A stretch of DNA of 64,000 nt from Companilactobacillus heilongjiangensis (GTDB lineage Bacteria > Bacillota > Bacilli > Lactobacillales > Lactobacillaceae), in the NCBI RefSeq assembly GCF_000831645.3, contig NZ_CP012559.1:1054001-1118000 (forward strand), written 5' to 3'. Shown in pieces: positions 1 through 64,000 of the stretch. Position 1 is the stretch's first letter, and the number at the start of each line of letters is the position of its first letter. Both the position numbers and the translations under genes were made by a program. Under the pieces are notes generated by a model, which made no database searches, had not been told where the DNA came from, and saw only the letters and a list, made by a program, of their open reading frames with translations.

Positions 1-1020
1 TTAGGATTATTTCTTTGTTATGTAACATTTATGTTGAAAGAAAAGATTTTTAAAAATCAGCGAATCTTGAGTTTTGTCATGATAGTCACTGGAGGATCAT
101 TATTTTATCTGTTACTAAGGGCGAAATTAGTTCCTAGTAGTCGTGTCAATGGTGCTTCAGCATGGATTAATTTGGGCTTGATTAACTTCCAGCCGTTGGA
201 ATTAGCTAAACTATTTTTTATCATGTATTTAGCATTGTTCTTAACTAATAAGCAAAATCGGCTACTGCGAAAGCAAGGCTGGAAAGAGGTCTTTCTAGAA
301 GTCTTGCAGCCGTTATTCGTTGTAGTTGTGATGATTGTATTAGTTTTTATGCAGCCTGATATCGGTGGTGCGTTGATTTTGTCACTGATTACTTTAGTTC
401 TATTGTCATCCTCAACCATTCCAGGACGCTTAATCGCTGAATTAAGTGGAATGCTACTGGTTGTATTTACAAGTATGGTTGTCATTATTACGAAATTTCC
501 ACCGGAGTTTGTCAAACATGGTTATGCCTATCAACGGTTTTTAGCCATGCAACATCCATTTCAGTTGGAACAGAAATCTGGAGCACAATTGGTCAATTCC
601 TTTTATGCGATAAGTAATGGTGGCGTTTTCGGCGTTGGTCTAGGAAACAGTATCCAAAAACGTGGCTATTTGCCTGAGCCTCATACTGATTTCATCATGT
701 CGATTGTCAGTGAGGAATTAGGCTTCGTTGGTGTGGCATTTATATTAGGATTATTATTTATCATTATTATGAGAATGATTTCTCTAGGCTTTAGATCTAG
801 AAAAACTTATAATTCATTAGTTTATTATGGTGTTGCAACAATGATTCTGATCCAAGTGGTTCTTAATATTGGGGGACTTCTGGGCGTTATTCCATTGACT
901 GGTGTTACTTTGCCATTCGTTAGTTATGGTGGTTCCAGTCTCTTAATCTTGTCGGTGGCCTTGGGTGTCGTGTTGAATCTTGAGGCAACTGCTAAATTTG
1001 AAAAAATTAAAAAAGGGTGA
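1..1020 (+). CDS. ftsW: FtsW/RodA/SpoVE-family peptidoglycan glycosyltransferase, 5' end missing
   Basis: Integral membrane SEDS protein that polymerises lipid II into glycan strands at the septum (FtsW) or side wall (RodA). The reading frame is open from base 1, so the N-terminus lies outside the window; an internal ATG at 31 is not the true start. About 339 residues are visible against roughly 390 for the family. Conserved SEDS segments are present: PEPHTDFIMSIVSEELGF in the large loop and TGVTLPFVSYGGSSLL near the C-terminus, with several hydrophobic helices. The following genes ylbG-rsmD-coaD are the usual neighbours of ftsW in lactobacilli, which favours FtsW over RodA; this choice is inference. 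Confidence 0.8.
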   Translation, partial: LGLFLCYVTFMLKEKIFKNQRILSFVMIVTGGSLFYLLLRAKLVPSSRVNGASAWINLGLINFQPLELAKLFFIMYLALFLTNKQNRLLRKQGWKEVFLEVLQPLFVVVVMIVLVFMQPDIGGALILSLITLVLLSSSTIPGRLIAELSGMLLVVFTSMVVIITKFPPEFVKHGYAYQRFLAMQHPFQLEQKSGAQLVNSFYAISNGGVFGVGLGNSIQKRGYLPEPHTDFIMSIVSEELGFVGVAFILGLLFIIIMRMISLGFRSRKTYNSLVYYGVATMILIQVVLNIGGLLGVIPLTGVTLPFVSYGGSSLLILSVALGVVLNLEATAKFEKIKKG

Positions 1021-1024
1021 TCCT

Positions 1025-1288
1025 ATGTATAAAAAAGTAGAGCGCCAGGCACTTTATGTCTGGGTCTACTCATTAAAGTGGAGAAAAAAGTTGCAACGTT
1101 ACGGTACAATTTATTACACTTCACCTAAAATGAAATATGTGATGCTTTATGTTAATTCAAGTAAAGTGCCAGAAATAAGAAAAGAATTAAATTCCAAGAA
1201 TTACGTTAAACGCGTGTCTTTGGCTCATCGTAAAGAATTAGATGAACATTTTGTTTTAAAATCCAAGAGTACTGAAGAGGAAAATTAA
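1025..1288 (+). CDS. ylbG: YlbG-family (DUF2129) small protein
   Basis: An 87-residue cytoplasmic protein of the YlbG family, whose function is not established. The start at 1025 is chosen because an upstream in-frame ATG at 980 lies inside ftsW and the sequence AAAGGGTGA precedes 1025 as a ribosome site. The protein starts MYKKVERQALYVWVYSLK and is basic, ending in an acidic tail. It sits 4 nt after ftsW and its stop overlaps the next start by one base (TAATG), so the three genes are probably translated together. Identification rests on length, start motif and gene order next to rsmD. Confidence 0.8.
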   Translation: MYKKVERQALYVWVYSLKWRKKLQRYGTIYYTSPKMKYVMLYVNSSKVPEIRKELNSKNYVKRVSLAHRKELDEHFVLKSKSTEEEN

Positions 1289-1839
1289 TGAAAGTTGTTT
1301 CAGGAAAGTTTCGTGGTTTAAATTTAAAGGCGGTACCAACCAACAATACTCGTCCCACTTCATCTAAAGTGAAGGAAGCCGTTTTTAGCATGTTATCGCC
1401 TTATATGGTCGATGGCGTGGCTTTGGACTTATTTGCCGGTACCGGTAGCTTAGGTATTGAAGCGGTCTCTCGTGGCTATGAACAGGCTTATTTGGTTGAT
1501 AAAGCTTATAAGGCTATTAATACAATCAAAGAAAATATCGAAAAGACTCATGCGGAAGATAGCTTTGTAGTTATGAAGATTGCTGCCACAGAGGCCTTAC
1601 AGAAATTTGCGGCCGACGGTGTGAAATTTGATTTAGTCTTCTTAGATCCACCTTATCGAATGAAGATTACTGAGCAAATTATCAAGGATATGGTTGAACA
1701 AGACCTTCTGAATCCAGATGCCATTATCGTTGATGAGACTGATTATGATATTGATTTGAACGATTTTGACCGAATCGATTTAATTAAAGAAAAACGTTAT
1801 AAAGATACGAAGGTTGCACTGTATCAATTTGGAGGTTAA
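1288..1839 (+). CDS. rsmD: 16S rRNA (guanine966-N2)-methyltransferase RsmD
   Basis: SAM-dependent methyltransferase that modifies G966 of 16S rRNA in the assembling 30S subunit. The 183-residue protein is full length for the family. The N-terminal basic segment (VVSGKFRGLNLKAVP) is followed by the SAM-binding motif LDLFAGTGSLGIEA at about residues 47-60 and the catalytic DPPY motif (DLVFLDPPY) at about residue 115-123. The start overlaps the ylbG stop by one base. The coaD Shine-Dalgarno sequence GGAGG lies in its last codons, which links the two genes translationally. Confidence 0.93.
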   Translation: MKVVSGKFRGLNLKAVPTNNTRPTSSKVKEAVFSMLSPYMVDGVALDLFAGTGSLGIEAVSRGYEQAYLVDKAYKAINTIKENIEKTHAEDSFVVMKIAATEALQKFAADGVKFDLVFLDPPYRMKITEQIIKDMVEQDLLNPDAIIVDETDYDIDLNDFDRIDLIKEKRYKDTKVALYQFGG

Positions 1840-1840
1840 T

Positions 1841-2332
1841 ATGTCACAAAAGATTGGACTCTTTGTTGGAAGTTTTGACCCAGTTACTTATGGTCACTTG
1901 GACATTATTCATCGGTCTGCCAAACTGTTTGATAAATTGTACGTGGCACCAATGACAAATACTTCCAAAAAGTATTTATTTACTTATGAAGAGAAGAAAG
2001 CTTTTATTGAAGCTGAAATCAAGGATTTAGAAAATGTTGAGGTCGTGGATGCTAAAGGTGAGCTGACGGTTAAGCTGGCTCAAGATTTAGGTGTCAATTT
2101 CTTAGTTCGTTCGATGAGAACTGCCGATGATTTTAAGTATGAATCCGGAATATCAGCAATCAATAAAATTTTAGATAAAAAAATTGAAACAATATTCCTG
2201 CTAGCAGATAACAGATATGCTACGATATCTTCATCAATGATGAAAGAGGTCGCTAGTTTTGGTGGGGATATTTCAGGGTTTGTTCCTCCAGCAGTGGCTC
2301 AGGCGTTGATAGAGAAGTATAGGAAGGACTAG
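1841..2332 (+). CDS. coaD: Phosphopantetheine adenylyltransferase CoaD
   Basis: Catalyses the fourth step of coenzyme A synthesis: 4'-phosphopantetheine plus ATP gives dephospho-CoA plus pyrophosphate. The protein has 163 residues, normal for bacterial CoaD. The nucleotidyltransferase signature GSFDPVTYGHLDI is at residues 9-21, and the ISSSMMKEVASFGGD segment near the C-terminus matches the family ISSTxxR/K motif. The start at 1841 is preceded by GGAGG at 1831-1835; an upstream in-frame ATG at 1814 inside rsmD is rejected. It is part of the ftsW-ylbG-rsmD-coaD-ylbL string. Confidence 0.95.
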   Translation: MSQKIGLFVGSFDPVTYGHLDIIHRSAKLFDKLYVAPMTNTSKKYLFTYEEKKAFIEAEIKDLENVEVVDAKGELTVKLAQDLGVNFLVRSMRTADDFKYESGISAINKILDKKIETIFLLADNRYATISSSMMKEVASFGGDISGFVPPAVAQALIEKYRKD

Positions 2333-2338
2333 CCTATT

Positions 2339-3394
2339 TTGAAATTTAATAAGACAAGAAACAAAGTTTTAAGTGCCATCTTTATAATTATTGTGGTGGC
2401 GGCATTCTTCCTGACACCAACGGGCTATTATTTGGAAGTGCCTGGTACAGCGGAAGATACTTCACAATTTGTCAAAGTTGATGGCAAACACGATAAGAAA
2501 AAGGGTAACTTACTTTTGACAACCGTGGGAATTATTCAAGGAACGCCGTTTACTTTGTTAAAATCATTAGGAAATAATTTTGAGACAATTTATTCGCAAA
2601 AAGATTTAATGGGTGATGAAAATAGTCAACAGTATTTCAAAGTACAACAGTATTACATGAAGTCAGCTCAAAATAGTGCTGTGCAAGCGGCCTATTCTAA
2701 AGCTGATAAACCTTTTACTAAGAAATATTTAGGTGTTTATGTGATGGATGTTATGAGCAATTCCGACTTTAAGAAGAAGTTGGAAATTGGTGATACGATT
2801 ACTTCCATCAATGGTTATCATTTCAATAATGCGGATCAGTTTATTAAGTATGTTCGCAAACAAGATAAACATTCGACTGTGAAAATAAGCTTCTTACGTG
2901 ATGGCAAGAAAAAGATGGCTTCTGGTAAATTGGTTAGATTAGCTGATACGAAGCGCTTTGGCCTAGGAATTACTTTGACAGACGATACTGAAGCTGAAGG
3001 CAATCCGCCAACTAAGATTGATGCAGGTCAAATTGGTGGACCTTCTGCCGGCTTAATGTTTACGATTCAGGTCTATTCACAAGTCGCTAATAAAGATTTG
3101 AAGGCTGGTCGTACGATTGCAGGTACTGGTACTATTGCACCAGATGGAACCGTTGGACCAATTGGTGGAATCGAGAAGAAGATTTACGCTGCTTCCGAAG
3201 AAGGAGCCACGATTTTCTTCGCACCAGACGATCCAGTTACGAAAGAAATTAAGAAATATGAACCTGGATATGTGAATAATTATCATTTAGCGCTCCGTGC
3301 AGCTAAGAAATTACATACAAAAATGAAAATTGTTCCAGTTAAAAACTTGAACGATGCAATAAATTATCTAGAAAAGACAAAACAGTCCAAATAA
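2339..3394 (+). CDS. ylbL: SepM/YlbL-type membrane-anchored PDZ-Lon serine protease
   Basis: 351-residue protein with one N-terminal transmembrane helix (about residues 9-26), an extracytoplasmic PDZ domain (about 120-205) and a C-terminal Lon-type protease domain. The catalytic Ser lies in GQIGGPSAGLMF and the Lys in GGIEKKIYAA, the Lon Ser-Lys dyad. Family members include streptococcal SepM, which trims the competence pheromone; the substrate here is unknown. Translation starts at TTG 2339 behind AGGAAGGA, 6 nt after coaD. The position directly upstream of comEA-comEC is shared with other Firmicutes. A terminator hairpin overlaps the stop codon. Confidence 0.88.
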   Translation: MKFNKTRNKVLSAIFIIIVVAAFFLTPTGYYLEVPGTAEDTSQFVKVDGKHDKKKGNLLLTTVGIIQGTPFTLLKSLGNNFETIYSQKDLMGDENSQQYFKVQQYYMKSAQNSAVQAAYSKADKPFTKKYLGVYVMDVMSNSDFKKKLEIGDTITSINGYHFNNADQFIKYVRKQDKHSTVKISFLRDGKKKMASGKLVRLADTKRFGLGITLTDDTEAEGNPPTKIDAGQIGGPSAGLMFTIQVYSQVANKDLKAGRTIAGTGTIAPDGTVGPIGGIEKKIYAASEEGATIFFAPDDPVTKEIKKYEPGYVNNYHLALRAAKKLHTKMKIVPVKNLNDAINYLEKTKQSK

Positions 3395-3408
3395 GGGCTG
3401 TTTTTTTT
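3381..3408 (+). terminator. Terminator at the end of ylbL
   Basis: Stem AACAGTCC / GGGCTGTT (one T-G wobble) with the ylbL stop codon in the loop, followed by eight T. It separates the ftsW-ylbL unit from comEA-comEC-holA. Confidence 0.75.
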
Positions 3409-3433
3409 CGTAGTTTTTTCTGAGGTGATAGAA

Positions 3434-4057
3434 ATGGAAAATATTTTAGATTATTTCAAACGGAATAAAATGATAGTTTTAGTTGGATTAGTGGTTATTG
3501 CGCTAGGAACGGGATATTACTTGACTCAACGTCATCAAACGGCAACCGTGAAAAATGACCTTAAAACAGAAACTAAGGTGTCAGCGGCTAAAAAAGAGGA
3601 CAAAGTTGCAAAAGCCCCAAAAAGTAAGGTTGTCGTAGTCGATATTCAAGGGGCAGTTAAGACGCCTGGAGTTTATCGTCTACAAGCGGGAGCTATCGTT
3701 CAAGATGCTTTAAAAATGGCGGGTGGTTTAATTCCTAATGCGGATGTTAAACAACTTAATCAAGCTAAAAAATTAACGGATCAGATGCAGATTTATGTAC
3801 CAGTGGTGGGTGAAAAAAGTGCAGGTTCCTCAGCGAGTGGCAGTAATGGTAGTGGTGGCGATAAAAAAGTCGTCAATATTAATACTGCCACGGTTGATGA
3901 TTTTAAGAATGTATCAGGGGTTGGTCCTAAGAAAGCTGAAAAGATCATTGCTTTTCGCGAGAAGAATGGTGAATTTAAGCAATTGCATGATTTGACCAAG
4001 GTTTCCGGTATTGGTGAGAAGAGTTTGGATTCCTTGAAAGATCAGCTGACTGTTTAA
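3434..4057 (+). CDS. comEA: Competence protein ComEA (DNA receptor)
   Basis: Membrane-anchored DNA-binding protein that captures double-stranded DNA for uptake through ComEC. The start at ATG 3434 is preferred over GTG 3425 because GAGGTG at 3423-3428 is correctly spaced to it. Domains in order: an N-terminal transmembrane helix (IVLVGLVVIALGTGYYL), an SLBB domain (VVVDIQGAVKTPGVYRL), a Gly/Ser linker, and tandem helix-hairpin-helix motifs (VSGVGPKKAEKII and VSGIGEKSLDSL) at the C-terminus. About 207 residues, intact. The gene is followed 3 nt later by comEC. Confidence 0.95.
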   Translation: MENILDYFKRNKMIVLVGLVVIALGTGYYLTQRHQTATVKNDLKTETKVSAAKKEDKVAKAPKSKVVVVDIQGAVKTPGVYRLQAGAIVQDALKMAGGLIPNADVKQLNQAKKLTDQMQIYVPVVGEKSAGSSASGSNGSGGDKKVVNINTATVDDFKNVSGVGPKKAEKIIAFREKNGEFKQLHDLTKVSGIGEKSLDSLKDQLTV

Positions 4058-4060
4058 AAT

Positions 4061-6313
4061 ATGAAAGGGTTGCTGATATTTCCGACTTTAGTGTCGATTC
4101 TAATTGTGACGATTTATTTTGAAGCCAGTTGGTTAATTGTCTTTTTAGTTTTGGTACTGCTGAGAATCCTTTGTTTAAAAAATAAGCAATTATTATTGCT
4201 AGTTTTTGTAGTTGCCGGTGTGTTTTGGATACGATGTCAGTTACTAGAACAGAGTTTGAGACCAGTGATGCCTCATTTTTCAAGTGCAATTTTTTCACCA
4301 GATACTTATTCGGTCAATGGAGATTTACTGAGTGGACAGTTGCAGACCGAAAAGCAGACAGTTAGATTTGTTTACAAATTAAAATCAAAAAGTGAACAAA
4401 CTGACTGGCGACAACAGACCGAGATTGTTGAAGCTCCGGTGAAAATTAAAAATATTACTGAGATTAATGGTCCACGTAATAGTGGGGAATTTAATTTTAA
4501 AAAATATGCCTATCATAAAAATATTCATTACACAGTTGAATTGAGCAAAATTGGGCAGAAAAATATATATCGACCGCAAACTATTTTAGATAAAATAAAT
4601 GTTTTACGAATACATACAATTCAACATTTAGCTAAGCTACCTAAATGGTTAAGAATTCATGCTCAGAGTTTGATTGTTGGATACACAAAGAATGAAGATA
4701 AAGATTTTCTCAAGATACTCAGTATCTTAGGGGTAATTCATCTTTTTAGTTTGTCAGGGCTACATGTATTGATATTGTTGACGATTATACGAAAGATTAC
4801 ATCGGCCTTGCGAATACCAGTAGAATGGGTCAACGACGTAATGTTAATTTTATTGCCGTGCTATGGAGTCTTAGTTGGATCGAAAAGCGGTATTTGGCGA
4901 GCAATTGTTTTAGCAATGGTAGGAATAATCTTGGGCAAATTGAAGATAACTTGGAGTCGGCTGGACGTTTTTAGCGTGACGATAATGATTTGTCTATTAA
5001 TTTACCCGTTTGGAGTAGTTGAAATGGGTGGGCAATTGAGCTTTTTGCTATCATTTGCAATTCTCTATCTGTACAAAGAAACTAAATTTTTACTGACTGT
5101 GTTCAAAATGAATTTGGTCAGTTTGCCTCTGATTAGTTTTTATACATATCAATTTAATTGGTTGACACTACTAGCCAACGTATTATTTATACCGCTGTTC
5201 ACTTATGTTATTTTACCGTTGACGCTAATCTCTTCAATCACAGTTGATTGGCGACTTTGGGAAATTCCAAATCAGTTTTTTGAATGGCTTTACGGTTTTT
5301 TAGATACTTTGACTAACTCATCCTTTACATTGATAACTGGCAAATTGCCGGCTGGAATTGTCGTGATTTTGGTAATAATCGTCTTATTTTATATTGAAAG
5401 TAAGACTTTTTGGAATAAATATTTGTGGCAGTATTTGGTAATATTTATCGGTTGCGTCATATTAAATAAGTTTCCACTCTTTGGTTCGGTTAGTTTGATT
5501 GATGTTGGGCAAGGTGACAGTATTCTTGTGACAACACCGCTGCAAAGAAAGACCTTTTTGATCGATGTCGCCGGGAAGTTGAGTTTCCCAACAAAACCTT
5601 GGGCAAAGCGAACTAATAGTAATCAAGTTGAGAATAGTACGATTCCTTTCTTGAAGTCGCAGGGTATCAGTTATATAGATGAAATATTTATTTCTCATAA
5701 AGATGTCGATCATATTGGAAATTTGGATACTATTCTGAATAAATTTCCAGTGAAAGAAGTTAATTTTGGAATCGGATTGGAAGAAAATAAGCGTATTAAG
5801 CAAGCAATCAAACAACATCCAGAAATAAAATTTAAAAATTTGCGGCAAGGGGATGTTGTTGATACTGGATTTATCAAGTGGCAAGTGTTGTGGCCAAAGA
5901 AAAAGGGTATTGGTGAGAACGGCGATTCTCTGACATTGTTGGCAAAAATAAAGAACAAAAAATGGCTTTTTCCCGGTGATTTAGACAGTGCTGGTGAACA
6001 AGCTATTTTAAAAAATAATAATTTTCAGATCGATTATTTGAAACTAGGACATCATGGCTCTAAAACGGCTACCAGTGACACTTTGCTAGAAAAAACTAAA
6101 CCAAATCTTGGTTTTATTTCAGCTGGCGTCAATAATCGCTATGGTCACCCGAATAAGGAGACTTTAGAGCGCTTGCAGAAGCATCAGGTGCAATATTTTA
6201 ATACGGCTGAATATGGTATGATTACTTGGTATTATTTTTCCTATAGCAATCAGGAAAAGATAACAACTTTTTTAAAGGGTGACTTGGTTGAAAATAACAG
6301 AACTAAAAAATAA
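4061..6313 (+). CDS. comEC: DNA internalization channel ComEC/Rec2
   Basis: Polytopic membrane protein forming the channel through which single-stranded DNA enters during natural transformation. The 750-residue length is normal. There is an N-terminal hydrophobic/OB-type region, a central competence domain with the typical FSLSGLHVLIL segment (about residue 228), and a C-terminal metallo-beta-lactamase-like domain beginning DVGQGDSILVTTP. That domain carries SHKDVDHIGN and LGHHGSKTAT metal-site motifs. There is no frameshift. The start is 3 nt after comEA with only a weak ribosome site, suggesting translational coupling. The 3' end overlaps holA. Confidence 0.95.
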   Translation: MKGLLIFPTLVSILIVTIYFEASWLIVFLVLVLLRILCLKNKQLLLLVFVVAGVFWIRCQLLEQSLRPVMPHFSSAIFSPDTYSVNGDLLSGQLQTEKQTVRFVYKLKSKSEQTDWRQQTEIVEAPVKIKNITEINGPRNSGEFNFKKYAYHKNIHYTVELSKIGQKNIYRPQTILDKINVLRIHTIQHLAKLPKWLRIHAQSLIVGYTKNEDKDFLKILSILGVIHLFSLSGLHVLILLTIIRKITSALRIPVEWVNDVMLILLPCYGVLVGSKSGIWRAIVLAMVGIILGKLKITWSRLDVFSVTIMICLLIYPFGVVEMGGQLSFLLSFAILYLYKETKFLLTVFKMNLVSLPLISFYTYQFNWLTLLANVLFIPLFTYVILPLTLISSITVDWRLWEIPNQFFEWLYGFLDTLTNSSFTLITGKLPAGIVVILVIIVLFYIESKTFWNKYLWQYLVIFIGCVILNKFPLFGSVSLIDVGQGDSILVTTPLQRKTFLIDVAGKLSFPTKPWAKRTNSNQVENSTIPFLKSQGISYIDEIFISHKDVDHIGNLDTILNKFPVKEVNFGIGLEENKRIKQAIKQHPEIKFKNLRQGDVVDTGFIKWQVLWPKKKGIGENGDSLTLLAKIKNKKWLFPGDLDSAGEQAILKNNNFQIDYLKLGHHGSKTATSDTLLEKTKPNLGFISAGVNNRYGHPNKETLERLQKHQVQYFNTAEYGMITWYYFSYSNQEKITTFLKGDLVENNRTKK

Positions 6314-7301
6314 TTTAAAACAAGGCAATTTAAGCAACGTGTATCTTATTACTGGTAAAGAGCAAGTCTTTATTAAAGATATTCAAAAATCTTTTAAAGA
6401 AATCATGTCGCCAGAAGAACGTGATATGAATTTTTCTAACTTCGATTTAGAAGAAGTTTCACTTGCGGATATGATTAATGAAGCCATTTCGGCACCTTTC
6501 TTTGGCGAAAGACGATTGGTTTTTGCGGAGCATCCCTTTTTTCTAACTGGTGAGCGAATTAAGCATACAGTTGATCAGAATCCAGATTTATTGTTGCGTT
6601 ACATTCAAAATCCGACTCCCTCAACAATTTTGGTTATTTTTGCGTCCTATGATAAGTTGGATTCACGTAAAAAAATTGTTAAGGAATTGAAAAAGTCAGC
6701 AACAATGGTAGATGCTGGCCAAATGGAAGGTCCAATTTTAAGCCGAACGGTCAATACTGATCTAAAAAATGCGGGTTATCAAATTGAGCCAGCTGCTTTG
6801 GAAATGCTGATCAATAAGACTAAGGGCAATTATTCGTTGATTACTAATCAATTGGAAAAGTTGAAGATGTATGCGATGAAGTCAAAACAGATCGATCAGG
6901 CAGCAGTTTCTGAATTGGTACCGCAATCTTTGGAAGATAACGTCTTTGATTTGATGACTGAAATCTTGAATAAGAATATTTATAAAGCTGAGGAACTTTA
7001 TAATCAGTTCTTATTACAAAAAATCGATCCAATCTTGTTGGTAGCAATCATCATTTCGCAATTGAGATTATTGATTCAGGTCAAGGTTTTGTCAGAAAGA
7101 GGTTTGTCTGAGTCAACAATTGCCAAAAGTTTACGTTTGAATCCATATCGAGTGAAGTATGCTCATCGTCAGGCAAGAACGTTAAATCGTCCCAGACTAC
7201 AAGTGATGTATGACGATATTGTTAATTTAGACTATCAAATTAAATCAGGGCAAGGGGACAAGGAACTACTCTTTGATCTCTTTATTGCTAAATATGCATA
7301 A
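6288..7301 (+). CDS. holA: DNA polymerase III delta subunit HolA
   Basis: Clamp-loader subunit that opens the beta sliding clamp. I place the start at TTG 6288 (MKITELKNNL) with GGGTGA at 6277-6282 as ribosome site. GTG 6279 in the same frame is an alternative. Either start lies inside the end of comEC. The N-terminal AAA+-like domain opens with NVYLITGKEQVFIKDI; helical segments typical of the family follow (LEDNVFDLMTEILNK, then the C-terminal oligomerisation domain). About 337 residues, as expected. comEC-holA-rpsT order is common in Firmicutes. Confidence 0.93.
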   Translation: MKITELKNNLKQGNLSNVYLITGKEQVFIKDIQKSFKEIMSPEERDMNFSNFDLEEVSLADMINEAISAPFFGERRLVFAEHPFFLTGERIKHTVDQNPDLLLRYIQNPTPSTILVIFASYDKLDSRKKIVKELKKSATMVDAGQMEGPILSRTVNTDLKNAGYQIEPAALEMLINKTKGNYSLITNQLEKLKMYAMKSKQIDQAAVSELVPQSLEDNVFDLMTEILNKNIYKAEELYNQFLLQKIDPILLVAIIISQLRLLIQVKVLSERGLSESTIAKSLRLNPYRVKYAHRQARTLNRPRLQVMYDDIVNLDYQIKSGQGDKELLFDLFIAKYA

Positions 7302-7346
7302 AAAAAGAGGATTCACAGACAAAATTATCTGGATCCTCTTTTTTTA
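7300..7346. terminator. Bidirectional-looking terminator after holA
   Basis: Stem AAAAAAAGAGGATTC / GGATCCTCTTTTTTT, A-rich on the left and T-rich on the right, between convergent holA and rpsT. Confidence 0.85.
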
Positions 7347-7353
7347 TGGGACA

Positions 7354-7381
7354 AAATAAAAAAGCAACCAATAGGCTGCTT
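7354..7381 (-). terminator. Terminator of rpsT
   Basis: On the minus strand AAGCAGCC pairs with GGTTGCTT over a 4-nt loop and runs into a T tract, directly after the rpsT stop. Confidence 0.7.
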
Positions 7382-7385
7382 ATCA

Positions 7386-7634
7386 TTAATTCAATTTAGC
7401 AAGTCTTGACTTATCACGAGCAGCCTTGTTAGCCTTGATTAGGCCTTTTGACTTAGCCATATCAATTGCACGAACAGCTGTCTTAAACAAGTCATTCTTG
7501 TTGTCAGCGTTGTTAGCAGCTGATGCTTCGAAGTTCTTAATTGCTGAACGCATTGAACTTCTTTGTGCATTATTGCGAAGGCTTGCGCTTTGTGCAGTCT
7601 TTACACGTTTCATAGCTGATTTAATTTGTGGCAT
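7386..7634 (-). CDS. rpsT: 30S ribosomal protein S20
   Basis: Small basic primary-binding protein of the 30S subunit. The start at ATG 7634 ([15 protein letters not shown]) follows GGAGGTG with 7-nt spacing; an in-frame GTG three codons upstream is rejected. 82 residues, rich in Lys, Arg and Ala, with the family's conserved [21 protein letters not shown] C-terminal segment visible as [18 protein letters not shown]. Monocistronic, convergent with holA. Confidence 0.96.
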
Positions 7635-8093
7635 TAATTTCACCTCCGATTACCTAGTAAGCTTAAAACTCAATACATAGAATTATACATAATTAATTTT
7701 CACAATGCAATGAAATGTCGATTTTTTTTCAGTCAGAGCGGTTAATGAACTCGGATAACTGATGAATCAACCAATAGATAGTGATTATTAACTCCTATAT
7801 ATTACTATAAGTTATATGCTTTTTGGGGATTTTATTTAGGAATTTGAGTATTATTAGTTAAACATTCCGTCTCCAGAGCTGGAAAATATTCACTAAAAAT
7901 GGACTAAATTAGTCGAAACGGTTCGCATGGCAGGTGAACATTCTCAGTCCTGAAGACGGTAATCACAAGAACTTACTATTGCAATATCACCATATTTGTA
8001 GTAAATTACTTAGTTGTGTTAACCATGCTCTGTTTGACGAATCACCAACGCAGACATAGTTTGGCTAAATATATAAGGAAAAGGTGAATTGAA
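7635..8093. other. Gene-free region between rpsT and rpsO
   Basis: No plausible coding region. It holds the rpsT upstream sequence, a degenerate copy of the structured repeat (7867-7959), and about 130 nt of rpsO leader. S15 often represses its own mRNA through a leader structure, but I could not draw a confident pseudoknot here. Confidence 0.6.
7867..7959. repeat. Degenerate, internally deleted copy of the structured repeat family (copy 1)
   Basis: Begins CCGTCTCCAGAGCTGG as the full copies do and ends CAGTCCTGAAGACGG. The two ends are inverted repeats of each other over about 28 nt with mismatches. The inner three-hairpin region is replaced by a short hairpin (GACTAAATTAGTC). 93 nt against about 180 for full copies. 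Lies 5' of rpsO. Confidence 0.6.
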
Positions 8094-8363
8094 ATGGCTA
8101 TTTCAAAAGCAAAGAAAAACGAAATTATTAAACAATATGCACGTAAAGATGGAGACACTGGTTCTCCAGAAGTACAAATTGCTGTACTAACTGCAGATAT
8201 TAACGCACTTAACGATCACTTGAAGGTTAACAAGAAAGACCACCACTCATATGTTGGCCTATTGAAGAAGATTGGTCACCGTCGTAACTTATTAGGTTAC
8301 CTACGTGACAACGATGTTGATCGTTACCACGAGTTGATCAAGTCACTTGGCCTACGTCGTTAA
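8094..8363 (+). CDS. rpsO: 30S ribosomal protein S15
   Basis: Primary 16S rRNA-binding protein that organises the central domain of the 30S subunit. 89 residues, full length. The sequence carries the family signature ([13 protein letters not shown] and [15 protein letters not shown]). The ribosome site AAGGAAAAGGTG precedes the ATG at 8094. A terminator follows immediately, so rpsO can be expressed apart from the RNase J gene downstream. Confidence 0.97.
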
Positions 8364-8371
8364 TAATAATT

Positions 8372-8406
8372 TTAGGAGACTCCTTTGCGGAGCTCCTATT
8401 TTTTTT
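8372..8406 (+). terminator. Terminator of rpsO
   Basis: Stem TAGGAG-AC-TCC / GGA-G-CTCCTA closed by a short loop and followed by eight T. Confidence 0.85.
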
Positions 8407-8536
8407 GCTTATTTTCTCTAAATCCTTTTTGATATGGTAAAATGAAAAATAGGTATAGCTTAAATAGTCTTAAAAGACTTAAGTATCACAATAGAATATT
8501 ATGATCTATGCTATTTTAATGAAATGAGAGATGAAA

Positions 8537-10234
8537 ATGAGCAAAAAAATTAAAATAATTTTGTTAAGTGGTGTACGTGAAAACGGAAAAAATATGTACG
8601 CCGTCGAAGTAAACGATGAGATCTATATCTTGGATATTGGTTTGCAATACCCTGATAATGACCTTTACGGAATTGATGTTGTTGTTCCAGATATGACTTA
8701 CATCAAGAAAAATATTGATAAAGTGGTCGGAGTATTCCTATCACATGGACACGCTGATGCAATCGGTGCTTTGCCATACTTGATCAGTGATTTTGATATT
8801 CCAGTATTTGGTTCAGAAATGACCATTGAATTGGCTAAAATTGTTTGTTCAAATGATCGTCGTAGTAAGAAATTCAACAATTTCCATGTTATTGACGAAA
8901 ATACTGCTATTGATTTTGAAGAAGCTTCAATTTCTTTCTTCAAGACAACACACTCAATTCCTGGTTCTTTAGGAACAGTTATCAGCACTTCTGAAGGTCA
9001 AATCGTTTATACGGGTGACTTCAAGTTTGATCAAGCTGCTGCACCTACTTATAAGACTGACTATGGTCGTATCGCTAAAATCGGTAGTGACCGTGTTATC
9101 GCACTGTTGAGTGACTCTGCTAATGCTGAATCACCTTATGAAAACTCAAGTGAAAAAGACATCTATGAGTATATTTTAGATACATTCAGCTATCATAATG
9201 GTCGAATTATCGTGGCTCAAGTCGCTTCAAACATTCAAAGAATGCAACAAGTTATGGATGCTGCTGACAAGACTGGTCGTCGAGTATTCCTTTCAGGAAC
9301 TGATGCTGAAAAGATTTTGAAAACTGCTATGAACTTAGGTTATTTGAAGATCAGCAACAAAGAATTGTTGGTTAAACCTAAGGAATTAAAGAATGTCGAC
9401 AAGAATAAATTAGTTGTTATTGAAACAGGTAAGATGGGTGAACCCGTTAAATTGCTTCAAAAGATGGCTAATCCTGCCGCTAAGACTAAGTTCCAAATTG
9501 AAGAGGGCGATTTAGTATTTATTGCTACAACACCTTCACACGCTATGGATACAACTGTTGCTAAGGCCCGTGACGCCATTTATCGTACTGGTGCTGAGGT
9601 TAAAGCTCTTAGTGATGATAAACATTCTTCAGGTCATGCTAATAAGTCTGACTTGCAATTGATGATCAACTTGTTGAATCCTGAAAATGTTATTCCAATT
9701 CAAGGGGAATACCGTCTTTTGGACGCCCATGCTCGAATTGCTAATGAAACAGGTATTCCATATCAAAATATTTTCCTAACTAAAAAGGGTGATGTTCTAA
9801 ATTACGAAAACGGTCAATTCTACCAAGGTAAGTCTGTTGATGCCGGAGATACCATGATTGATGGTATTGGTGTTGGCGATATCGGTAGTATCGTTCTTCG
9901 TGATCGTGAATTATTGGCCGAGGACGGGGTCTTTATCGCGGTAGCTACAATTGACCGTAAGAAGAAGAAAGTCGTCGCTAAGCCTAAAATAACGGCACGT
10001 GGCTTCGTTTATATGCGAGCTAGTCGTGATTTGTTGAGTGAAAGCTCAGATATTATCGTTAATACGATTGTTGACTACATGCAAGATAACAAAGATTTCG
10101 ATTGGTCAGATTTGAAGCAAGGTGTTCGTGACAAGTTAAATCATTTCTTGTATGAACAAACCAACAGACATCCAGTTATTTTGCCAGTGATCATGGAAGT
10201 TAATCAAAACAGACACAGAAAAGCAAAGAATTAG
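8537..10234 (+). CDS. rnjB: Ribonuclease J family protein, probably RNase J2
   Basis: Metallo-beta-lactamase/beta-CASP nuclease that takes part in 5'-3' exonuclease and endonuclease mRNA decay and rRNA maturation. 565 residues from ATG 8537 (8531 is an alternative). The metal-binding motif reads SHGHADAIGALPYL, so the canonical HxHxDH has Ala in place of its last His. The later beta-CASP motif KHSSGHANKSDLQLMINLLNP is intact and the C-terminal domain is present. A degenerate HxHxDH motif and the position after rpsO (rpsO-pnp-rnjB in staphylococci) point to RNase J2, the weak partner of J1. No pnp gene lies between. J1 should be elsewhere in the genome. Confidence 0.85.
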   Translation: MSKKIKIILLSGVRENGKNMYAVEVNDEIYILDIGLQYPDNDLYGIDVVVPDMTYIKKNIDKVVGVFLSHGHADAIGALPYLISDFDIPVFGSEMTIELAKIVCSNDRRSKKFNNFHVIDENTAIDFEEASISFFKTTHSIPGSLGTVISTSEGQIVYTGDFKFDQAAAPTYKTDYGRIAKIGSDRVIALLSDSANAESPYENSSEKDIYEYILDTFSYHNGRIIVAQVASNIQRMQQVMDAADKTGRRVFLSGTDAEKILKTAMNLGYLKISNKELLVKPKELKNVDKNKLVVIETGKMGEPVKLLQKMANPAAKTKFQIEEGDLVFIATTPSHAMDTTVAKARDAIYRTGAEVKALSDDKHSSGHANKSDLQLMINLLNPENVIPIQGEYRLLDAHARIANETGIPYQNIFLTKKGDVLNYENGQFYQGKSVDAGDTMIDGIGVGDIGSIVLRDRELLAEDGVFIAVATIDRKKKKVVAKPKITARGFVYMRASRDLLSESSDIIVNTIVDYMQDNKDFDWSDLKQGVRDKLNHFLYEQTNRHPVILPVIMEVNQNRHRKAKN

Positions 10235-10271
10235 ATTGATTTAATCTATTCGGATATTGTTGAGGTATTGT

Positions 10272-11219
10272 ATGGACGATTCAGATAATCTAAAAAAAAT
10301 TATTGATCAGGCTGACGAGGCCTTTGACCAAGGTAATTGGGTCGAAGCAACTGATTTATACACACAAGCATATTCGATGCAGCAATCCTTTGATATTAAC
10401 AGGGGGCTTGCTGCTTCTTTATTGAATCAAAAAAGACCAGGCGATGCCGAAGCTGTGATTTTAGATTATTTTAACTATTACCTCAGTGAGCCCCAAACGG
10501 CTGAATTGGCATTGGATATCGTGTTGGAAAACAACGATTTTTTGTTGGCTAATCAAATGTTGAATTATTATGATGCTAATCCGTCTCCAAAAGTTAAAGC
10601 AGAAATGGTCGATGATTTTATCAAACGAATTACTATTGCTGAAGATCGGCATGAACGCTCGTTTAAACCTGAGAAGGAAAAAATTATCGGTCGACTGCTT
10701 TCAATAGTGACTGAGTCGACAGGTGATCAAATTCAATTGCTAAGAAAATTGCGAGAATTTAACAAAGCTGATTACATCAAAAATGCCAAGATATTATTGG
10801 GCAATCCCTTGCTACATCCGCTTTTAAAGAGTGAAGCCTTGGAGAATTTGTTGAAATTAGGTGTCAGTGAAAAGGTAGATATTTCGTTCTATGGCGAAAA
10901 TAAAACTTGCATTCCAAGCAAGCTAATGCCTATTATGTCAACTGATGTCTATTTGAAAATGTGTGACGAGTTGGAAAAATTATTGACCGATGAAAACGAA
11001 ACTCAGCTCGAGAACTTCAAAGGTGAATTGTCGCTTTATGCCGCATTTGTCTATCCTTTTGGTGATGAAATAATAAAAACGCCTCAGCTCTGGACAAAAG
11101 CAATGCTTTTAAGGTATGGTTTAGTAGATGATTCACAAGTAAGTGATAATCAAGGTTTAGACGATGTGAAAACTTGGTTAAAGAGGTTCGATGAGCTGAT
11201 AAATACCTTTCAGGAGTGA
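10272..11219 (+). CDS. TPR-like repeat protein of unknown function
   Basis: 315-residue soluble, acidic, largely helical protein. The start at ATG 10272 (MDDSDNLKKIIDQADEAF) is supported by GAGG about 7 nt upstream; TTG 10257 is an alternative. The first 100 residues read as tetratricopeptide-like helix pairs (FDQGNWVEATDLYTQAYS, then RGLAASLLNQKRPGDAEAVILDYF). The rest has no motif I recognise. It lies 38 nt downstream of the RNase J gene and before tuf, probably cotranscribed with the former. TPR proteins act as protein-protein scaffolds; the partner is unknown. Confidence 0.6.
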   Translation: MDDSDNLKKIIDQADEAFDQGNWVEATDLYTQAYSMQQSFDINRGLAASLLNQKRPGDAEAVILDYFNYYLSEPQTAELALDIVLENNDFLLANQMLNYYDANPSPKVKAEMVDDFIKRITIAEDRHERSFKPEKEKIIGRLLSIVTESTGDQIQLLRKLREFNKADYIKNAKILLGNPLLHPLLKSEALENLLKLGVSEKVDISFYGENKTCIPSKLMPIMSTDVYLKMCDELEKLLTDENETQLENFKGELSLYAAFVYPFGDEIIKTPQLWTKAMLLRYGLVDDSQVSDNQGLDDVKTWLKRFDELINTFQE

Positions 11220-11318
11220 AATTTTTTAAATTTTTTCACTTTGAGTATTTACAATTACGTTTACGGCCTGTATACTCCAAAGAGTATATTTTTAGTCGGT
11301 GATTTGCTATGAATTAAT

Positions 11319-11346
11319 TTGCTTTCACCTCTGAAAGTAGTATAAT
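11319..11346 (+). promoter_or_regulatory. Putative promoter of tuf
   Basis: -35 TTGCTT at 11319-11324 and -10 TATAAT at 11341-11346 with a 16-nt spacer, about 80 nt upstream of the tuf start. The spacer is one base short of optimal. Confidence 0.6.
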
Positions 11347-11424
11347 TTTTCAGTAAAGAGTCGTCTAAAGAACATTTTCTTTGGATCAATCTTATGAAAT
11401 GAAATTTTAGGAGGATTCTTTGTA

Positions 11425-12615
11425 ATGGCAGAAAAAGAACATTATGAGAGAACAAAGCCCCATGTAAATATTGGGACAATTGGTCACGTTGACCACGGTA
11501 AGACTACTTTAACAGCAGCAATCACTAAGGTATTGGCTGACAAAGGTTTAGCTAAGGCTGAAGATTACGCTGATATCGATAAAGCCCCAGAAGAAAAGGA
11601 ACGTGGGATTACTATCAACACTGCTCACGTTGAATACGAAACTGAAAAGCGTCACTATGCACATATCGATGCTCCAGGACACGCTGATTACGTTAAGAAT
11701 ATGATCACTGGTGCTGCACAAATGGATGGTGCCATCCTTGTTGTTGCTGCAACTGATGGTCCTATGCCACAAACTCGTGAACACATCTTGCTTGCTCGCC
11801 AAGTTGGTGTTGGCTACATCGTTGTCTTCTTGAACAAGACTGACCTTGTTGATGACCCAGAACTAGTTGATCTAGTTGAGATGGAAGTTCGTGAACTTCT
11901 ATCAGAATACGATTTCCCAGGGGATGACATTCCTGTTATCCGTGGTTCAGCTTTGAAGGCTCTTCAAGGTGACCCAGAAGAAATCAAACACGTTGAAGAA
12001 TTACTTGATGTTGTTGATGAATACATCCCAACACCAGAACGTGATAATACAAAACCATTCATGATGCCTGTTGAAGATGTCTTCACTATCACTGGTCGTG
12101 GTACTGTTGCATCTGGTCGTATCGATCGTGGTGAAGTTAAGATTGGTGACGAAGTTGAAATCGTTGGTTTGAAGCCAGAAGTATTGAAGTCAACTGTTAC
12201 TGGTCTAGAAATGTTCCGTAAGACATTGGATCTTGGTGAAGCCGGAGATAACGTTGGTGTTCTTCTTCGTGGTATTAACCGTGACCAAATCGAACGTGGA
12301 CAAGTTCTTGCTAAACCAGGTTCAATCAAGACTCACAACAAGTTCAAGGGTGAAGTTTATATTATGAGTAAAGAAGAAGGTGGACGTCATACTCCATTCT
12401 TCTCAAACTATCGTCCACAATTCTACTTCCATACAACTGATGTTACTGGTGTTATTGAATTGCCAGAAGGTGTAGAAATGGTTATGCCTGGTGACCAAGT
12501 TACTTTTGAAGTTGACTTGATTGCTCCAGTTGCTATTGAAAATGGTACAAGATTTACTGTTCGTGAAGGTGGCCGTACTGTTGGTGCCGGAGTTGTTACA
12601 GAAATCTTAGACTAA
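11425..12615 (+). CDS. tuf: Translation elongation factor Tu
   Basis: GTPase that delivers aminoacyl-tRNA to the ribosomal A site. 396 residues, full length. G1 is GHVDHGKTT (residues 19-27), followed by [13 protein letters not shown] (switch I), DAPGHADY (G3) and NKTD (G4); then the two beta-barrel domains with [13 protein letters not shown]. Codon use is strongly biased, as for a highly expressed gene. The ribosome site is AGGAGG at 11410-11415. It has its own promoter and a terminator. Confidence 0.99.
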
Positions 12616-12637
12616 TTTCTAAGTCGTGATGATAACT

Positions 12638-12672
12638 AAAAAAGAGTTGGAATAAATCCAGCTCTTTTTTTT
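12638..12672 (+). terminator. Terminator of tuf
   Basis: Stem AAAGAGTTGG / CCAGCTCTTT with a 7-nt loop and a run of eight T. Confidence 0.88.
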
Positions 12673-12694
12673 ATTGATAATTTATTGATAAATG

Positions 12695-12723
12695 TTCAAA
12701 AATGATGAAAAGTATCTTATAAT
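12695..12723 (+). promoter_or_regulatory. Putative promoter of tig
   Basis: -35-like TTCAAA at 12695-12700 and -10 TATAAT at 12718-12723 with a 17-nt spacer, about 115 nt upstream of tig. Confidence 0.5.
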
Positions 12724-12837
12724 AGTAAACATGATGTCTTAAAGTACCTATAAATCACGTCAAATGTTTACAATATCACCTTTTTAAGGTAATATTACAA
12801 AGTATGAGATCGTTGAAATACCGGAGGGATAATATAA

Positions 12838-14124
12838 ATGTCTGCTAAGGCTAAATTTACAAAAAAAGAAAATAACACTGGTGAATTGAAGTTTGAAATT
12901 GACCAAGACACAATCAAGCAAGGTTTGGATACTGCATTCAACCGTGTTAAGAAGAGTTTGAACGTACCTGGTTTCAGAAAAGGCCGCGTACCTCGCCAAA
13001 TCTTTAACCGTATGTACGGTGAAGAAGCATTGTACGAAGATGCTCTTAACGCTGTTTTACCAACTGCTTACGAAAAAGCTGTTACTGATACAAAGGTAGA
13101 ACCTGTTGACCAACCACAAATTTCCGTTGATTCAATGGAAAAAGACCAACCATGGGCTATTACAGCAACTATTACTGTAAAACCTGCTGTTGAACTTGGT
13201 GATTACAAAGGTATCGAAGTATCAAAACAAAAGCGTAACGTTATGAAGGCTGATGTTGAAGAACGTCTAGCTGACTTACAAAAACAACAAGCTGAACTTG
13301 TTCTTAAAGACGGTAAGGCTGAAAACGGCGATACAGTTATCATCGATTACGTTGGTACTGTTGACGGTAAAGAATTCGATGGTGGTAGCGCACAAAACTA
13401 CTCACTAGAACTTGGTTCAGGTTCATTCATTCCTGGATTCGAAGACCAATTAGTTGGTCACGCTGCTGGCGAAGATGTTGACGTTAAAGTTACATTCCCA
13501 GAAGATTACCAAGCTAAAGAATTAGCTGGCAAAGATGCTGTCTTTGCTACAAAACTTCACGAAGTTAAGACAAAGGAATTACCTGAATTAGATGATGACT
13601 TTGCTAAAGACGTTGATGAAGATGTTGATACTCTTGAAGAATTGAAGACAAAACTTCATGACGAAATCAAGGATCAAAAGAAAGAAACTGCTGAAGAAAA
13701 CATTCAAGAAGAAGCAATTTCTGGTGCTGTTAAGAACGCTAAACTTGATGCAATTCCTCAACCTATGATTGATACAGAAGTTGAAAACCAATTGAACCAA
13801 TACTTAGCTAACTTACGTCGTCAAGGTATCGATCCTAAATTGTACTATCAAATGACAGGTACAACAGAAGATACTTTGAAGAAACAATTTGCTAAAGATG
13901 CTGAAGAACGTGTTAAGACTGACTTAGTTATCGAAGCAATCGTTGCTAAAGAAGGCATCAAACCTTCAGAAGACGAAATTAAAGCAGAAATCAAGTCACT
14001 TTCTGACGAATACAAGATGGAAGAATCAGCTGTTAGAAATGCACTTTCTGACGAAATGTTGGCTCATGACATCGCTGCTAAGAAAGCAATCGAATTGATT
14101 GTTGACTCAGCTGTTGAAAAATAA
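12838..14124 (+). CDS. tig: Trigger factor, ribosome-bound chaperone and prolyl isomerase
   Basis: Binds ribosomal protein L23 at the exit tunnel and folds nascent chains. 428 residues, normal length. The N-terminal ribosome-binding domain carries the signature [14 protein letters not shown] (residues 40-53, TF motif GFRxGxxP). A central FKBP-type PPIase domain ([20 protein letters not shown]) and a long helical C-terminal domain follow. The ATG follows GGAGGG with good spacing. tig-clpX-ysxC is a common Firmicutes order. Confidence 0.97.
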
Positions 14125-14145
14125 GCAGTTCTGTTATTAGAATCT

Positions 14146-14171
14146 AGGAAGCCGGAAGGCTTCCTTTTTTT
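14146..14171 (+). terminator. Terminator of tig
   Basis: Perfect 8-bp stem AGGAAGCC / GGCTTCCT with GGAA loop and a T tract. Confidence 0.9.
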
Positions 14172-14263
14172 ATAAGACGACGTGTAAAACTAATTACTTT
14201 ACTCTTAATTATGACAATGCTAGACTTTCTAAAGTATTGGAACTATTGAAGGAGAAATCGCAT

Positions 14264-15511
14264 ATGTTTGATAGTACAGAAAATACTGGCACAATTAGCT
14301 GTTCATTTTGTGGTAAAACACAAGATCAAGTTAAAAAGATAGTTGCCGGACCTGGTGTCTATATTTGTAATGAATGTATTGATTTATGCAAAGAGATCAT
14401 AGACGAGGAATTAAACGAAGCTACACCATTGGATTTAGACAATATCCCTACACCTATTGAAATCAAGAAGATCCTTGACGATTACGTGATCGGACAAACT
14501 GACGCTAAGAGGGCATTGTCAGTTGCTGTTTATAATCACTATAAGAGAATTAATAAGATGGAACATCTAAAAGACGGCGAGACTGAATTACAAAAGAGTA
14601 ATATTGCCTTGATTGGACCTACCGGTTCAGGTAAGACTTTCCTTGCTCAAACTTTAGCTCGTATCTTGAAGGTGCCATTTGCCATTGCTGATGCTACAAC
14701 ACTTACTGAAGCTGGATATGTCGGTGAGGATGTTGAGAACATTCTTTTGAAACTTTTGCAAAACGCTGACTTCGATGTCGACAAGGCTGAACACGGTATT
14801 GTTTACATTGATGAAATCGATAAGATTGCTAAGAAGAGTGAGAATGTCTCAATTACTCGTGATGTTTCTGGTGAAGGTGTTCAACAAGCACTTTTGAAGA
14901 TTCTTGAAGGAACAATTGCTAGTGTGCCACCACAGGGTGGAAGAAAGCATCCTCAACAAGAACTTATTCAAATTGACACAACTAACATCCTCTTTATCGT
15001 TGGTGGTGCTTTTGATGGTATCGAAACTATTGTTAAGAACCGTCTCGGTGACAAGACAATTGGTTTTGGTGCTGAACAAAAGGTCAATATTGCTGAAGAG
15101 AAGAGTTTGATGCAACAAATTATTCCAGAAGATTTGATGAAGTTTGGTATAATTCCCGAATTCATTGGTCGTATTCCTATCGTTACAGCTCTTGAGAAGC
15201 TTACAGAGGACGATTTGGTAAATATCCTTACAAAGCCTAAGAATGCCTTAATCAAGCAATATAAGGAATTGATGGCTCTTGATGGAGTTGAATTACAATT
15301 TACTGATGGTGCTTTGAGAGAAATTGCTCAATTGTCAATTGAAAGAGATACTGGTGCCCGTGGGTTGAGATCTATCGTTGAAGAGACAATGCTCGATACG
15401 ATGTTTGAAATTCCTGGCCGTGATGACGTTGAAGGTATCAAGGTAACAAAAGATGCTGTTCGAAAAGTCAAAAAACCAGAGCTTATTTTGAAAAATGGAG
15501 AAGTTGCCTAA
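14264..15511 (+). CDS. clpX: ATP-dependent Clp protease ATP-binding subunit ClpX
   Basis: AAA+ unfoldase that feeds substrates to ClpP. The start at ATG 14264 is chosen because AAGGAG lies just upstream; an in-frame ATG at 14237 would add nine non-conserved residues. 415 residues. The N-terminal zinc-binding domain has the four cysteines CSFCGK and CNECIDLC. Walker A is GPTGSGKT, Walker [11 protein letters not shown], followed by sensor and C-terminal domains with GARGLRS. Complete. A terminator overlaps its stop codon before ysxC. Confidence 0.98.
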
Positions 15512-15528
15512 TTGGCAGCTTTTTTTTT
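15502..15528 (+). terminator. Terminator overlapping the clpX stop codon
   Basis: Stem AGTTGCC / GGCAGCT with the clpX TAA in the loop, followed by nine T. It probably attenuates read-through into ysxC. Confidence 0.75.
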
Positions 15529-15559
15529 ATATGGTAAAATTGTTCCATTGAGGTGAATT

Positions 15560-16144
15560 ATGCAGGTAAATAATGTAACTATGAATTTAAGTGCCGTCAG
15601 TTCAAAGCAGTATCCAGATGAAGGTTATCCTGAAATTGCTTTGTTAGGCCGCTCAAACGTTGGTAAGTCATCATTGATAAATACGTTGATCAACCGAAAA
15701 AGCTTTGCGAGAACGTCTAGTACGCCCGGTAAGACGCAAACTTTGAATTTCTATAATATCGAAGACCAACTATATTTAGTTGATGTTCCTGGTTATGGAT
15801 TTGCCAAAGTTTCTAAGAAGCAACGTGAAGAATTCGGTGTCATGATTGAAGAATATTTAACGACAAGAAGTCCATTGCGTGGTGTCGTTATTTTAGTTGA
15901 TGGTCGCCATGCACCTAGTGACGATGATATTTCAATGTATCAATTCGTCAGTTATTACCACATTCCAACTCTTATCGTTGCAACAAAGATGGATAAGGTT
16001 AAAGGTAATCAATGGAATAAGACTGTCAGTCAAGTTAAGAAAGCTATGGGAGTCAATCAAACAGACTCATTGCAATTGTTCAGTGCCGCTACTAAAAAGG
16101 GTAAGGACGAAGTTTGGACTTGGATTGAAGATCATATGAAGTAA
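15560..16144 (+). CDS. ysxC: Ribosome biogenesis GTPase YsxC/EngB
   Basis: Essential TRAFAC-class GTPase needed for assembly of the 50S subunit. 194 residues, full length. G1 is GRSNVGKSS, the switch region contains [14 protein letters not shown]3 is DVPGYG, and G4 is ATKMDK; the C-terminal part contains LFSAATKKG (G5-like SAxxKxG). The ATG at 15560 follows GAGGTG. It lies 48 nt downstream of clpX and ends the cluster; a large hairpin follows. Confidence 0.96.
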
Positions 16145-16156
16145 GAGAGTGCCGAT

Positions 16157-16254
16157 AAAACATGGTCAGCTTTCAAGCATTAAGGCAAACAAGACGCGTA
16201 ATCCGATTTTGGATTGCGCGTCTTGTTTGGTTTAAGTGAAAAAAGCTATGTTTT
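16157..16254 (+). terminator. Large two-tier hairpin after ysxC, probable terminator
   Basis: The inner 19-bp stem (16186-16204 with 16211-16229, one G-T wobble) closes a 6-nt loop. An outer, interrupted stem pairs AAAACAT...AGCTTTC (16157-16174) with GAAAAAAGCT-ATGTTTT (about 16238-16254). It is much longer than a normal intrinsic terminator, with only a short T run after the inner stem. It may also serve as an mRNA 3'-end stabiliser. Confidence 0.55.
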
Positions 16255-16463
16255 GTTGCACGTTTATGACTGCATATTTAAGACAAAAAGTAGTTATGTT
16301 ACAGTCTCTTTTGGATTGGAGTTTTAGGGAGCAATATCCTGTAAATTCCAAATTATTTCCGCAGTTAATATTATATTTTCGTATTAGTGGTTAATTAATA
16401 TTCGATAATGAAACAGAAGTAAATTAATAATCACTATAATTGCCAGCACTTAGATACACTGTA

Positions 16464-17039
16464 TTAATCTTTAAAATTAATAATTTTTTCAAAAGTGAAT
16501 TGATTATTTTCGTAAGTAAATTTCAAAATACTGCAATTAGTAAAACCACTAGCACGTAATTTAGTCATGTCAGTATACAAGTCAGAAAACATCATCATGG
16601 CACCAGCGTGACTGACCACAAACACCGTCTGATTGTCTTCTTGCATGATTGCTGTCAATGTATTATTAACACGCTGTTGGGCAGCTTGGTTATCCTCGCC
16701 ACCAAATTGAACATAGTAGTCGCCGAAATGTTTTTTAGGATCATCTTTTGGATGCAAATATTCGGGAGCACCTTCAAATTTTCCAAATGAGAGCTCTCTT
16801 AAACCCTTTAAGCGTTTATATGGCATGTCAGTGACAAGTTCCAATGTATCGCTGGCACGCTCAGATGTTGAGCAATAACAGGCATCAAATTTAATATGAT
16901 TATCTTTGAAGTACTGTCCAGCTACTTTGGCTTGTTCAATTCCTTTGGCAGTCAATGGTGAATCGCACCAACCTTGGATACGTTGTTGAATATTAAACAA
17001 TGTTTGACCGTGACGCATGATGTAGAGTGTCTTTTTCAA
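16464..17039 (-). CDS. Histidine phosphatase superfamily protein (phosphoglycerate mutase-like)
   Basis: 191-residue cytoplasmic protein of the histidine phosphatase superfamily. The catalytic MRHGQTLFN motif is at residues 8-16, with the conserved Arg/Glu region CSTSERASDTLEL and ELSFGKFEG, and a second catalytic His in VVSHAGAMM. Length and motifs suit a broad-specificity phosphatase or a cofactor-dependent phosphoglycerate mutase homologue. It is shorter than the glycolytic enzyme (about 230 residues), so I favour phosphatase. It starts at TTG 17039 behind a GGGGG-rich ribosome site. Confidence 0.85.
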   Translation of the reverse strand: MKKTLYIMRHGQTLFNIQQRIQGWCDSPLTAKGIEQAKVAGQYFKDNHIKFDACYCSTSERASDTLELVTDMPYKRLKGLRELSFGKFEGAPEYLHPKDDPKKHFGDYYVQFGGEDNQAAQQRVNNTLTAIMQEDNQTVFVVSHAGAMMMFSDLYTDMTKLRASGFTNCSILKFTYENNQFTFEKIINFKD

Positions 17040-17092
17040 AAATATTCCCCCTTTGTAAGCACTTTAATTATACAATAACACCAAAAAATACC

Positions 17093-17121
17093 TTGAAAAT
17101 TATCAAAGTGGTGTGTATCAT
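17093..17121 (+). promoter_or_regulatory. Putative promoter of the tyrS leader
   Basis: -35 TTGAAA at 17093-17098 and -10 TATCAT at 17116-17121 with a 17-nt spacer, about 40 nt upstream of the T-box stem I. Confidence 0.6.
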
Positions 17122-17157
17122 TCTATCTATAAGTAATATTTTAGTTTTAAAACAAGT

Positions 17158-17340
17158 AGTGATTTACTTCAGTGTTCAGAGAATTGACGGTTGGTGCGAG
17201 TCAAGCAGGGTAAATTGTGAAATACTGGTAAAATTCGTGTCCTACGTTAATAGGAGTAAAGAGCAAGCTAATAAGCTTGAATTTGGGTGGTACCGCGCAA
17301 ATAGCGTCCCTGCATAATTGCAGGGGCGCTTTTTTTATTT
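17158..17340 (+). ncRNA. T-box leader RNA controlling tyrS
   Basis: tRNA-sensing riboswitch. Stem I is closed by TTACTTC (about 17162) with GGAGTAA (about 17259) and contains the AGAGAA S-turn sequence and GGTGCGAG. A TAC (Tyr) triplet at 17243-17245 sits in the expected specifier position near the 3' side of stem I. The T-box consensus TGGGTGGTACCGCG is at 17283-17297. A strong terminator follows at 17303-17336, the competing structure. Uncharged tRNA-Tyr should stabilise antitermination and allow tyrS transcription. Confidence 0.93.
17303..17336 (+). terminator. T-box terminator hairpin
   Basis: Stem AGCGTCCCTGCA / TGCAGGGGCGCT with a short loop and seven T, directly 3' of the T-box sequence. 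Confidence 0.93.
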
Positions 17341-17372
17341 CTTTAACGAGGATAACAACAGGAGGAAGATTT

Positions 17373-18617
17373 ATGAACATTATTGACGAATTATCATGGC
17401 GTGGTTTGATCAATCAACAATCAGACGAAGAGGGCTTACGTGATTTAGTTGATTCGAAAGATATTTCACTATACTGTGGTATGGATCCAACAGGGGATTC
17501 TATGCATATCGGTCACTTGTTGCCATTTATGACTTTGGAAAGATTTGGCAAGTTTGGTCACCATCCATACATCGTTATTGGTGGAGCTACTGGTTCAATT
17601 GGTGATCCAAGTGGTAAAAAAGCAGAACGTCCTATGCAAACTATGGACCAAGTTAACCACAACGTTGAAGCTTTGAGCAATCAAGCCAACAAAATTTTCA
17701 ATGGCTTTACAATGGTTAACAACTACGACTGGACTGAACCTATTGGTATTCTTGACTTCTTGCGTGATTACGGTAAGTTGTTCAACGTTAATACAATGCT
17801 AAACAAGGAAATTATTTCTAGTCGTTTGGAAGTTGGTATTTCATTTACTGAATTCACATACCAAATCCTTCAATCACTTGATTTCTTAACACTTTACCGT
17901 CAACACAACGTGCAATTACAAGTCGGTGGTGGTGACCAATGGGGTAACTTAACTGCTGGTCTTGATTTGATTCACAAGGCTGAAGGTCAAGATGCTAAAG
18001 TTTACGCTTTGACAATTCCATTATTGTTGAAGTCTGACGGTACAAAATTCGGTAAGACTGCTGGTGGTGCTATTTGGCTTGATCCTAAGAAGACTTCACC
18101 TTACGAATTCTATCAATTCTGGTTCAACCAAGATGATAAAGACGTTGTTAACTTGTTGAAGAAGTTTACTTTCTTGAGCAAAGAACAAATTGAAGATTTA
18201 GCTGAATCAGTTAAGACAGCACCTGAAAAACGCTTGGCTCAAAAGACTTTGGCCCAAGAAGTTACTAAGTTTGTTCACGGTGAAGAAGCTTTGAAGACTG
18301 CTGAAAAAATTACTGATGTCTTGTTCTCTGGTGAAATCCAAGAACTAACAACTGAAGAAGTTGCTGAAGCCTTCCACGGTGTACCAAGTGCTGAAATCTC
18401 AGCTGATCCAATCAACTTGGTTGACCTATTGATTGCCACAAATGTTGACAAATCAAAACGTCAAGCACGTGAAGATATTCAAAATGGTGCCATCAGAATC
18501 AACGGTGAAAAACTAACTGATACAACAACTGAAATCGAACCAAAAGATTCATTTGATGGTAAGTACATCGTTATTCGTCGTGGTAAAAAGAAGTACTTCT
18601 TAGCTACTGTTAAATAG
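17373..18617 (+). CDS. tyrS: Tyrosyl-tRNA synthetase
   Basis: Class I synthetase charging tRNA-Tyr. The start at ATG 17373 (MNIIDELSWRGLI) follows AGGAGGAAG; the frame extends upstream into the T-box but that part is not coding. 414 residues. The HIGH-type motif is SMHIGHLLPF and the KMSKS-type motif KFGKTAGGAIWL. Tyrosine-site sequences GGGDQWGN are present, and an S4 RNA-binding domain ends the protein (KSKRQAREDIQNGAIRING). Controlled by the T-box leader. Confidence 0.98.
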   Translation: MNIIDELSWRGLINQQSDEEGLRDLVDSKDISLYCGMDPTGDSMHIGHLLPFMTLERFGKFGHHPYIVIGGATGSIGDPSGKKAERPMQTMDQVNHNVEALSNQANKIFNGFTMVNNYDWTEPIGILDFLRDYGKLFNVNTMLNKEIISSRLEVGISFTEFTYQILQSLDFLTLYRQHNVQLQVGGGDQWGNLTAGLDLIHKAEGQDAKVYALTIPLLLKSDGTKFGKTAGGAIWLDPKKTSPYEFYQFWFNQDDKDVVNLLKKFTFLSKEQIEDLAESVKTAPEKRLAQKTLAQEVTKFVHGEEALKTAEKITDVLFSGEIQELTTEEVAEAFHGVPSAEISADPINLVDLLIATNVDKSKRQAREDIQNGAIRINGEKLTDTTTEIEPKDSFDGKYIVIRRGKKKYFLATVK

Positions 18618-18671
18618 ATATTAATTTAATTGTTTAAAATAATTTGTTAAGGGTTGCGAGTGGCTTATTTA

Positions 18672-18706
18672 TAGTTCTGAGCAGACAAATTGTCTGTTAG
18701 AGCTTT
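18672..18706 (+). terminator. Possible terminator after tyrS
   Basis: Hairpin AGTTCTGAGCAGACAA / TTGTCTGTTAGAGCT with few following T; weak as a terminator but a clear dyad between tyrS and the pyr promoter. Confidence 0.4.
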
Positions 18707-18727
18707 CAAACAATCCAATAAAAAATG

Positions 18728-18756
18728 TTGACGTCGTGTGTGAAATCGTTTATATT
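18728..18756 (+). promoter_or_regulatory. Putative promoter of the pyr operon
   Basis: -35 TTGACG at 18728-18733, a 17-nt spacer and -10 TATATT at 18751-18756, just upstream of the first PyrR site. Confidence 0.8.
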
Positions 18757-18775
18757 ATTTCCAACGAAAACTTTT

Positions 18776-18866
18776 AATCAAGTCCTGTGAGGCTTGGAAG
18801 GTTCATTACACGTAGCGACAGAAAAAAGTGTAAACTTCCTTTCCTTGTGGGATAGGAAGTTTTTTG
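18776..18866 (+). ncRNA. PyrR-dependent attenuator 1 of the pyr operon
   Basis: Contains AGTCCTGTGAGGCTTGGAAGG (18781-18801), matching the PyrR-binding anti-antiterminator core ARUCCNGNGAGGYU, and then a terminator AACTTCCT / AGGAAGTT plus T run at 18833-18866. In this class of leader UMP-bound PyrR stabilises the site and allows termination, lowering pyr expression when pyrimidines are plentiful. Confidence 0.88.
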
Positions 18867-18895
18867 TTTACTTAAAGAAAAATCAGGGAACTTTT

Positions 18896-18973
18896 AAATG
18901 GATCCAGTGAGGTCTAAAAGGTCGGATAAAACCAAACTTTTAGGGGCTAGCTGGATGAAAGCTAACCCTTTTT
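18896..18973 (+). ncRNA. PyrR-dependent attenuator 2 of the pyr operon
   Basis: A second PyrR-type site, GATCCAGTGAGGTCTAAAAGG, begins at 18901. A terminator follows: GGGGCTAGC paired with GCTAACCC (18943-18968, one mismatch) and a T run, just before the pyrB ribosome site. The two attenuators are in tandem with no gene between them. Confidence 0.85.
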
Positions 18974-18989
18974 AATTTGGAGGAAAACA

Positions 18990-19937
18990 ATGAAAAACAT
19001 ACTTTCTATGTCACAATTATCAAACGAAGAGGTCTATAGCCTAATAGACTCTGCAGAAAAGTTCAAAGCTGGTAAGAAGTCAATGATTGGTACAGATAAA
19101 TTTGCCATCAATCTCTTCTTCGAAAACAGTACGAGAACAAAATCTAGTTTCCAAGTTGCTGAAATGAAACTAGGGATGAAAGAAATTGAATTTGAAGCTT
19201 CAACGTCATCAACAACTAAAGGTGAAAGCTTATATGACACAATCAAAACTGAAGAAAGTATCGGTGCTTCAGTTGCTATCATTCGCCACAGCCAAGATAA
19301 ATATTACGAAGATCTAGTTAATAACCATAACTTAAATATTCACATCATCAATGGTGGTGACGGAACTGGTCAACATCCTTCACAATCACTGTTAGATTTG
19401 ATGACAATTTTTGAACACTTCGGTAAATTTGACGGCTTGAAGATTGGTATTATCGGTGACTTGAGTCATTCACGAGTAGCTCACTCAAATGCTGAAATTT
19501 TGACAAGACTAGGTGCTCAAGTATGTTTCGGTGGTTTGGACGCTTGGTACACACCAGAATTTGCTGAAATGGGACCTCACATGGATGTCGACGACCTTTG
19601 CCGAGAAATGGACGTTGTAATGTTATTGAGAGTTCAACACGAACGTCTATCTGAAGAAGAAAACAAGAATTTCTCTAAGACTGACTACTTTAACAAATAT
19701 GGACTGAATAAAGAACGTGTCAACATGATGAAAGCCGATGCCATGATTATGCATCCCGCTCCAATCAACCGTGGCGCTGAAATTGCTGACGATGTTGTTG
19801 AATGCGACAAGTCATATATCTTCCCACAAATGGCTAATGGAGTGTTCATGAGAATGGCAATGATTGAAGCTGTTTTGGAAGGAGATAATGTCCGTGATGA
19901 AGCTACTGATCAAGAACGCCAAGCTGTTTTACACTAA
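18990..19937 (+). CDS. pyrB: Aspartate carbamoyltransferase catalytic subunit
   Basis: Condenses carbamoyl phosphate and aspartate in the second step of UMP synthesis. 315 residues. The carbamoyl-phosphate loop is FFENSTRTKSSF (family STRTRxSF), and the HPSQSLLDL and MLLRVQHER motifs are present. First gene of pyrBCFED, behind two PyrR attenuators. The end overlaps pyrC by 41 nt. No pyrI or pyrR is present here. Confidence 0.97.
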   Translation: MKNILSMSQLSNEEVYSLIDSAEKFKAGKKSMIGTDKFAINLFFENSTRTKSSFQVAEMKLGMKEIEFEASTSSTTKGESLYDTIKTEESIGASVAIIRHSQDKYYEDLVNNHNLNIHIINGGDGTGQHPSQSLLDLMTIFEHFGKFDGLKIGIIGDLSHSRVAHSNAEILTRLGAQVCFGGLDAWYTPEFAEMGPHMDVDDLCREMDVVMLLRVQHERLSEEENKNFSKTDYFNKYGLNKERVNMMKADAMIMHPAPINRGAEIADDVVECDKSYIFPQMANGVFMRMAMIEAVLEGDNVRDEATDQERQAVLH

Positions 19938-21168
19938 CAAACTGATCAACTGTGATGTTTTGATTGAAGACGGCGAGTTCAAGCAGATTGCTGAAAATAT
20001 TGTGGCGACTGACGCCAAGATTATTGATGCTAGGTTCCAACTTGTAACACCAGGATTAGTGGACATTCACGTGCACTTCAGAGAACCCGGACAAGTTCAT
20101 AAGGAAACTATCAAAACAGGAACTTTAGCAGCTGCACATGGTGGTTTTACAACTGTTGGAGCTATGCCTAATGTGATTCCAGTGCCAGATGATGCTGAAA
20201 AGTTTGAAAAGCAAGTCGCTTTGAATGAACAAAATTCTTTGATTAATACATTACAGTACGCACCAGTAACACTGGATGAAACTAGTGATGAATTGGTTGA
20301 TATTGAAGGACTCGCCAAATTAGGAGCTTTCGCCTTTTCCAATGATGGGCATGGAATTATGAACGCCCAGTCAATGTTTACTGCTATGGAAAGAATCGCT
20401 GCAATTGACAGTCACTTGGCCGCTCATGTGGAAGATAAAAATCTTTTCAACCATGGGGTAATTAATTTTGGAACAGCTTCACAGCGCCTAGGATTGCCAG
20501 GGATTCAGCAAGTAGCTGAAACGTCACAATTGGCCAGAGATTTGGTTTTAGCCAAGGAAACTGGAGTTCACTACCATGTCTGCCACATTTCTACTAAAGA
20601 TGGCGTTCAGCTAGTTAGAATGGCTAAGGATGCGGGAATCAACGTAACTTGTGAAGTTTCACCACATCATTTATTGCTGAGTGATCAAGATATTTTGACT
20701 GATGATGCTAACTTCAAGATGAACCCACCATTGCGTAGTGAAGAAGACCGTCAGGCTCTTATAGCTGGGTTGCAGGATGGCACAATTGATATGATTGCGA
20801 CTGACCATGCTCCACATGCTGAAGCTGAGAAAAATCAAGGCTTTGCCAAGAGTGCTTTTGGTATCACTGGTATTGAAACGTCGTTCCCACTGATGTACAG
20901 CCGTTTAGTCAAAACAGGCATCATCAGTTTGGAAAAACTATTACAACTCATGACTGAGAATCCAGCTGAAATTTTTAAACTACCTGAAACTGGTGTTATA
21001 AAATTAGGTCAAAAAGCTGACTTTACAATTATTAATTTAGAAGATGAGTATGAGATTAAGGCAGAAGATTTTCTGTCAAAAGGTAAGAACAGTCCCTTTA
21101 TCGGCCAAAGTGTTTACGGTGAAGTGGAACAAACATATGTTAATGGAACATGTATTTATTCGAAATAA
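19897..21168 (+). CDS. pyrC: Dihydroorotase
   Basis: Zinc amidohydrolase that cyclises carbamoyl aspartate to dihydroorotate. I place the start at ATG 19897 (MKLLIKNAKLF); 19888 is an alternative nearer to the GGAG at 19881. 423 residues, the class-I long form. Metal motifs: DIHVHFREPG near residue 60, HVCHIST, and TDHAPHA. The start lies inside pyrB, so translation is probably coupled. Confidence 0.96.
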   Translation: MKLLIKNAKLFYTNKLINCDVLIEDGEFKQIAENIVATDAKIIDARFQLVTPGLVDIHVHFREPGQVHKETIKTGTLAAAHGGFTTVGAMPNVIPVPDDAEKFEKQVALNEQNSLINTLQYAPVTLDETSDELVDIEGLAKLGAFAFSNDGHGIMNAQSMFTAMERIAAIDSHLAAHVEDKNLFNHGVINFGTASQRLGLPGIQQVAETSQLARDLVLAKETGVHYHVCHISTKDGVQLVRMAKDAGINVTCEVSPHHLLLSDQDILTDDANFKMNPPLRSEEDRQALIAGLQDGTIDMIATDHAPHAEAEKNQGFAKSAFGITGIETSFPLMYSRLVKTGIISLEKLLQLMTENPAEIFKLPETGVIKLGQKADFTIINLEDEYEIKAEDFLSKGKNSPFIGQSVYGEVEQTYVNGTCIYSK

Positions 21169-21181
21169 AGAGTGAGGGGTA

Positions 21182-21880
21182 ATGATGAACAAGCCAGTAA
21201 TAGTAGCGCTAGATTTTGCAGATGATTTTGAATGTATCAACTTTTTAAATCAATTTCCCAAAGATGATGAAAAATTATTTTTGAAGATTGGTTTAGAAAT
21301 GTTTTGTCAATTTGGTTATCCGTTTGTGAGAAATTTGAGAGAACGTGGTTATAACATTTTCTTGGATCTGAAATTGCACGATATTCCCAATACGGTTAAG
21401 AGAACTTGTGAAATGATTGCGCAGTGGGATGTGCAAATGCTGACAGTTCACGCGACAGGTGGATCAGAAATGATTGCCGCAGCCAAGGAAGGATTAGCTG
21501 GTTCGTCTACACAATTGTTAGCCGTAACCCAGTTAACATCCCTCGGCCAAAGTGAATTGGCAAACGAATTACAAGTACCTTTGGAATCACAAGATTATGT
21601 AACACATTTGGCAAAATTAGCTTATCAAAATGGAGCTGACGGGGTTATTTCTTCCGCCCTCGAAGTTCCAGTAATTAAAGCTGCTACTAGTACTGATTTC
21701 TTGTGCGTAACCCCAGGTATCAGACCTAAATCAGCTCAAGTGGGCGATCAAAAACGTGTTGCTACACCAGCACATGCCAGAAGCCTTGGTAGTGATGCGA
21801 TTGTGGTCGGTCGTCCAATTACTCAAGCAGAAAATGGTCATCAAGCATACGTTAATATTTGTAAGGAGTGGAATAAATAA
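21182..21880 (+). CDS. pyrF: Orotidine 5'-phosphate decarboxylase
   Basis: Last step of UMP synthesis, OMP to UMP plus CO2. 232 residues; start at ATG 21182 or 21185 behind GAGGGG. The catalytic tetrad motif DLKLHDIPNTV is at about residues 61-71, and the phosphate-binding VTPGIRPK and VVGRPIT segments near the C-terminus are intact. The stop overlaps the pyrE start (TAATG). Confidence 0.97.
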   Translation: MMNKPVIVALDFADDFECINFLNQFPKDDEKLFLKIGLEMFCQFGYPFVRNLRERGYNIFLDLKLHDIPNTVKRTCEMIAQWDVQMLTVHATGGSEMIAAAKEGLAGSSTQLLAVTQLTSLGQSELANELQVPLESQDYVTHLAKLAYQNGADGVISSALEVPVIKAATSTDFLCVTPGIRPKSAQVGDQKRVATPAHARSLGSDAIVVGRPITQAENGHQAYVNICKEWNK

Positions 21881-22518
21881 TGGATAAATTAGCAGTTGCT
21901 AACAACATTGCAGGACAATTATTAAAAATCAAGGCGGTGACTTTGAGTCCCAAAGAGCCATTTACATGGGCCAGTGGTATTCAATCACCAATTTACACTG
22001 ACAATCGCTTAACGATTGCTTATCCAGATTTTCGCCAAACAATTGCGCATGACTTGGCTGACCTAATTAAAGAACATTACCCAGACGTTGAAGTTATCGG
22101 TGGAGTCGCTACAGCAGGCATTCCACACGCTACTGGAGTGGCTAATGTCTTGAACCTACCATTGAACTATGTCCGTCCACAGAAAAAGGATCACGGTAAA
22201 AAGAGCCAAATTGAAGGACGTTGTCAAAAAGGCGACAAAGTTGTCTTGATTGATGATTTGATTTCAACTGGCGGCAGTATTTTAAAGGCTGTTAAAGCCG
22301 TTCGTGAAGAGGGAGGGGATGTTATTGGAACAGTCGCTATCTTCTCCTATGGACTACCAGAGAGTACCAAAAATTTTGCTGATTACGATACCAAATTATT
22401 CACATTGACTGATTTTCCAACCATGATTGAGGTTGCTCAAAAACAAGATTACGTTGAGGCAACTGATATGGAGTTATTAAAACAGTGGTATCAAGATCCA
22501 GAAAGCTGGGGTAAATAA
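21880..22518 (+). CDS. pyrE: Orotate phosphoribosyltransferase
   Basis: Converts orotate and PRPP to OMP. 212 residues. The PRPP-binding motif is VVLIDDLISTGGS; the flexible loop contains RPQKKDHGKKSQIEG. One-base overlaps with both pyrF and pyrD make a tightly coupled unit. Confidence 0.97.
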   Translation: MDKLAVANNIAGQLLKIKAVTLSPKEPFTWASGIQSPIYTDNRLTIAYPDFRQTIAHDLADLIKEHYPDVEVIGGVATAGIPHATGVANVLNLPLNYVRPQKKDHGKKSQIEGRCQKGDKVVLIDDLISTGGSILKAVKAVREEGGDVIGTVAIFSYGLPESTKNFADYDTKLFTLTDFPTMIEVAQKQDYVEATDMELLKQWYQDPESWGK

Positions 22519-23669
22519 TGGATTTATATAAACTAGTTCGTCCCGCAATTTTTAAAGTTGATCCTGAAATTGATCATCATATCGTAGCTACTGGATTAAA
22601 AATGTTCAATCAAACTCCCCAAGTATTGCGAACAATCTTTCAAACAAAGCAATATTCTAATTTGAAAGTTACAGTTAAAGGCGTGACTTTTGATTCACCA
22701 ATTGGTATTGCCGCTGGATTCGATAAGAAAGCTGAATTTTATAACAGTTTGGGTGCCTTAGGCGCTGGCTTTGTTGAAATTGGTAGTATTACTAAAAATG
22801 AGCAACCGGGAAACAAGAAAAAGAGAATTTTCCGTTTGCCCAAAGATCAAGCAATTATTAACCGTATGGGCTTGAATAATGTCGGTGTGGAAGAAACTAG
22901 AAAGCACCTAGCCAATACCCCAAAACACGTCAACATTGGTATCAGCGTGGCTCCTGGGCATGGTTTGGACAGTGACAGTATGGTTGATGAAATGGTTGAT
23001 AATATTGCGCAGATTCATTCATTTGGCGACTATATTGCCTTAAACCAAAGCTGCCCTAATCAAAAAGGTGTGACAACTTTGCAGGAAATTCCAGTTGCTA
23101 GAAAGTTACTTCAGAAGATTCATAATTTACATATCAAAGAACCAGTTTTTTGCAAGTTTGGCAATGATATTACCCCTGAAAAGTTAATTGAATTGCTCAA
23201 TGAAGTAGGCAATTTGATGGACGGAATTATTTTAACTAATACGGCTGCTAATCCTAGTCCGATTCACGATAATTTGAAGTCTGAACATAAAATTGAAGGC
23301 GGTGGGCTCAGCGGTAAGCCAATTTTTAAAAAGTCACTGAGCTTAACTAAATCTATTCACCAAGCATTTCCAGACTTGCCAATTATGTTTTCTGGCGGTG
23401 TCTTCACACCTGAGGATGCGCAAGCTGCACTAATGGCGGGAGCCAGCTTGGTGCAAGTTTATACAGGATTTATTTATAACGGTCCCACAATGATCAATCA
23501 AATTAATCAATTTCTTTCTAAAAATGATGTTTTACAAAAGGTAACTTACTCCCCTAAGATTGCTGAAACTCCGGTCCGAGATCACGAAAATATTGCCGTT
23601 ACCGATATTAATGACGATAAAAAAATTGAATTAGATGCTAATTCGGGTGCTTCATTTCACGAAGAATAG
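22518..23669 (+). CDS. pyrD: Dihydroorotate dehydrogenase, class-2-like
   Basis: FMN enzyme oxidising dihydroorotate to orotate. 383 residues. It has the N-terminal helical extension and the segments SPIGIAAGFDKKAEF, NRMGLNN and GGGLSGKP typical of the membrane-associated, quinone-linked class 2. In the active-site loop it reads LNQSCPNQKG, with Cys where class 2 enzymes have Ser (NxSSPN) and class 1 enzymes have Cys (NxSCPN). A 40-residue charged tail follows the barrel. The electron acceptor is therefore uncertain. Last gene of the pyr operon, followed by a terminator. Confidence 0.92.
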   Translation: MDLYKLVRPAIFKVDPEIDHHIVATGLKMFNQTPQVLRTIFQTKQYSNLKVTVKGVTFDSPIGIAAGFDKKAEFYNSLGALGAGFVEIGSITKNEQPGNKKKRIFRLPKDQAIINRMGLNNVGVEETRKHLANTPKHVNIGISVAPGHGLDSDSMVDEMVDNIAQIHSFGDYIALNQSCPNQKGVTTLQEIPVARKLLQKIHNLHIKEPVFCKFGNDITPEKLIELLNEVGNLMDGIILTNTAANPSPIHDNLKSEHKIEGGGLSGKPIFKKSLSLTKSIHQAFPDLPIMFSGGVFTPEDAQAALMAGASLVQVYTGFIYNGPTMINQINQFLSKNDVLQKVTYSPKIAETPVRDHENIAVTDINDDKKIELDANSGASFHEE

Positions 23670-23673
23670 CTAG

Positions 23674-23709
23674 AAAATCCACTATCATTGCGAGATAGTG
23701 GATTTTTTT
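23674..23709 (+). terminator. Terminator of the pyr operon
   Basis: Stem AAAATCCACTATC / GATAGTGGATTTT with a 7-nt loop and T run. Confidence 0.93.
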
Positions 23710-23831
23710 GTGTTCAGATAAAATTTTAAAAAGATTGTATATTTGAATATCTCGAAAATTAATACTTCGATAGACTTTAATTATCGGATTAGATGGGGAT
23801 TTTTAGGAAGATTTCAGATGGAGGCAATATC

Positions 23832-24725
23832 TTGGAAGAAACAATTTTATCAGTTAAAAATTTAAATAAATCTTTTGGTAATATACAGACGCTGTTTGAT
23901 GTTAATTTTGAATGCCAAAAGGGGCATATCATTGGTTTAGTCGGTGCTAATGGTGCCGGTAAAACTACGATTATGAAAGCAATTTTAAGTCTAATCAGAA
24001 GTGAGGGTCAGATAACTATTGCTGGACAAAAAAGTACCTTCAATCACCATCCCATCTTGAAAAAGGTTGGGGCATTAGTTGAGTATCCGGGTATTTATCC
24101 ATATTTGAGTGGAAGAGACCATCTCAAGCTATTTGTGGACAAAACAAATGACAGTAAAGAACGCATCCAGAATGTTATTAATGATTTGAAATTGAATGAT
24201 TACATTGACCAAAGGGCTAAATTATATTCTTTAGGGATGAAACAAAAACTAGGTATCGCTATGGCGTTAATTAATCAACCAGACTTAGTTATCCTAGATG
24301 AACCAATGAATGGATTGGATCCACAAGCAACAAAAGATTTGCGAGAAATAATTTTAAAACGACGTGACCAAGGGATGACGGTTTTAATTTCTAGCCATAT
24401 TTTAGGTGAATTACAAAAATTAGCAGAAGATTTAATCGTGATTGATCATGGAAAAGTTATTAAAAAGACAACAATGAACGAATTATTAGCCAGTAATCAG
24501 CATTTTGTTGTAATCAAAACTAGCGATGATGTTAAAGCTCAAAAATTATTAGAGATTGTTGGTTTTAAAGTCGTATCGCAGTCACCATTGCGCTTTGTTT
24601 TAACTGAAGAAAATACAGTGGAACGATTGATGAATATTTTGATGAAACAACAGATTACTGTAACTGATTTTCAGCATGAAGATGCTGATTTAGAAGAATC
24701 AATTTTGAAATTAATTGCGGAATAG
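23832..24725 (+). CDS. ABC transporter ATP-binding protein (BcrA/CcmA-like)
   Basis: ATPase of an ABC-2 type exporter. I place the start at TTG 23832 (LEETILSVKNL, read as M) because GGAGG at 23820-23824 is ideally spaced; an ATG at 23793 in the same frame lacks a ribosome site. Walker A is GANGAGKTT; the signature is SLGMKQKLGIAMAL; Walker B is LVILDEPMNGLDP, then the H-loop SSHIL. The C-terminal domain is of the bacitracin-exporter type. About 297 residues. It pairs with the permease 9 nt downstream; the substrate is unknown (peptide antibiotic efflux is one option). Confidence 0.9.
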   Translation: MEETILSVKNLNKSFGNIQTLFDVNFECQKGHIIGLVGANGAGKTTIMKAILSLIRSEGQITIAGQKSTFNHHPILKKVGALVEYPGIYPYLSGRDHLKLFVDKTNDSKERIQNVINDLKLNDYIDQRAKLYSLGMKQKLGIAMALINQPDLVILDEPMNGLDPQATKDLREIILKRRDQGMTVLISSHILGELQKLAEDLIVIDHGKVIKKTTMNELLASNQHFVVIKTSDDVKAQKLLEIVGFKVVSQSPLRFVLTEENTVERLMNILMKQQITVTDFQHEDADLEESILKLIAE

Positions 24726-24734
24726 GAGAAAATC

Positions 24735-25514
24735 ATGGGCTATTTATATAAACAAGAAATTTTTAAACTGCTAAAGAAGCGGAGTCTCTGGTTCTGTTTG
24801 TTATTTATTGTGTTACAAAATATTGGGATGGCAATTTTTAGTCAGTCATATTCTAATTTCTTTCAAGCAAAATTATTATTTCAATATGACTTCGCATCGA
24901 CATCATTTATCGCTTTAATCATGATTGCTGCGAGTGCCACGATTATTTCGACAGAATTTGAATACAATACGATTAAAAATGTTGTGATGCAGCCATATTC
25001 ACGTAGCCAAGTTTTAATCAGTAAATGGTTAACTATTTTAACGTACTCAGTAGGAATCTATTTGTTAGCAATGATTTTGAGTCTGTTTGATAAATTTGTT
25101 TTCTTCAATACTGCATTTTCATTAAATGATAAGGTAGATGGCGGTACTAGTTTGGTTTGGCAAGGTTGGTTGATCAGCAATGGGGCTACTTTTCTTACAC
25201 TATGGTTAATCTTGAGTGTTGTGCTCTTATTGGCTGCAGTAATGAAAAAAGGTGCATTGGCCGTTGTAGTTGGTGTTGTTGGTTACTTCACTTTGGAAAT
25301 TATCAGTTCATTAATGTTTGTTTTAATTGAAAGATGGAATTTCTTAAAATGGAATCCATTGAATTTTTTAAACTATCCGGGACAATTGACTAGAGGGTCA
25401 ATGCTCTCGAAACTGACACATTTAAGTAATGATCAGATGTTAGTGGGCAATATTATCTATATCGTGTTATTCATGGCCATTGGATTATTCTTCTTCTCGA
25501 GAAAAGAAGTTTAG
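24735..25514 (+). CDS. ABC-2 type permease subunit
   Basis: 259-residue membrane protein with about six hydrophobic segments, partner of the ATPase upstream. It has the typical ABC-2 layout: cytoplasmic start, first helix (LWFCLLFIVLQNIGMAIF), then STEFEYNTIKNVVMQPYSR, the conserved stretch found in BcrB/SboC-like permeases. The last helix ends in a short basic tail (FFFSRKEV). A strong terminator follows, so the operon has two genes. Confidence 0.85.
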   Translation: MGYLYKQEIFKLLKKRSLWFCLLFIVLQNIGMAIFSQSYSNFFQAKLLFQYDFASTSFIALIMIAASATIISTEFEYNTIKNVVMQPYSRSQVLISKWLTILTYSVGIYLLAMILSLFDKFVFFNTAFSLNDKVDGGTSLVWQGWLISNGATFLTLWLILSVVLLLAAVMKKGALAVVVGVVGYFTLEIISSLMFVLIERWNFLKWNPLNFLNYPGQLTRGSMLSKLTHLSNDQMLVGNIIYIVLFMAIGLFFFSRKEV

Positions 25515-25585
25515 TTGGGCAATTTTTGAACATGTTTGCACAAATCTGATTATAATAGGTTATGGAAATCAAAAAATATTATTTG

Positions 25586-25623
25586 GAAAAATGCTCAATT
25601 ATTTGGTTAATTGAGCATTTTTT
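25586..25623 (+). terminator. Terminator of the ABC exporter operon
   Basis: Perfect stem AAATGCTCAATTA / TAATTGAGCATTT with a short loop and T run. Confidence 0.9.
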
Positions 25624-25631
25624 GGCCAAAG

Positions 25632-25662
25632 AAAAAGCCTAGGAAAGTTGTCGTCTTCCTAG
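25632..25662 (-). terminator. Terminator of the lactate permease gene
   Basis: On the minus strand CTAGGAAG / CTTTCCTAG over a 7-nt loop, followed by GCTTTTTC. Confidence 0.75.
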
Positions 25663-25672
25663 ACTCTATTTT

Positions 25673-27259
25673 TTATATAAATAATGTGAAGATAAAACCA
25701 ACGATTCCGACTAGTAAGCCATACAACAAGGCGGGAACAACGGTTTTACGTAAGATATTTCCTTCTTGTCCAGATAATCCCACAACGGAACTGACTGAAA
25801 CAATATTATGTACACAAATCATATTTCCGGCAGCGGCACCGATTAATTGAGCCGCCAAAACTAATTCTTTACCGACACCAGCTTTCATAGCAATATCGGC
25901 TTGGATTTGACCAAATGTCAAGGTTGAAACGGTCGTACTACCAGTAACGAATGATCCTAGTTGACCAAGGAAAGGAGCAATTATGATCCAAACTGATGAG
26001 AGGTATTTAGAAATTATTTTGGCAATGTACATTGGCATGCTTGGTAGATTCGCACCATTTAATTCTGAATTAGTAAAAATTTGAACCATGATCAAAGTTA
26101 CTATCAAAGCCAAAGCAGTTGATTTCATTGAAAAAACAACCTTTTTAGCTGTGGGTAAGAAACTCTTGAGTGATTTAACTTGAATTAATAGTCCAATCAA
26201 AACGGCAATGGTTAATAATGTTCCGGGCGAGTAGAGGAATTCCCAATCTGAACTGATTTGGGTGAACCCTAAGATATTTTGCCAGGATAAATTGACATTG
26301 TTTACTAAGAACTGCTTGAGTGGATTGATTGTTCTAGTGGCTAGTAACATTAAGATTACCACGATATATGGTGACCAAGCGGTCAAAAGTGACATCTTAT
26401 TTTCAGCAGTGATTGTTTGCGTTGAAGTTGTCCATGGTTTCTCAAAGACGGACTTTGGTAATATGAATCTAAATTTGATTGAAATAATGGCAATAATAAT
26501 TGTGGCAAAAGGTGCCAAAATAGCTACAAATTCATAACTTAAGATAAATGAAACTAGGATAGCAAAGATACTGTAAACTAATCCGATAAAAAGAGACCAA
26601 GGAACGAGTGCTAAAAAGTCTTTTTTGTGATTGCTATCATTTTTGCCAAAGAGAAATACCAACATGAAGATTAAAATCAATGGCATAAATGTTCCAGCAA
26701 ACAAGTCTAATTGAGTAATCTTTTGACCAATGGCATTGAGAAAGTCAGCTCTTTCACTAACGTTACTTAAACCAACGGTTAACGGTGTCCCAACAGCACC
26801 AAATGAGGCTGGCGTTGAATCAGCAACCAATGCTAATGTTACAGCTGCCATAGGTGAGAACCCCAAAGCAATCATTAATGGAGCTGTGACCATAGCTGGC
26901 GTACCAAATCCTGAGACACCTTCGATTAAACCACCAAAGAGAAAAGCAACTAGTAAGACTTGCAGTCGCATATCAGCCGATATCGTATGAAATCCGGCAT
27001 TGATTCTTTCAATGGCTCCCGTGTGTTGTAAAATATTCAGCATCATTAAAGCACCAAACAAGATCCATAGGATCGGCAGTGCTTTGTGAACTGATTGGAA
27101 AATTGAAGCTAGTAAAACTTTAGGTGGCATTTTCCAAAAGAAATAGCCTTCCAGTAAAACAATAAATGCACTGATCGACATACCTTTAGTGGCAGGCAGG
27201 TTGAGAATGCCTAATAATACTAGTGGCAATATGACCGCAGATAGTGCAATAAGAATCAT
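25673..27259 (-). CDS. lctP: L-lactate permease family transporter
   Basis: Polytopic membrane protein, 528 residues, of the LctP/LldP family that imports or exchanges L-lactate (or glycolate) with protons. Many hydrophobic helices are visible. Family segments include GGLIEGVSGFGTPAMVTAPL (about residues 109-128) and TGSTTVSTLTFGQIQ near the C-terminus, followed by LIGAAAGNMICVHNIVS. The ATG follows GAGGGAG. Single gene with its own promoter and terminator. Named by family resemblance; substrate not shown. Confidence 0.92.
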   Translation of the reverse strand: MILIALSAVILPLVLLGILNLPATKGMSISAFIVLLEGYFFWKMPPKVLLASIFQSVHKALPILWILFGALMMLNILQHTGAIERINAGFHTISADMRLQVLLVAFLFGGLIEGVSGFGTPAMVTAPLMIALGFSPMAAVTLALVADSTPASFGAVGTPLTVGLSNVSERADFLNAIGQKITQLDLFAGTFMPLILIFMLVFLFGKNDSNHKKDFLALVPWSLFIGLVYSIFAILVSFILSYEFVAILAPFATIIIAIISIKFRFILPKSVFEKPWTTSTQTITAENKMSLLTAWSPYIVVILMLLATRTINPLKQFLVNNVNLSWQNILGFTQISSDWEFLYSPGTLLTIAVLIGLLIQVKSLKSFLPTAKKVVFSMKSTALALIVTLIMVQIFTNSELNGANLPSMPMYIAKIISKYLSSVWIIIAPFLGQLGSFVTGSTTVSTLTFGQIQADIAMKAGVGKELVLAAQLIGAAAGNMICVHNIVSVSSVVGLSGQEGNILRKTVVPALLYGLLVGIVGFIFTLFI

Positions 27260-27291
27260 AAATTAACTCCCTCTTAAAACTAATTTTATAC

Positions 27292-27321
27292 ATTATATAA
27301 TTTTTAGCTTATGGTTGTGAA
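27292..27321 (-). promoter_or_regulatory. Putative promoter of the lactate permease gene
   Basis: On the minus strand -35 TTCACA (27321-27316), an 18-nt spacer, and -10 TATAAT (27297-27292), 33 nt upstream of the start. Confidence 0.5.
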
Positions 27322-27355
27322 TAAGATTCGTAAAAATATTTTTTCAAAAAATGAA

Positions 27356-27619
27356 CTAAAGCATTGATAATGGACCACCATTGATGCCTTTAGTAACTGT
27401 TACGTCATCTGGGTTGATCTCAGTTTGGTCAGTTAGTAATTGGTTTAAATGTCTTTTAAAATCATCCTCGTGTAATTGTGATTTGACGTGCCATGCAGTC
27501 AAGTTTCCGTTTGCCGAAACCTCACCCAATTCACTGATGCCCTCGATGTTTTTAGGATCAACCGTTTTGTCAGAATCGATATCGACAAAATAATTTGTAT
27601 ACCAAAGTTGAAATGCCAT
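27356..27619 (-). CDS. Small conserved-looking protein of unknown function
   Basis: 87-residue acidic protein starting MAFQLWYTNYFVDIDSD at ATG 27619, which follows a perfect GGAGG; upstream in-frame ATG 27652 is rejected. No membrane segment, no signal peptide. The clear ribosome site and clean frame support a real gene. I recognise no family. Confidence 0.65.
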   Translation of the reverse strand: MAFQLWYTNYFVDIDSDKTVDPKNIEGISELGEVSANGNLTAWHVKSQLHEDDFKRHLNQLLTDQTEINPDDVTVTKGINGGPLSML

Positions 27620-27743
27620 AATATTCCTCCAGAATTTTCTTACTCTTATCATATAATATTTTAGATAAAATTAATCAATAAGCCGACCGGTATTTGAAAA
27701 ATTTAGTGGGCAAGGGATGAATGACCAGTTACAATTTAGGGGT

Positions 27744-27922
27744 GCCGTCTCCAGATCTGATAGCATTTGCCTGCTGTGCGGACCGGTCAGAGCCCAAAGA
27801 CGATCTCTGACCTCGGTTTGAAGCTTCGCAAAAATCGCGAATCTCCAAACACGCCCGGTGGAGTAAGAGCTAAAGCTCTAACACCACTACCACTGCTGGT
27901 AAATACTATCAGATCTTCCGAC
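27744..27922 (+). repeat. Structured repeat, copy 2 (full length)
   Basis: 179 nt from GCCGTCTCC to CTTCCGAC. The closing helix pairs AGATCTGATAGCATTT with AAATACTATCAGATCT. Inside are three hairpins: GGTCAGAG / CTCTGACC; GTTTGAAGCTTCGC / GCGAATCTCCAAAC; and TAAGAGCT / AGCTCTAA within GGTGGAGT / ACACCACTACC. Conserved linkers TGCGGACCGG, CCTCGGTTTGAAGC and ACACGCCCGGTGG are present. It is richer in G+C than its surroundings and lies just 5' of the thioesterase gene. Confidence 0.85.
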
Positions 27923-27988
27923 TATTGCTTTTTATAAAATAATAATATGAATGTTTTACAAAATATTAAATTTAAAATGGGGAAGATT

Positions 27989-28477
27989 ATGAAACAGATT
28001 ACATGTCAAGAAACACGTACGATCAGTGAGAGAATTATTTTTGATGGGGATTTGAATGATAAAGGAACATTATTTGGTGGCAAGACACTCAGTTTATTGG
28101 ATGAGAATGCAGGCTTAGCCAGTTTTAAATTAGTAAAAGCTAAGATTGCTACCGCAAACTATGATCATGTGAATTTTTGGAAACCTATTACAACTGATAA
28201 ATATATTAAATTTGAATCGTTTGTAACAGGAGTCTCAGGACGACAGATTGAAGTTTTCACCAAGATTATTAGCCATGATTTAAAAACAGATGTTACAGAG
28301 ATTGCTTTTACAAGTTTTTGTACATTGGTTGTTTTGCAGAAAGTTGATTTACCAAGGTTGGTACCAGAAACGGTTGAAGAAAAATATCTTTGTGCCGGTT
28401 TTGCAAAACGTTTAGCTGCTAGACAAGAAGACTATAACAATAAAGAAGATTTTTTAAGCCGCTTGAGCTTAGATTAA
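27989..28477 (+). CDS. Acyl-CoA thioesterase, hotdog fold (YkhA-like)
   Basis: 162-residue thioesterase of the acyl-CoA hydrolase family that cleaves acyl-CoA to free acid and CoA. The start at ATG 27989 (MKQITCQETRTIS) follows GGGGAAG; ATG 27947 lacks a ribosome site. The hotdog signature GTLFGGKTLSLLDENAGLA is at residues 29-47, with the conserved Asp/Glu. A second helix region (NYDHVNFWKPI) corresponds to the family D-V-F block. A terminator follows. Confidence 0.87.
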   Translation: MKQITCQETRTISERIIFDGDLNDKGTLFGGKTLSLLDENAGLASFKLVKAKIATANYDHVNFWKPITTDKYIKFESFVTGVSGRQIEVFTKIISHDLKTDVTEIAFTSFCTLVVLQKVDLPRLVPETVEEKYLCAGFAKRLAARQEDYNNKEDFLSRLSLD

Positions 28478-28480
28478 GTA

Positions 28481-28512
28481 GAGTTAGTCATATATTGACC
28501 AGCTCTTTTTTT
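28481..28512 (+). terminator. Terminator after the thioesterase gene
   Basis: Imperfect stem GAGTTAGTCA / TGACCAGCTC with a run of seven T. Confidence 0.65.
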
Positions 28513-28670
28513 CTAGAATAGCAAAATATTTTAAGCGCAAAATATTTTAAGTTGAAAATGTGTTATAAAGGTTGCTTTAACATTTTTCGATTGAAAGACT
28601 AGGCTGGTCGTACTTGTTCTGGAAACGGAAATACTATAAATTATTAAAATACTGTTTCAAGTAAATTACT

Positions 28671-28699
28671 TTGACACACATAGTAATTGGTGATACATT
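28671..28699 (+). promoter_or_regulatory. Putative promoter of the padR-DUF4097 operon
   Basis: -35 TTGACA at 28671-28676, 17-nt spacer, -10 TACATT at 28694-28699; 33 nt upstream of the PadR start. Confidence 0.7.
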
Positions 28700-28731
28700 A
28701 TCTACATGGAAATAAAAGGTAGGTATGGATT

Positions 28732-29082
28732 ATGAAACCATTAATTTCTAAAGATATAATTCGTGGACATACAGCTACGATTGTTTTAAACATTCTCAAC
28801 CAAGGTGACAGCTATGGTTATGAAATTGCCAAGATGGTTAAAGAATTGAGCCACGATAAATATGAATTAAACGAAGCTACGCTTTACACGGTCTTTCGAC
28901 GACTTGAGAAAAACGATGATATTGCCAGTTATTGGGGCGATGAAAGTCAGGGTGGTCGTCGTAAGTATTATCAAATAACGACTCAAGGCAAGCAGACGTT
29001 AGAAGATAATATTGAAGCTTGGAAATTTGCCAAAGATGTAATTGATGATTTGATTTTAGGAAGGATACAAGATCATGAGTGA
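28732..29082 (+). CDS. PadR-family transcriptional regulator
   Basis: 116-residue winged-helix repressor of the PadR family. The sequence shows the N-terminal HTH (GHTATIVLNILNQGDSYGYEIAKMV) and the wing with EATLYTVFRRLEKN and GGRRKYYQITTQGK. It belongs to the short PadR-s2 type. Its last 8 nt overlap the DUF4097 gene, a pairing seen often in Firmicutes where PadR represses its own envelope-stress operon; that role is inference here. Confidence 0.93.
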   Translation: MKPLISKDIIRGHTATIVLNILNQGDSYGYEIAKMVKELSHDKYELNEATLYTVFRRLEKNDDIASYWGDESQGGRRKYYQITTQGKQTLEDNIEAWKFAKDVIDDLILGRIQDHE

Positions 29083-30430
29083 AATGATAAATAGATTAGT
29101 AGATGAAAAGTTAACAAAAATTTTTGCGGATTATCCCGATAATGACGACTTACAAGAGTTACGAGAAGAGTTGGCATCTGATTTGATTGCCTCAGCAGAA
29201 GATAAAAAAACTGCCGATATGACGGATGAAGATGCGGTCACAGCAGCGTTTAAAGGATTTGGTGATATTGATGAAGTTATTGATCAAGTATTAGACGATA
29301 GCCACGATGAAGATGAAAGCAATCATTACCATAAAACAATTCATGAACATCATATTGATTTAGATGACAACGGTATCAGAATTGATAATGGAAAATTACT
29401 CAATATTGATGATGATGGAATTACCATTAATAATGGTAAAACTATCAGAATTAACTCTGATGGTGTTAAATTGGGCAACATGTTTATCAATGAAGATGGT
29501 ATCAACTTTAATGGTCAGCAAACTAAGACTAAGGAAACATTCGATGATGTCAATGCAAAATTTAATGATGCTGATTACGATACCGAAGTACACGTTGAAT
29601 CTTTGCCTTTAACCGATGAAAGTGAATTTTCACCAGTTGGAATTGAAAAGATCGATATTGATTATGAAGATGCCGATTTGAAGATTTTGCCAACTCGAAG
29701 TCACAAAATTGTGGTTCGTGAATATATGTCACGTACCAATCCTGATTATCAAGTTAAGACTGATATTGTCGATGATACCTTGGTCATTAAACAAGGTCGA
29801 ATTCCTCATTTCTTGCCTTTAAAAATTAAAGTACAAGTTTTAATTCCTCAAGATTTCAATGGCAAAATGCGTGTTACGAACCGAAATGGTAGTTTATTAC
29901 TCCAAGATTTGGATAGTGTCGATCAAGCATTAATTAATGTTCGCAGTGGGTTAGTTAATGCCAGAGATATTGATATAAATCAACTATTGATAAAGTCAAC
30001 ATCTGGAAAGACTGTCTTGGAAGATGTTACTGCCAAGGACTCACTATCGATTGACTCAAGAAGTGGCATTATTAGATTGGATGATGTGTTCAGTCCTGAT
30101 TACAATATTGTAGCTAATAGTGGCACGATTAAGGGACTCGATCTTGGTGGGGCAGGTTCAATTACCGCTAAATCAGGGACGATTAAAATCGAATTTGATA
30201 AAATTACTGCAGATGTCAATGTTTCTAACAACAGTGGCACGATTAAGTTGATTATGCCTGAGCATGATTCTTATAATTTTAACCTTGAAGCTCATAGTGG
30301 ATTGGTAAAAATGAGTCATGCAGCAAAACTAAAGCATGACGTTCAGAGCCTCAAAGAGGGTACAGTTGGAACGGATCCACAGTATAATTTAACTGTTAAA
30401 GCAAATTCCGGCACAATTAAAGTAAATTAA
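29075..30430 (+). CDS. DUF4097 beta-solenoid protein with internal repeats
   Basis: 451 residues, no transmembrane helix or signal peptide seen. Residues 1-75 form an acidic helical domain like DUF1700 (VDEKLTKIFADYPDNDDLQELREELASDL is the opening). A His/Asp-rich linker follows at 76-93. Next are about four degenerate 12-15-residue repeats of the form D-x-D-G-I-x-I-x-N-G-K at 97-147. The C-terminal 250 residues are a DUF4097 beta-helix with recurring SGTIK / SGLVK turns. Cotranscribed with padR. Function unknown; relatives are linked to cell-envelope stress. Confidence 0.8.
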   Translation: MSEMINRLVDEKLTKIFADYPDNDDLQELREELASDLIASAEDKKTADMTDEDAVTAAFKGFGDIDEVIDQVLDDSHDEDESNHYHKTIHEHHIDLDDNGIRIDNGKLLNIDDDGITINNGKTIRINSDGVKLGNMFINEDGINFNGQQTKTKETFDDVNAKFNDADYDTEVHVESLPLTDESEFSPVGIEKIDIDYEDADLKILPTRSHKIVVREYMSRTNPDYQVKTDIVDDTLVIKQGRIPHFLPLKIKVQVLIPQDFNGKMRVTNRNGSLLLQDLDSVDQALINVRSGLVNARDIDINQLLIKSTSGKTVLEDVTAKDSLSIDSRSGIIRLDDVFSPDYNIVANSGTIKGLDLGGAGSITAKSGTIKIEFDKITADVNVSNNSGTIKLIMPEHDSYNFNLEAHSGLVKMSHAAKLKHDVQSLKEGTVGTDPQYNLTVKANSGTIKVN

Positions 30431-30433
30431 AAG

Positions 30434-30471
30434 AAACTGAGATGAAAATTAGAATTTCATCTCAGTTTTTT
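30434..30471. terminator. Terminator between DUF4097 gene and the EbsA-like gene
   Basis: Stem AAACTGAGATGAAAT-type arms (AACTGAGATGAAA / TTTCATCTCAGTT) with A and T tracts on both sides; can serve both convergent genes. Confidence 0.88.
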
Positions 30472-31012
30472 AGTTTGTTTTATTAGAAAGGATTTGTAAG
30501 ACATTGGTCAGCCGATACATTGTGTGTTGCGGATCATGCAATTGATCAAAGGAGAGGTCCAATTCGGTGGAAGCTTGATTCAACTCTAACTCTAAGAAAA
30601 ATGGTTTTCTCAGTCCTGGAAAAATGGACTGTTTAGCTGGTTTGATTGTTAAAATATCAGCCGTTGAATATTGCTGATTTTCTTCGTGAACTTGAAAACC
30701 TTTAATTTGAGAATAACTGATAAATTGAAATTCAGCCTGATCTGGGTGGAAAATAAGTTTTAATTTATCTCGGTAAGTATTCATTTTATAGTAAGAAATG
30801 CCATGCTTTTCTAGTTGCCAATGTCCAAATAATTTTGGCAAAAGAACTGGAAAATAAACGCAAAGTAGTAAAAACAAAACTATCAAAAATGATAATATGG
30901 ATACTTTTATGTTAGCGATTAACCCAACGCTACCAGCCAAAAAGCTGACTAAAAAACTTACAATTATTGGACGATGATTGATCTTTTTTCCAAACTCGAT
31001 CGTATCGATCAT
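30470..31012 (-). CDS. Membrane protein, possibly EbsA family
   Basis: 180-residue protein with two adjacent N-terminal transmembrane helices (about 15-55) and a soluble C-terminal part containing the PH-like pattern QLEKHGISYYKMNTYRDK and SYSQIKGFQVHEE. Layout and length resemble EbsA-family proteins of lactobacilli, but I am not certain. The ATG at 31012 follows GAGGGAG. Divergent from the yfcC transporter. Confidence 0.55.
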   Translation of the reverse strand: MIDTIEFGKKINHRPIIVSFLVSFLAGSVGLIANIKVSILSFLIVLFLLLCVYFPVLLPKLFGHWQLEKHGISYYKMNTYRDKLKLIFHPDQAEFQFISYSQIKGFQVHEENQQYSTADILTIKPAKQSIFPGLRKPFFLELELNQASTELDLSFDQLHDPQHTMYRLTNVLQILSNKTN

Positions 31013-31053
31013 TCTAATATCTCCCTCTTGAATCTAATAATATTGTAATATTT

Positions 31054-31067
31054 TGCAACCGTTTACA
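31054..31067 (+). promoter_or_regulatory. cre-like site upstream of the yfcC-pepV operon
   Basis: TGCAACCGTTTACA matches the CcpA consensus TGWNANCGNTNWCA at all but one position. It lies in the divergent region, suggesting carbon-catabolite control. Confidence 0.6.
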
Positions 31068-31179
31068 CAACTGATGTTAAAGGAAATTTTATTTAAAAAT
31101 ATTTCGCTATAAAGCATTGTAATAGTTTATTTTATCGTATATCCTGAGACTATATTATAAATATAGGAGGGTTGATTTA

Positions 31180-32685
31180 ATGGAAAAGAAAGCAAAAAAA
31201 TGGCAAATGCCATCCGCTTATACAATTTTGTTCTTCTTGATAATCGTTGTTGCAATTTTAACATGGATTATCCCCGCAGGTGAGTACGCAACTACCAAAG
31301 CGGGAAATATCATTGCAGGTACCTACAAGGCACGGGCAAGTAGTCCTCAAGGTATCTGGGATGTATTCTTAGCACCAATCAACGGGATGGTTGGTACTGA
31401 TATAACTGAAGGTTCAATTTCAGTTTCACTCTTTATTTTGGTTATTGGTGGTTTCTTAGGGGTCGTCAATAAGACTAAAGCGTTGGACGACGGTATTAGT
31501 TCAACTGTTCGTAAGTATCAAGGTAAAGAAAAAGCACTTATCCCAATTTTAATGATCTTATTTGCAATCGGTGGCTCCACTTACGGTATGGGTGAAGAAA
31601 CGATTGCTTTCTACCCAATTTTGATTCCAGTTATGATCAGTGTTGGTTATGACTCGATCACGGCGATTTCGTTAGCTTTGATTGGATCACAAGTTGGATG
31701 TTTGGCATCAACAGTTAATCCATTTGCGACAGGTGTTGCTTCACAAACAATCAATATTTCACCTGGTGACGGTTTGATTCCACGGTTTATTTTATTGATT
31801 ATTGTAACCGGTATCAGTATCGTCTATGTAATGCATTACGCTGACAAAGTTAAGAAAGACCCTTCAAAGTCGGTTGTTTTTGAACGCCGTCAAAAAGATC
31901 TTGAAGAATTTAACATGGAAGATAGATCAGTTGGAGAAAAATTAACTAAGAAACAAAAGAGTGTTCTTTGGCTATTTGCCTTAACATTCGTTGTTATGAT
32001 CACTAGTTTGATTCCTTGGTCAAGTTTGAATCCTGGTTGGACATTCTTCTACAGCTTTACAAAGTGGCTCACAAATATTCCATTCATTGGTGCTTTAATT
32101 GGTAAAGATTTGGCTCCACTAGGTACATGGTACTTTACAGAAATTACAACACTATTCTTTATGATGTCAGTTGTTATCATGTTTGTTTTCCGCATGAAGG
32201 AATCTGATTATATCAGTGCTTTCATGGGTGGTATGACAGAATTTATCAGTGTTGCTATTATCGTTGCTGTTGCTCGTGGTATTCAAGTTATCATGAACAA
32301 TGGTTACATCACTGCTACAGTCTTGCATGCTGGTGAAACTGGTTTGCAAAATCTTTCTGCAGGTGTCTTCATCGTTCTAACATATATTTTCTACATTCCA
32401 ATGTCATTCTTGATTCCTTCAACTTCCGGCCTTGCTGCTGCAACAATGGGAATCATGGGACCACTTGGTAAATTCTCTGGCGTTGATGGCTCACTTGTTA
32501 TCACAGCTTATCAATCAGCTTCTGGACTAGTTAACTTGATCACACCAACTTCTGGTATCGTTATGGGTGCCTTGGCAATTGGTCACGTTGATATTGTTAA
32601 ATGGTGGAAGTACATGTGGAAACTGGTTGCCATTCTGTTCGTGGTAATCGCAGTATTCTTAGTTATTTGTTCGATGTTTAAATAA
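31180..32685 (+). CDS. YfcC family (C4-dicarboxylate carrier superfamily) transporter
   Basis: 501-residue polytopic membrane protein of the YfcC/AbgT-like ion-transporter superfamily. The start MEKKAKKWQMPSAYTILF and IIPAGEYATT are characteristic; family motifs GMGEETIAFYPILIPVM (about residue 143) and IPSTSGLAAATMGIMGPLG (about 408) are seen. The ATG follows TAGGAGGG. It sits 30 nt upstream of pepV, so it probably imports a peptide or amino-acid derivative that PepV cleaves; substrate is inference. Confidence 0.85.
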   Translation: MEKKAKKWQMPSAYTILFFLIIVVAILTWIIPAGEYATTKAGNIIAGTYKARASSPQGIWDVFLAPINGMVGTDITEGSISVSLFILVIGGFLGVVNKTKALDDGISSTVRKYQGKEKALIPILMILFAIGGSTYGMGEETIAFYPILIPVMISVGYDSITAISLALIGSQVGCLASTVNPFATGVASQTINISPGDGLIPRFILLIIVTGISIVYVMHYADKVKKDPSKSVVFERRQKDLEEFNMEDRSVGEKLTKKQKSVLWLFALTFVVMITSLIPWSSLNPGWTFFYSFTKWLTNIPFIGALIGKDLAPLGTWYFTEITTLFFMMSVVIMFVFRMKESDYISAFMGGMTEFISVAIIVAVARGIQVIMNNGYITATVLHAGETGLQNLSAGVFIVLTYIFYIPMSFLIPSTSGLAAATMGIMGPLGKFSGVDGSLVITAYQSASGLVNLITPTSGIVMGALAIGHVDIVKWWKYMWKLVAILFVVIAVFLVICSMFK

Positions 32686-32715
32686 TATTTGGAAATAATT
32701 CTGGGGGTTTGAATA

Positions 32716-34050
32716 ATGGAACAATTTATTACAGACGAAATTCAAGACGAAGCTATCAAGGACTTGGGTGAATTAGTTGGTATTGCCTCATTTAACAGTG
32801 AAGCAGAACCTAATGCACCATTTGGTAAGGGACCTAAAGCAGCACTTGATAAGACAATGGAATTAATGGACAAATTGGGCTTTAAGACTCACGAAGATCC
32901 AGATGGCTATTATGGCTATGCTGATATTGGTGAAGGTGATCAAACATTTGGTATCGTTGGTCACTTGGATGAAGTTCCAGCTGGAAATTTGGAAGCTTGG
33001 GATGTAGAACCATACAAACTAACTATCAAAGATGGTAAGTTGTATGGACGTGGTACTCAAGATGATAAAGGACCTACTATTTCAGCAATTTATGCTATCA
33101 AATCCATTTTGGATAAAGGTTATAAATTTAACAAAAAGATTCGTGTAATCTTTGGTACTGACGAAGAAATTCTTTGGAGATGTTTGGCTGAATATAACAA
33201 GAAGGAAGACCCAATCGACATGGGTATTGCTCCTGATGCTGAATTCCCATTGATTTATGCTGAAAAAGGTTTACAACAATCATATTTAACTGGCCCTGGC
33301 TCAACTGAATTGAATCTTGATCTTGAGAATGCGTTCAACGCTGTTCCTGGTAAAGCTATTTATGATGGTCCAAAGCAGGCTGAAGTATTTGCTGCCTTAC
33401 AAGCTCACAATTTCGATGCTGATCAAAAAGATGGCGAAATTGAAGTTCACGGTAAGTCAGTTCACGCTATGAACGCTCCAGAAGGTACTAATGCTGTTGT
33501 CAGATTAGCTATTGCTTTGGCTGACGTATTCCCAGACATTGCCGTTTTGAAATTCTTGAAGGCTTTTGGCGAAGATGCTAATGCTACTAACTTGTTGGGC
33601 GATGTTTCTGATGATGTATCTGGTAAGTTGACTTTCAATATTTCAAGTTTGAAGATCACACCAGAAGAGTCAAGAATGCAAATTGATATGCGTATTCCTG
33701 TAAAGATTGACCACGATGAATTAATACAACAAGTTTCCGATGCAGTTGCTAAGTTTGATATGAAGTATGAAAACTTTGATTACGTAGCACCATTATACGT
33801 TCCAACTGACAGTGAACTTGTTAAAACTTTGATGCAGACATATCAAGATTTAACAGGCGATACTAAATCACAACCAGCAATTTCAGGCGGTGCTACATTT
33901 GCTAGAACAATGCACAACTGTGTTGCTTTTGGTGGGATGTTACCAACAACTCCTGATTTCATGCACCAAGCTAATGAAAACTGGAGCAAGGCTGATATGA
34001 GAAAAGCTATGGAAATTTTTGCTGAAGCTATCTATCGTCTTTGCGTATAA
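32716..34050 (+). CDS. pepV: Dipeptidase PepV (M20 metallopeptidase)
   Basis: 444-residue cytoplasmic zinc dipeptidase that releases amino acids from dipeptides and some N-acyl forms. The metal ligands of the M20 family are seen in order: GIVGHLDEVPAG (His), GRGTQDDKGP (Asp), FGTDEEILW (Glu-Glu), APDAEFP (Asp) and the C-terminal DFMHQANE (His). Length and the PepV-specific long lid domain match lactobacillal PepV. Cotranscribed with the YfcC transporter and followed by a terminator. Confidence 0.93.
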   Translation: MEQFITDEIQDEAIKDLGELVGIASFNSEAEPNAPFGKGPKAALDKTMELMDKLGFKTHEDPDGYYGYADIGEGDQTFGIVGHLDEVPAGNLEAWDVEPYKLTIKDGKLYGRGTQDDKGPTISAIYAIKSILDKGYKFNKKIRVIFGTDEEILWRCLAEYNKKEDPIDMGIAPDAEFPLIYAEKGLQQSYLTGPGSTELNLDLENAFNAVPGKAIYDGPKQAEVFAALQAHNFDADQKDGEIEVHGKSVHAMNAPEGTNAVVRLAIALADVFPDIAVLKFLKAFGEDANATNLLGDVSDDVSGKLTFNISSLKITPEESRMQIDMRIPVKIDHDELIQQVSDAVAKFDMKYENFDYVAPLYVPTDSELVKTLMQTYQDLTGDTKSQPAISGGATFARTMHNCVAFGGMLPTTPDFMHQANENWSKADMRKAMEIFAEAIYRLCV

Positions 34051-34069
34051 GATTTCAATAATTAATGAA

Positions 34070-34095
34070 AATAGGGCTGAGGTCCTATTTTTTTT
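34070..34095 (+). terminator. Terminator after pepV
   Basis: Short stem AATAGG / CCTATT with eight T following; the stem is only about 6 bp. Confidence 0.55.
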
Positions 34096-34112
34096 GTTCT
34101 TTTTTAAACTTG

Positions 34113-34293
34113 GCCGTCTCCAGCGCTGAGAACATTTACCTGCTATGCGGACCGGCCCGAGCCAAGAGGCGGTCTCGAGCCTCGGTTTGAAGCCTTACCA
34201 AAGACCGGTAAGTCTCCAAACACGCCCGGTGGTGTAACGGCTGAAGCCGTAACGCCACACCCACAGCGGGTAAATATTCTCAGCGCTTCCGAC
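34113..34293 (+). repeat. Structured repeat, copy 3 (full length)
   Basis: 181 nt, GCCGTCTCC to CTTCCGAC. Closing helix AGCGCTGAGAACATTTACC pairs with GGTAAATATTCTCAGCGCT. Hairpins: GGCCCGAG / CTCGAGCC; GCCTTACC / GGTAAGTC inside GGTTTGAA / CTCCAAAC; TAACGGCT / AGCCGTAA inside GGTGG / CGCCAC. The same helices as copy 2 with different paired bases. Lies directly 3' of the pepV terminator. Confidence 0.85.
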
Positions 34294-34631
34294 TATTTTT
34301 ACTTTGAAATAATCTTATCTATTATTGATTGATTATTGATATTAAATTTAGCTTTACATAAAAAGAAACTTATTTCCTTATTCTCAAGACTAAAAGTTTG
34401 TTTTATATTTCAAAATTCGGTAGCGTAACAGTGAAGGAATTAATACGAACATATTTGTCTTTGGTAAATTTAATTGTTACTTTTGACAGATATAAAAGAT
34501 GTTCAGAGTTTATTAGTTTACTTAGGACATTTCATTTGATTCAATAATAAGATATTTGTTTTACTTGGAATAAGCATAATTATTATTTGATTCGAAAAAT
34601 AAATTATTAATATTAATTTAGAGATAAATTA
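34294..34631. other. Gene-free, AT-rich stretch between repeat copies 3 and the minimal copy
   Basis: About 340 nt with no open frame of note and no RNA gene I recognise. It is bounded by a forward full repeat and a reverse minimal repeat. Confidence 0.5.
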
Positions 34632-34671
34632 GTCGGAAGAGCTGAGAGTATTCACTAGCTCTGGAGATGGC
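34632..34671 (-). repeat. Minimal 40-nt copy of the structured repeat (ends only)
   Basis: Read in reverse orientation it has the right end GTCGGAAGAGCTGAG and the left end AGCTCTGGAGATGGC joined by an 11-nt loop. The whole interior is missing. It forms a simple AGAGCT / AGCTCT hairpin 30 nt upstream of the aroA-like start, so it lies in that gene's leader. Confidence 0.7.
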
Positions 34672-34701
34672 AGTTTTTAAATACATTTGAGGTGTAGAAA
34701 C

Positions 34702-36006
34702 ATGTTTGACTTTAATACGCAACCACGCAAATTTAGTTTTCAAGGCGAAATAACGGTGCCGGGTGATAAAAGTATTGCTCATCGGGCTATTATTTTTGGT
34801 GCGTTAGCTAATGGGGTAACTCAAATTAGTAATTTTATGTATGCTGATGATTTAGCGGTAACCGTTCGAGTTTTTCGTGAATTGGGCGCTAAAATTCATA
34901 CCGAAATTAGCAATAAAGATATGATTATTAAGGGAATTAATCATCAATTAAAGCCTTTGGATCATCCGATTCAGATTGACAATGTCGGGACGTTGCGAAG
35001 TCTGTTGTATGGTGTTTTAGCCAGCAGTCCCAACCAATATGAAGTAATTGGTGGAGATTATCTTCAAAAACGGCCTACAAGCCATTTAGTAAACCTTTTA
35101 CAGGAGATGGGGGCCAGTTACCAAGCAACGACTAAAAACGCTTTACCGATGAAAATAACTGGTAGTAATGACTTACAAGGAATTACTTATCATCAAGATA
35201 TTTCTAATGCTCAAATTAAGAGCAGCTTGGTTTTAGCTGGTATTTATGCCAACAGTGATACGCGAATTATCCGTAAATTACCAACTAGAAATCATACCGA
35301 GGTATTAGCAAATTATTTTGGGGCTGACGTTGATGTTAAACCGGATATTATCGTAGTCCATCCAAATCATGGCCAGCTGGAAGGTCAAAGCTTAACGGTA
35401 CCCGGAGACTTTTCTTCAGCCGCAATGTATATTGTTGGTGCGCTGTTGTCAGAAGGCAGCGAGATTACCTTGCCACGGGTTGGCTTGAATACAACTAGGA
35501 TTGGACTATTAAATGTTGCGAAACAAATGGGAGCGCATATTTTTCTCAATCAACATTCAATCAACAGTGTTGAGCCGTTCGGTGATTTGATAATTAAATC
35601 TCAGAAGTTACATGGCACGACGATTTCTGCCCAACAAGTACCCTTTATCATTGATGAAATACCTTTGATAGCTTTGATGGCTTCGCAGGCAAAAGGTCAG
35701 ACAGTGATTGACGGCATCCACGATGTTTATTTACAGATCAGTGATCGCTTGATCAACATGCGGACAGAATTGGCTAAATTGGGTATCATTATGCAGGTTC
35801 ATGAAGACCAGATTGTGATTGACGGAGACCAAGAAATCAAGGTTAAAGATGATGTTGACAGTCATAATGATCATCGTATAGCTATGATGCTCTGCATCGC
35901 CTCAATTTTGACAGATACACCTTTTAAAATTAAAAATATTGAAGCAATTGACGTCTCTTATCCGGGATTCATTGCCGACTTAAATAAAGTCCTTGTCGCT
36001 AAGTAA
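34702..36006 (+). CDS. aroA: EPSP synthase-like protein (AroA homologue), divergent
   Basis: 434 residues with the double six-fold inside-out barrel sequence pattern of 3-phosphoshikimate 1-carboxyvinyltransferase. Start at ATG 34702 behind GAGGTG; TTG 34687 is rejected. Conserved: VPGDKSIAHRA, KRPTSHL, NAQIKSSLVLAG, RNHTE, VPGDFSSA, IDEIPLIAL and NDHRIAMM. Two family motifs differ: the usual N/M-AGTT-IRL is NVGT-LRSL, one residue shorter, and the usual VKETDR is LQISDR, losing the substrate-contacting Lys and Glu. No other shikimate gene is in the window. It may be a functional variant or a paralogue with another role. Confidence 0.8.
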   Translation: MFDFNTQPRKFSFQGEITVPGDKSIAHRAIIFGALANGVTQISNFMYADDLAVTVRVFRELGAKIHTEISNKDMIIKGINHQLKPLDHPIQIDNVGTLRSLLYGVLASSPNQYEVIGGDYLQKRPTSHLVNLLQEMGASYQATTKNALPMKITGSNDLQGITYHQDISNAQIKSSLVLAGIYANSDTRIIRKLPTRNHTEVLANYFGADVDVKPDIIVVHPNHGQLEGQSLTVPGDFSSAAMYIVGALLSEGSEITLPRVGLNTTRIGLLNVAKQMGAHIFLNQHSINSVEPFGDLIIKSQKLHGTTISAQQVPFIIDEIPLIALMASQAKGQTVIDGIHDVYLQISDRLINMRTELAKLGIIMQVHEDQIVIDGDQEIKVKDDVDSHNDHRIAMMLCIASILTDTPFKIKNIEAIDVSYPGFIADLNKVLVAK

Positions 36007-36086
36007 TTGTGAAAGGGACTTCTTTTTTTTCAATCAGTGTCGTATGATTATTATAAATTGCAACAATGTAAGGGGTTACGTTATTA

Positions 36087-36908
36087 ATGATTGAATTTAT
36101 TGGAACTGACTTAGATGGAACGTTACTGAATAGTTACAGTAAGATCTCGTCCGCAAATGTCCAAGCTATTCGTAATGTGGTCAATTCGGGGCGTGAATTC
36201 GCAATCTGTTCAGGGAGAACGTTACATTCTGTCAATAAATATTTTGAGAATGATCTAAAAGTACCAGGTTATCGAGTAGTTTTAAACGGCGCAGTCGTGG
36301 TTGATCCTGAGGGAAAAAGAATTATTGATCAACCATTGGACCATAAAGTTATTGCGGAAATTTTAAAGCGTGCTGAATTCAGCAAGTTCAAAGTAGTTTT
36401 GGACGGTTTGAATGACGTGTATATCTATGACCCAAATCATAGTTGGACGACTTACTTTGAGGGAATGAGTCGTCATCACATCAAAGCACACTCAATGGAA
36501 GACCTGAAGAAATTAAATGATCGTCCAGACTTAGATATTTACAAAGTCTGCTTCAGCTGTTCACCAGCTAAACTGCCTGAATTACAAAAGAAATTAGAAT
36601 CATTTACGGCTTTGCCAATCACAATTAGTCGTTCAGGTAGCTATTATTTTGAAATCAATGGGCAAGATGTAACAAAGTTGTCAGCTTTGCAACATGTTTC
36701 AGAATATTCCAAGATCCCTATGACGCATTTTATGTGCTTCGGTGATTATGGAAATGATTTAGACATGATCAAAGAGGTCGGTTACGGCGTAGCGATGGAC
36801 AATGCTATCGAGCGAGTTAAAGACGTGGCTTGGAATACGACTAGCAACAATAACCAAGACGGCGTGGCAAAAATGTTAGAGAGAGTCTTGAATAAAGAAT
36901 TTGATTAA
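36087..36908 (+). CDS. Cof-type HAD phosphatase
   Basis: 273-residue HAD-IIB (Cof/YidA) hydrolase acting on sugar phosphates or related metabolites. Motif I GTDLDGTLL has the nucleophilic Asp, motif II Ser is in CSGRTLHS, and motif IV is CFGDYGNDLDMI with the metal-binding Asp pair. The C2B cap lies between. ATG follows AAGGGG. Single gene followed by a hairpin terminator. Confidence 0.92.
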   Translation: MIEFIGTDLDGTLLNSYSKISSANVQAIRNVVNSGREFAICSGRTLHSVNKYFENDLKVPGYRVVLNGAVVVDPEGKRIIDQPLDHKVIAEILKRAEFSKFKVVLDGLNDVYIYDPNHSWTTYFEGMSRHHIKAHSMEDLKKLNDRPDLDIYKVCFSCSPAKLPELQKKLESFTALPITISRSGSYYFEINGQDVTKLSALQHVSEYSKIPMTHFMCFGDYGNDLDMIKEVGYGVAMDNAIERVKDVAWNTTSNNNQDGVAKMLERVLNKEFD

Positions 36909-36912
36909 AGCC

Positions 36913-36948
36913 AGTATCAATTCATTCGTGAGTTGGTACTATTTTTTT
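36913..36948 (+). terminator. Terminator after the HAD gene
   Basis: Imperfect stem AGTATCAA / TTGGTACT over a 12-nt loop, then A and seven T. Confidence 0.7.
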
Positions 36949-37060
36949 GCCTTTGTGGGTTTTGAATTAATGTAGAGTTGAATTTGATTTGGTAACTTTA
37001 TTGTTTTTTATCGTCAATATTTGAATTAATACAGTTATTCTAGGGCTTTAATAATGACTA

Positions 37061-37211
37061 GTCAGAAGGGTAGAGAAGTATTCACCAGGAGTGGAAGTGG
37101 CGTTATGGCGTCAGCCATTACACCACCGGGTTGCCGAACTTGCAAGGCTTCAACCGAGGTACGAGACCGTACCGCAAAGCAGGCAAAATACTTCTCTGCT
37201 CTTACGACGGC
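37061..37211 (-). repeat. Structured repeat, copy 4 (reverse orientation)
   Basis: 151 nt from GTCAGAAG to GACGGC, the reverse complement of the family. Closing helix AGAGAAGTATT / AATACTTCTCT. Hairpins: GTGGCGTTATGGC / GCCATTACACCAC, a shortened middle arm, and GGTACG / CGTACC. The middle arm is the reason it is shorter than other copies. It lies between the HAD gene and the beta-glucoside PTS promoter. Confidence 0.82.
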
Positions 37212-37330
37212 AGATATAAATATAAAAATCATGTTTTATAAATAATACACAAGACAAAACCTACTATTATCAATAAACAATCAAATTAAGACAATTTTGA
37301 AACTAATATTTGTTTTTTGGTAAAAACATC

Positions 37331-37359
37331 TTGATAAAATTTCATAGACGTTATACAAT
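37331..37359 (+). promoter_or_regulatory. Putative promoter of the beta-glucoside operon
   Basis: -35 TTGATA at 37331-37336, 17-nt spacer, -10 TACAAT at 37354-37359. Confidence 0.65.
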
Positions 37360-37370
37360 CTAATTGTTCT

Positions 37371-37385
37371 ATGAAAGCGTTTTTA
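37371..37385 (+). promoter_or_regulatory. cre-like site overlapping the transcript start of the beta-glucoside operon
   Basis: ATGAAAGCGTTTTTA matches WTGNAANCGNWNNCW with one mismatch, 12 nt downstream of the -10; a CcpA roadblock position. Confidence 0.55.
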
Positions 37386-37444
37386 GTAAACGTTTTAGCA
37401 AAAAAACAAATAAATAAATTATGAATCAAGAGGGGTATTTGATT

Positions 37445-37753
37445 ATGGCTGAAAAGACAATTATGTTAGTATGTGCTGCTGGTATGTCAACAAGTTTACT
37501 AGTATCAAAAATGCAAAAAGCTGCTGAAAGTGATGGCATTGATGTAGAAATCTTCGCTACTGCTGCTGCTGATGCAGATGCAAAGTTGGATGAAAAGCAT
37601 CCTGATGTATTGATGCTTGGACCTCAAGTAAGATATCTTGAAGGTCAATTCAAGGAGAAGTTAAGTATTCCTGTTGAAGTAATCAACATGCAAGACTACG
37701 GAATGATGAACGGTGAAAAGGTTCTACAAGAAGCTGTAAAATTAATCGGTTAA
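37445..37753 (+). CDS. PTS lactose/cellobiose-class EIIB component
   Basis: 102-residue phosphotransfer protein. Start at ATG 37445 (MAEKTIMLVC) with AGAGGGG upstream; ATG 37421 is rejected. The phosphorylated Cys lies in LVCAAGMSTSLLVSKM at residues 8-23, typical of cellobiose (CelA/LicB) EIIB. First gene of EIIB-EIIA-GH1-GH1. No EIIC follows in this unit; the EIIC gene at 42712 probably completes the permease. Confidence 0.93.
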   Translation: MAEKTIMLVCAAGMSTSLLVSKMQKAAESDGIDVEIFATAAADADAKLDEKHPDVLMLGPQVRYLEGQFKEKLSIPVEVINMQDYGMMNGEKVLQEAVKLIG

Positions 37754-37770
37754 TCATTAATAAAAAAACA

Positions 37771-37807
37771 AACAAAGGGGCGTAAATTTGCACCCCTTTT
37801 GTTATTT
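37771..37807 (+). terminator. Hairpin between EIIB and EIIA genes
   Basis: AACAAAGGGG pairs with CCCCTTTTGTT, extended by GTAAATTTGC; T-rich after the stem. Probably an attenuator that makes EIIB more abundant than downstream products. Confidence 0.65.
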
Positions 37808-37851
37808 AAAGCGACAGTAAGCGCTTAAAATATTGAGGGAGATTTATAAAA

Positions 37852-41123
<3,272 letters not shown>

Positions 41124-41130
41124 ATCAATT

Positions 41131-41179
41131 AAAAAGAAGCTGAGACAAAGTCATATCATTTTGTCTCAGCTTCTTTTTT
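41131..41179 (+). terminator. Terminator of the EIIB-EIIA-GH1-GH1 operon
   Basis: Long stem AAGAAGCTGAGACAAA / TTTGTCTCAGCTTCTT with A and T tracts. Confidence 0.95.
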
Positions 41180-41190
41180 ATAGGTTTTGG

Positions 41191-41380
41191 GCCGCCAGGC
41201 CGCCAACTTGTGACAGTGATTTTACCTGCTGTGTGACCGGTGCGAGCCAAGGTCTCGCGCCTCGATTTTGAGCTTCGCAAAACCCGCGAATCTCAAAATA
41301 CGTCAGTGGGGTAAGAGCAGAAAATCGCTGCTCTAACGCCACTTGTACTGCTGGTAAATCACTGTCACAAGTTGGCTAAC
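41191..41380 (+). repeat. Structured repeat, copy 5 (forward)
   Basis: About 190 nt. Its closing helix is almost perfect over 20 bp, AACTTGTGACAGTGATTT with AAATCACTGTCACAAGTT, and shares no sequence with that of copies 2, 3, 4 or 7. Inside: GTGCGAG / CTCGCGC, ATTTTGAGCTTCGC / GCGAATCTCAAAAT, and TAAGAGCA / TGCTCTAA. Lies immediately 3' of the operon terminator, 150 nt from copy 6 in the opposite orientation. Confidence 0.82.
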
Positions 41381-41531
41381 GTATTAAAGGATGTTTTTTG
41401 TATCCGTTATTAGATGATTTAACGAAGTACCTGTTTTGAAACAAATTAAAGGTTTAACCGATAATTTTCGTTAAAAAATTCAATAATGCGCACGTTTAAA
41501 GTATCAGTTAACCTGAAAAAAACAAACTTTA

Positions 41532-41712
41532 GCCGGAAGTTGTCAGTAAGATAGTCCAGCAGTGGAGGTGGCGTTATGGCTTTAGCCATTACACCACGGG
41601 GCGACTTTGGATACTTGCTGCACTTGCAAGGATTCAAAGCGAGGTTCGAGACCGCATTTTGGCTCGGACCGGTCCCCACAGCAGGACTATCTTACTGACA
41701 ACTGGAGGCGGC
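41532..41712 (-). repeat. Structured repeat, copy 6 (reverse)
   Basis: 181 nt from GCCGGAAG to GGAGGCGGC. Perfect 19-bp closing helix GTTGTCAGTAAGATAGTCC / GGACTATCTTACTGACAAC. Inside: GGTGGCGTTATGGC / GCCATTACACC, a middle arm with TTTGGATACTTGC / GCAAGGATTCAAA, and GGTTCGAG / CTCGGACC. It ends 85 nt before the RpiR regulator start, so it may lie in or near that promoter. Confidence 0.85.
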
Positions 41713-41796
41713 ACCTAGATTATGTAATTTGTTACATATATAATATAATTATGTTCACTAAAAATGATATAGACCAATCATAAGGGAGGTTAAAAT

Positions 41797-42570
41797 ATGT
41801 TTCCATATCAGAAAGTTCATGAACTTAATCGTCTGGAATTAATCGTTTATAAATATATTATTGGCCATACGAAGGAAGTTCAAAATATGACTATTCGTGA
41901 GATGGCTGATGCAGCGCATGTCTCGACTACTACTATCTTGAGATTCCTTAAGAAAATGGATTATAGCGGCTTCTCAGAGTTTAAATTTGCGCTCAAACAA
42001 AGTCTTAAGCAACCTGCTAAAGCACAACAGGATCCAAGTATGGAGCCTATCAAGAACTTCTTTCAACTTGTTGCTGACGAGGAACCATTTGATAACAAAA
42101 TCAATCAAGCTGCCGATATGATCAATGCTTCGGACCTTGTTTTGTTTTTTGGAGTAGGTAACAGCGGGCGAATCGCTCAATTTGGGGCTAGTATCCTATC
42201 TAGTTATGGGATTTACTCTTTGCCAATTATTGATCCATTCCAGCCGGAACCCTTCTCAGACCGGGATTTCTCGAAGACACTGTTGATCTTAGTTTCGATT
42301 TCTGGTGAGACGGATCAAGTTTTGGAACAAGCTCGTTATTATAAGAAGAATGGGGCAGAAACAATTGCTTTAACGGCTAATTCATACTCAGTTCTTAATC
42401 AAATAACAGACTTCTCAATCTCATATGACACGCCACAGAATCGTAAAGGACACATCAACGTAACAACGCAAGTGCCTATCGTATATACGCTGGAGCAGAT
42501 GTCTAACTGTGCTTACCACAAGATGGTAGACCAAATGGATAATCGATTTACGGAACATGTTACGGATTAG
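41797..42570 (+). CDS. RpiR/MurR-family transcriptional regulator with SIS domain
   Basis: 257-residue regulator. N-terminal RpiR HTH (about 1-75: MTIREMADAAHVSTTTILRFLKKMDYSGFSEFK region), then a SIS sugar-phosphate isomerase domain (LVLFFGVGNSGRIAQFGASIL, LLILVSISGETDQVLEQ) that senses a phosphosugar. It lies between the two halves of the PTS system. Probably controls one or both; it resembles MurR in architecture, which fits the MupG-like gene downstream. ATG follows AGGGAGG. Confidence 0.9.
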   Translation: MFPYQKVHELNRLELIVYKYIIGHTKEVQNMTIREMADAAHVSTTTILRFLKKMDYSGFSEFKFALKQSLKQPAKAQQDPSMEPIKNFFQLVADEEPFDNKINQAADMINASDLVLFFGVGNSGRIAQFGASILSSYGIYSLPIIDPFQPEPFSDRDFSKTLLILVSISGETDQVLEQARYYKKNGAETIALTANSYSVLNQITDFSISYDTPQNRKGHINVTTQVPIVYTLEQMSNCAYHKMVDQMDNRFTEHVTD

Positions 42571-42583
42571 TAACATGTTTTTT
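42554..42583 (+). terminator. Terminator overlapping the end of the RpiR gene
   Basis: Perfect stem AACATGTTAC / GTAACATGTT with the stop codon in the loop and six T. Confidence 0.85.
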
Positions 42584-42628
42584 ATATGATAACTTATTAT
42601 TTTACTTATAAATGCATATACTTTTTAA

Positions 42629-42642
42629 TGAAAAGGGTTACA
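42629..42642 (+). promoter_or_regulatory. cre-like site upstream of the EIIC gene
   Basis: TGAAAAGGGTTACA matches TGWNANCGNTNWCA except for G in place of the central C. Weak on its own. Confidence 0.35.
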
Positions 42643-42711
42643 ATGGTTCTTGTAAGCAGATTCGTGTTTCTGCTATGAAACATATTTTATTTATTTGAGG
42701 GGGTTTTACAC

Positions 42712-44013
42712 ATGGCTGAAAAGAAATCTGGCAGCTTTGTCCAAGACAAGTTAATTCCACTTGCCGGCAAGCTTGCTTCTTCTCGTCATTTGATTGCTTT
42801 GCGTGATGGTATGACATTAGCTGTTCCAATGATCATCATTGGTTCATTGTTCATGATTATCGCACAATTTCCAATTCAAGCCTATCTAGACTTCATGGCT
42901 AGTATCTTTGGTAAGAACTGGGCAACCGTATTACAATATCCAACTAACGCTTCATTCCATATCATGGGATTGATTGCTGTTATCGGTATTTCTTATAACT
43001 TGGCTAAGAGTTATAAAGTTGATCCAATCTCTGCTTCAATCGTTTCATTGGGTGCTTTCGTACTTACAATTCCTTTGAAGACAGATAAAGCTGGAGCTCT
43101 ATGGGTTCCACTTACACAATTGGATTCAGCAGGTTTATTTACAGCTATTATTGTTGGTCTATTTATCACCGACTTCTATGTTTGGATGGTTCACAAGAAC
43201 TGGACAATCAAGATGCCTGATACAGTTCCACCCGCAGTAAGTAACTCATTTGCTGCTTTGTTCCCAGGCTTCATTATCTTAGCTCTTGTTTGGGTAATTC
43301 GTATCGGTGTTGAAGCAACACCAATGCAAAGTATTCCAAATATCATTTCCTTCTTCTTGGCAACACCACTAGGTCACTTGAGTAACACATTGCCAGGTGC
43401 TTTAGTTGCTGAGTTCCTTGTTTCATTCCTATGGTTATTCGGTATTCACGGTGCCAACGTTGTTTCTGGTGTTATGATGCCTATCTGGTTAACAGCTTTG
43501 AACCAAAACCACGCAGCCTTTACTGCTGGTAAAGCTCTACCAAATATCGTTACAACATCATTCTTCGATAACTTCGTCCACATGGGTGGATCTGGTGCCA
43601 CAATCGGTTTGGCTATGCTACTAGCATTCGCTGCTAAGAGTAAAGAATTAAAGACATTAGGTAAACTTGTTGCTGGACCTGCTTTGTTCAACATTAACGA
43701 ACCTATCGTCTTCGGTCTTCCTATTGTTATGAACTACAAGATGGCTATTCCATTTATTTTGACACCACTTGTTAACGTAACTACAACATATGTTTCAATG
43801 GCAGCTAACTGGGTTGCTAGACCAATGGGTGTTTATATTCCATGGACAACTCCACCAATTCTATCAGGATTTATTTCAACTGGTCACATTTCTGGTGCTG
43901 TTCTACAAATTATCAACATCGTGCTTGATACTTTGATTTACTTCTACTTCTTCAAGTCAATGGATAAAGAAAAATTGGCTGAAGAATTAGATTCAGCTAA
44001 AATCAGTAAATAA
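42712..44013 (+). CDS. PTS lactose/cellobiose-class EIIC permease
   Basis: 433-residue membrane permease of the Lac/Cel family with no EIIB domain. Family blocks seen: LRDGMTLAVPMIIIGSLFMI at the N-terminus, FLWLFGIHGANVVSGVM, the MGGSGATIGLAM block, and FNINEPIVFGLPIVMN with the conserved Asn-Glu-Pro. It is the only EIIC near the separate EIIB and EIIA genes at 37.4-38.2 kb and probably works with them. It is cotranscribed with the MupG-like gene. Confidence 0.94.
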   Translation: MAEKKSGSFVQDKLIPLAGKLASSRHLIALRDGMTLAVPMIIIGSLFMIIAQFPIQAYLDFMASIFGKNWATVLQYPTNASFHIMGLIAVIGISYNLAKSYKVDPISASIVSLGAFVLTIPLKTDKAGALWVPLTQLDSAGLFTAIIVGLFITDFYVWMVHKNWTIKMPDTVPPAVSNSFAALFPGFIILALVWVIRIGVEATPMQSIPNIISFFLATPLGHLSNTLPGALVAEFLVSFLWLFGIHGANVVSGVMMPIWLTALNQNHAAFTAGKALPNIVTTSFFDNFVHMGGSGATIGLAMLLAFAAKSKELKTLGKLVAGPALFNINEPIVFGLPIVMNYKMAIPFILTPLVNVTTTYVSMAANWVARPMGVYIPWTTPPILSGFISTGHISGAVLQIINIVLDTLIYFYFFKSMDKEKLAEELDSAKISK

Positions 44014-44038
44014 CATTTAACTTTTTGGAGGTCATGTT

Positions 44039-45121
44039 TTGAGAAGACTTGGATTATCATTATATCCAGAGCATTCAACTTTAGAGGATGATAAAAAATA
44101 TCTTGATACTGCCAGTAAACTAGGCTATTCACGAATCTTTGCTTCATTGCTTGAATTAGGTGATGACAAAGACAAAACCATTAACCGTTTTAAAGAAACG
44201 ATTGCTTATGGAAATAAGTTAGGCTTTGTCACAATCGTTGATATGAACCCTAGATTATTCAAAGCACTTGATATTAGTTATGATGATTTATCATTTTTCC
44301 ATGATCTTGGCGCTGCCGGTATCAGATTGGACGAAGGTTTCTCTGGTATGGAAGAGGCTAAGATGACTCGTAATCCTTACGGGTTGAAGATTGAAATTAA
44401 TATGAGTTCTGGTACACACTACTTGGATAATATTATTTCATATCATCCTGACACAAATAACCTCCTAGGTTGTCACAACTTTTATCCTCAAAGATATACT
44501 GGCTTAGGTGAAGACTTCTTCATTAAATGGTCAAACTTTTTCAAGGATCGTAATATTCACTCAGCTGCCTTCATTAGCTCACATAGTGCAACATTTGGTC
44601 CTTGGCCCGTTCAGGACGGTTTGCCAACGCTTGAAGATGATCGTGATTTACCAATTGCGACACAAGTTAAGCATTTGCTCTTGAGTGGAGTCGTTGATGA
44701 TGTCATCATCGGAAACACTTATGCATCTGATGAAGAGCTACAGGAAGCTTCTAAAGCTTTCTACGCACCTTATCCAGTATTGAAGGTTGATTTCTCAAAC
44801 AATGCGACTGATCTTGAAAAAGAAGTTATTTTGAATACTACCCACGTCTATCGTGGTGATGCATCTGACTACTTGTTACGTAGTACAATGACACGAGTTG
44901 TTTATAAAGATGGGAACTTTCCCGCCCATGATACTCAAGATATCAAACGCGGTGATATCATCATTGTTAATGAAAACTACGGTCAATACAAAGGTGAGAC
45001 GCAAATCGCACTTCGAGATATCAAGAACGATGGTCGTCGTAATGTTATCGGACACTTGAATTCTGACGAGGCTTTCTTGTTGAATTACATCAAGCCTTGG
45101 AGTAGTTTCAAACTAGCATAA
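44039..45121 (+). CDS. DUF871/MupG-family protein, possible 6-phospho-N-acetylmuramidase
   Basis: 360-residue protein: an N-terminal TIM-barrel (starts MRRLGLSLYPEHST; contains AAGIRLDEGFSGMEEAKMT and LGCHNFYPQRYTGL) and a C-terminal cyclophilin-like domain (about 240-360). This is the DUF871 family. Its characterised member MupG of Staphylococcus aureus cleaves MurNAc-6-phosphate-GlcNAc taken up by a PTS. Start is TTG 44039 behind GGAGG. The context with a PTS EIIC and a SIS-domain regulator fits a phospho-glycosidase; murQ is absent here. Confidence 0.85.
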   Translation: MRRLGLSLYPEHSTLEDDKKYLDTASKLGYSRIFASLLELGDDKDKTINRFKETIAYGNKLGFVTIVDMNPRLFKALDISYDDLSFFHDLGAAGIRLDEGFSGMEEAKMTRNPYGLKIEINMSSGTHYLDNIISYHPDTNNLLGCHNFYPQRYTGLGEDFFIKWSNFFKDRNIHSAAFISSHSATFGPWPVQDGLPTLEDDRDLPIATQVKHLLLSGVVDDVIIGNTYASDEELQEASKAFYAPYPVLKVDFSNNATDLEKEVILNTTHVYRGDASDYLLRSTMTRVVYKDGNFPAHDTQDIKRGDIIIVNENYGQYKGETQIALRDIKNDGRRNVIGHLNSDEAFLLNYIKPWSSFKLA

Positions 45122-45133
45122 TAAAAAATAAAG

Positions 45134-45166
45134 AAATACTATTCTCAATTGAATAGTATTTTTTTA
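45134..45166 (+). terminator. Terminator between the MupG-like and acetyltransferase genes
   Basis: Stem AAATACTATTC / GAATAGTATTT with a TCAATT loop and T run; the next gene's ribosome site follows at once. Confidence 0.85.
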
Positions 45167-45180
45167 TAGGGGAGGAAAAT

Positions 45181-46344
45181 ATGAATAAATATTTACTCGA
45201 TGAAGATAAATTTGACGAATTTTATAAATTATATTTGTATTCATTCAATCGTGAGGATTCAAAGCATCGTAAAGATGTTTTGAAGGAACGTTTCGATCAC
45301 TCGATGGTTTATGGCTTAATGAATCACAAGAAACTTGGCAGTGGTCTCTTCAGTATTCCATTTGATGTTAATTTTCATGGCGTCGATTATAAGATGAATG
45401 GCATTGGTGACGTTATGAGTGCACCTGAATTTGGAGGCCGTGGTGGTGCTGGAACATTATTGAAAACAGCTTTGACCGATATGTATCACAATGAGATCAC
45501 ATTGTCCTATTTAGCACCGTTTTCTTACGGTTATTATCGTCAATTTGGGTGTGAACAGGTCTTTGACCATAGCGTTATAACGATGAATAATGATCGACTT
45601 CCACGTATCAAAAATGCCACAAGCGGTCATGTTGAACGTGATGATATTAAAGATTTGAATGATGATATTAAGATAATGTATTTGAGCAATAATCATCGCG
45701 GTGGAGTGGTCCGTCCAAAGTGGTGGTGGGATCACATGCTTGATAAACATGAAGATTATCAAGTTGCTACGGCGTATGATGATACTGATAAATTGATTGG
45801 TTATCTAATTTACTACAATGAAGGCTCAATTTTCAATATTCACGAGTGGTTTAATGAAAATCCCCTTAGCCGTCAATTATTAGGCAAGTTTGTTACGAAA
45901 CATCAGTCGATTTTTCAGAAATTCGTCTATGAATCACCAGATCCAGATTTCAAGGCTGATTTATTAACTGATCCTAATTCAGCACAAGTTACGGTCACAC
46001 CTTATATGATGGCTAGAATTGTTGACTTGAATGATTTTATGAAACGTTATCCAGTTCAAACGTTGGTTATGCCAAAGGTATATTTCAAGGTTAGTGATGA
46101 TTTAGAGTGGAACAATCATATTTGGCAATTATCAATTGAAAATGGCGTTGTAAGCTTTGAAATTGCTGATGACGCGACTCCGGACATGGAGCTGACTATT
46201 CAGACGTTAACTAAGGCAATGTTTGGTTATCGTTCTTTAAATTCGCTATTTGAACTCGGTGTTGTAACTGGTGATAGTGAAAAGATTGATCTCTTGAATG
46301 ATGTCTTTATAAAAGAAAAGCCGCAATTAATTGATTATTTCTAA
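45181..46344 (+). CDS. Eis-like GNAT acetyltransferase
   Basis: 387-residue protein with an N-terminal GNAT fold (acetyl-CoA loop near GDVMSAPEFGGRGGAGTLL, about residues 79-97), a second GNAT-like domain and a C-terminal SCP2-like sterol-carrier domain (about 290-387). This layout is that of the Eis family of N-acetyltransferases, which can acetylate aminoglycosides or peptides; the substrate here is unknown. ATG follows GGGGAGG. Separated from the MupG-like gene by a terminator. Confidence 0.8.
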   Translation: MNKYLLDEDKFDEFYKLYLYSFNREDSKHRKDVLKERFDHSMVYGLMNHKKLGSGLFSIPFDVNFHGVDYKMNGIGDVMSAPEFGGRGGAGTLLKTALTDMYHNEITLSYLAPFSYGYYRQFGCEQVFDHSVITMNNDRLPRIKNATSGHVERDDIKDLNDDIKIMYLSNNHRGGVVRPKWWWDHMLDKHEDYQVATAYDDTDKLIGYLIYYNEGSIFNIHEWFNENPLSRQLLGKFVTKHQSIFQKFVYESPDPDFKADLLTDPNSAQVTVTPYMMARIVDLNDFMKRYPVQTLVMPKVYFKVSDDLEWNNHIWQLSIENGVVSFEIADDATPDMELTIQTLTKAMFGYRSLNSLFELGVVTGDSEKIDLLNDVFIKEKPQLIDYF

Positions 46345-46352
46345 ATTTATTT

Positions 46353-46386
46353 GGGTGTTTTGGGTTGAATCCGAACACCTTTTTAT
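46353..46386 (+). terminator. Terminator of the acetyltransferase gene
   Basis: GGGTGTTTTGGGTT pairs with AATCCGAACACC (imperfect), then five T. Confidence 0.75.
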
Positions 46387-46825
46387 TTATCAATTATTTT
46401 TTAAAAATTGATAGTCTACTTATATGGAAGAAAAACGTTATTGATTTTGATTTGAAACGTATTAAAAATTGTCTACTTTAAGTTTATTTATCACTTGAAA
46501 GAAAAGCCTGAATGCCTGTTATAAAGCTTTTTAGAGAACTAGTGATTATTTCTAGACTTGTTGTTGAAATCAGTTTCCCTTTAATGCAAGTAATTCAATG
46601 ATTAATTCAAATTAATTTGATATATATGGAAAATAATATGTAATTGACAATATTGAGACAGTGTCTGACTTAAATTTGACTATTTCAATTTTTAGATAAT
46701 TTAATTATATAATTTTTGATAAATATAATAGTAAGATTTCAATTGAAATAAATATATTAAAGTGTATTCTGAATGTGCAAATACTTTAATGAAAAGCATT
46801 AATCTGTGAAGGGAGACAGAATCGT
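46387..46825. other. AT-rich gene-free region upstream of the first GGDEF gene
   Basis: About 440 nt without a plausible coding frame, repeat copy or RNA gene. TTGACA-like and TATAAT-like hexamers occur but none with good spacing that I would call. Confidence 0.5.
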
Positions 46826-47953
46826 ATGACATGGAGTGTCTGGCATGTTTCACCTGTTATTACTAGTATCTTTTTCATTCTGGGTGTTTTCACGCTTTAT
46901 CAAGTTGTCTTCGATTGGTTGAAAACCGTCGTACATGAGAAAAAGCTTTCAATTACTGATAACACATTGAGGTCTGCTTTTGGTGTTATCTACATGTTAA
47001 TTTTCGTATTCGGCATGCAGTCAACAATAGTGGGAAAAAGTATTTCGTGGGAATTCATGAACTTTATTGTCATTGGTTTGATTTTCTGTGCATACTTTCT
47101 TAACATTAGAGTTCCAATTTATTATTTTGTACCAATCGTCTTAGTTTATATGGTCTTTAACAATTCTATTGGTTATTGGGAATCATGGGCGCACGCTTTG
47201 AGTATCATGATTACTTATTGGTCGTTCAATTATATTCGTAGGATGCCAGTTAGAAAGCGTCCGTTTGTTGGCTACATAATTACCGGTGTCGTTTGGGGAG
47301 CAATTATGTGGTTCTTCGTTGCAGTAAAATTCCATTTAACTACAAGAGTTTTCTTTCAAGAATGGAGTTATCTGATTATATTTGAAGTCCTACTGTATAG
47401 TTATGTTCGGATGTTGTTACGTGAAAGTGATGTCAAATGAAGACTTGTTGCTTTTGCTAACCATGATGCGTTAACTAAAACTGAAAATTACGCAGCTTAT
47501 GTGGCTGAAATGAAAGTTCTTTTTCCAATGAGTATTCGTAATAAGTTAAATTTATCGATGATGATGTTTGATATTGATCATTTTAAGCAAGTTAATGATA
47601 CCTATGGTCACTTGGCTGGCGATTTGGTTTTACAAAGGGCTGTAACAGAGACTCAAAAGGTGATTAATAATAATGATCCAAATGTGAAATTGTATCGGAC
47701 TGGTGGAGAGGAATTTAATATTGTCTTTCCAGGTTATGACTTGCCGTCAACTGAACCGATTGTTAGGCAAATTTTTACAGCATTGAATAGTTTGAATATT
47801 CAAGATGGTAAAAATCAAATTAAAATCACAATTTCTGTTGGGGTATCTAGTTTGGCCGTAACTGATAAGAGTCCTGATGATTTTTACAATCGAGTGGATG
47901 GCAACCTTTATCACTCTAAGAAAAATGGTCGTATGCAAATTACGGCACAATAA
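46826..47953 (+). pseudogene. GGDEF membrane protein interrupted by an in-frame TGA
   Basis: The frame from ATG 46826 encodes a membrane domain of about five or six helices (204 residues) and stops at TGA 47438-47440. The same frame then continues for 170 codons through an intact GGDEF domain (MMFDIDHFKQVNDTYGHLAGD, RTGGEEFNIVF) to 47953. Alignment with the paralogue at 48199 is colinear: LRESDVK-stop-RLVAFANHDALTKTENY against LRDSNLKMRLLEFANHDSLTKTENY. So a single stop codon separates sensor and diguanylate cyclase parts. A GTG at 47501 could reinitiate but leaves out the start of the domain. Confidence 0.8.
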
Positions 47954-47971
47954 GGTTAGATGTGTCCGTGC

Positions 47972-48004
47972 AAAAAGGATAGTTGTTAAATATTGTCCTT
48001 TTTA
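47972..48004 (+). terminator. Hairpin after the interrupted GGDEF gene
   Basis: Stem AAAAAGGA / TCCTTTTT over a 16-nt loop. Confidence 0.55.
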
Positions 48005-48070
48005 TGGATTTCAACTTTTGAGTTTGATGTATCAATGATTAGAGTGGCTCTAAAGGCTGTTAAGCCGTTC

Positions 48071-48114
48071 AAATCTTGCTATTCCACAAATATGTGAAAC
48101 AGCGAGATTTTTTT
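48071..48114 (+). terminator. Second terminator between the two GGDEF genes
   Basis: AAATCTTGCT..TTCCACA pairs with TGTGAA..AGCGAGATTT (a few mismatches) and is followed by seven T. Confidence 0.7.
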
Positions 48115-48198
48115 GTGCTACTATGGCATAAGTTGTTATTTTATATAAATAAAATTATAAATAATTAAAAAAGTAGCCTAGCAGGAGGTTTCGGTTTT

Positions 48199-49335
48199 TT
48201 GACATGGTCAGTTTGGCGTTTGTCGCCATTTATCACGAGTGTTTTTTTTGTTCTAGGTGTTTTTACATTGTATCAAGTCTTTTTTGATTCTTTGAGGACT
48301 TGGTTCTATTCAAAAGATATACGATTTAATGAAGATCTCATAAATTCTTGGCTTGGTGTTATTTATATGGGAATTTTCATTATCAGTATGCAATTGAAGC
48401 TTGTTAATACGTCAATCTCTTGGCAATTTATGAATTTTCAACTCATCGCATTGATTTTCTGCGCGTATTTCTTAAATATTCACGTTCCGTTTTATTATTT
48501 GTATCCATTACTAGTAGCGTATATGCTTTTTAACGGGTCGATTGGATATTGGGAATCTTGGTGTCACAGTGTTACATTACTAAGTTTCTATGAAGTTCTG
48601 AGTCACATCAGACGTCAGCAGCATAATGATCATCCGTTTTATATATATATGGTATCAGGTATATTCTTTGTTGGACTGTTGTGGTTCTTTATGAAGATAA
48701 AGTTTGGCTTCAGTTGGCAAACATATTATGAAGAATGGCTTTATTTAGCTATTTTTGAAATGTTGCTATATAGCTATGTCGGAATGATTTTACGAGATAG
48801 CAATTTAAAAATGCGTTTGTTGGAATTCGCCAATCATGATTCTCTGACAAAAACTGAGAATTATGCAGCCTACGTTTCGGAAATTCGCAACCTCTTTGAT
48901 GCTAGTTTTCAGAGTAATTTATCGCTTTCGATGATGATGTTTGATATCGATCACTTTAAGCAGGTTAATGATACTTATGGTCATTTGGCCGGTGATAAGG
49001 TGTTGAGGCATACAGCGGATGTTGTTCAAACGATTCTTGATGAAAATGATCCGAAAGTTAAATTGTATCGGACAGGTGGCGAGGAATTTAATGTCATTTT
49101 TCCAAGTTATGATTTATCGGCGACTGAACCGATAGTTCGACAGATTTTTATGGCATTGAATCATTTGAACATTGATTTAGATGATAAGGCTGGAAATTCA
49201 ATTTCCATCACTGTCTCAGTTGGCGTTTCAACAATTTCTAAAGAGGACTTGAATCCGAATGACTTCTACTCACGTGTAGATGGAAATCTTTATCATTCGA
49301 AGAAAAATGGGCGTAAGCAAATTACGGCTAAATAA
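48199..49335 (+). CDS. Membrane-bound GGDEF protein, putative diguanylate cyclase
   Basis: 378 residues starting at TTG 48199 behind GGAGG. The N-terminal 200 residues hold five or six transmembrane helices with no sensor family I recognise. The C-terminal GGDEF domain has MMFDIDHFKQVNDTYGHLAGD and an active-type signature RTGGEEFNVIF, so it should make c-di-GMP. The RxxD inhibitory site is not evident. It is the intact paralogue of the interrupted gene upstream (MTWSVW...SPFITS start shared). No EAL or PilZ gene is nearby. Confidence 0.88.
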   Translation: MTWSVWRLSPFITSVFFVLGVFTLYQVFFDSLRTWFYSKDIRFNEDLINSWLGVIYMGIFIISMQLKLVNTSISWQFMNFQLIALIFCAYFLNIHVPFYYLYPLLVAYMLFNGSIGYWESWCHSVTLLSFYEVLSHIRRQQHNDHPFYIYMVSGIFFVGLLWFFMKIKFGFSWQTYYEEWLYLAIFEMLLYSYVGMILRDSNLKMRLLEFANHDSLTKTENYAAYVSEIRNLFDASFQSNLSLSMMMFDIDHFKQVNDTYGHLAGDKVLRHTADVVQTILDENDPKVKLYRTGGEEFNVIFPSYDLSATEPIVRQIFMALNHLNIDLDDKAGNSISITVSVGVSTISKEDLNPNDFYSRVDGNLYHSKKNGRKQITAK

Positions 49336-49378
49336 AATAAGAGCTGTAAATCCGGATTTTGGATTTACAGCTCTTATT
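49336..49378. terminator. Bidirectional terminator between GGDEF and purine permease genes
   Basis: 18-bp perfect stem AATAAGAGCTGTAAATCC / GGATTTACAGCTCTTATT with a 7-nt loop, between convergent genes. Confidence 0.9.
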
Positions 49379-49391
49379 TATGTTGTTGATA

Positions 49392-50738
49392 TTAAATAGC
49401 TTTAACGTTAGCTTTCTTTGTCTTAGGCATCACTAAGTTAAGGATGATAGCAGCGATAGCAGCCATGGCAATTGGTGAACCTAATAAGTATTGCAAGATT
49501 TGTGGAGCGTTTTTTGTAACATTAGCTGGTAGAAGTACCAAGGCTAGTGTCAAAATAATTGGAATACCGATAATGTAAAGGTCACGATCAGTTGTTTCCA
49601 AACCACGGATAACGTTTAAACCGTTAAGCATGATTGTAACTGTAATGATTGCGAAGACACCACCGATAACTGGAGCAGGAATAGCAGCTAGAAAGACTGA
49701 CAATTTACTGAAGAAACCTAAGATTGAGAACCAAATTCCCGCGAACAAGAAAACTCTTTTACTTGCGACACCAGTGATTGAGATAACACCGGCATTAGTT
49801 GAATAACCTGTAACAGGTGTTGTACCAAGTAATGCGGCAACTAAACAGCTCAAACCTTCACCGATAATACCGTGATTCCATTGCTTGTCAGTGATTTCAT
49901 GATTTGTAACGGCACCCATGGCGAACCATGTACCAGTTGTTTCAGTTGTGATAACGGCGTAAATGATAATGAAAGTAATAATAGCTGAAGGGCTAAAGTT
50001 GATACCCCAGTGGAAAATAGTACGTTGTGGAAGACCGAACCAAGCAGCATCTGAAACTGCTTTCCAGTCGAACATACCCATCATGGTTGAAACGATTGTA
50101 CCAACACCTAGAGCTAAAATAATTGAACTAGTTCTAAAGAAACGACGAACGCTAGGAAATTTCAAACTGATACCGACAGAAACTAGGAGTGTTAAAGCAG
50201 TAACAGAAGCTAAGATGATATTGTTGTCAATCTTGCCAGGAGCGTTGAAAATATTACTGTTTAGAGCGGTAGGAATCAATGATAAACCAACACAAGTGAT
50301 GATCGTACCACCAACTAAGGCAGGAACTAAGCGATTAATAATTTTTTGGAAAACTCCAGTGACACCTAAGATAACTAAAATAAGAGAACCAACTAGTAGG
50401 GCACCAATCAGCGTTCCCATACCGTTACCTTTCAAGCCACCTGAAGCCAGGACGACTCCGGCAGCGGCACCAAGTGGAACAAATGATGGACCTTGAGAAA
50501 CGGGCATCTTCATAAATACAAAGGTTTGTAAAATTGTTCCGATACCAGCAGCTAAGAATGTTGATTGTAATAGTCCCATTTGATCGCCAAGACCCATTGC
50601 CATCATTCCGGCTAAGATAATTGGTGGAACGTAGATATCCATTGCTAAGACATGTTGAAGACCTAAGAAACCAGCTTCACCCATGCCAATTTTGTCGTCA
50701 GGGCCAACTAATAAACTGCTCTTGTTGTTATTTTCCAT
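49392..50738 (-). CDS. NCS2-family nucleobase (xanthine/uracil/guanine) permease
   Basis: 448-residue membrane transporter of the nucleobase:cation symporter-2 family. N-terminal LGLQHVLAMDIYVPPIILAG is the family opening; QGPSFVPLGAAAGV and the signature region NAGVISITGVASKRV are seen. The start codon overlaps the guanine deaminase stop by one base, so the pair is coupled and a guanine or xanthine substrate is likely. Confidence 0.92.
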   Translation of the reverse strand: MENNNKSSLLVGPDDKIGMGEAGFLGLQHVLAMDIYVPPIILAGMMAMGLGDQMGLLQSTFLAAGIGTILQTFVFMKMPVSQGPSFVPLGAAAGVVLASGGLKGNGMGTLIGALLVGSLILVILGVTGVFQKIINRLVPALVGGTIITCVGLSLIPTALNSNIFNAPGKIDNNIILASVTALTLLVSVGISLKFPSVRRFFRTSSIILALGVGTIVSTMMGMFDWKAVSDAAWFGLPQRTIFHWGINFSPSAIITFIIIYAVITTETTGTWFAMGAVTNHEITDKQWNHGIIGEGLSCLVAALLGTTPVTGYSTNAGVISITGVASKRVFLFAGIWFSILGFFSKLSVFLAAIPAPVIGGVFAIITVTIMLNGLNVIRGLETTDRDLYIIGIPIILTLALVLLPANVTKNAPQILQYLLGSPIAMAAIAAIILNLVMPKTKKANVKAI

Positions 50739-52066
50739 TATTTTTCTCCTCGATTGTCATGTACTAAATTACCAGCTACATAGACTTGCTTGATATTTTC
50801 TTTATTTGTGTGATACACAAGTCTCTCAAATATTTCATCAGAATTATTTGAAGAGAGTTCGAAGTATTGATCTTGGACGATTTGAAGGTCGGCTTTGAAA
50901 CCAGCTTTAATTTGTCCTGAATTGATATGTAAGGCGTTAGCACCGCCGATTGTTGCTAAATAGAAGACATTGCTGGCTGAAAGACGTGCCGGTTTTTGAC
51001 TAGAATCTTGTAACATCTGTGATGACATAATAGCTTGTTGCATATTTCGATAAATACTAGGAGAAAATCCTCCGGAGATATCGGTACCTAAACCGATTTT
51101 GACATTTTTTTGATAGGCGTCATGAACACGCATGACGGAGTTTCCAAAGTAAGCGTTGGAAATAGGGCAGTGAGCAATAGCTGTTTGAGTCTTTTCAAAG
51201 AGATCCAAGTCACTGTCGCTTAATTGAGTACCGTGGGCCATAACAGATTTATCAGTCAATAATCCAAATTTGTTCAGCACCTCAGCGTCACGTAGATTAA
51301 AACGTTCAGTTGCATAATGGTCTTCCCAAATGCTTTCACTACAATGCGATTGAATCGGTAAGTCATACTTTTTAGCCAAGTCGCCCAGACCTTGCAATGT
51401 TTCGTCAGTACAACTAGGAACAAATCGCGGAGTAATGACTGACGTTATGTCAGCGTTAGTCTGTTCCTGTAGTGCTTGCATCTTGAGAATAAATGTTTCA
51501 GTTTCTTCCAAAGCAACTTGGGATGATTCATCACGATAATAATCAGGAGTTTGGTCAGGATTATCCATCGCAACTTTACCAATAAAGGCACGTTGTCCTA
51601 GTTTTGCACACACCTTAGCTAAAACTAAATTAGCATCCGTGTGAACTGAACCAAAGAATAAGCCAGTCGTAGTACCATTGGCTAATAATTCCTTGATCAG
51701 GCTTTGGTAAACTTTTTTGGCATACTGTAGATCTTTGAATTTAGCTTCGAGTGGAAAAGTATAAGTGTTGAGCCATTCGTTCAACGGTTTGTCCAAAGCT
51801 AAACCGGCCTGAGGCCATTGTGGAGCGTGAATATGTAAATCAGTGAATCCTGGTAAAAGATAACTTCCTTTGGGTATTTGTTTGAGGATATCGTTATCCA
51901 TTGCAGCTTGTTTGACAATCTGATAATCGCTATCAGAAGCGGATACAACACGGTCAATAATTCCTGACTGGTCTACACATATAAGTGAATCTGGTGTGAA
52001 ATCCGCCTTGTCAAACGTCGCTGAAGAAAAATAATTTCCCTCAAAAACTATTTGATAGGTGATAAT
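50738..52066 (-). CDS. guaD: Guanine deaminase, probable non-canonical ATT start
   Basis: Zinc amidohydrolase converting guanine to xanthine and ammonia. Metal motif GFTDLHIHAPQWP, then SHCSES, MAHGTQLSD and GLGTDISGG. The first ATG in frame is 51901, which would put the HxH motif at residue 23 and remove the N-terminal beta domain. The frame stays open for 55 more codons up to a TAG at 52069-52067, and these codons translate to a typical amidohydrolase N-terminus (ITYQIVFEGNYFSS). They contain no ATG, GTG or TTG. An AAGGAAG ribosome site lies 6 nt before an ATT codon at 52066, so initiation at ATT (or ATC 52063) is likely. Confidence 0.8.
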   Translation of the reverse strand: MITYQIVFEGNYFSSATFDKADFTPDSLICVDQSGIIDRVVSASDSDYQIVKQAAMDNDILKQIPKGSYLLPGFTDLHIHAPQWPQAGLALDKPLNEWLNTYTFPLEAKFKDLQYAKKVYQSLIKELLANGTTTGLFFGSVHTDANLVLAKVCAKLGQRAFIGKVAMDNPDQTPDYYRDESSQVALEETETFILKMQALQEQTNADITSVITPRFVPSCTDETLQGLGDLAKKYDLPIQSHCSESIWEDHYATERFNLRDAEVLNKFGLLTDKSVMAHGTQLSDSDLDLFEKTQTAIAHCPISNAYFGNSVMRVHDAYQKNVKIGLGTDISGGFSPSIYRNMQQAIMSSQMLQDSSQKPARLSASNVFYLATIGGANALHINSGQIKAGFKADLQIVQDQYFELSSNNSDEIFERLVYHTNKENIKQVYVAGNLVHDNRGEK

Positions 52067-52483
52067 CTAACACTTCCTTAAATTTTATGTATTAAGAATA
52101 ACATGAATAATTATGTAAAGAAATAGTAAATAGTTCGTATTTTACTTGAATGTCAAAAAGATTGAGGAAAATTTGGATGGAAAGTTCATTATTTTTGGAT
52201 TTTAATATTTCTGTATGCGCTTTAAGTGCTTTATTGAAAGTATTTAGATTTTGTATGAAGTACGATGATGGATTTATAAAATTACCGGTTAAAAATTTTG
52301 ATTACCGATAATTTTGATAGATAAAACGTCTAATTGGTACAAACCAAAGCCTTGAATCGGCCATGGTAGCTAAAAGAAATATGTAAAAAAATATTGCCCC
52401 AAATTATATCCAAAAATACCGCTCTGTCGCCTTTTGCTAAACAAACTCAAATATTAAAAATAAATGATTTAAAAAATAATTTG
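52067..52483. other. Divergent intergenic region between guanine deaminase and the lac-type operon
   Basis: About 420 nt, AT-rich, no coding frame. It carries a PurBox-like sequence on the minus strand near 52130 and ends at the cre/promoter of the lac-type operon. Confidence 0.55.
52130..52142 (-). promoter_or_regulatory. PurBox-like sequence upstream of guanine deaminase
   Basis: AAATACGAACTAT on the minus strand fits the LAB PurR box AWWWCCGAACWWT with one mismatch. Suggests purine control of guaD and the permease; not conclusive. Confidence 0.35.
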
Positions 52484-52484
52484 T

Positions 52485-52498
52485 TGAAACCGTTTACA
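52485..52498 (+). promoter_or_regulatory. Consensus cre site of the lac-type operon
   Basis: TGAAACCGTTTACA is a perfect match to TGWNANCGNTNWCA. It overlaps the proposed -35 (TTTACA), so CcpA binding should block transcription when preferred sugars are present. Confidence 0.85.
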
Positions 52499-52521
52499 AA
52501 ATAAAATATCTGTCATATACT
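52493..52521 (+). promoter_or_regulatory. Putative promoter of the lac-type operon
   Basis: -35 TTTACA at 52493-52498, 17-nt spacer, -10 TATACT at 52516-52521. Confidence 0.75.
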
Positions 52522-52551
52522 AATCCGTGTTGAAAGATGAATATATTTTCA

Positions 52552-52653
52552 GTGAATTGTTACTATTAAATTAGGCGAGATCACTCAACGTATTTTCTTC
52601 AATGATAAGTCCAGAGACTATCATTAGGAAAAACGTTGGTGGTCTCTTTTTTG
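52552..52653 (+). ncRNA. RAT antiterminator site plus terminator, leader of the lac-type operon
   Basis: GTGAATTGTTACTATTAAA followed by TTAGGCGAGA (52552-52580) resembles the ribonucleic antiterminator of BglG/LicT proteins. It overlaps the left arm of a long terminator: GAGATCACTCAACGT (from 52577) pairs with ACGTTGGTGGTCTC, with an inner stem AATGATAAGTC / GACTATCATT and a T run ending about 52653. Binding of the antiterminator to the RAT would prevent the terminator and allow transcription of the whole operon. Confidence 0.85.
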
Positions 52654-52675
52654 TTGTCAGAAAGGGGGTAATGAG

Positions 52676-53530
52676 ATGGTAGAGATTGCCCAAGTCTTTA
52701 ACAATAACAGTGCGTTAGTCAACCTAGGAGATGATCGCCAAGCAATTGTAAAGGGCAAAGGAATCGCTTTTAAGAAGACCAAAGGTGGACAAGTTGATTC
52801 AGGCAAGATTGAGAATATCTTTTATTTAAATACAAAATCATCACGAGAAAATTTATACTTTTTGATCAAAGATATTCCAATTGATGTTGTAACTACTACT
52901 TATGAAATTATTGATTATGCGAAAAAAGACTTTAACTATAACATTTTAGATTACGTTTACATCACCTTGAGTGACCATATTTTCGGTTCATATCAAAGAT
53001 TATTGGCTCACACGTACCAAGAGAGTTTAATTCCTGATATGAGCGAGCAATATCCGGACGAATACGAAATTGCCAGTCATGGTTTAGATGTTATCAATGA
53101 AAATCTTCATGTTCACTTCCCACGGTCGGAGATTAAAAGTATTGCACTACATTTCATTAATGCTAAAGGTGAAGAGTCTCAAGCTAGTGACTTAAAGGAA
53201 AATACTTCCAAGGAAGTTAGCGACATTGTGACAACGATTTTGAATAAGAATCGGATTTATCGCATTGAAGGAAATGGCAATTATTTTGACCGTTTCATGA
53301 TTCACTTACAGTATTTAGCAGGACGCCTTGATAATGACGACACTGAAGATCGTGACTTTAGCAATAGGCTGGAATCGGAGATGAAAAAAGAGTATCCGCG
53401 TTCTTCTAAGATTGCTAAAGAAATTTACACAAGTCTTCAATCAAAGCTTTCGACTAGGCTAAGTAGTAATGAACTATTATATTTCATAATTCACATTCAA
53501 CGATTAACACAAGAAAAAACTACGAAGTAG
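52676..53530 (+). CDS. lacT: BglG/LicT-family transcriptional antiterminator (LacT-like)
   Basis: 284 residues. The N-terminal CAT RNA-binding domain (residues 1-55) contains DDRQAIVKGKGIAFKKTKG. Two PRDs follow with the regulatory histidines in LSDHIFGSY, ALHFINA, MIHLQYL and FIIHIQRL, phosphorylated by EIIB and HPr. It is preceded by its own RAT/terminator, so it autoregulates. Next to EIIA, EIICB and LacG-type genes, it corresponds to LacT of Lactobacillus casei. Confidence 0.9.
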   Translation: MVEIAQVFNNNSALVNLGDDRQAIVKGKGIAFKKTKGGQVDSGKIENIFYLNTKSSRENLYFLIKDIPIDVVTTTYEIIDYAKKDFNYNILDYVYITLSDHIFGSYQRLLAHTYQESLIPDMSEQYPDEYEIASHGLDVINENLHVHFPRSEIKSIALHFINAKGEESQASDLKENTSKEVSDIVTTILNKNRIYRIEGNGNYFDRFMIHLQYLAGRLDNDDTEDRDFSNRLESEMKKEYPRSSKIAKEIYTSLQSKLSTRLSSNELLYFIIHIQRLTQEKTTK

Positions 53531-53541
53531 AGGTAATTATT

Positions 53542-53892
53542 ATGGCAGTTACAAAAGAACAAATTTCAATGACAGGATTCGAAATCGTGGCTTACGCAGG
53601 GGACGCCAAGACCGCTTTAATCAAGGCTTTAGAGAGTGCTCGCGTGGGTAAAATTGATGAAGCTAGAGCATTAGTTGAAGAAGCTAATAAATCAATTGTT
53701 GATGCTCACAACTCACAAACAAAGTTATTGGCTGACGAAGCTGGTGGTATGAATATGGATGTCACATTCATTATGGTTCATGGTCAAGATACCTTGATGA
53801 CAACAATGATGTTAATGGATGAGTGCAAATTCTTTATTGATGAGTATGAACGTATTAATAAGATTGAAGAAAAATTAGATATGAAGAATTAA
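53542..53892 (+). CDS. lacF: PTS lactose-class EIIA component
   Basis: 116-residue Lac-family EIIA with VDAHNSQTKLLADEA and the phosphorylated His in FIMVHGQDTLMTTMM. 11 nt after the antiterminator gene. The lactose rather than cellobiose assignment rests on the EIICB fusion and the LacG-like enzyme downstream. Confidence 0.93.
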   Translation: MAVTKEQISMTGFEIVAYAGDAKTALIKALESARVGKIDEARALVEEANKSIVDAHNSQTKLLADEAGGMNMDVTFIMVHGQDTLMTTMMLMDECKFFIDEYERINKIEEKLDMKN

Positions 53893-53930
53893 AGTTTTAG
53901 AACCAAATTTGATCTAGGGGGAAAGTAATT

Positions 53931-55667
53931 ATGTCAGGTGTATTTGATAAGCTCAAACCGGCCTTTGAGGCCATTGCTGCGAATAAATATGTTTCTGCTA
54001 TTCGTGACGGATTCATTGCCTGTATGCCAATTATCATCTTCTCAAGTATTTTCATGATGATTGCCTATGTTCCAAATGCATGGGGATTTTATTGGCCTAC
54101 TAATGTAACAAATATCTTTATGATTGCATATAACTATTCAATGGGACTATTAGCTTTGTTCGTTGCTGGTACAACCGCTAAGAATTTGACTGATAGTCAA
54201 AATTTGGAATTGCCTAAGACAAACCAAATTAATCCTGTTTCTGTAATTATTGCATCAGAAATCGCTTTTATTATTCTATCAATCTTGCCACTAAAGACTG
54301 GTAATGACTTAACTTATATGGGTACACAAGGTTTGATCTGTGCTTATATCGTTGGTCTAATTGTTCCAAATATTTACTATATCTGTATTAAAAACAATGT
54401 AACTATTAAGTTACCTCCACAGGTACCTCAAAATATTTCACAAACATTTAAAGATCTTATTCCTATGGCTTCATCCGTTACAGTATTCTGGTTATTCGGT
54501 ATCGGATTTAAAGCTGCAACAGGAACTATTCTTCCTCGTTGGATTATTCAAGTTCTATCGCCATTATTTAGAGCTAGTGATTCTTACATTGGACTTTCAA
54601 TTATTGCCGGAGCCATGGCCTTCTTCTGGTTCTGTGGTGTTCAAGGTCCATCAATCGTTCAACCAGCCGTTGTTCCTATTATGATTGCTAATACTGCTGC
54701 TAACTTGGAACAATATCAAGCCGGTGTTCACGCATCACACGTTTTAGCTATGAATACAATGGATTACGTTATGAACTTTGGTGGTACTGGATCAACATTC
54801 GTTGTTGCCTTTATCATGTTGTTCGCTGCTCGTTCAGCCCAATTGAAGGCTGTTGGTAAGGCTGCCTTTATTCCTGGTTCATTCTCAGTTAATGAGCCTG
54901 TACTTTTCGGTATGCCAATTATCATGAACCCAATGTTCTTCCTACCATTCTTGGCAACACCTATTGTCAACGTATGTATGTTCAAGTTCTTCGTTAATGT
55001 ATTAGGTATGAACAGTATCATGTATACAATGCCATGGACAATTCCTGCACCAATTGGTATTTTGATTTCAACCGGATTCGCTCCGTTATCATTTGTCTTT
55101 GTTCTCTTAGCTTTGGTAGTCGATGTACTTATCTACTTCCCATTCATTCGTGTTTACGATAAGACACTATTAACAGAAGAAAAAGCTAAGGAAGCTGCTG
55201 GCGAAGGCGATGTTGCCCTTGCTGGTGCTACTCCAGAAGTTGCTCTTGATTCAGATAACTCAAACGAAGGTGCCACAGTTGAAGCATCTACAGATAATTC
55301 TGCTGAAGCAACAGTCGCTACGAGTTCTAAGGATACAGAAGAGTACTTTAAGAATAATGAAGTTGATGTCTTGGTATTGTGTGCCGGCGGTGGTACTAGT
55401 GGTATTTTAGCTAATGCTTTGAACAAACTTTCAAAGAATAAAGGCTTGAAGTTATCCGCTGCTGCTCGTGCTTATGGTCAAGATATGGATCTTATTCAAA
55501 ATATGAATATGGTTATCTTAGCTCCACAAATGGAAAGTATGAAAGGTAATCTAAAGAAGATTACTGATAAATATGGCGTTAAGTTGGTAACTACAACTGG
55601 TCGTCAATACATTGAATTGACAAACGATGGAGATAAAGCCTTAGACTTTGTTGAATCTAATCTTTAG
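53931..55667 (+). CDS. lacE: PTS lactose-class EIICB permease
   Basis: 578 residues. Membrane EIIC domain (1-420) with LRDGF-type start IRDGFIACMPIIIFSSIFMM, MNFGGTGSTFVVAF and FSVNEPVLFGMPIIMN. It is joined by an Ala/Glu/Ser/Thr-rich linker (about 425-475) to an EIIB domain with the phosphorylated Cys in VLVLCAGGGTSGILANAL. The fused CB order and length are those of LacE. GGGGGAAAG precedes the ATG. Confidence 0.94.
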   Translation: MSGVFDKLKPAFEAIAANKYVSAIRDGFIACMPIIIFSSIFMMIAYVPNAWGFYWPTNVTNIFMIAYNYSMGLLALFVAGTTAKNLTDSQNLELPKTNQINPVSVIIASEIAFIILSILPLKTGNDLTYMGTQGLICAYIVGLIVPNIYYICIKNNVTIKLPPQVPQNISQTFKDLIPMASSVTVFWLFGIGFKAATGTILPRWIIQVLSPLFRASDSYIGLSIIAGAMAFFWFCGVQGPSIVQPAVVPIMIANTAANLEQYQAGVHASHVLAMNTMDYVMNFGGTGSTFVVAFIMLFAARSAQLKAVGKAAFIPGSFSVNEPVLFGMPIIMNPMFFLPFLATPIVNVCMFKFFVNVLGMNSIMYTMPWTIPAPIGILISTGFAPLSFVFVLLALVVDVLIYFPFIRVYDKTLLTEEKAKEAAGEGDVALAGATPEVALDSDNSNEGATVEASTDNSAEATVATSSKDTEEYFKNNEVDVLVLCAGGGTSGILANALNKLSKNKGLKLSAAARAYGQDMDLIQNMNMVILAPQMESMKGNLKKITDKYGVKLVTTTGRQYIELTNDGDKALDFVESNL

Positions 55668-55685
55668 TTCGGAGGATGATTGTAA

Positions 55686-57110
55686 ATGAGTAAAACATTA
55701 CCAAAAGATTTCTTAATGGGTGGCGCCAGTGCTGCCTATCAAGTTGAAGGTGCTACAAAAGAAGATGGCAAAGGACGCGTTCTTTGGGATGACTTTCTAG
55801 AGAAACAAGGTCGTTTCAGTCCAGATCCAGCCGCTGATTTCTATCACCGTTATGACGAAGATTTAACACTTGCTGAGGAGTATGGCGTGCAAGTAATTAG
55901 AGTTTCAATCGCTTGGTCACGTATTTTCCCAGATGGTGCTGGCAAAGTTGAACCTCGTGGAGTCGCCTATTATCACAAGTTGTTCGCTGCTTGTGCTAAA
56001 CACCACATCGTTCCATATGTAACGCTACATCACTTTGATACACCTGAAAGATTACATGAGTTAGGTGACTGGTTGAGTCAAGAGATGTTAGATGACTTCT
56101 TGGCTTTTGCTAAATATTGTTTCAAGGAATTTCCTGAAGTTAAGTATTGGATCACTATTAATGAACCAACTTCAATGGCCGTTCAACAATATACTTCTGG
56201 AACATTCCCACCAGCTGAAAAAGGTCGTTTCGACAAGACTTTCCAAGCTGAGCACAATCAAATTTTGATTCACTCTAAGATTGTCAATGCATATAAAGAT
56301 ATGGATTTAGGCGGTGAAATTGGTATTGTTCACGCACTGCAAACCGTTTATCCATATAGTGACAGTGCAGGTGACAAACATGCCGCTGCCTTACAAGATG
56401 CGCTAGAAAATAGACTATATCTGGACGGAACTTTAGCCGGTGAATATCACAAGGAAACTCTAGATTTGATTAAAGAAATTCTTGATGCTAATGATCAACC
56501 AATGTTCAAGTATAACGATGAAGAAATGGCTGAAATCAGCAAAGCCGCTCATCAGCTAAACTTTGTTGGAGTAAATAACTACTTTAGCAAATGGTTACGT
56601 GAGTATAACGGCGCTTCGGAGACTATTCATAACGGTACTGGTGCAAAGGGAACTTCAGTTTCTCGCTTGCACGGTATCGGTGAAGAGAAGAAGCCTGACG
56701 ATGTTGAAACAACTGACTGGGATTGGTCAATTTATCCAAAGGGGATGCATGATATTCTAATGAGAATTCATGACGATTACCCATTGGTACCAGATATTTA
56801 TGTAACTGAAAATGGTATTGGTTTGAAAGAAAGCCTACCAAAGGATGCTACTAGTGATACTGTAATTGATGATCCTAAGCGAATCGATTATCTCAAGAAA
56901 TACTTCAGTGCAATTGCGGATGCCATTAATGATGGTGCCAATGTCAAAGGGTACTTCATCTGGTCCTTGCAAGATCAATTTTCTTGGACTAATGGTTACA
57001 GCAAGCGTTATGGATTGTTCTTCGTCGACTTCCCAACGCAGAAACGTTACGTTAAGAAGAGTGCCTACTGGTTTAAGAAACTCAGTGAAACACACGAAAT
57101 TGAAGACTAG
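55686..57110 (+). CDS. lacG: 6-phospho-beta-galactosidase (GH1, LacG-like)
   Basis: 474-residue GH1 enzyme that splits lactose-6-phosphate to galactose-6-phosphate and glucose. Opening KTLPKDFLMGGASAAYQVEG and LHHFDTPERLHELGDW match LacG; acid/base Glu in TINEPTS; nucleophile in YVTENGIGL; phosphate site TNGYSKRYGLFFVDF. It is clearly distinct from the pair at 38-41 kb. No tagatose-6-phosphate genes (lacABCD) are in the window, so galactose-6-phosphate must be handled elsewhere. A phospho-beta-glucosidase role cannot be excluded. Confidence 0.88.
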   Translation: MSKTLPKDFLMGGASAAYQVEGATKEDGKGRVLWDDFLEKQGRFSPDPAADFYHRYDEDLTLAEEYGVQVIRVSIAWSRIFPDGAGKVEPRGVAYYHKLFAACAKHHIVPYVTLHHFDTPERLHELGDWLSQEMLDDFLAFAKYCFKEFPEVKYWITINEPTSMAVQQYTSGTFPPAEKGRFDKTFQAEHNQILIHSKIVNAYKDMDLGGEIGIVHALQTVYPYSDSAGDKHAAALQDALENRLYLDGTLAGEYHKETLDLIKEILDANDQPMFKYNDEEMAEISKAAHQLNFVGVNNYFSKWLREYNGASETIHNGTGAKGTSVSRLHGIGEEKKPDDVETTDWDWSIYPKGMHDILMRIHDDYPLVPDIYVTENGIGLKESLPKDATSDTVIDDPKRIDYLKKYFSAIADAINDGANVKGYFIWSLQDQFSWTNGYSKRYGLFFVDFPTQKRYVKKSAYWFKKLSETHEIED

Positions 57111-57233
57111 TTTCAAATTTCCTCGAATTGAAATTGTCTTGCGCCACAACTACCTAAAAAATAATTGTTTTTAATATGAGACGTTATTTCCGTCTCCCCT
57201 AGGTATTGAAAACAGTTAACCGTTGAAAAACGT

Positions 57234-57272
57234 AAAGAGCTTTGAGATATCTACATCTCAAAGCTCTTTTTC
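57234..57272 (+). terminator. Terminator of the lac-type operon
   Basis: Stem AAAGAGCTTTGAGAT / ATCTCAAAGCTCTTT with a short loop and T run. Confidence 0.92.
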
Positions 57273-57312
57273 GGTACAATATATATTAGGACGTATGTTG
57301 CTAGTTAAGTAT

Positions 57313-57505
57313 CCCGTCTCCAGAGCTGGGAAATATTCACAAGCTGTGCGGAACGGCCCGAGCCAAAGTGCGGTCTCGAACCTCGGTTTGAAGCCTTGAC
57401 ACAGTTCGTCAAGGCTCCAAACACGCCCGGTGGTATAAGTACGGGAGATACCTCCCGTACTTATACCACTACCACGTCACACAAATATTTCCCAGCTCTT
57501 CCGAC
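57313..57505 (+). repeat. Structured repeat, copy 7 (full length, extended hairpin)
   Basis: 193 nt, CCCGTCTCC to CTTCCGAC. Perfect closing helix AGAGCTGGGAAATATT / AATATTTCCCAGCTCT. Hairpins GGCCCGAG / CTCGAACC, GCCTTGAC / GTCAAGGC inside GGTTTGAA / CTCCAAAC, and a lengthened third arm TATAAGTACGGGAG / CTCCCGTACTTATA. The junction sequences TGTGCGGAACGG, CCTCGGTTTGAAGCC and ACACGCCCGGTGG match copies 2 and 3. Confidence 0.87.
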
Positions 57506-57637
57506 TAATTAATTGAATATAAAAGCATTCAAATATACTCATATTCAAGAATTCTGGACTATTAAGTATGAAATAATTGTAATATTCTATCATCTGGCAA
57601 CAAGGGTATATTTATGAAGACAAATAAGGAGATAATT

Positions 57638-58450
57638 ATGGATTATAAGATGATTGCTTTAGATTTGGATGACACTTTATTAACCACTCAGAAAACAATT
57701 TCTGATCAAAATAAATCAGCGATTAAGCGTGCTTTGACCAAAGGTATCAAGGTTGTTATGTGTTCTGGTAGAACTCATAACGCCGTTATAAAATTTGCTG
57801 ACCAATTGGGTATCAGTGGTTCCGAACAATATATGATTACTAATGGTGGAGCAATTATTGAGGATATGAACGGCAAGATTATGTACCAAGAGATGTTGAG
57901 TAATGAGTTTTATCGTGAATTTGTCCAATTTGTTCATGATAATAATTTACATTATAACGTCGTTGATAATCATGGTAATACATATACTAGCAGTGAGGAT
58001 TGGATTGATAAATACACAATTATGCAAGCACATGAAAATGCTAATGGCTTGTATTTAAAAGAGCCAGATGAATTGCCAGATGATTTCAAGATTGTTAAAG
58101 CAATTATTAATGGTAGCGAATCAGAACTCGATTCTGTTTCAGCAATGGTCCATGAAAAATTTGATAAAGATTATTTTGTTGTTCGAACGGGAATTGGTTT
58201 CTTAGAAGTATTCCCACAACACGTTAATAAGGGCAAAGCAATTAAAGTTTTGGCTGAAGAACTGGGCTTTGATCTTTCAGAAGTTATGGCAATGGGTGAC
58301 CGTGACAACGACATTCCAATGTTGAAGATTGTGGGCAAAGGGGTTGCTATGGAAAATGGTCTACCAGATGTTAAGGCATCCGCCGATTATGTTACAGCAG
58401 ACAATAATCACAGTGGCGTAGGATTAGCAATTGAAAAATTTGTCTTGTAG
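57638..58450 (+). CDS. Cof-type HAD phosphatase
   Basis: 270-residue HAD-IIB hydrolase; start at ATG 57638 behind AAGGAG, ATG 57614 rejected. Motif I is ALDLDDTLL, motif II CSGRTHN, motif IV MAMGDRDNDIPML. A typical Cof/YidA sugar-phosphate phosphatase, a paralogue of the one at 36087. Followed 51 nt later by an antiterminator gene without a clear terminator between. Confidence 0.92.
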   Translation: MDYKMIALDLDDTLLTTQKTISDQNKSAIKRALTKGIKVVMCSGRTHNAVIKFADQLGISGSEQYMITNGGAIIEDMNGKIMYQEMLSNEFYREFVQFVHDNNLHYNVVDNHGNTYTSSEDWIDKYTIMQAHENANGLYLKEPDELPDDFKIVKAIINGSESELDSVSAMVHEKFDKDYFVVRTGIGFLEVFPQHVNKGKAIKVLAEELGFDLSEVMAMGDRDNDIPMLKIVGKGVAMENGLPDVKASADYVTADNNHSGVGLAIEKFVL

Positions 58451-58501
58451 TTGAAAAAAAGCATCCGCTTTCATTTATAATTAATTGTATGAGGGGGAAT
58501 T

Positions 58502-59362
58502 ATGCAATTAATTATCAAACAAATATTTAATAATAATACAGCAATTGTCGATTTAGATGATGATCAACAAGCCATCGTTAAAGGCAAGGGGATTGCTTTT
58601 CATAAATCGAAAGGGGAGACCTTGGACAGTGAGAAGATTGAAAAAATCTTTTATCTCGATACAGTTGATTCCCAGAAGAATCTCTATTTTTTGTTAAAGG
58701 ACATTCCCATCGATGTTGTAACTACCACCTATGAAATCGTGGATTATGCCCGCAAGAAGTTCAACTATCACGCATTAGATTATATTTATATTACTTTAAG
58801 TGACCACATTTATGGAGCTTATAAACGTTATATGGATAATCAATATAAGCCTAGTCATATTCCTGATATGAGTGACAAGTATATTGAAGAGTATTTAATT
58901 GCCAGTGAAGGCTTGAAAATTATCAATCGAAATCTCAATATTGATTTGCCAATGTCCGAGATTAGAAATCTAGCGTTACATTTTATCAATGCTCAGACTA
59001 GTTCTGACAGTAGTAATAATCTTGATATGACTAAAAAAGTTGATTTCACTAAGCTGATTAAAAAGGTTATGTTGCAAAATAATATTTTTCGTACTAAGAG
59101 TAATAGTAATTACTATGATCGGTTCATGGTTCATTTGCAGTATTTGGAACAACGCTTGAATAATATTTCGGCGGACACTAATTTTGATCAAAAAATCGAA
59201 TTGGAAATGGAACGTGATTATCCTGGTTCAACCTCGATTGCTAAGCAGATTTCTGCTGAAATAAAGTCGGCACGTGGGGTCGAATTGAATAATAAAGAAC
59301 TGTTATATTTCAACATTCATATTCAAAGAATTACGCAAGAAGATGGATTGAACGGTGCATAA
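58502..59362 (+). CDS. Second BglG/LicT-family antiterminator
   Basis: 286 residues, paralogous to the antiterminator at 52676 along its whole length (DDQQAIVKGKGIAFHKSKG in the CAT domain; PRD histidines in LSDHIYGAY, ALHFINA, MVHLQYL and FNIHIQRI). No RAT or terminator is seen directly upstream and no PTS genes follow, so its target is not apparent. It could act in trans on the lac-type leader or on another operon. ATG follows GAGGGGG. Confidence 0.88.
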   Translation: MQLIIKQIFNNNTAIVDLDDDQQAIVKGKGIAFHKSKGETLDSEKIEKIFYLDTVDSQKNLYFLLKDIPIDVVTTTYEIVDYARKKFNYHALDYIYITLSDHIYGAYKRYMDNQYKPSHIPDMSDKYIEEYLIASEGLKIINRNLNIDLPMSEIRNLALHFINAQTSSDSSNNLDMTKKVDFTKLIKKVMLQNNIFRTKSNSNYYDRFMVHLQYLEQRLNNISADTNFDQKIELEMERDYPGSTSIAKQISAEIKSARGVELNNKELLYFNIHIQRITQEDGLNGA

Positions 59363-59559
59363 CAAATGAAGGTATATTTTTTAGGGTGGTTAATCTTAAG
59401 AAATATGTCTTTTTTATATTCAAAATATTAATTTATTAGAGAAAATGAAATTTATTAAAAAAATATTGCCATAACACTAGACTTAAATTAGAAAATATTT
59501 AATAATGTTAGTAAATTATTCATCGGATTAAATTGAAAATGGAAATGGGGAATTAATAT

Positions 59560-60273
59560 ATGAGCAAAGTAATTGGCATCACCGCAGATATATATACTGG
59601 CGCCACGTCAGTGATCAATCAAAAACTAATGGACTTTGTACCCCGTCCGGCAGTTGATGGAGTGGTGGCCGCCGGTGGAATCCCCGTTAGTTTGCCATAT
59701 ATTCCTAAAGAACAGATCAATGGATTAGTCGAGCGCTTGGACGGAATAATCTTTACTGGTGGTCCAGATATTGACCCCACATTCATGGGTGAAGAGCCAA
59801 TTCCACAATTGGGTGCGACTAATCGAAACCGTGATATCTTTGAAATTGCTCTGATTAGAACCGCTGTTGCCAAAAAAGTTCCCATTCTCGGAATCTGTCG
59901 TGGCGCTCAAATAATCAACGTTGCGTTAGGTGGAACCGTTTATCAAGATTTGAACAGTCAATTCCCCGGAAAAGTTTTAAAGCATCATCAAGAAGCTCCA
60001 GGCGACCAACCAACGCATTTTATATCAGTGAATCATGATTCTTATTTATTTAAAACTGTGAGCGATAACGTCTTTGTTAATTCACGACATCATCAAGCGA
60101 TTAAAGATGTTGCTGCAGGATTGAAGATTGTTGCTGAAGCCCCAGACGGTGTAATTGAAGGAATTGAAAATTCTAATGCTTCAATTCAAGGTGTTCAATG
60201 GCATCCAGAGAATATGTGGCAACATGATTCCCGACAATTAGAATTGTTTCAGGACTTTATTGCACGGGCATAA
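59560..60273 (+). CDS. Class-I glutamine amidotransferase-like hydrolase (peptidase C26, PuuD-like)
   Basis: 237-residue cytoplasmic enzyme related to gamma-glutamyl-GABA hydrolase PuuD. The nucleophile Cys is in ILGICRGAQIINVALGG (about residues 109-125), with catalytic His-Glu in QGVQWHPENMW. The oxyanion strand is FTGGPDIDP. Substrate not known; gamma-glutamyl amides are plausible. A terminator follows, then a small ORF whose N-terminus resembles this one. Confidence 0.88.
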   Translation: MSKVIGITADIYTGATSVINQKLMDFVPRPAVDGVVAAGGIPVSLPYIPKEQINGLVERLDGIIFTGGPDIDPTFMGEEPIPQLGATNRNRDIFEIALIRTAVAKKVPILGICRGAQIINVALGGTVYQDLNSQFPGKVLKHHQEAPGDQPTHFISVNHDSYLFKTVSDNVFVNSRHHQAIKDVAAGLKIVAEAPDGVIEGIENSNASIQGVQWHPENMWQHDSRQLELFQDFIARA

Positions 60274-60297
60274 AATCAATATATAGTTTAAAACTTG

Positions 60298-60328
60298 GCC
60301 AATTTAGTAATAATGAATTGGCTTTTTT
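60298..60328 (+). terminator. Terminator after the C26 hydrolase gene
   Basis: Stem GCCAATT / AATTGGC with an 11-nt loop and six T. Confidence 0.85.
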
Positions 60329-60412
60329 GCTGTGATTGGATTTTTAATAACAAAGTTAGCCCTTCATCAAAAAACTTTTACATTAAAAAATAACTAATTT
60401 CATTATAAGAAA

Positions 60413-60440
60413 TTGACAATCAATATGAGAGTGCTAATCT
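60413..60440 (+). promoter_or_regulatory. Putative promoter of the small ORF and APC permease
   Basis: -35 TTGACA at 60413-60418, 16-nt spacer, -10 TAATCT at 60435-60440. Confidence 0.5.
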
Positions 60441-60474
60441 AAATATTAAAATAAAAAGAAGAGGTAAAGCATTT

Positions 60475-60693
60475 ATGAGTAAATTAACTGGATTCGCTGC
60501 AAACATTCTAACTGGAGCAAACAAGGCAGTCGAACAATTGTCTATGGTTGGTCGTGGATTAGAACGTGGTGAATTTTCAGTTAATGACCTCCTACAGCCC
60601 GAATTTCTTGAACAGGTTCAGCAGATCCAGCAGCCCGAACAGGCTCTATTAAGCTATCCTAATCAAAAAATTCTGACATTATATAGAAGGTAA
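60475..60693 (+). CDS. 72-residue protein of unknown function
   Basis: Starts at ATG 60475 behind AGAGG; the stop is 6 nt before the permease start, so it is probably translated. No membrane helix. Its first 25 residues (MSKLTGFAANILTGANKAVEQ) resemble the N-terminus of the C26 hydrolase upstream (MSKVIGITADIYTGATSVINQ), about 11 identities. The rest is Gln-rich and unlike it. It may be a remnant of a duplicated gene or a small leader-type protein. I recognise no family. Confidence 0.6.
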   Translation: MSKLTGFAANILTGANKAVEQLSMVGRGLERGEFSVNDLLQPEFLEQVQQIQQPEQALLSYPNQKILTLYRR

Positions 60694-60698
60694 AAATC

Positions 60699-62024
60699 AT
60701 GAAACAAGCGATAACTCTAACTAATGCACCAACTGTCAAAAGTGCCGTCAAGTCAAAGAAAATGGGCTTTTGGACGGTTCTATTATTTGGAATCAACAGT
60801 ATTCTTGGATCTGGAATTTTCTTGTTACCTAATGAAGGGATGCGACTCTTTGGTCCGGCTAGTATTTTCGTATTAGCTTTCGATGCCGTGCTGGTGCTAA
60901 CGATTGGATTATGTTTCGCTGAAGATTCCAGTCTTTTTGATGAAACAGGTGGGGCATATGTTTATGCGAAAGCCGCTTTTGGAAACTTTGTCGGCTATGA
61001 AGTTGGTTTCGTCACCTGGACGATTCGAATCATTGCTGAAGGTACGCTCTATGTTGGCTTTGCTACAGCGGTTGCCGGTGTTTTTCCAGAATTAAATAAT
61101 CCACTTGATAAAGATATTATCGTTACAATTATGGCTTTGACGTTAATGACCGTGAACTTGTTTGGTATCAAAGTTGCAGCAATTTTGAATAACGCCGTTA
61201 CGGTATCAAAATTATTACCACTAGTATTTTTTATTGCGATAGGAATTTGGTTCATCAAAGGTGGTAATTTTACACCAATGATCCCAGCTTCAGTTGCTAG
61301 CAAGGGTTCTTTTGCAAAGGCCGCGATGACAATGTTCTTTGTCTTTACAGGGATTGAAAGTTCAGTTGTTGCCGCCGGAGAAATGAAGAATCCGAAGAAA
61401 GATTTACCACGAGTTTTAATTATTGTGATTTTGGCTGTTGCAGCTTTTTACATACTCGTGCAAACAGTTTGTATCGGAGTATTGGGAAAGTCACTGGCTG
61501 TTAGTACAACACCGATTCAAGATGCGTTTGGCACAATGGTTGGCAGTTTCGGAAAGTATTTGGTGGCAGCTGGTACACTGATGTCAATTGGAGGAGTTGG
61601 ATTCTCGACATCCTTTATTACACCCAGATTCGGTGTAGCAATGGCAGAATACGGTATGATGCCACAGTTTTTAACACACAAGAATCGTTTTGGAGTTCCA
61701 CACAATGCTATTATTATTTCCGCATTATTAGGCTTGTTGGTAGCCGTGTCAGGAAGTTTTAATACGCTGGTACAAATCAGTGCTGTTTCCAGATTTGCTC
61801 AATATATTCCTAGTTGTTTGGCTGTGTTGGTTTTTAGAAAAACAATGAAGAATCGCAAGTCAGGTTTCAAAATCCCATTTGGATGGTTCATTCCCGTTTT
61901 AGCCATTACGGTATCGTTATGGCTATTGGCACAAACGAGCATTTCAAATCTAATTTGGGGCTTCGGAGCCTTACTAGTAGCAGTACCATTCTACTTTTTA
62001 TCTCGCAAGAATTTTATAGATTAA
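60699..62024 (+). CDS. APC-family amino acid permease
   Basis: 441-residue membrane transporter with about 12 helices. The APC opening FGINSILGSGIFLLPNEGM contains the unwound GSGIF substrate motif of helix 1; FVFTGIESSVVAAGEMKNPKKDLPR is the conserved helix 6 segment. Likely amino acid/polyamine exchange; the C26 hydrolase upstream suggests a gamma-glutamyl or amine-related substrate, as inference only. Confidence 0.93.
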   Translation: MKQAITLTNAPTVKSAVKSKKMGFWTVLLFGINSILGSGIFLLPNEGMRLFGPASIFVLAFDAVLVLTIGLCFAEDSSLFDETGGAYVYAKAAFGNFVGYEVGFVTWTIRIIAEGTLYVGFATAVAGVFPELNNPLDKDIIVTIMALTLMTVNLFGIKVAAILNNAVTVSKLLPLVFFIAIGIWFIKGGNFTPMIPASVASKGSFAKAAMTMFFVFTGIESSVVAAGEMKNPKKDLPRVLIIVILAVAAFYILVQTVCIGVLGKSLAVSTTPIQDAFGTMVGSFGKYLVAAGTLMSIGGVGFSTSFITPRFGVAMAEYGMMPQFLTHKNRFGVPHNAIIISALLGLLVAVSGSFNTLVQISAVSRFAQYIPSCLAVLVFRKTMKNRKSGFKIPFGWFIPVLAITVSLWLLAQTSISNLIWGFGALLVAVPFYFLSRKNFID

Positions 62025-62054
62025 TATTGAACATCTCATTAGAAAAATGTAGAT

Positions 62055-62110
62055 AAAAAAAACTCGTAACAAAGGTTTGCAAAAGTGCATTCCTTGTTAC
62101 GAGTTTTTTT
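62055..62110. terminator. Bidirectional terminator between APC permease and aldo/keto reductase
   Basis: AAAAAAACTCGTAACAA pairs with TTGTTACGAGTTTTTTT, with an inner GCAAAAGTGC-type loop; serves convergent genes. Confidence 0.9.
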
Positions 62111-62118
62111 GTGATTGT

Positions 62119-62964
62119 TTAAATCATTTCAAGCCGACCTTCATTTTTAGGTGCGGGATAATATTTATCCAATAGTTCCAGCTCGTCCTTAGTAAAACTA
62201 ATATCAATTGCTTCCAGATTGCTCTGCATATGTTCAACAGAACTAGTCTTTGGAATACTGAGCAGATCATGATTTCTCAAGACCCAAGCTAACAATAATT
62301 GATGAACGCTAACACCTTTTTGTTGAGCCATTTCTGTTAGAACTGGTTTAATCTTCAAGAATTCACCGCCGTCGGAACCAAATGGAGAATATCCAATAAA
62401 TGAAACGTGATTTTTCTTTTGCCATGGTAAAACGGAATATTCAATTCCACGACTGCCAATATTATAGAGATCCTCGTTGATGCGACAATTTTCGCCATCG
62501 GGAACACTGAATAGTTCCTCAAGGTCACTGCGGTCAAAGTTTGAAACACCCCAATTTCTAATTAGTCCAGCCTTGACCATTCTTTCAAGACCGATAACTG
62601 TTTCGGAAAGGGGAGTTTTGCCTCGCCAGTGTAGTAGATATAAGTCCAAATAATCAGTTTGAAGTCGTTTGAGACTAGCTTTTAGACTTTCTTCAATTAA
62701 TTTTGGCGTTGCGTGATAGGGATAGAATTTTGAAATTAATTGAATGTCATTTCGATGATAATCTTTTAAAACATTTCCTATTAAAGTTTCAGATTTTCCT
62801 TCACCATACATTTCGGCAGTGTCGATAACATTGATGCCATGGTCAAGACCGTAACGCATGGCCGCCATTTCAGATTCTGTCATCATGTTATTTCCTTCAC
62901 CAATGTGCCAAGTTCCGATGCCAATAGCAGATGTATTTTGGTGGTTAAATGTAATTGATTTCAA
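62119..62964 (-). CDS. Aldo/keto reductase
   Basis: 281-residue NAD(P)H-dependent oxidoreductase, TIM barrel. The tetrad is seen: Asp/Tyr in VIDTAEMYGEGKSE, Lys in QLISKFYP, His in YLLHWRG. The C-terminal cofactor segment SIPKTSSVEHMQSN is intact. Starts at TTG 62964 with GAGG upstream. Substrate unknown; often annotated as general stress or 2,5-diketogluconate-type reductase. Confidence 0.92.
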   Translation of the reverse strand: MKSITFNHQNTSAIGIGTWHIGEGNNMMTESEMAAMRYGLDHGINVIDTAEMYGEGKSETLIGNVLKDYHRNDIQLISKFYPYHATPKLIEESLKASLKRLQTDYLDLYLLHWRGKTPLSETVIGLERMVKAGLIRNWGVSNFDRSDLEELFSVPDGENCRINEDLYNIGSRGIEYSVLPWQKKNHVSFIGYSPFGSDGGEFLKIKPVLTEMAQQKGVSVHQLLLAWVLRNHDLLSIPKTSSVEHMQSNLEAIDISFTKDELELLDKYYPAPKNEGRLEMI

Positions 62965-63193
62965 ACGAATACCTCGCTTTCAAAAGAACCGATTTTAGTT
63001 TAGTAAATAATAATTCTGTAATCGTTATCAATACTATTATATAGCTGATTTATAAATATTTGAAATAATGCCTTATTTAGTTGATTTCTATTGTAAAAAA
63101 ATATTTACAAAAAGTTTATCCCCATGTAATATTAAAAAGAAGTGAAAAATTTAACAATACGGATCTTCAAATAAAAAAAGGGGTTAAGTATAT

Positions 63194-64000
63194 ATGAGTA
63201 TGTACTTAGTAGTTAACGTAATAGGTGTTATCGTTTTTCTAGCTATTGGTTTCCTTTTCTCAAAGGATAAGTCGAATATCCATTGGAAATCCATCGCTAT
63301 CATGGTAGTTTTGAATTTATTCCTAGCTTGGTTTTTGACGAGTTTTGATATCTGCCGTGCAATTGTTTCAGGTGCTGCCGATGGTTTCAACTGGTTAGTT
63401 CAAGTGGCTTATGTCGGAATCGAATTTGCCTTGCCAAGTTGGGTGCACGTTAAGAGTATGGACTTTGTTACCAGTGCACTCTTACCAATTTTATTGATCG
63501 TGCCATTATTTGATATTTTGACTTATATTGGAATTTTGCCATTTATCATCAAATGGATTGGTAAAGGTTTGTCATTTATCACTGGTCAACCAAAGTTTGA
63601 ATCATTCTTTGCGGTTGAAATGATGTTCTTAGGTAATACTGAAGCATTGGCTGTTTCAAGTTTACAGTTGAAGCAAATCAAGTCACAACGTAACGTTACA
63701 TTAGCAATGATGTCCATGAGTTGTGTCACAGCGTCAATTATTGGTTCATATATTCAAATGATGCCAGGGCGATTTATCCTGACTGCTATTCCGATTAATA
63801 TTATCAATGCAATTATCGTAACGAGTTTGTTAAATCCCGTTACCGTTACACCAGAAGAAGATACGATTGCCAAATTGAGCGGTCAAGGTGAAGGTGGCAA
63901 AAAAGAGCCTTTCTTCTCATTCTTAGGCGATTCAATTTTAGGCGCCGGTCGTTTAATTTTGATCATTGCTGCTAATGTTATTGCTTTCGTTGCGTTAGCT
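63194..64000 (+). CDS. nupC: NupC-family concentrative nucleoside transporter, 3' end missing
   Basis: 269 codons visible from ATG 63194 (MSMYLVVNVIGVIVFLAIG) behind AAAGGGG to the window end with no stop. Several hydrophobic helices and the CNT segments SALLPILLIVPLFDILTYIG, QPKFESFFAVEMMFLGNTEA and MSMSCVTASIIGSYIQM match nucleoside:cation symporters (about 400 residues). About a third of the protein lies beyond the window. Confidence 0.9.
   Translation, partial: MSMYLVVNVIGVIVFLAIGFLFSKDKSNIHWKSIAIMVVLNLFLAWFLTSFDICRAIVSGAADGFNWLVQVAYVGIEFALPSWVHVKSMDFVTSALLPILLIVPLFDILTYIGILPFIIKWIGKGLSFITGQPKFESFFAVEMMFLGNTEALAVSSLQLKQIKSQRNVTLAMMSMSCVTASIIGSYIQMMPGRFILTAIPINIINAIIVTSLLNPVTVTPEEDTIAKLSGQGEGGKKEPFFSFLGDSILGAGRLILIIAANVIAFVALA

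Follow-up and report, generated by a model that had tools for sequence, protein, structure and literature searches.

BIMEs and REPINs are inverted pairs of unlike members arranged around a short spacer, and their unit is a hairpin of 20–40 bp. Folded intergenic repeats of other designs are known from Streptococcus pneumoniae, in which BOX, RUP and SPRITE are present in ~15 to 130 copies or more and are regarded as non-autonomous mobile elements (PMC3049150). Closer in length are Efa-1 of Enterococcus faecalis (163 bp, 65 copies) and, in the Bacillus cereus group, bcr1, of which the study cited counted 31 copies of 167 bp (PMC2267715). Though folded repeats are common in bacteria, it is rarely possible to test whether their structure is under selection and, if so, at the level of DNA or RNA. 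The repeats of a food-type lactic acid bacterium described here are a natural case for asking why bacteria retain them; at least 236 copies are present, many at sites that are also occupied in another species, and selection, templating and copy exchange thereby become separable by counting.

The window, a stretch of 64,000 nucleotides from Companilactobacillus heilongjiangensis, had been read in a first-pass annotation as containing a structured intergenic family with compensatory base changes and no recognised name, a reading that our analysis supports. We interpret the repeats as a large non-autonomous family of mobile-type DNA (the MITE kind) built around a structured core of ~180 bp, with a probability of roughly 60%. 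Below we detail the copies and their fold, their distribution and arrangement, and the competing explanations for their maintenance.

Window copies and their fold

Two type A elements lie on the forward strand at 27742–27923 and 34111–34294 and score 187.2 and 199.3 bits, respectively, with the covariance model R1. A truncated element on the reverse strand (37060–37213, 85.3 bits) lacks the P3 hairpin and part of P4 in the alignment. Two type-B-like elements form a convergent pair, the left member at 41197–41377 on the forward strand (131.3 bits) and the right member at 41531–41714 on the reverse strand (196.9 bits), separated in the pair listing by a spacer of 153 bp (41378–41530). The sixth copy, at 57311–57506 on the forward strand (152.8 bits), is of type A2 and has a long third hairpin. 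All six copies that had been proposed are thus present, at model coordinates about 10 bases or less from the original ones. They had also been called non-coding and intergenic, and none of the six overlaps an ORF call of at least 90 amino acids by more than 30 bases; among all 236 copies there are 17 that overlap an ORF call by more than 90 bases, the genes being the output of a simple ORF caller whose starts are possibly overextended.

R1 comprises 183 positions and 61 pairs and was built from 67 near-full copies, five from the window and 62 from elsewhere in the genome, which remained after 24 partial copies and six of the 73 full ones had been excluded from 97 nhmmer copies. The predicted architecture, in which a long closing helix surrounds three hairpins linked by constant joins, is borne out by the alignment and the covariance model. 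From the outside inwards, the fold begins with a three-pair terminal helix followed by the long closing helix P1 and a short conserved helix, and then branches into an inner helix enclosing hairpins P3 and P4, with hairpin P5 alongside. The sequence of P1 is nearly free; the inner helices are short and the joins between them conserved. The element is also partly symmetric. Because of this symmetry iterated nhmmer searches mixed in antisense matches, and strand calls were taken from the covariance model instead.

The base changes that had been described as compensatory are matched by strong covariation in the alignment of 67 distinct rows. Paired cells make up 95.3% of 4025, as against 84.1% after shuffling and 37–44% when the structure is slid by one to three columns, and 42 of the 61 pairs have changed on both sides, compared with 24.1 on average in the shuffles. 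Covariation scores 0.311 in the alignment and 0.108 after shuffling, and for each of five measures none of 500 shuffles reaches the observed value; the relatedness of the copies stays in this control, which is inflated by their kinship.

Rfam 15 contains no family that matches any element examined at its curated cut-off, in line with the earlier failure to recognise a named family; the best sub-threshold match is to SSRC8_2 at locus L252 (33.5 bits, cut-off 72 bits). A description of this repeat family was not found in the titles and abstract beginnings of the open-licence literature searched. Folded interspersed repeats and MITEs as such are already well known (PMC3049150; PMC2267715).

Copies beyond the window

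The family extends well beyond the window and is larger than could be known from the window alone. Whereas blastn with a single copy gave 40 scored matches, R1 retrieved at least 150 matches from the whole genome with E values of 2.1e-30 or better. The window and the stretches around listed copies (0.6 Mb read) hold 236 distinct copies, 96 in a first batch and 140 in a second, and these counts are lower bounds; 25 weaker matches in the first batch were entered by hand and some of them may be remnants. Since the stretches were picked around copies, no copy density can be derived from them. By ad hoc rules types A, B and C account for 186 of the 236 copies and A2 for 27, and the remaining 23 fit none.

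A survey of 60 genomes with R1 gave matches in 24, the source genome included: 23 of the 36 Companilactobacillus genomes, the other 13 being without a match to R1, and one genome of another family. The named matching loci (80 of 120) belong mostly to Companilactobacillus (huachuanensis, nantensis, mishanensis, hulinensis and kedongensis). Four of the 80 are from Levilactobacillus hammesii and seven from unrelated phyla, and in the three of these seven that were inspected by eye matching arms are absent. A Limosilactobacillus reuteri plasmid carries a partial relative (45% of the query at 85%), a point in favour of the MITE reading. The type A copy at 34111–34294 has no match among the plasmids or phages searched.

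Across the order R1 matches 11 of 295 genomes at 1e-5. The wider model R2, built on an alignment (A6) that holds ~7 antisense rows, matches 27 of 295 genomes and nine of 74 genera at 1e-4. Thirteen of these genomes are distributed over six genera of the same family, 12 of them with at least eight matches; eleven genomes of a genus in another family (f4/g5), which looks like Streptococcus, have one match each, and the last three fall into two further families. The f4/g5 loci lie between infB and rbfA in four of the eight that were fetched, and by eye their core motifs are recognisable and their P1 sequence is apparently unrelated. Two genomes were matched by R1 but not R2: G159 of family f7, for which R2 gave nothing at 1e-4, and G058, in which the R1 match is weak (8.8e-5). 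The best reading of this distribution is that the structured core is old and has relatives of low copy number in other parts of the order.

A subfamily with IS982-type ends

A2 copies lie in units of ~305 bp, some of which have inverted end repeats and target duplications of 7–9 bp. The repeats are common to both unit ends, and ends of this kind have the sequence ACGYRTGGTGCTAGTT. In the window the A2 element is enclosed by an IS982-MITE-like unit of 317 bp (57291–57607); its left end repeat (57291–57308, forward strand, genome position 1111291) has one mismatch to ACGYRTGGTGCTAGTTRA and its right end repeat (57589–57607, reverse strand) has drifted, as read by eye, and by the same inspection a clear target duplication is no longer present. 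A 13-letter end motif (at least 10 letters matching) adjoins 16 of 27 A2 copies as against one of 209 others, which is close to the control; for types A, B and C the figure is one of 186. The genome contains 77 occurrences of the end pattern and six of its reversed control, and at one mismatch the pattern is found in four of the 36 genus genomes, though 23 hold the element.

Twenty-one copies are flanked by the loose motif on both sides. Six of these units have duplications by eye, exact in L172, L164, L077 and L209 and with one mismatch in L147 and L122; a clear duplication is absent from the other 15. In a further nine units duplications were read by eye in seven, exact in L282, L283, L292 and L293 (8–9 bp) and in L284 (7 bp), with one mismatch in L290 and L280, and not clear in L285 and L291. 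Shorter units occur without the inner hairpins, and the 101-bp L282 is without the core altogether; as deletion may have followed insertion, such losses are no proof that units can do without the core.

A candidate source of the transposase comes from a relative (G006), in which a unit of 961 bp (L294) has ends similar to those of A2 and contains a broken gene of the IS982 transposase family. Its two pieces cover positions 1–111 and 120–242 of the 243 in the NCBIfam IS982 model and score 73.4 and 106.6 bits, each below the 130-bit cut-off for the whole protein. An intact IS982 helper was not found among the sequences examined, and no transposase-like ORF was seen by eye in L281, L295 or L296. 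A putative 3-kb transposon in the C. heilongjiangensis genome (1490996–1493977) was discarded, the ORFs between its ends resembling ordinary host genes by eye. The most plausible interpretation of A2 is that of an IS982 MITE. The MITE reading of the family is weakened by the near absence of the end motif beside the other types, the units without a clear duplication, the few genus genomes with the end pattern and the low scores of the two transposase pieces.

Mismatches within the helices

The types of mismatch that are tolerated within the helices bear on whether the fold operates in DNA or RNA. We counted mismatches in well-paired columns (53 of the 61 pairs) in 458 copies, using model-fitted alignments whose cells are not independent. 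Watson–Crick cells make up 97% and G-T cells less than 1.4%. A structured RNA on the reader's strand is expected to have G-U above A-C, and this expectation failed: A-C cells outnumber G-T cells by 161 to 73 of 12,198 in this genome and by 135 to 80 of 11,520 in the relatives. The mismatch pattern does not look like that of a wobble-tolerant RNA on the reader's strand. As an A-C excess equals G-T on the complement, the complementary strand may be the one that folds, or mutation may differ between the strands. Among the eight pairs left out of the count is one in P5 that reads T-G on the reader's strand in 50 of 66 rows of the model-fitted alignment, which speaks against folding of the complement.

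The copies occur in all four contexts of flanking gene orientation (61 ++, 67 --, 51 -+ and 38 +-), and A-C exceeds G-T in each of them in both sets. This independence from gene orientation supports the MITE reading.

Shared sites and the probable exchange of occupants

We compared copies of this genome with loci of relatives that match their 5' flank, a set of 90 comparisons in which one copy can count twice. A copy is found at the same place and in the same orientation in 52 comparisons and a different copy within 600 bp in 16; in 22 the copy is absent, several of these loci retaining end remnants by eye. Clean empty sites are rare, which counts against the MITE reading; in its favour, one near-empty site (L240 versus L165) has ATAATGT on either side. 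The occupants of shared sites are seldom each other's nearest kin: the orthologue is the closest copy in only seven of 49 site pairs between this genome and its relatives, and it is outscored by a median of 158 among the 481 other copies.

Changes of the stems in 49 site pairs, scored on model-fitted alignments, are two-sided more often than one-sided in P1 (250 versus 62), P2 (10 versus 2), P3 (32 versus 24), P4 (87 versus 23) and P5 (71 versus 48). Such an excess is missing from the terminal helix (19 versus 19) and from P1c, a short inner helix (22 versus 25). Since an occupant usually resembles other copies more closely than it does its orthologue, two-sided changes need not have arisen in place, and part of the excess is accounted for by exchanges in which a whole copy or a hairpin was replaced. 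L033 and L160 differ in P3 and P4 with an identical P1; L085/L242 and L082/L237 have a block of P1 altered on both arms and its ends kept.

The MITE reading alone does not explain the conserved joins, nor the single copies in other families. A broader reading, which we regard as unlikely, is that of an old element spread over the whole order Lactobacillales, with a branched core maintained at the level of DNA and not of RNA. It would act as a polar boundary with its 5' end at a gene border irrespective of the gene's direction, at sites that last across species and with copies that are continually swapped or re-templated in a way that keeps the arms matched; the IS982 MITEs would only be its latest vehicle.

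Alternatively, the arms may be matched by the mechanics of DNA alone, whereby template switching during replication corrects one arm of an imperfect palindrome against the other and the folded product is not selected. The predominance of Watson–Crick cells, the lack of a G-T excess, the two-sided changes in P1 to P5 and the P1 blocks changed on both arms all fit this explanation. However, the two helices without an excess speak against it, it does not explain the conserved joins or the presence of the same core in other families, the counts depend on model-fitted alignments, and most occupants look exchanged, in which case two-sided changes need not have arisen in place; we judge it rather improbable.

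Arrangement, polarity and spacers

Of the neighbouring elements separated by less than 450 bp, 68 of 74 in this genome and 59 of 69 in relatives are convergent, which deviates from an expectation of one in four with probabilities of 4e-34 and 6e-26, respectively. Convergent neighbours are seen in other genera too (L250, L251, L261 and L144), the exception being G278, in which tandem copies follow each other in a single direction ~25 bp apart. The unlike pairing of neighbours is clear: under the ad hoc types only seven of 68 convergent pairs are of the same type, where random pairing gives a mean of 17.8 and the lowest of 2000 shuffles is 7. Pairs of A with B number 23 of 68 (random mean 15.0, highest of the shuffles 25), and this preference taken alone is not beyond the shuffles.

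The 5' end of an element lies at a median of 62 bp from a gene in paired copies and 68 bp in single ones, and it is nearer to genes that point toward the element (43 and 32 bp) than to those pointing away (85 and 102 bp). In partnerless copies the nearer gene is on the 5' side in 62 of 85. The 5' end thus tends to be turned toward the nearer gene irrespective of that gene's direction.

The spacers have a G+C content of 25%. Some loci elsewhere have ~120 bp of spacer in common; a single shared spacer was rejected as the spacers of this genome are mostly unrelated. Clustering of the flanks was uninformative because partner elements dominated. In 234 aligned upstream regions conserved letters directly adjoin the element end, and no -35-like signal is present at the end of the spacer, which leaves a promoter at this position unsupported.

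These features bear on the proposal that the elements are small RNA genes, encoded on the complementary strand and started in the AT-rich spacer, whereby each convergent pair would be a divergent pair of RNA genes. The excess of A-C on the reader's strand, which is G-T on the complement, is consistent with this proposal, as are the composition of the spacers, the conserved letters outside the element end and the weak match that L252, read on its complementary strand, gives to a Streptococcus sRNA model. Against it, G-T cells stay below 1.4%, the common pair in P5 is T-G on the reader's strand, the spacers of this genome have little in common and the upstream regions are devoid of the -35-like signal. 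We consider such genes quite improbable.

The polarity of the elements could also suggest putative boundary or terminator elements that serve the host and are kept at gene borders for stopping transcription both ways. The position of the nearer gene in partnerless copies, the frequency with which another species has a copy in the same position and direction, and folds that are strong in both directions argue for such a role. The 22 comparisons lacking a copy and the 13 genus genomes lacking any match are at odds with a host function, and we give it little credence.

A cis-acting RNA element, either a leader or a 3' UTR structure of the neighbouring genes, would account for the strong covariation and for the many copies within ~100 bases of a gene. 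With all four gene contexts represented and a mismatch bias independent of gene direction, the data agree poorly with a cis-acting RNA encoded on the strand of its gene, and this explanation is very improbable. Finally, mobilisation of REPIN-like elements by a RAYT (Y1) transposase, suggested by inverted pairs of unlike members around a spacer as in BIMEs and REPINs, is scarcely credible and was rejected. Of 41 genomes searched, 18 contain the RAYT domain PF01797 and three copy-rich ones lack it (G002, G006 and G009, each with at least 44 element matches), and A2 units carry target duplications and IS982 ends of the DDE type.

Proposed mechanism and implications

If the repeats are MITEs around an old structured core, A2 units would have been moved in trans by an IS982 transposase. 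A convergent pair would represent two copies that each face one gene border of the same gap, and the occupants of shared sites may have been swapped by re-insertion or gene conversion. The weakest step of this scheme concerns the fold itself, which may be retained for rendering the copies tolerable to the host, either as folded single-stranded DNA or through a transcript of the complementary strand, for example by a two-way stop of transcription at gene borders.

The mismatch pattern suggests that strong covariation is possible without the wobble that is typical of RNA. If so, it is a warning for the discovery of RNAs by covariation. Moreover, the IS982 ends linked to one subfamily make movement accessible to experiment.

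Comparison with known systems

The arrangement of the present elements resembles that of BIMEs and REPINs in the inverted pairing of unlike members around a short spacer; the unit differs, being 180 bp long and branched, and no RAYT tracks the family. With BOX, RUP and SPRITE they share the properties of folded intergenic multi-copy repeats that are presumed to be non-autonomous mobile elements, and they are set apart from them by the other architectures of the pneumococcal repeats, namely the boxA-B-C modules, the RUP end repeats and the terminator-like SPRITE (PMC3049150). Efa-1 and bcr1 are likewise folded intergenic repeats of similar length, and Efa-1 is described as two adjacent stem-loops instead (PMC2267715). 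The closest resemblance of A2 units is to IS982-family MITEs, in that they are short and non-coding, have inverted end repeats and duplications of 7–9 bp, and end similarly to the 961-bp IS982-type unit of a relative. What distinguishes A2 from these MITEs is its interior, a covarying branched core that is common to types A, B and C, which are without these ends, and to elements in other genera.

Arrangement and subfamilies of the element

In one genome (G278) copies of the element lie in tandem and in the same direction, at C4 201747-202224 and C5 138459-138781, an arrangement that differs from the convergent pairs found elsewhere. A divergent subfamily lacking the P3 hairpin occurs in the relatives G022, G031 and G023 (132, 38 and 20 matches, respectively; loci L057, L058 and L061). 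The A2 unit of the window (57291-57607) has a partial relative on a Limosilactobacillus reuteri plasmid (NZ_CP030091.1, 14897-15047), which is probably a deletion derivative.

Other features of the window

A PyrR binding site (RF00515, 60.2 bits) was matched at 18767-18868 and is followed downstream by pyrimidine-type genes. Two pairs of neighbouring look-alike ORFs, at 38193-41123 and 46826-49335, form the repeat families D1-D2 and D4-D7; with 71-80% similarity within the families, they are likely gene duplications.

Recurrent hairpins and low-copy relatives

A hairpin of sequence GAGCC...GGTCTC with one unpaired base recurs in several groups, as P3 and as the P4 of type B copies. By eye it is present also in the low-copy relatives, and it might be a protein-binding motif. 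Another short recurrent motif, AACTAAAGGTTGAAAG..., likewise recognised by eye (locus L169 near 6780-6900; also L165, L131, L077 and L025), makes small hairpins adjoining elements or standing where an element would be. The low-copy relative between infB and rbfA in locus L252 (1537-1593, complementary strand) partially matches Rfam SSRC8_2, Streptococcus sRNA 8, at 33.5 bits, below the cut-off of 72.
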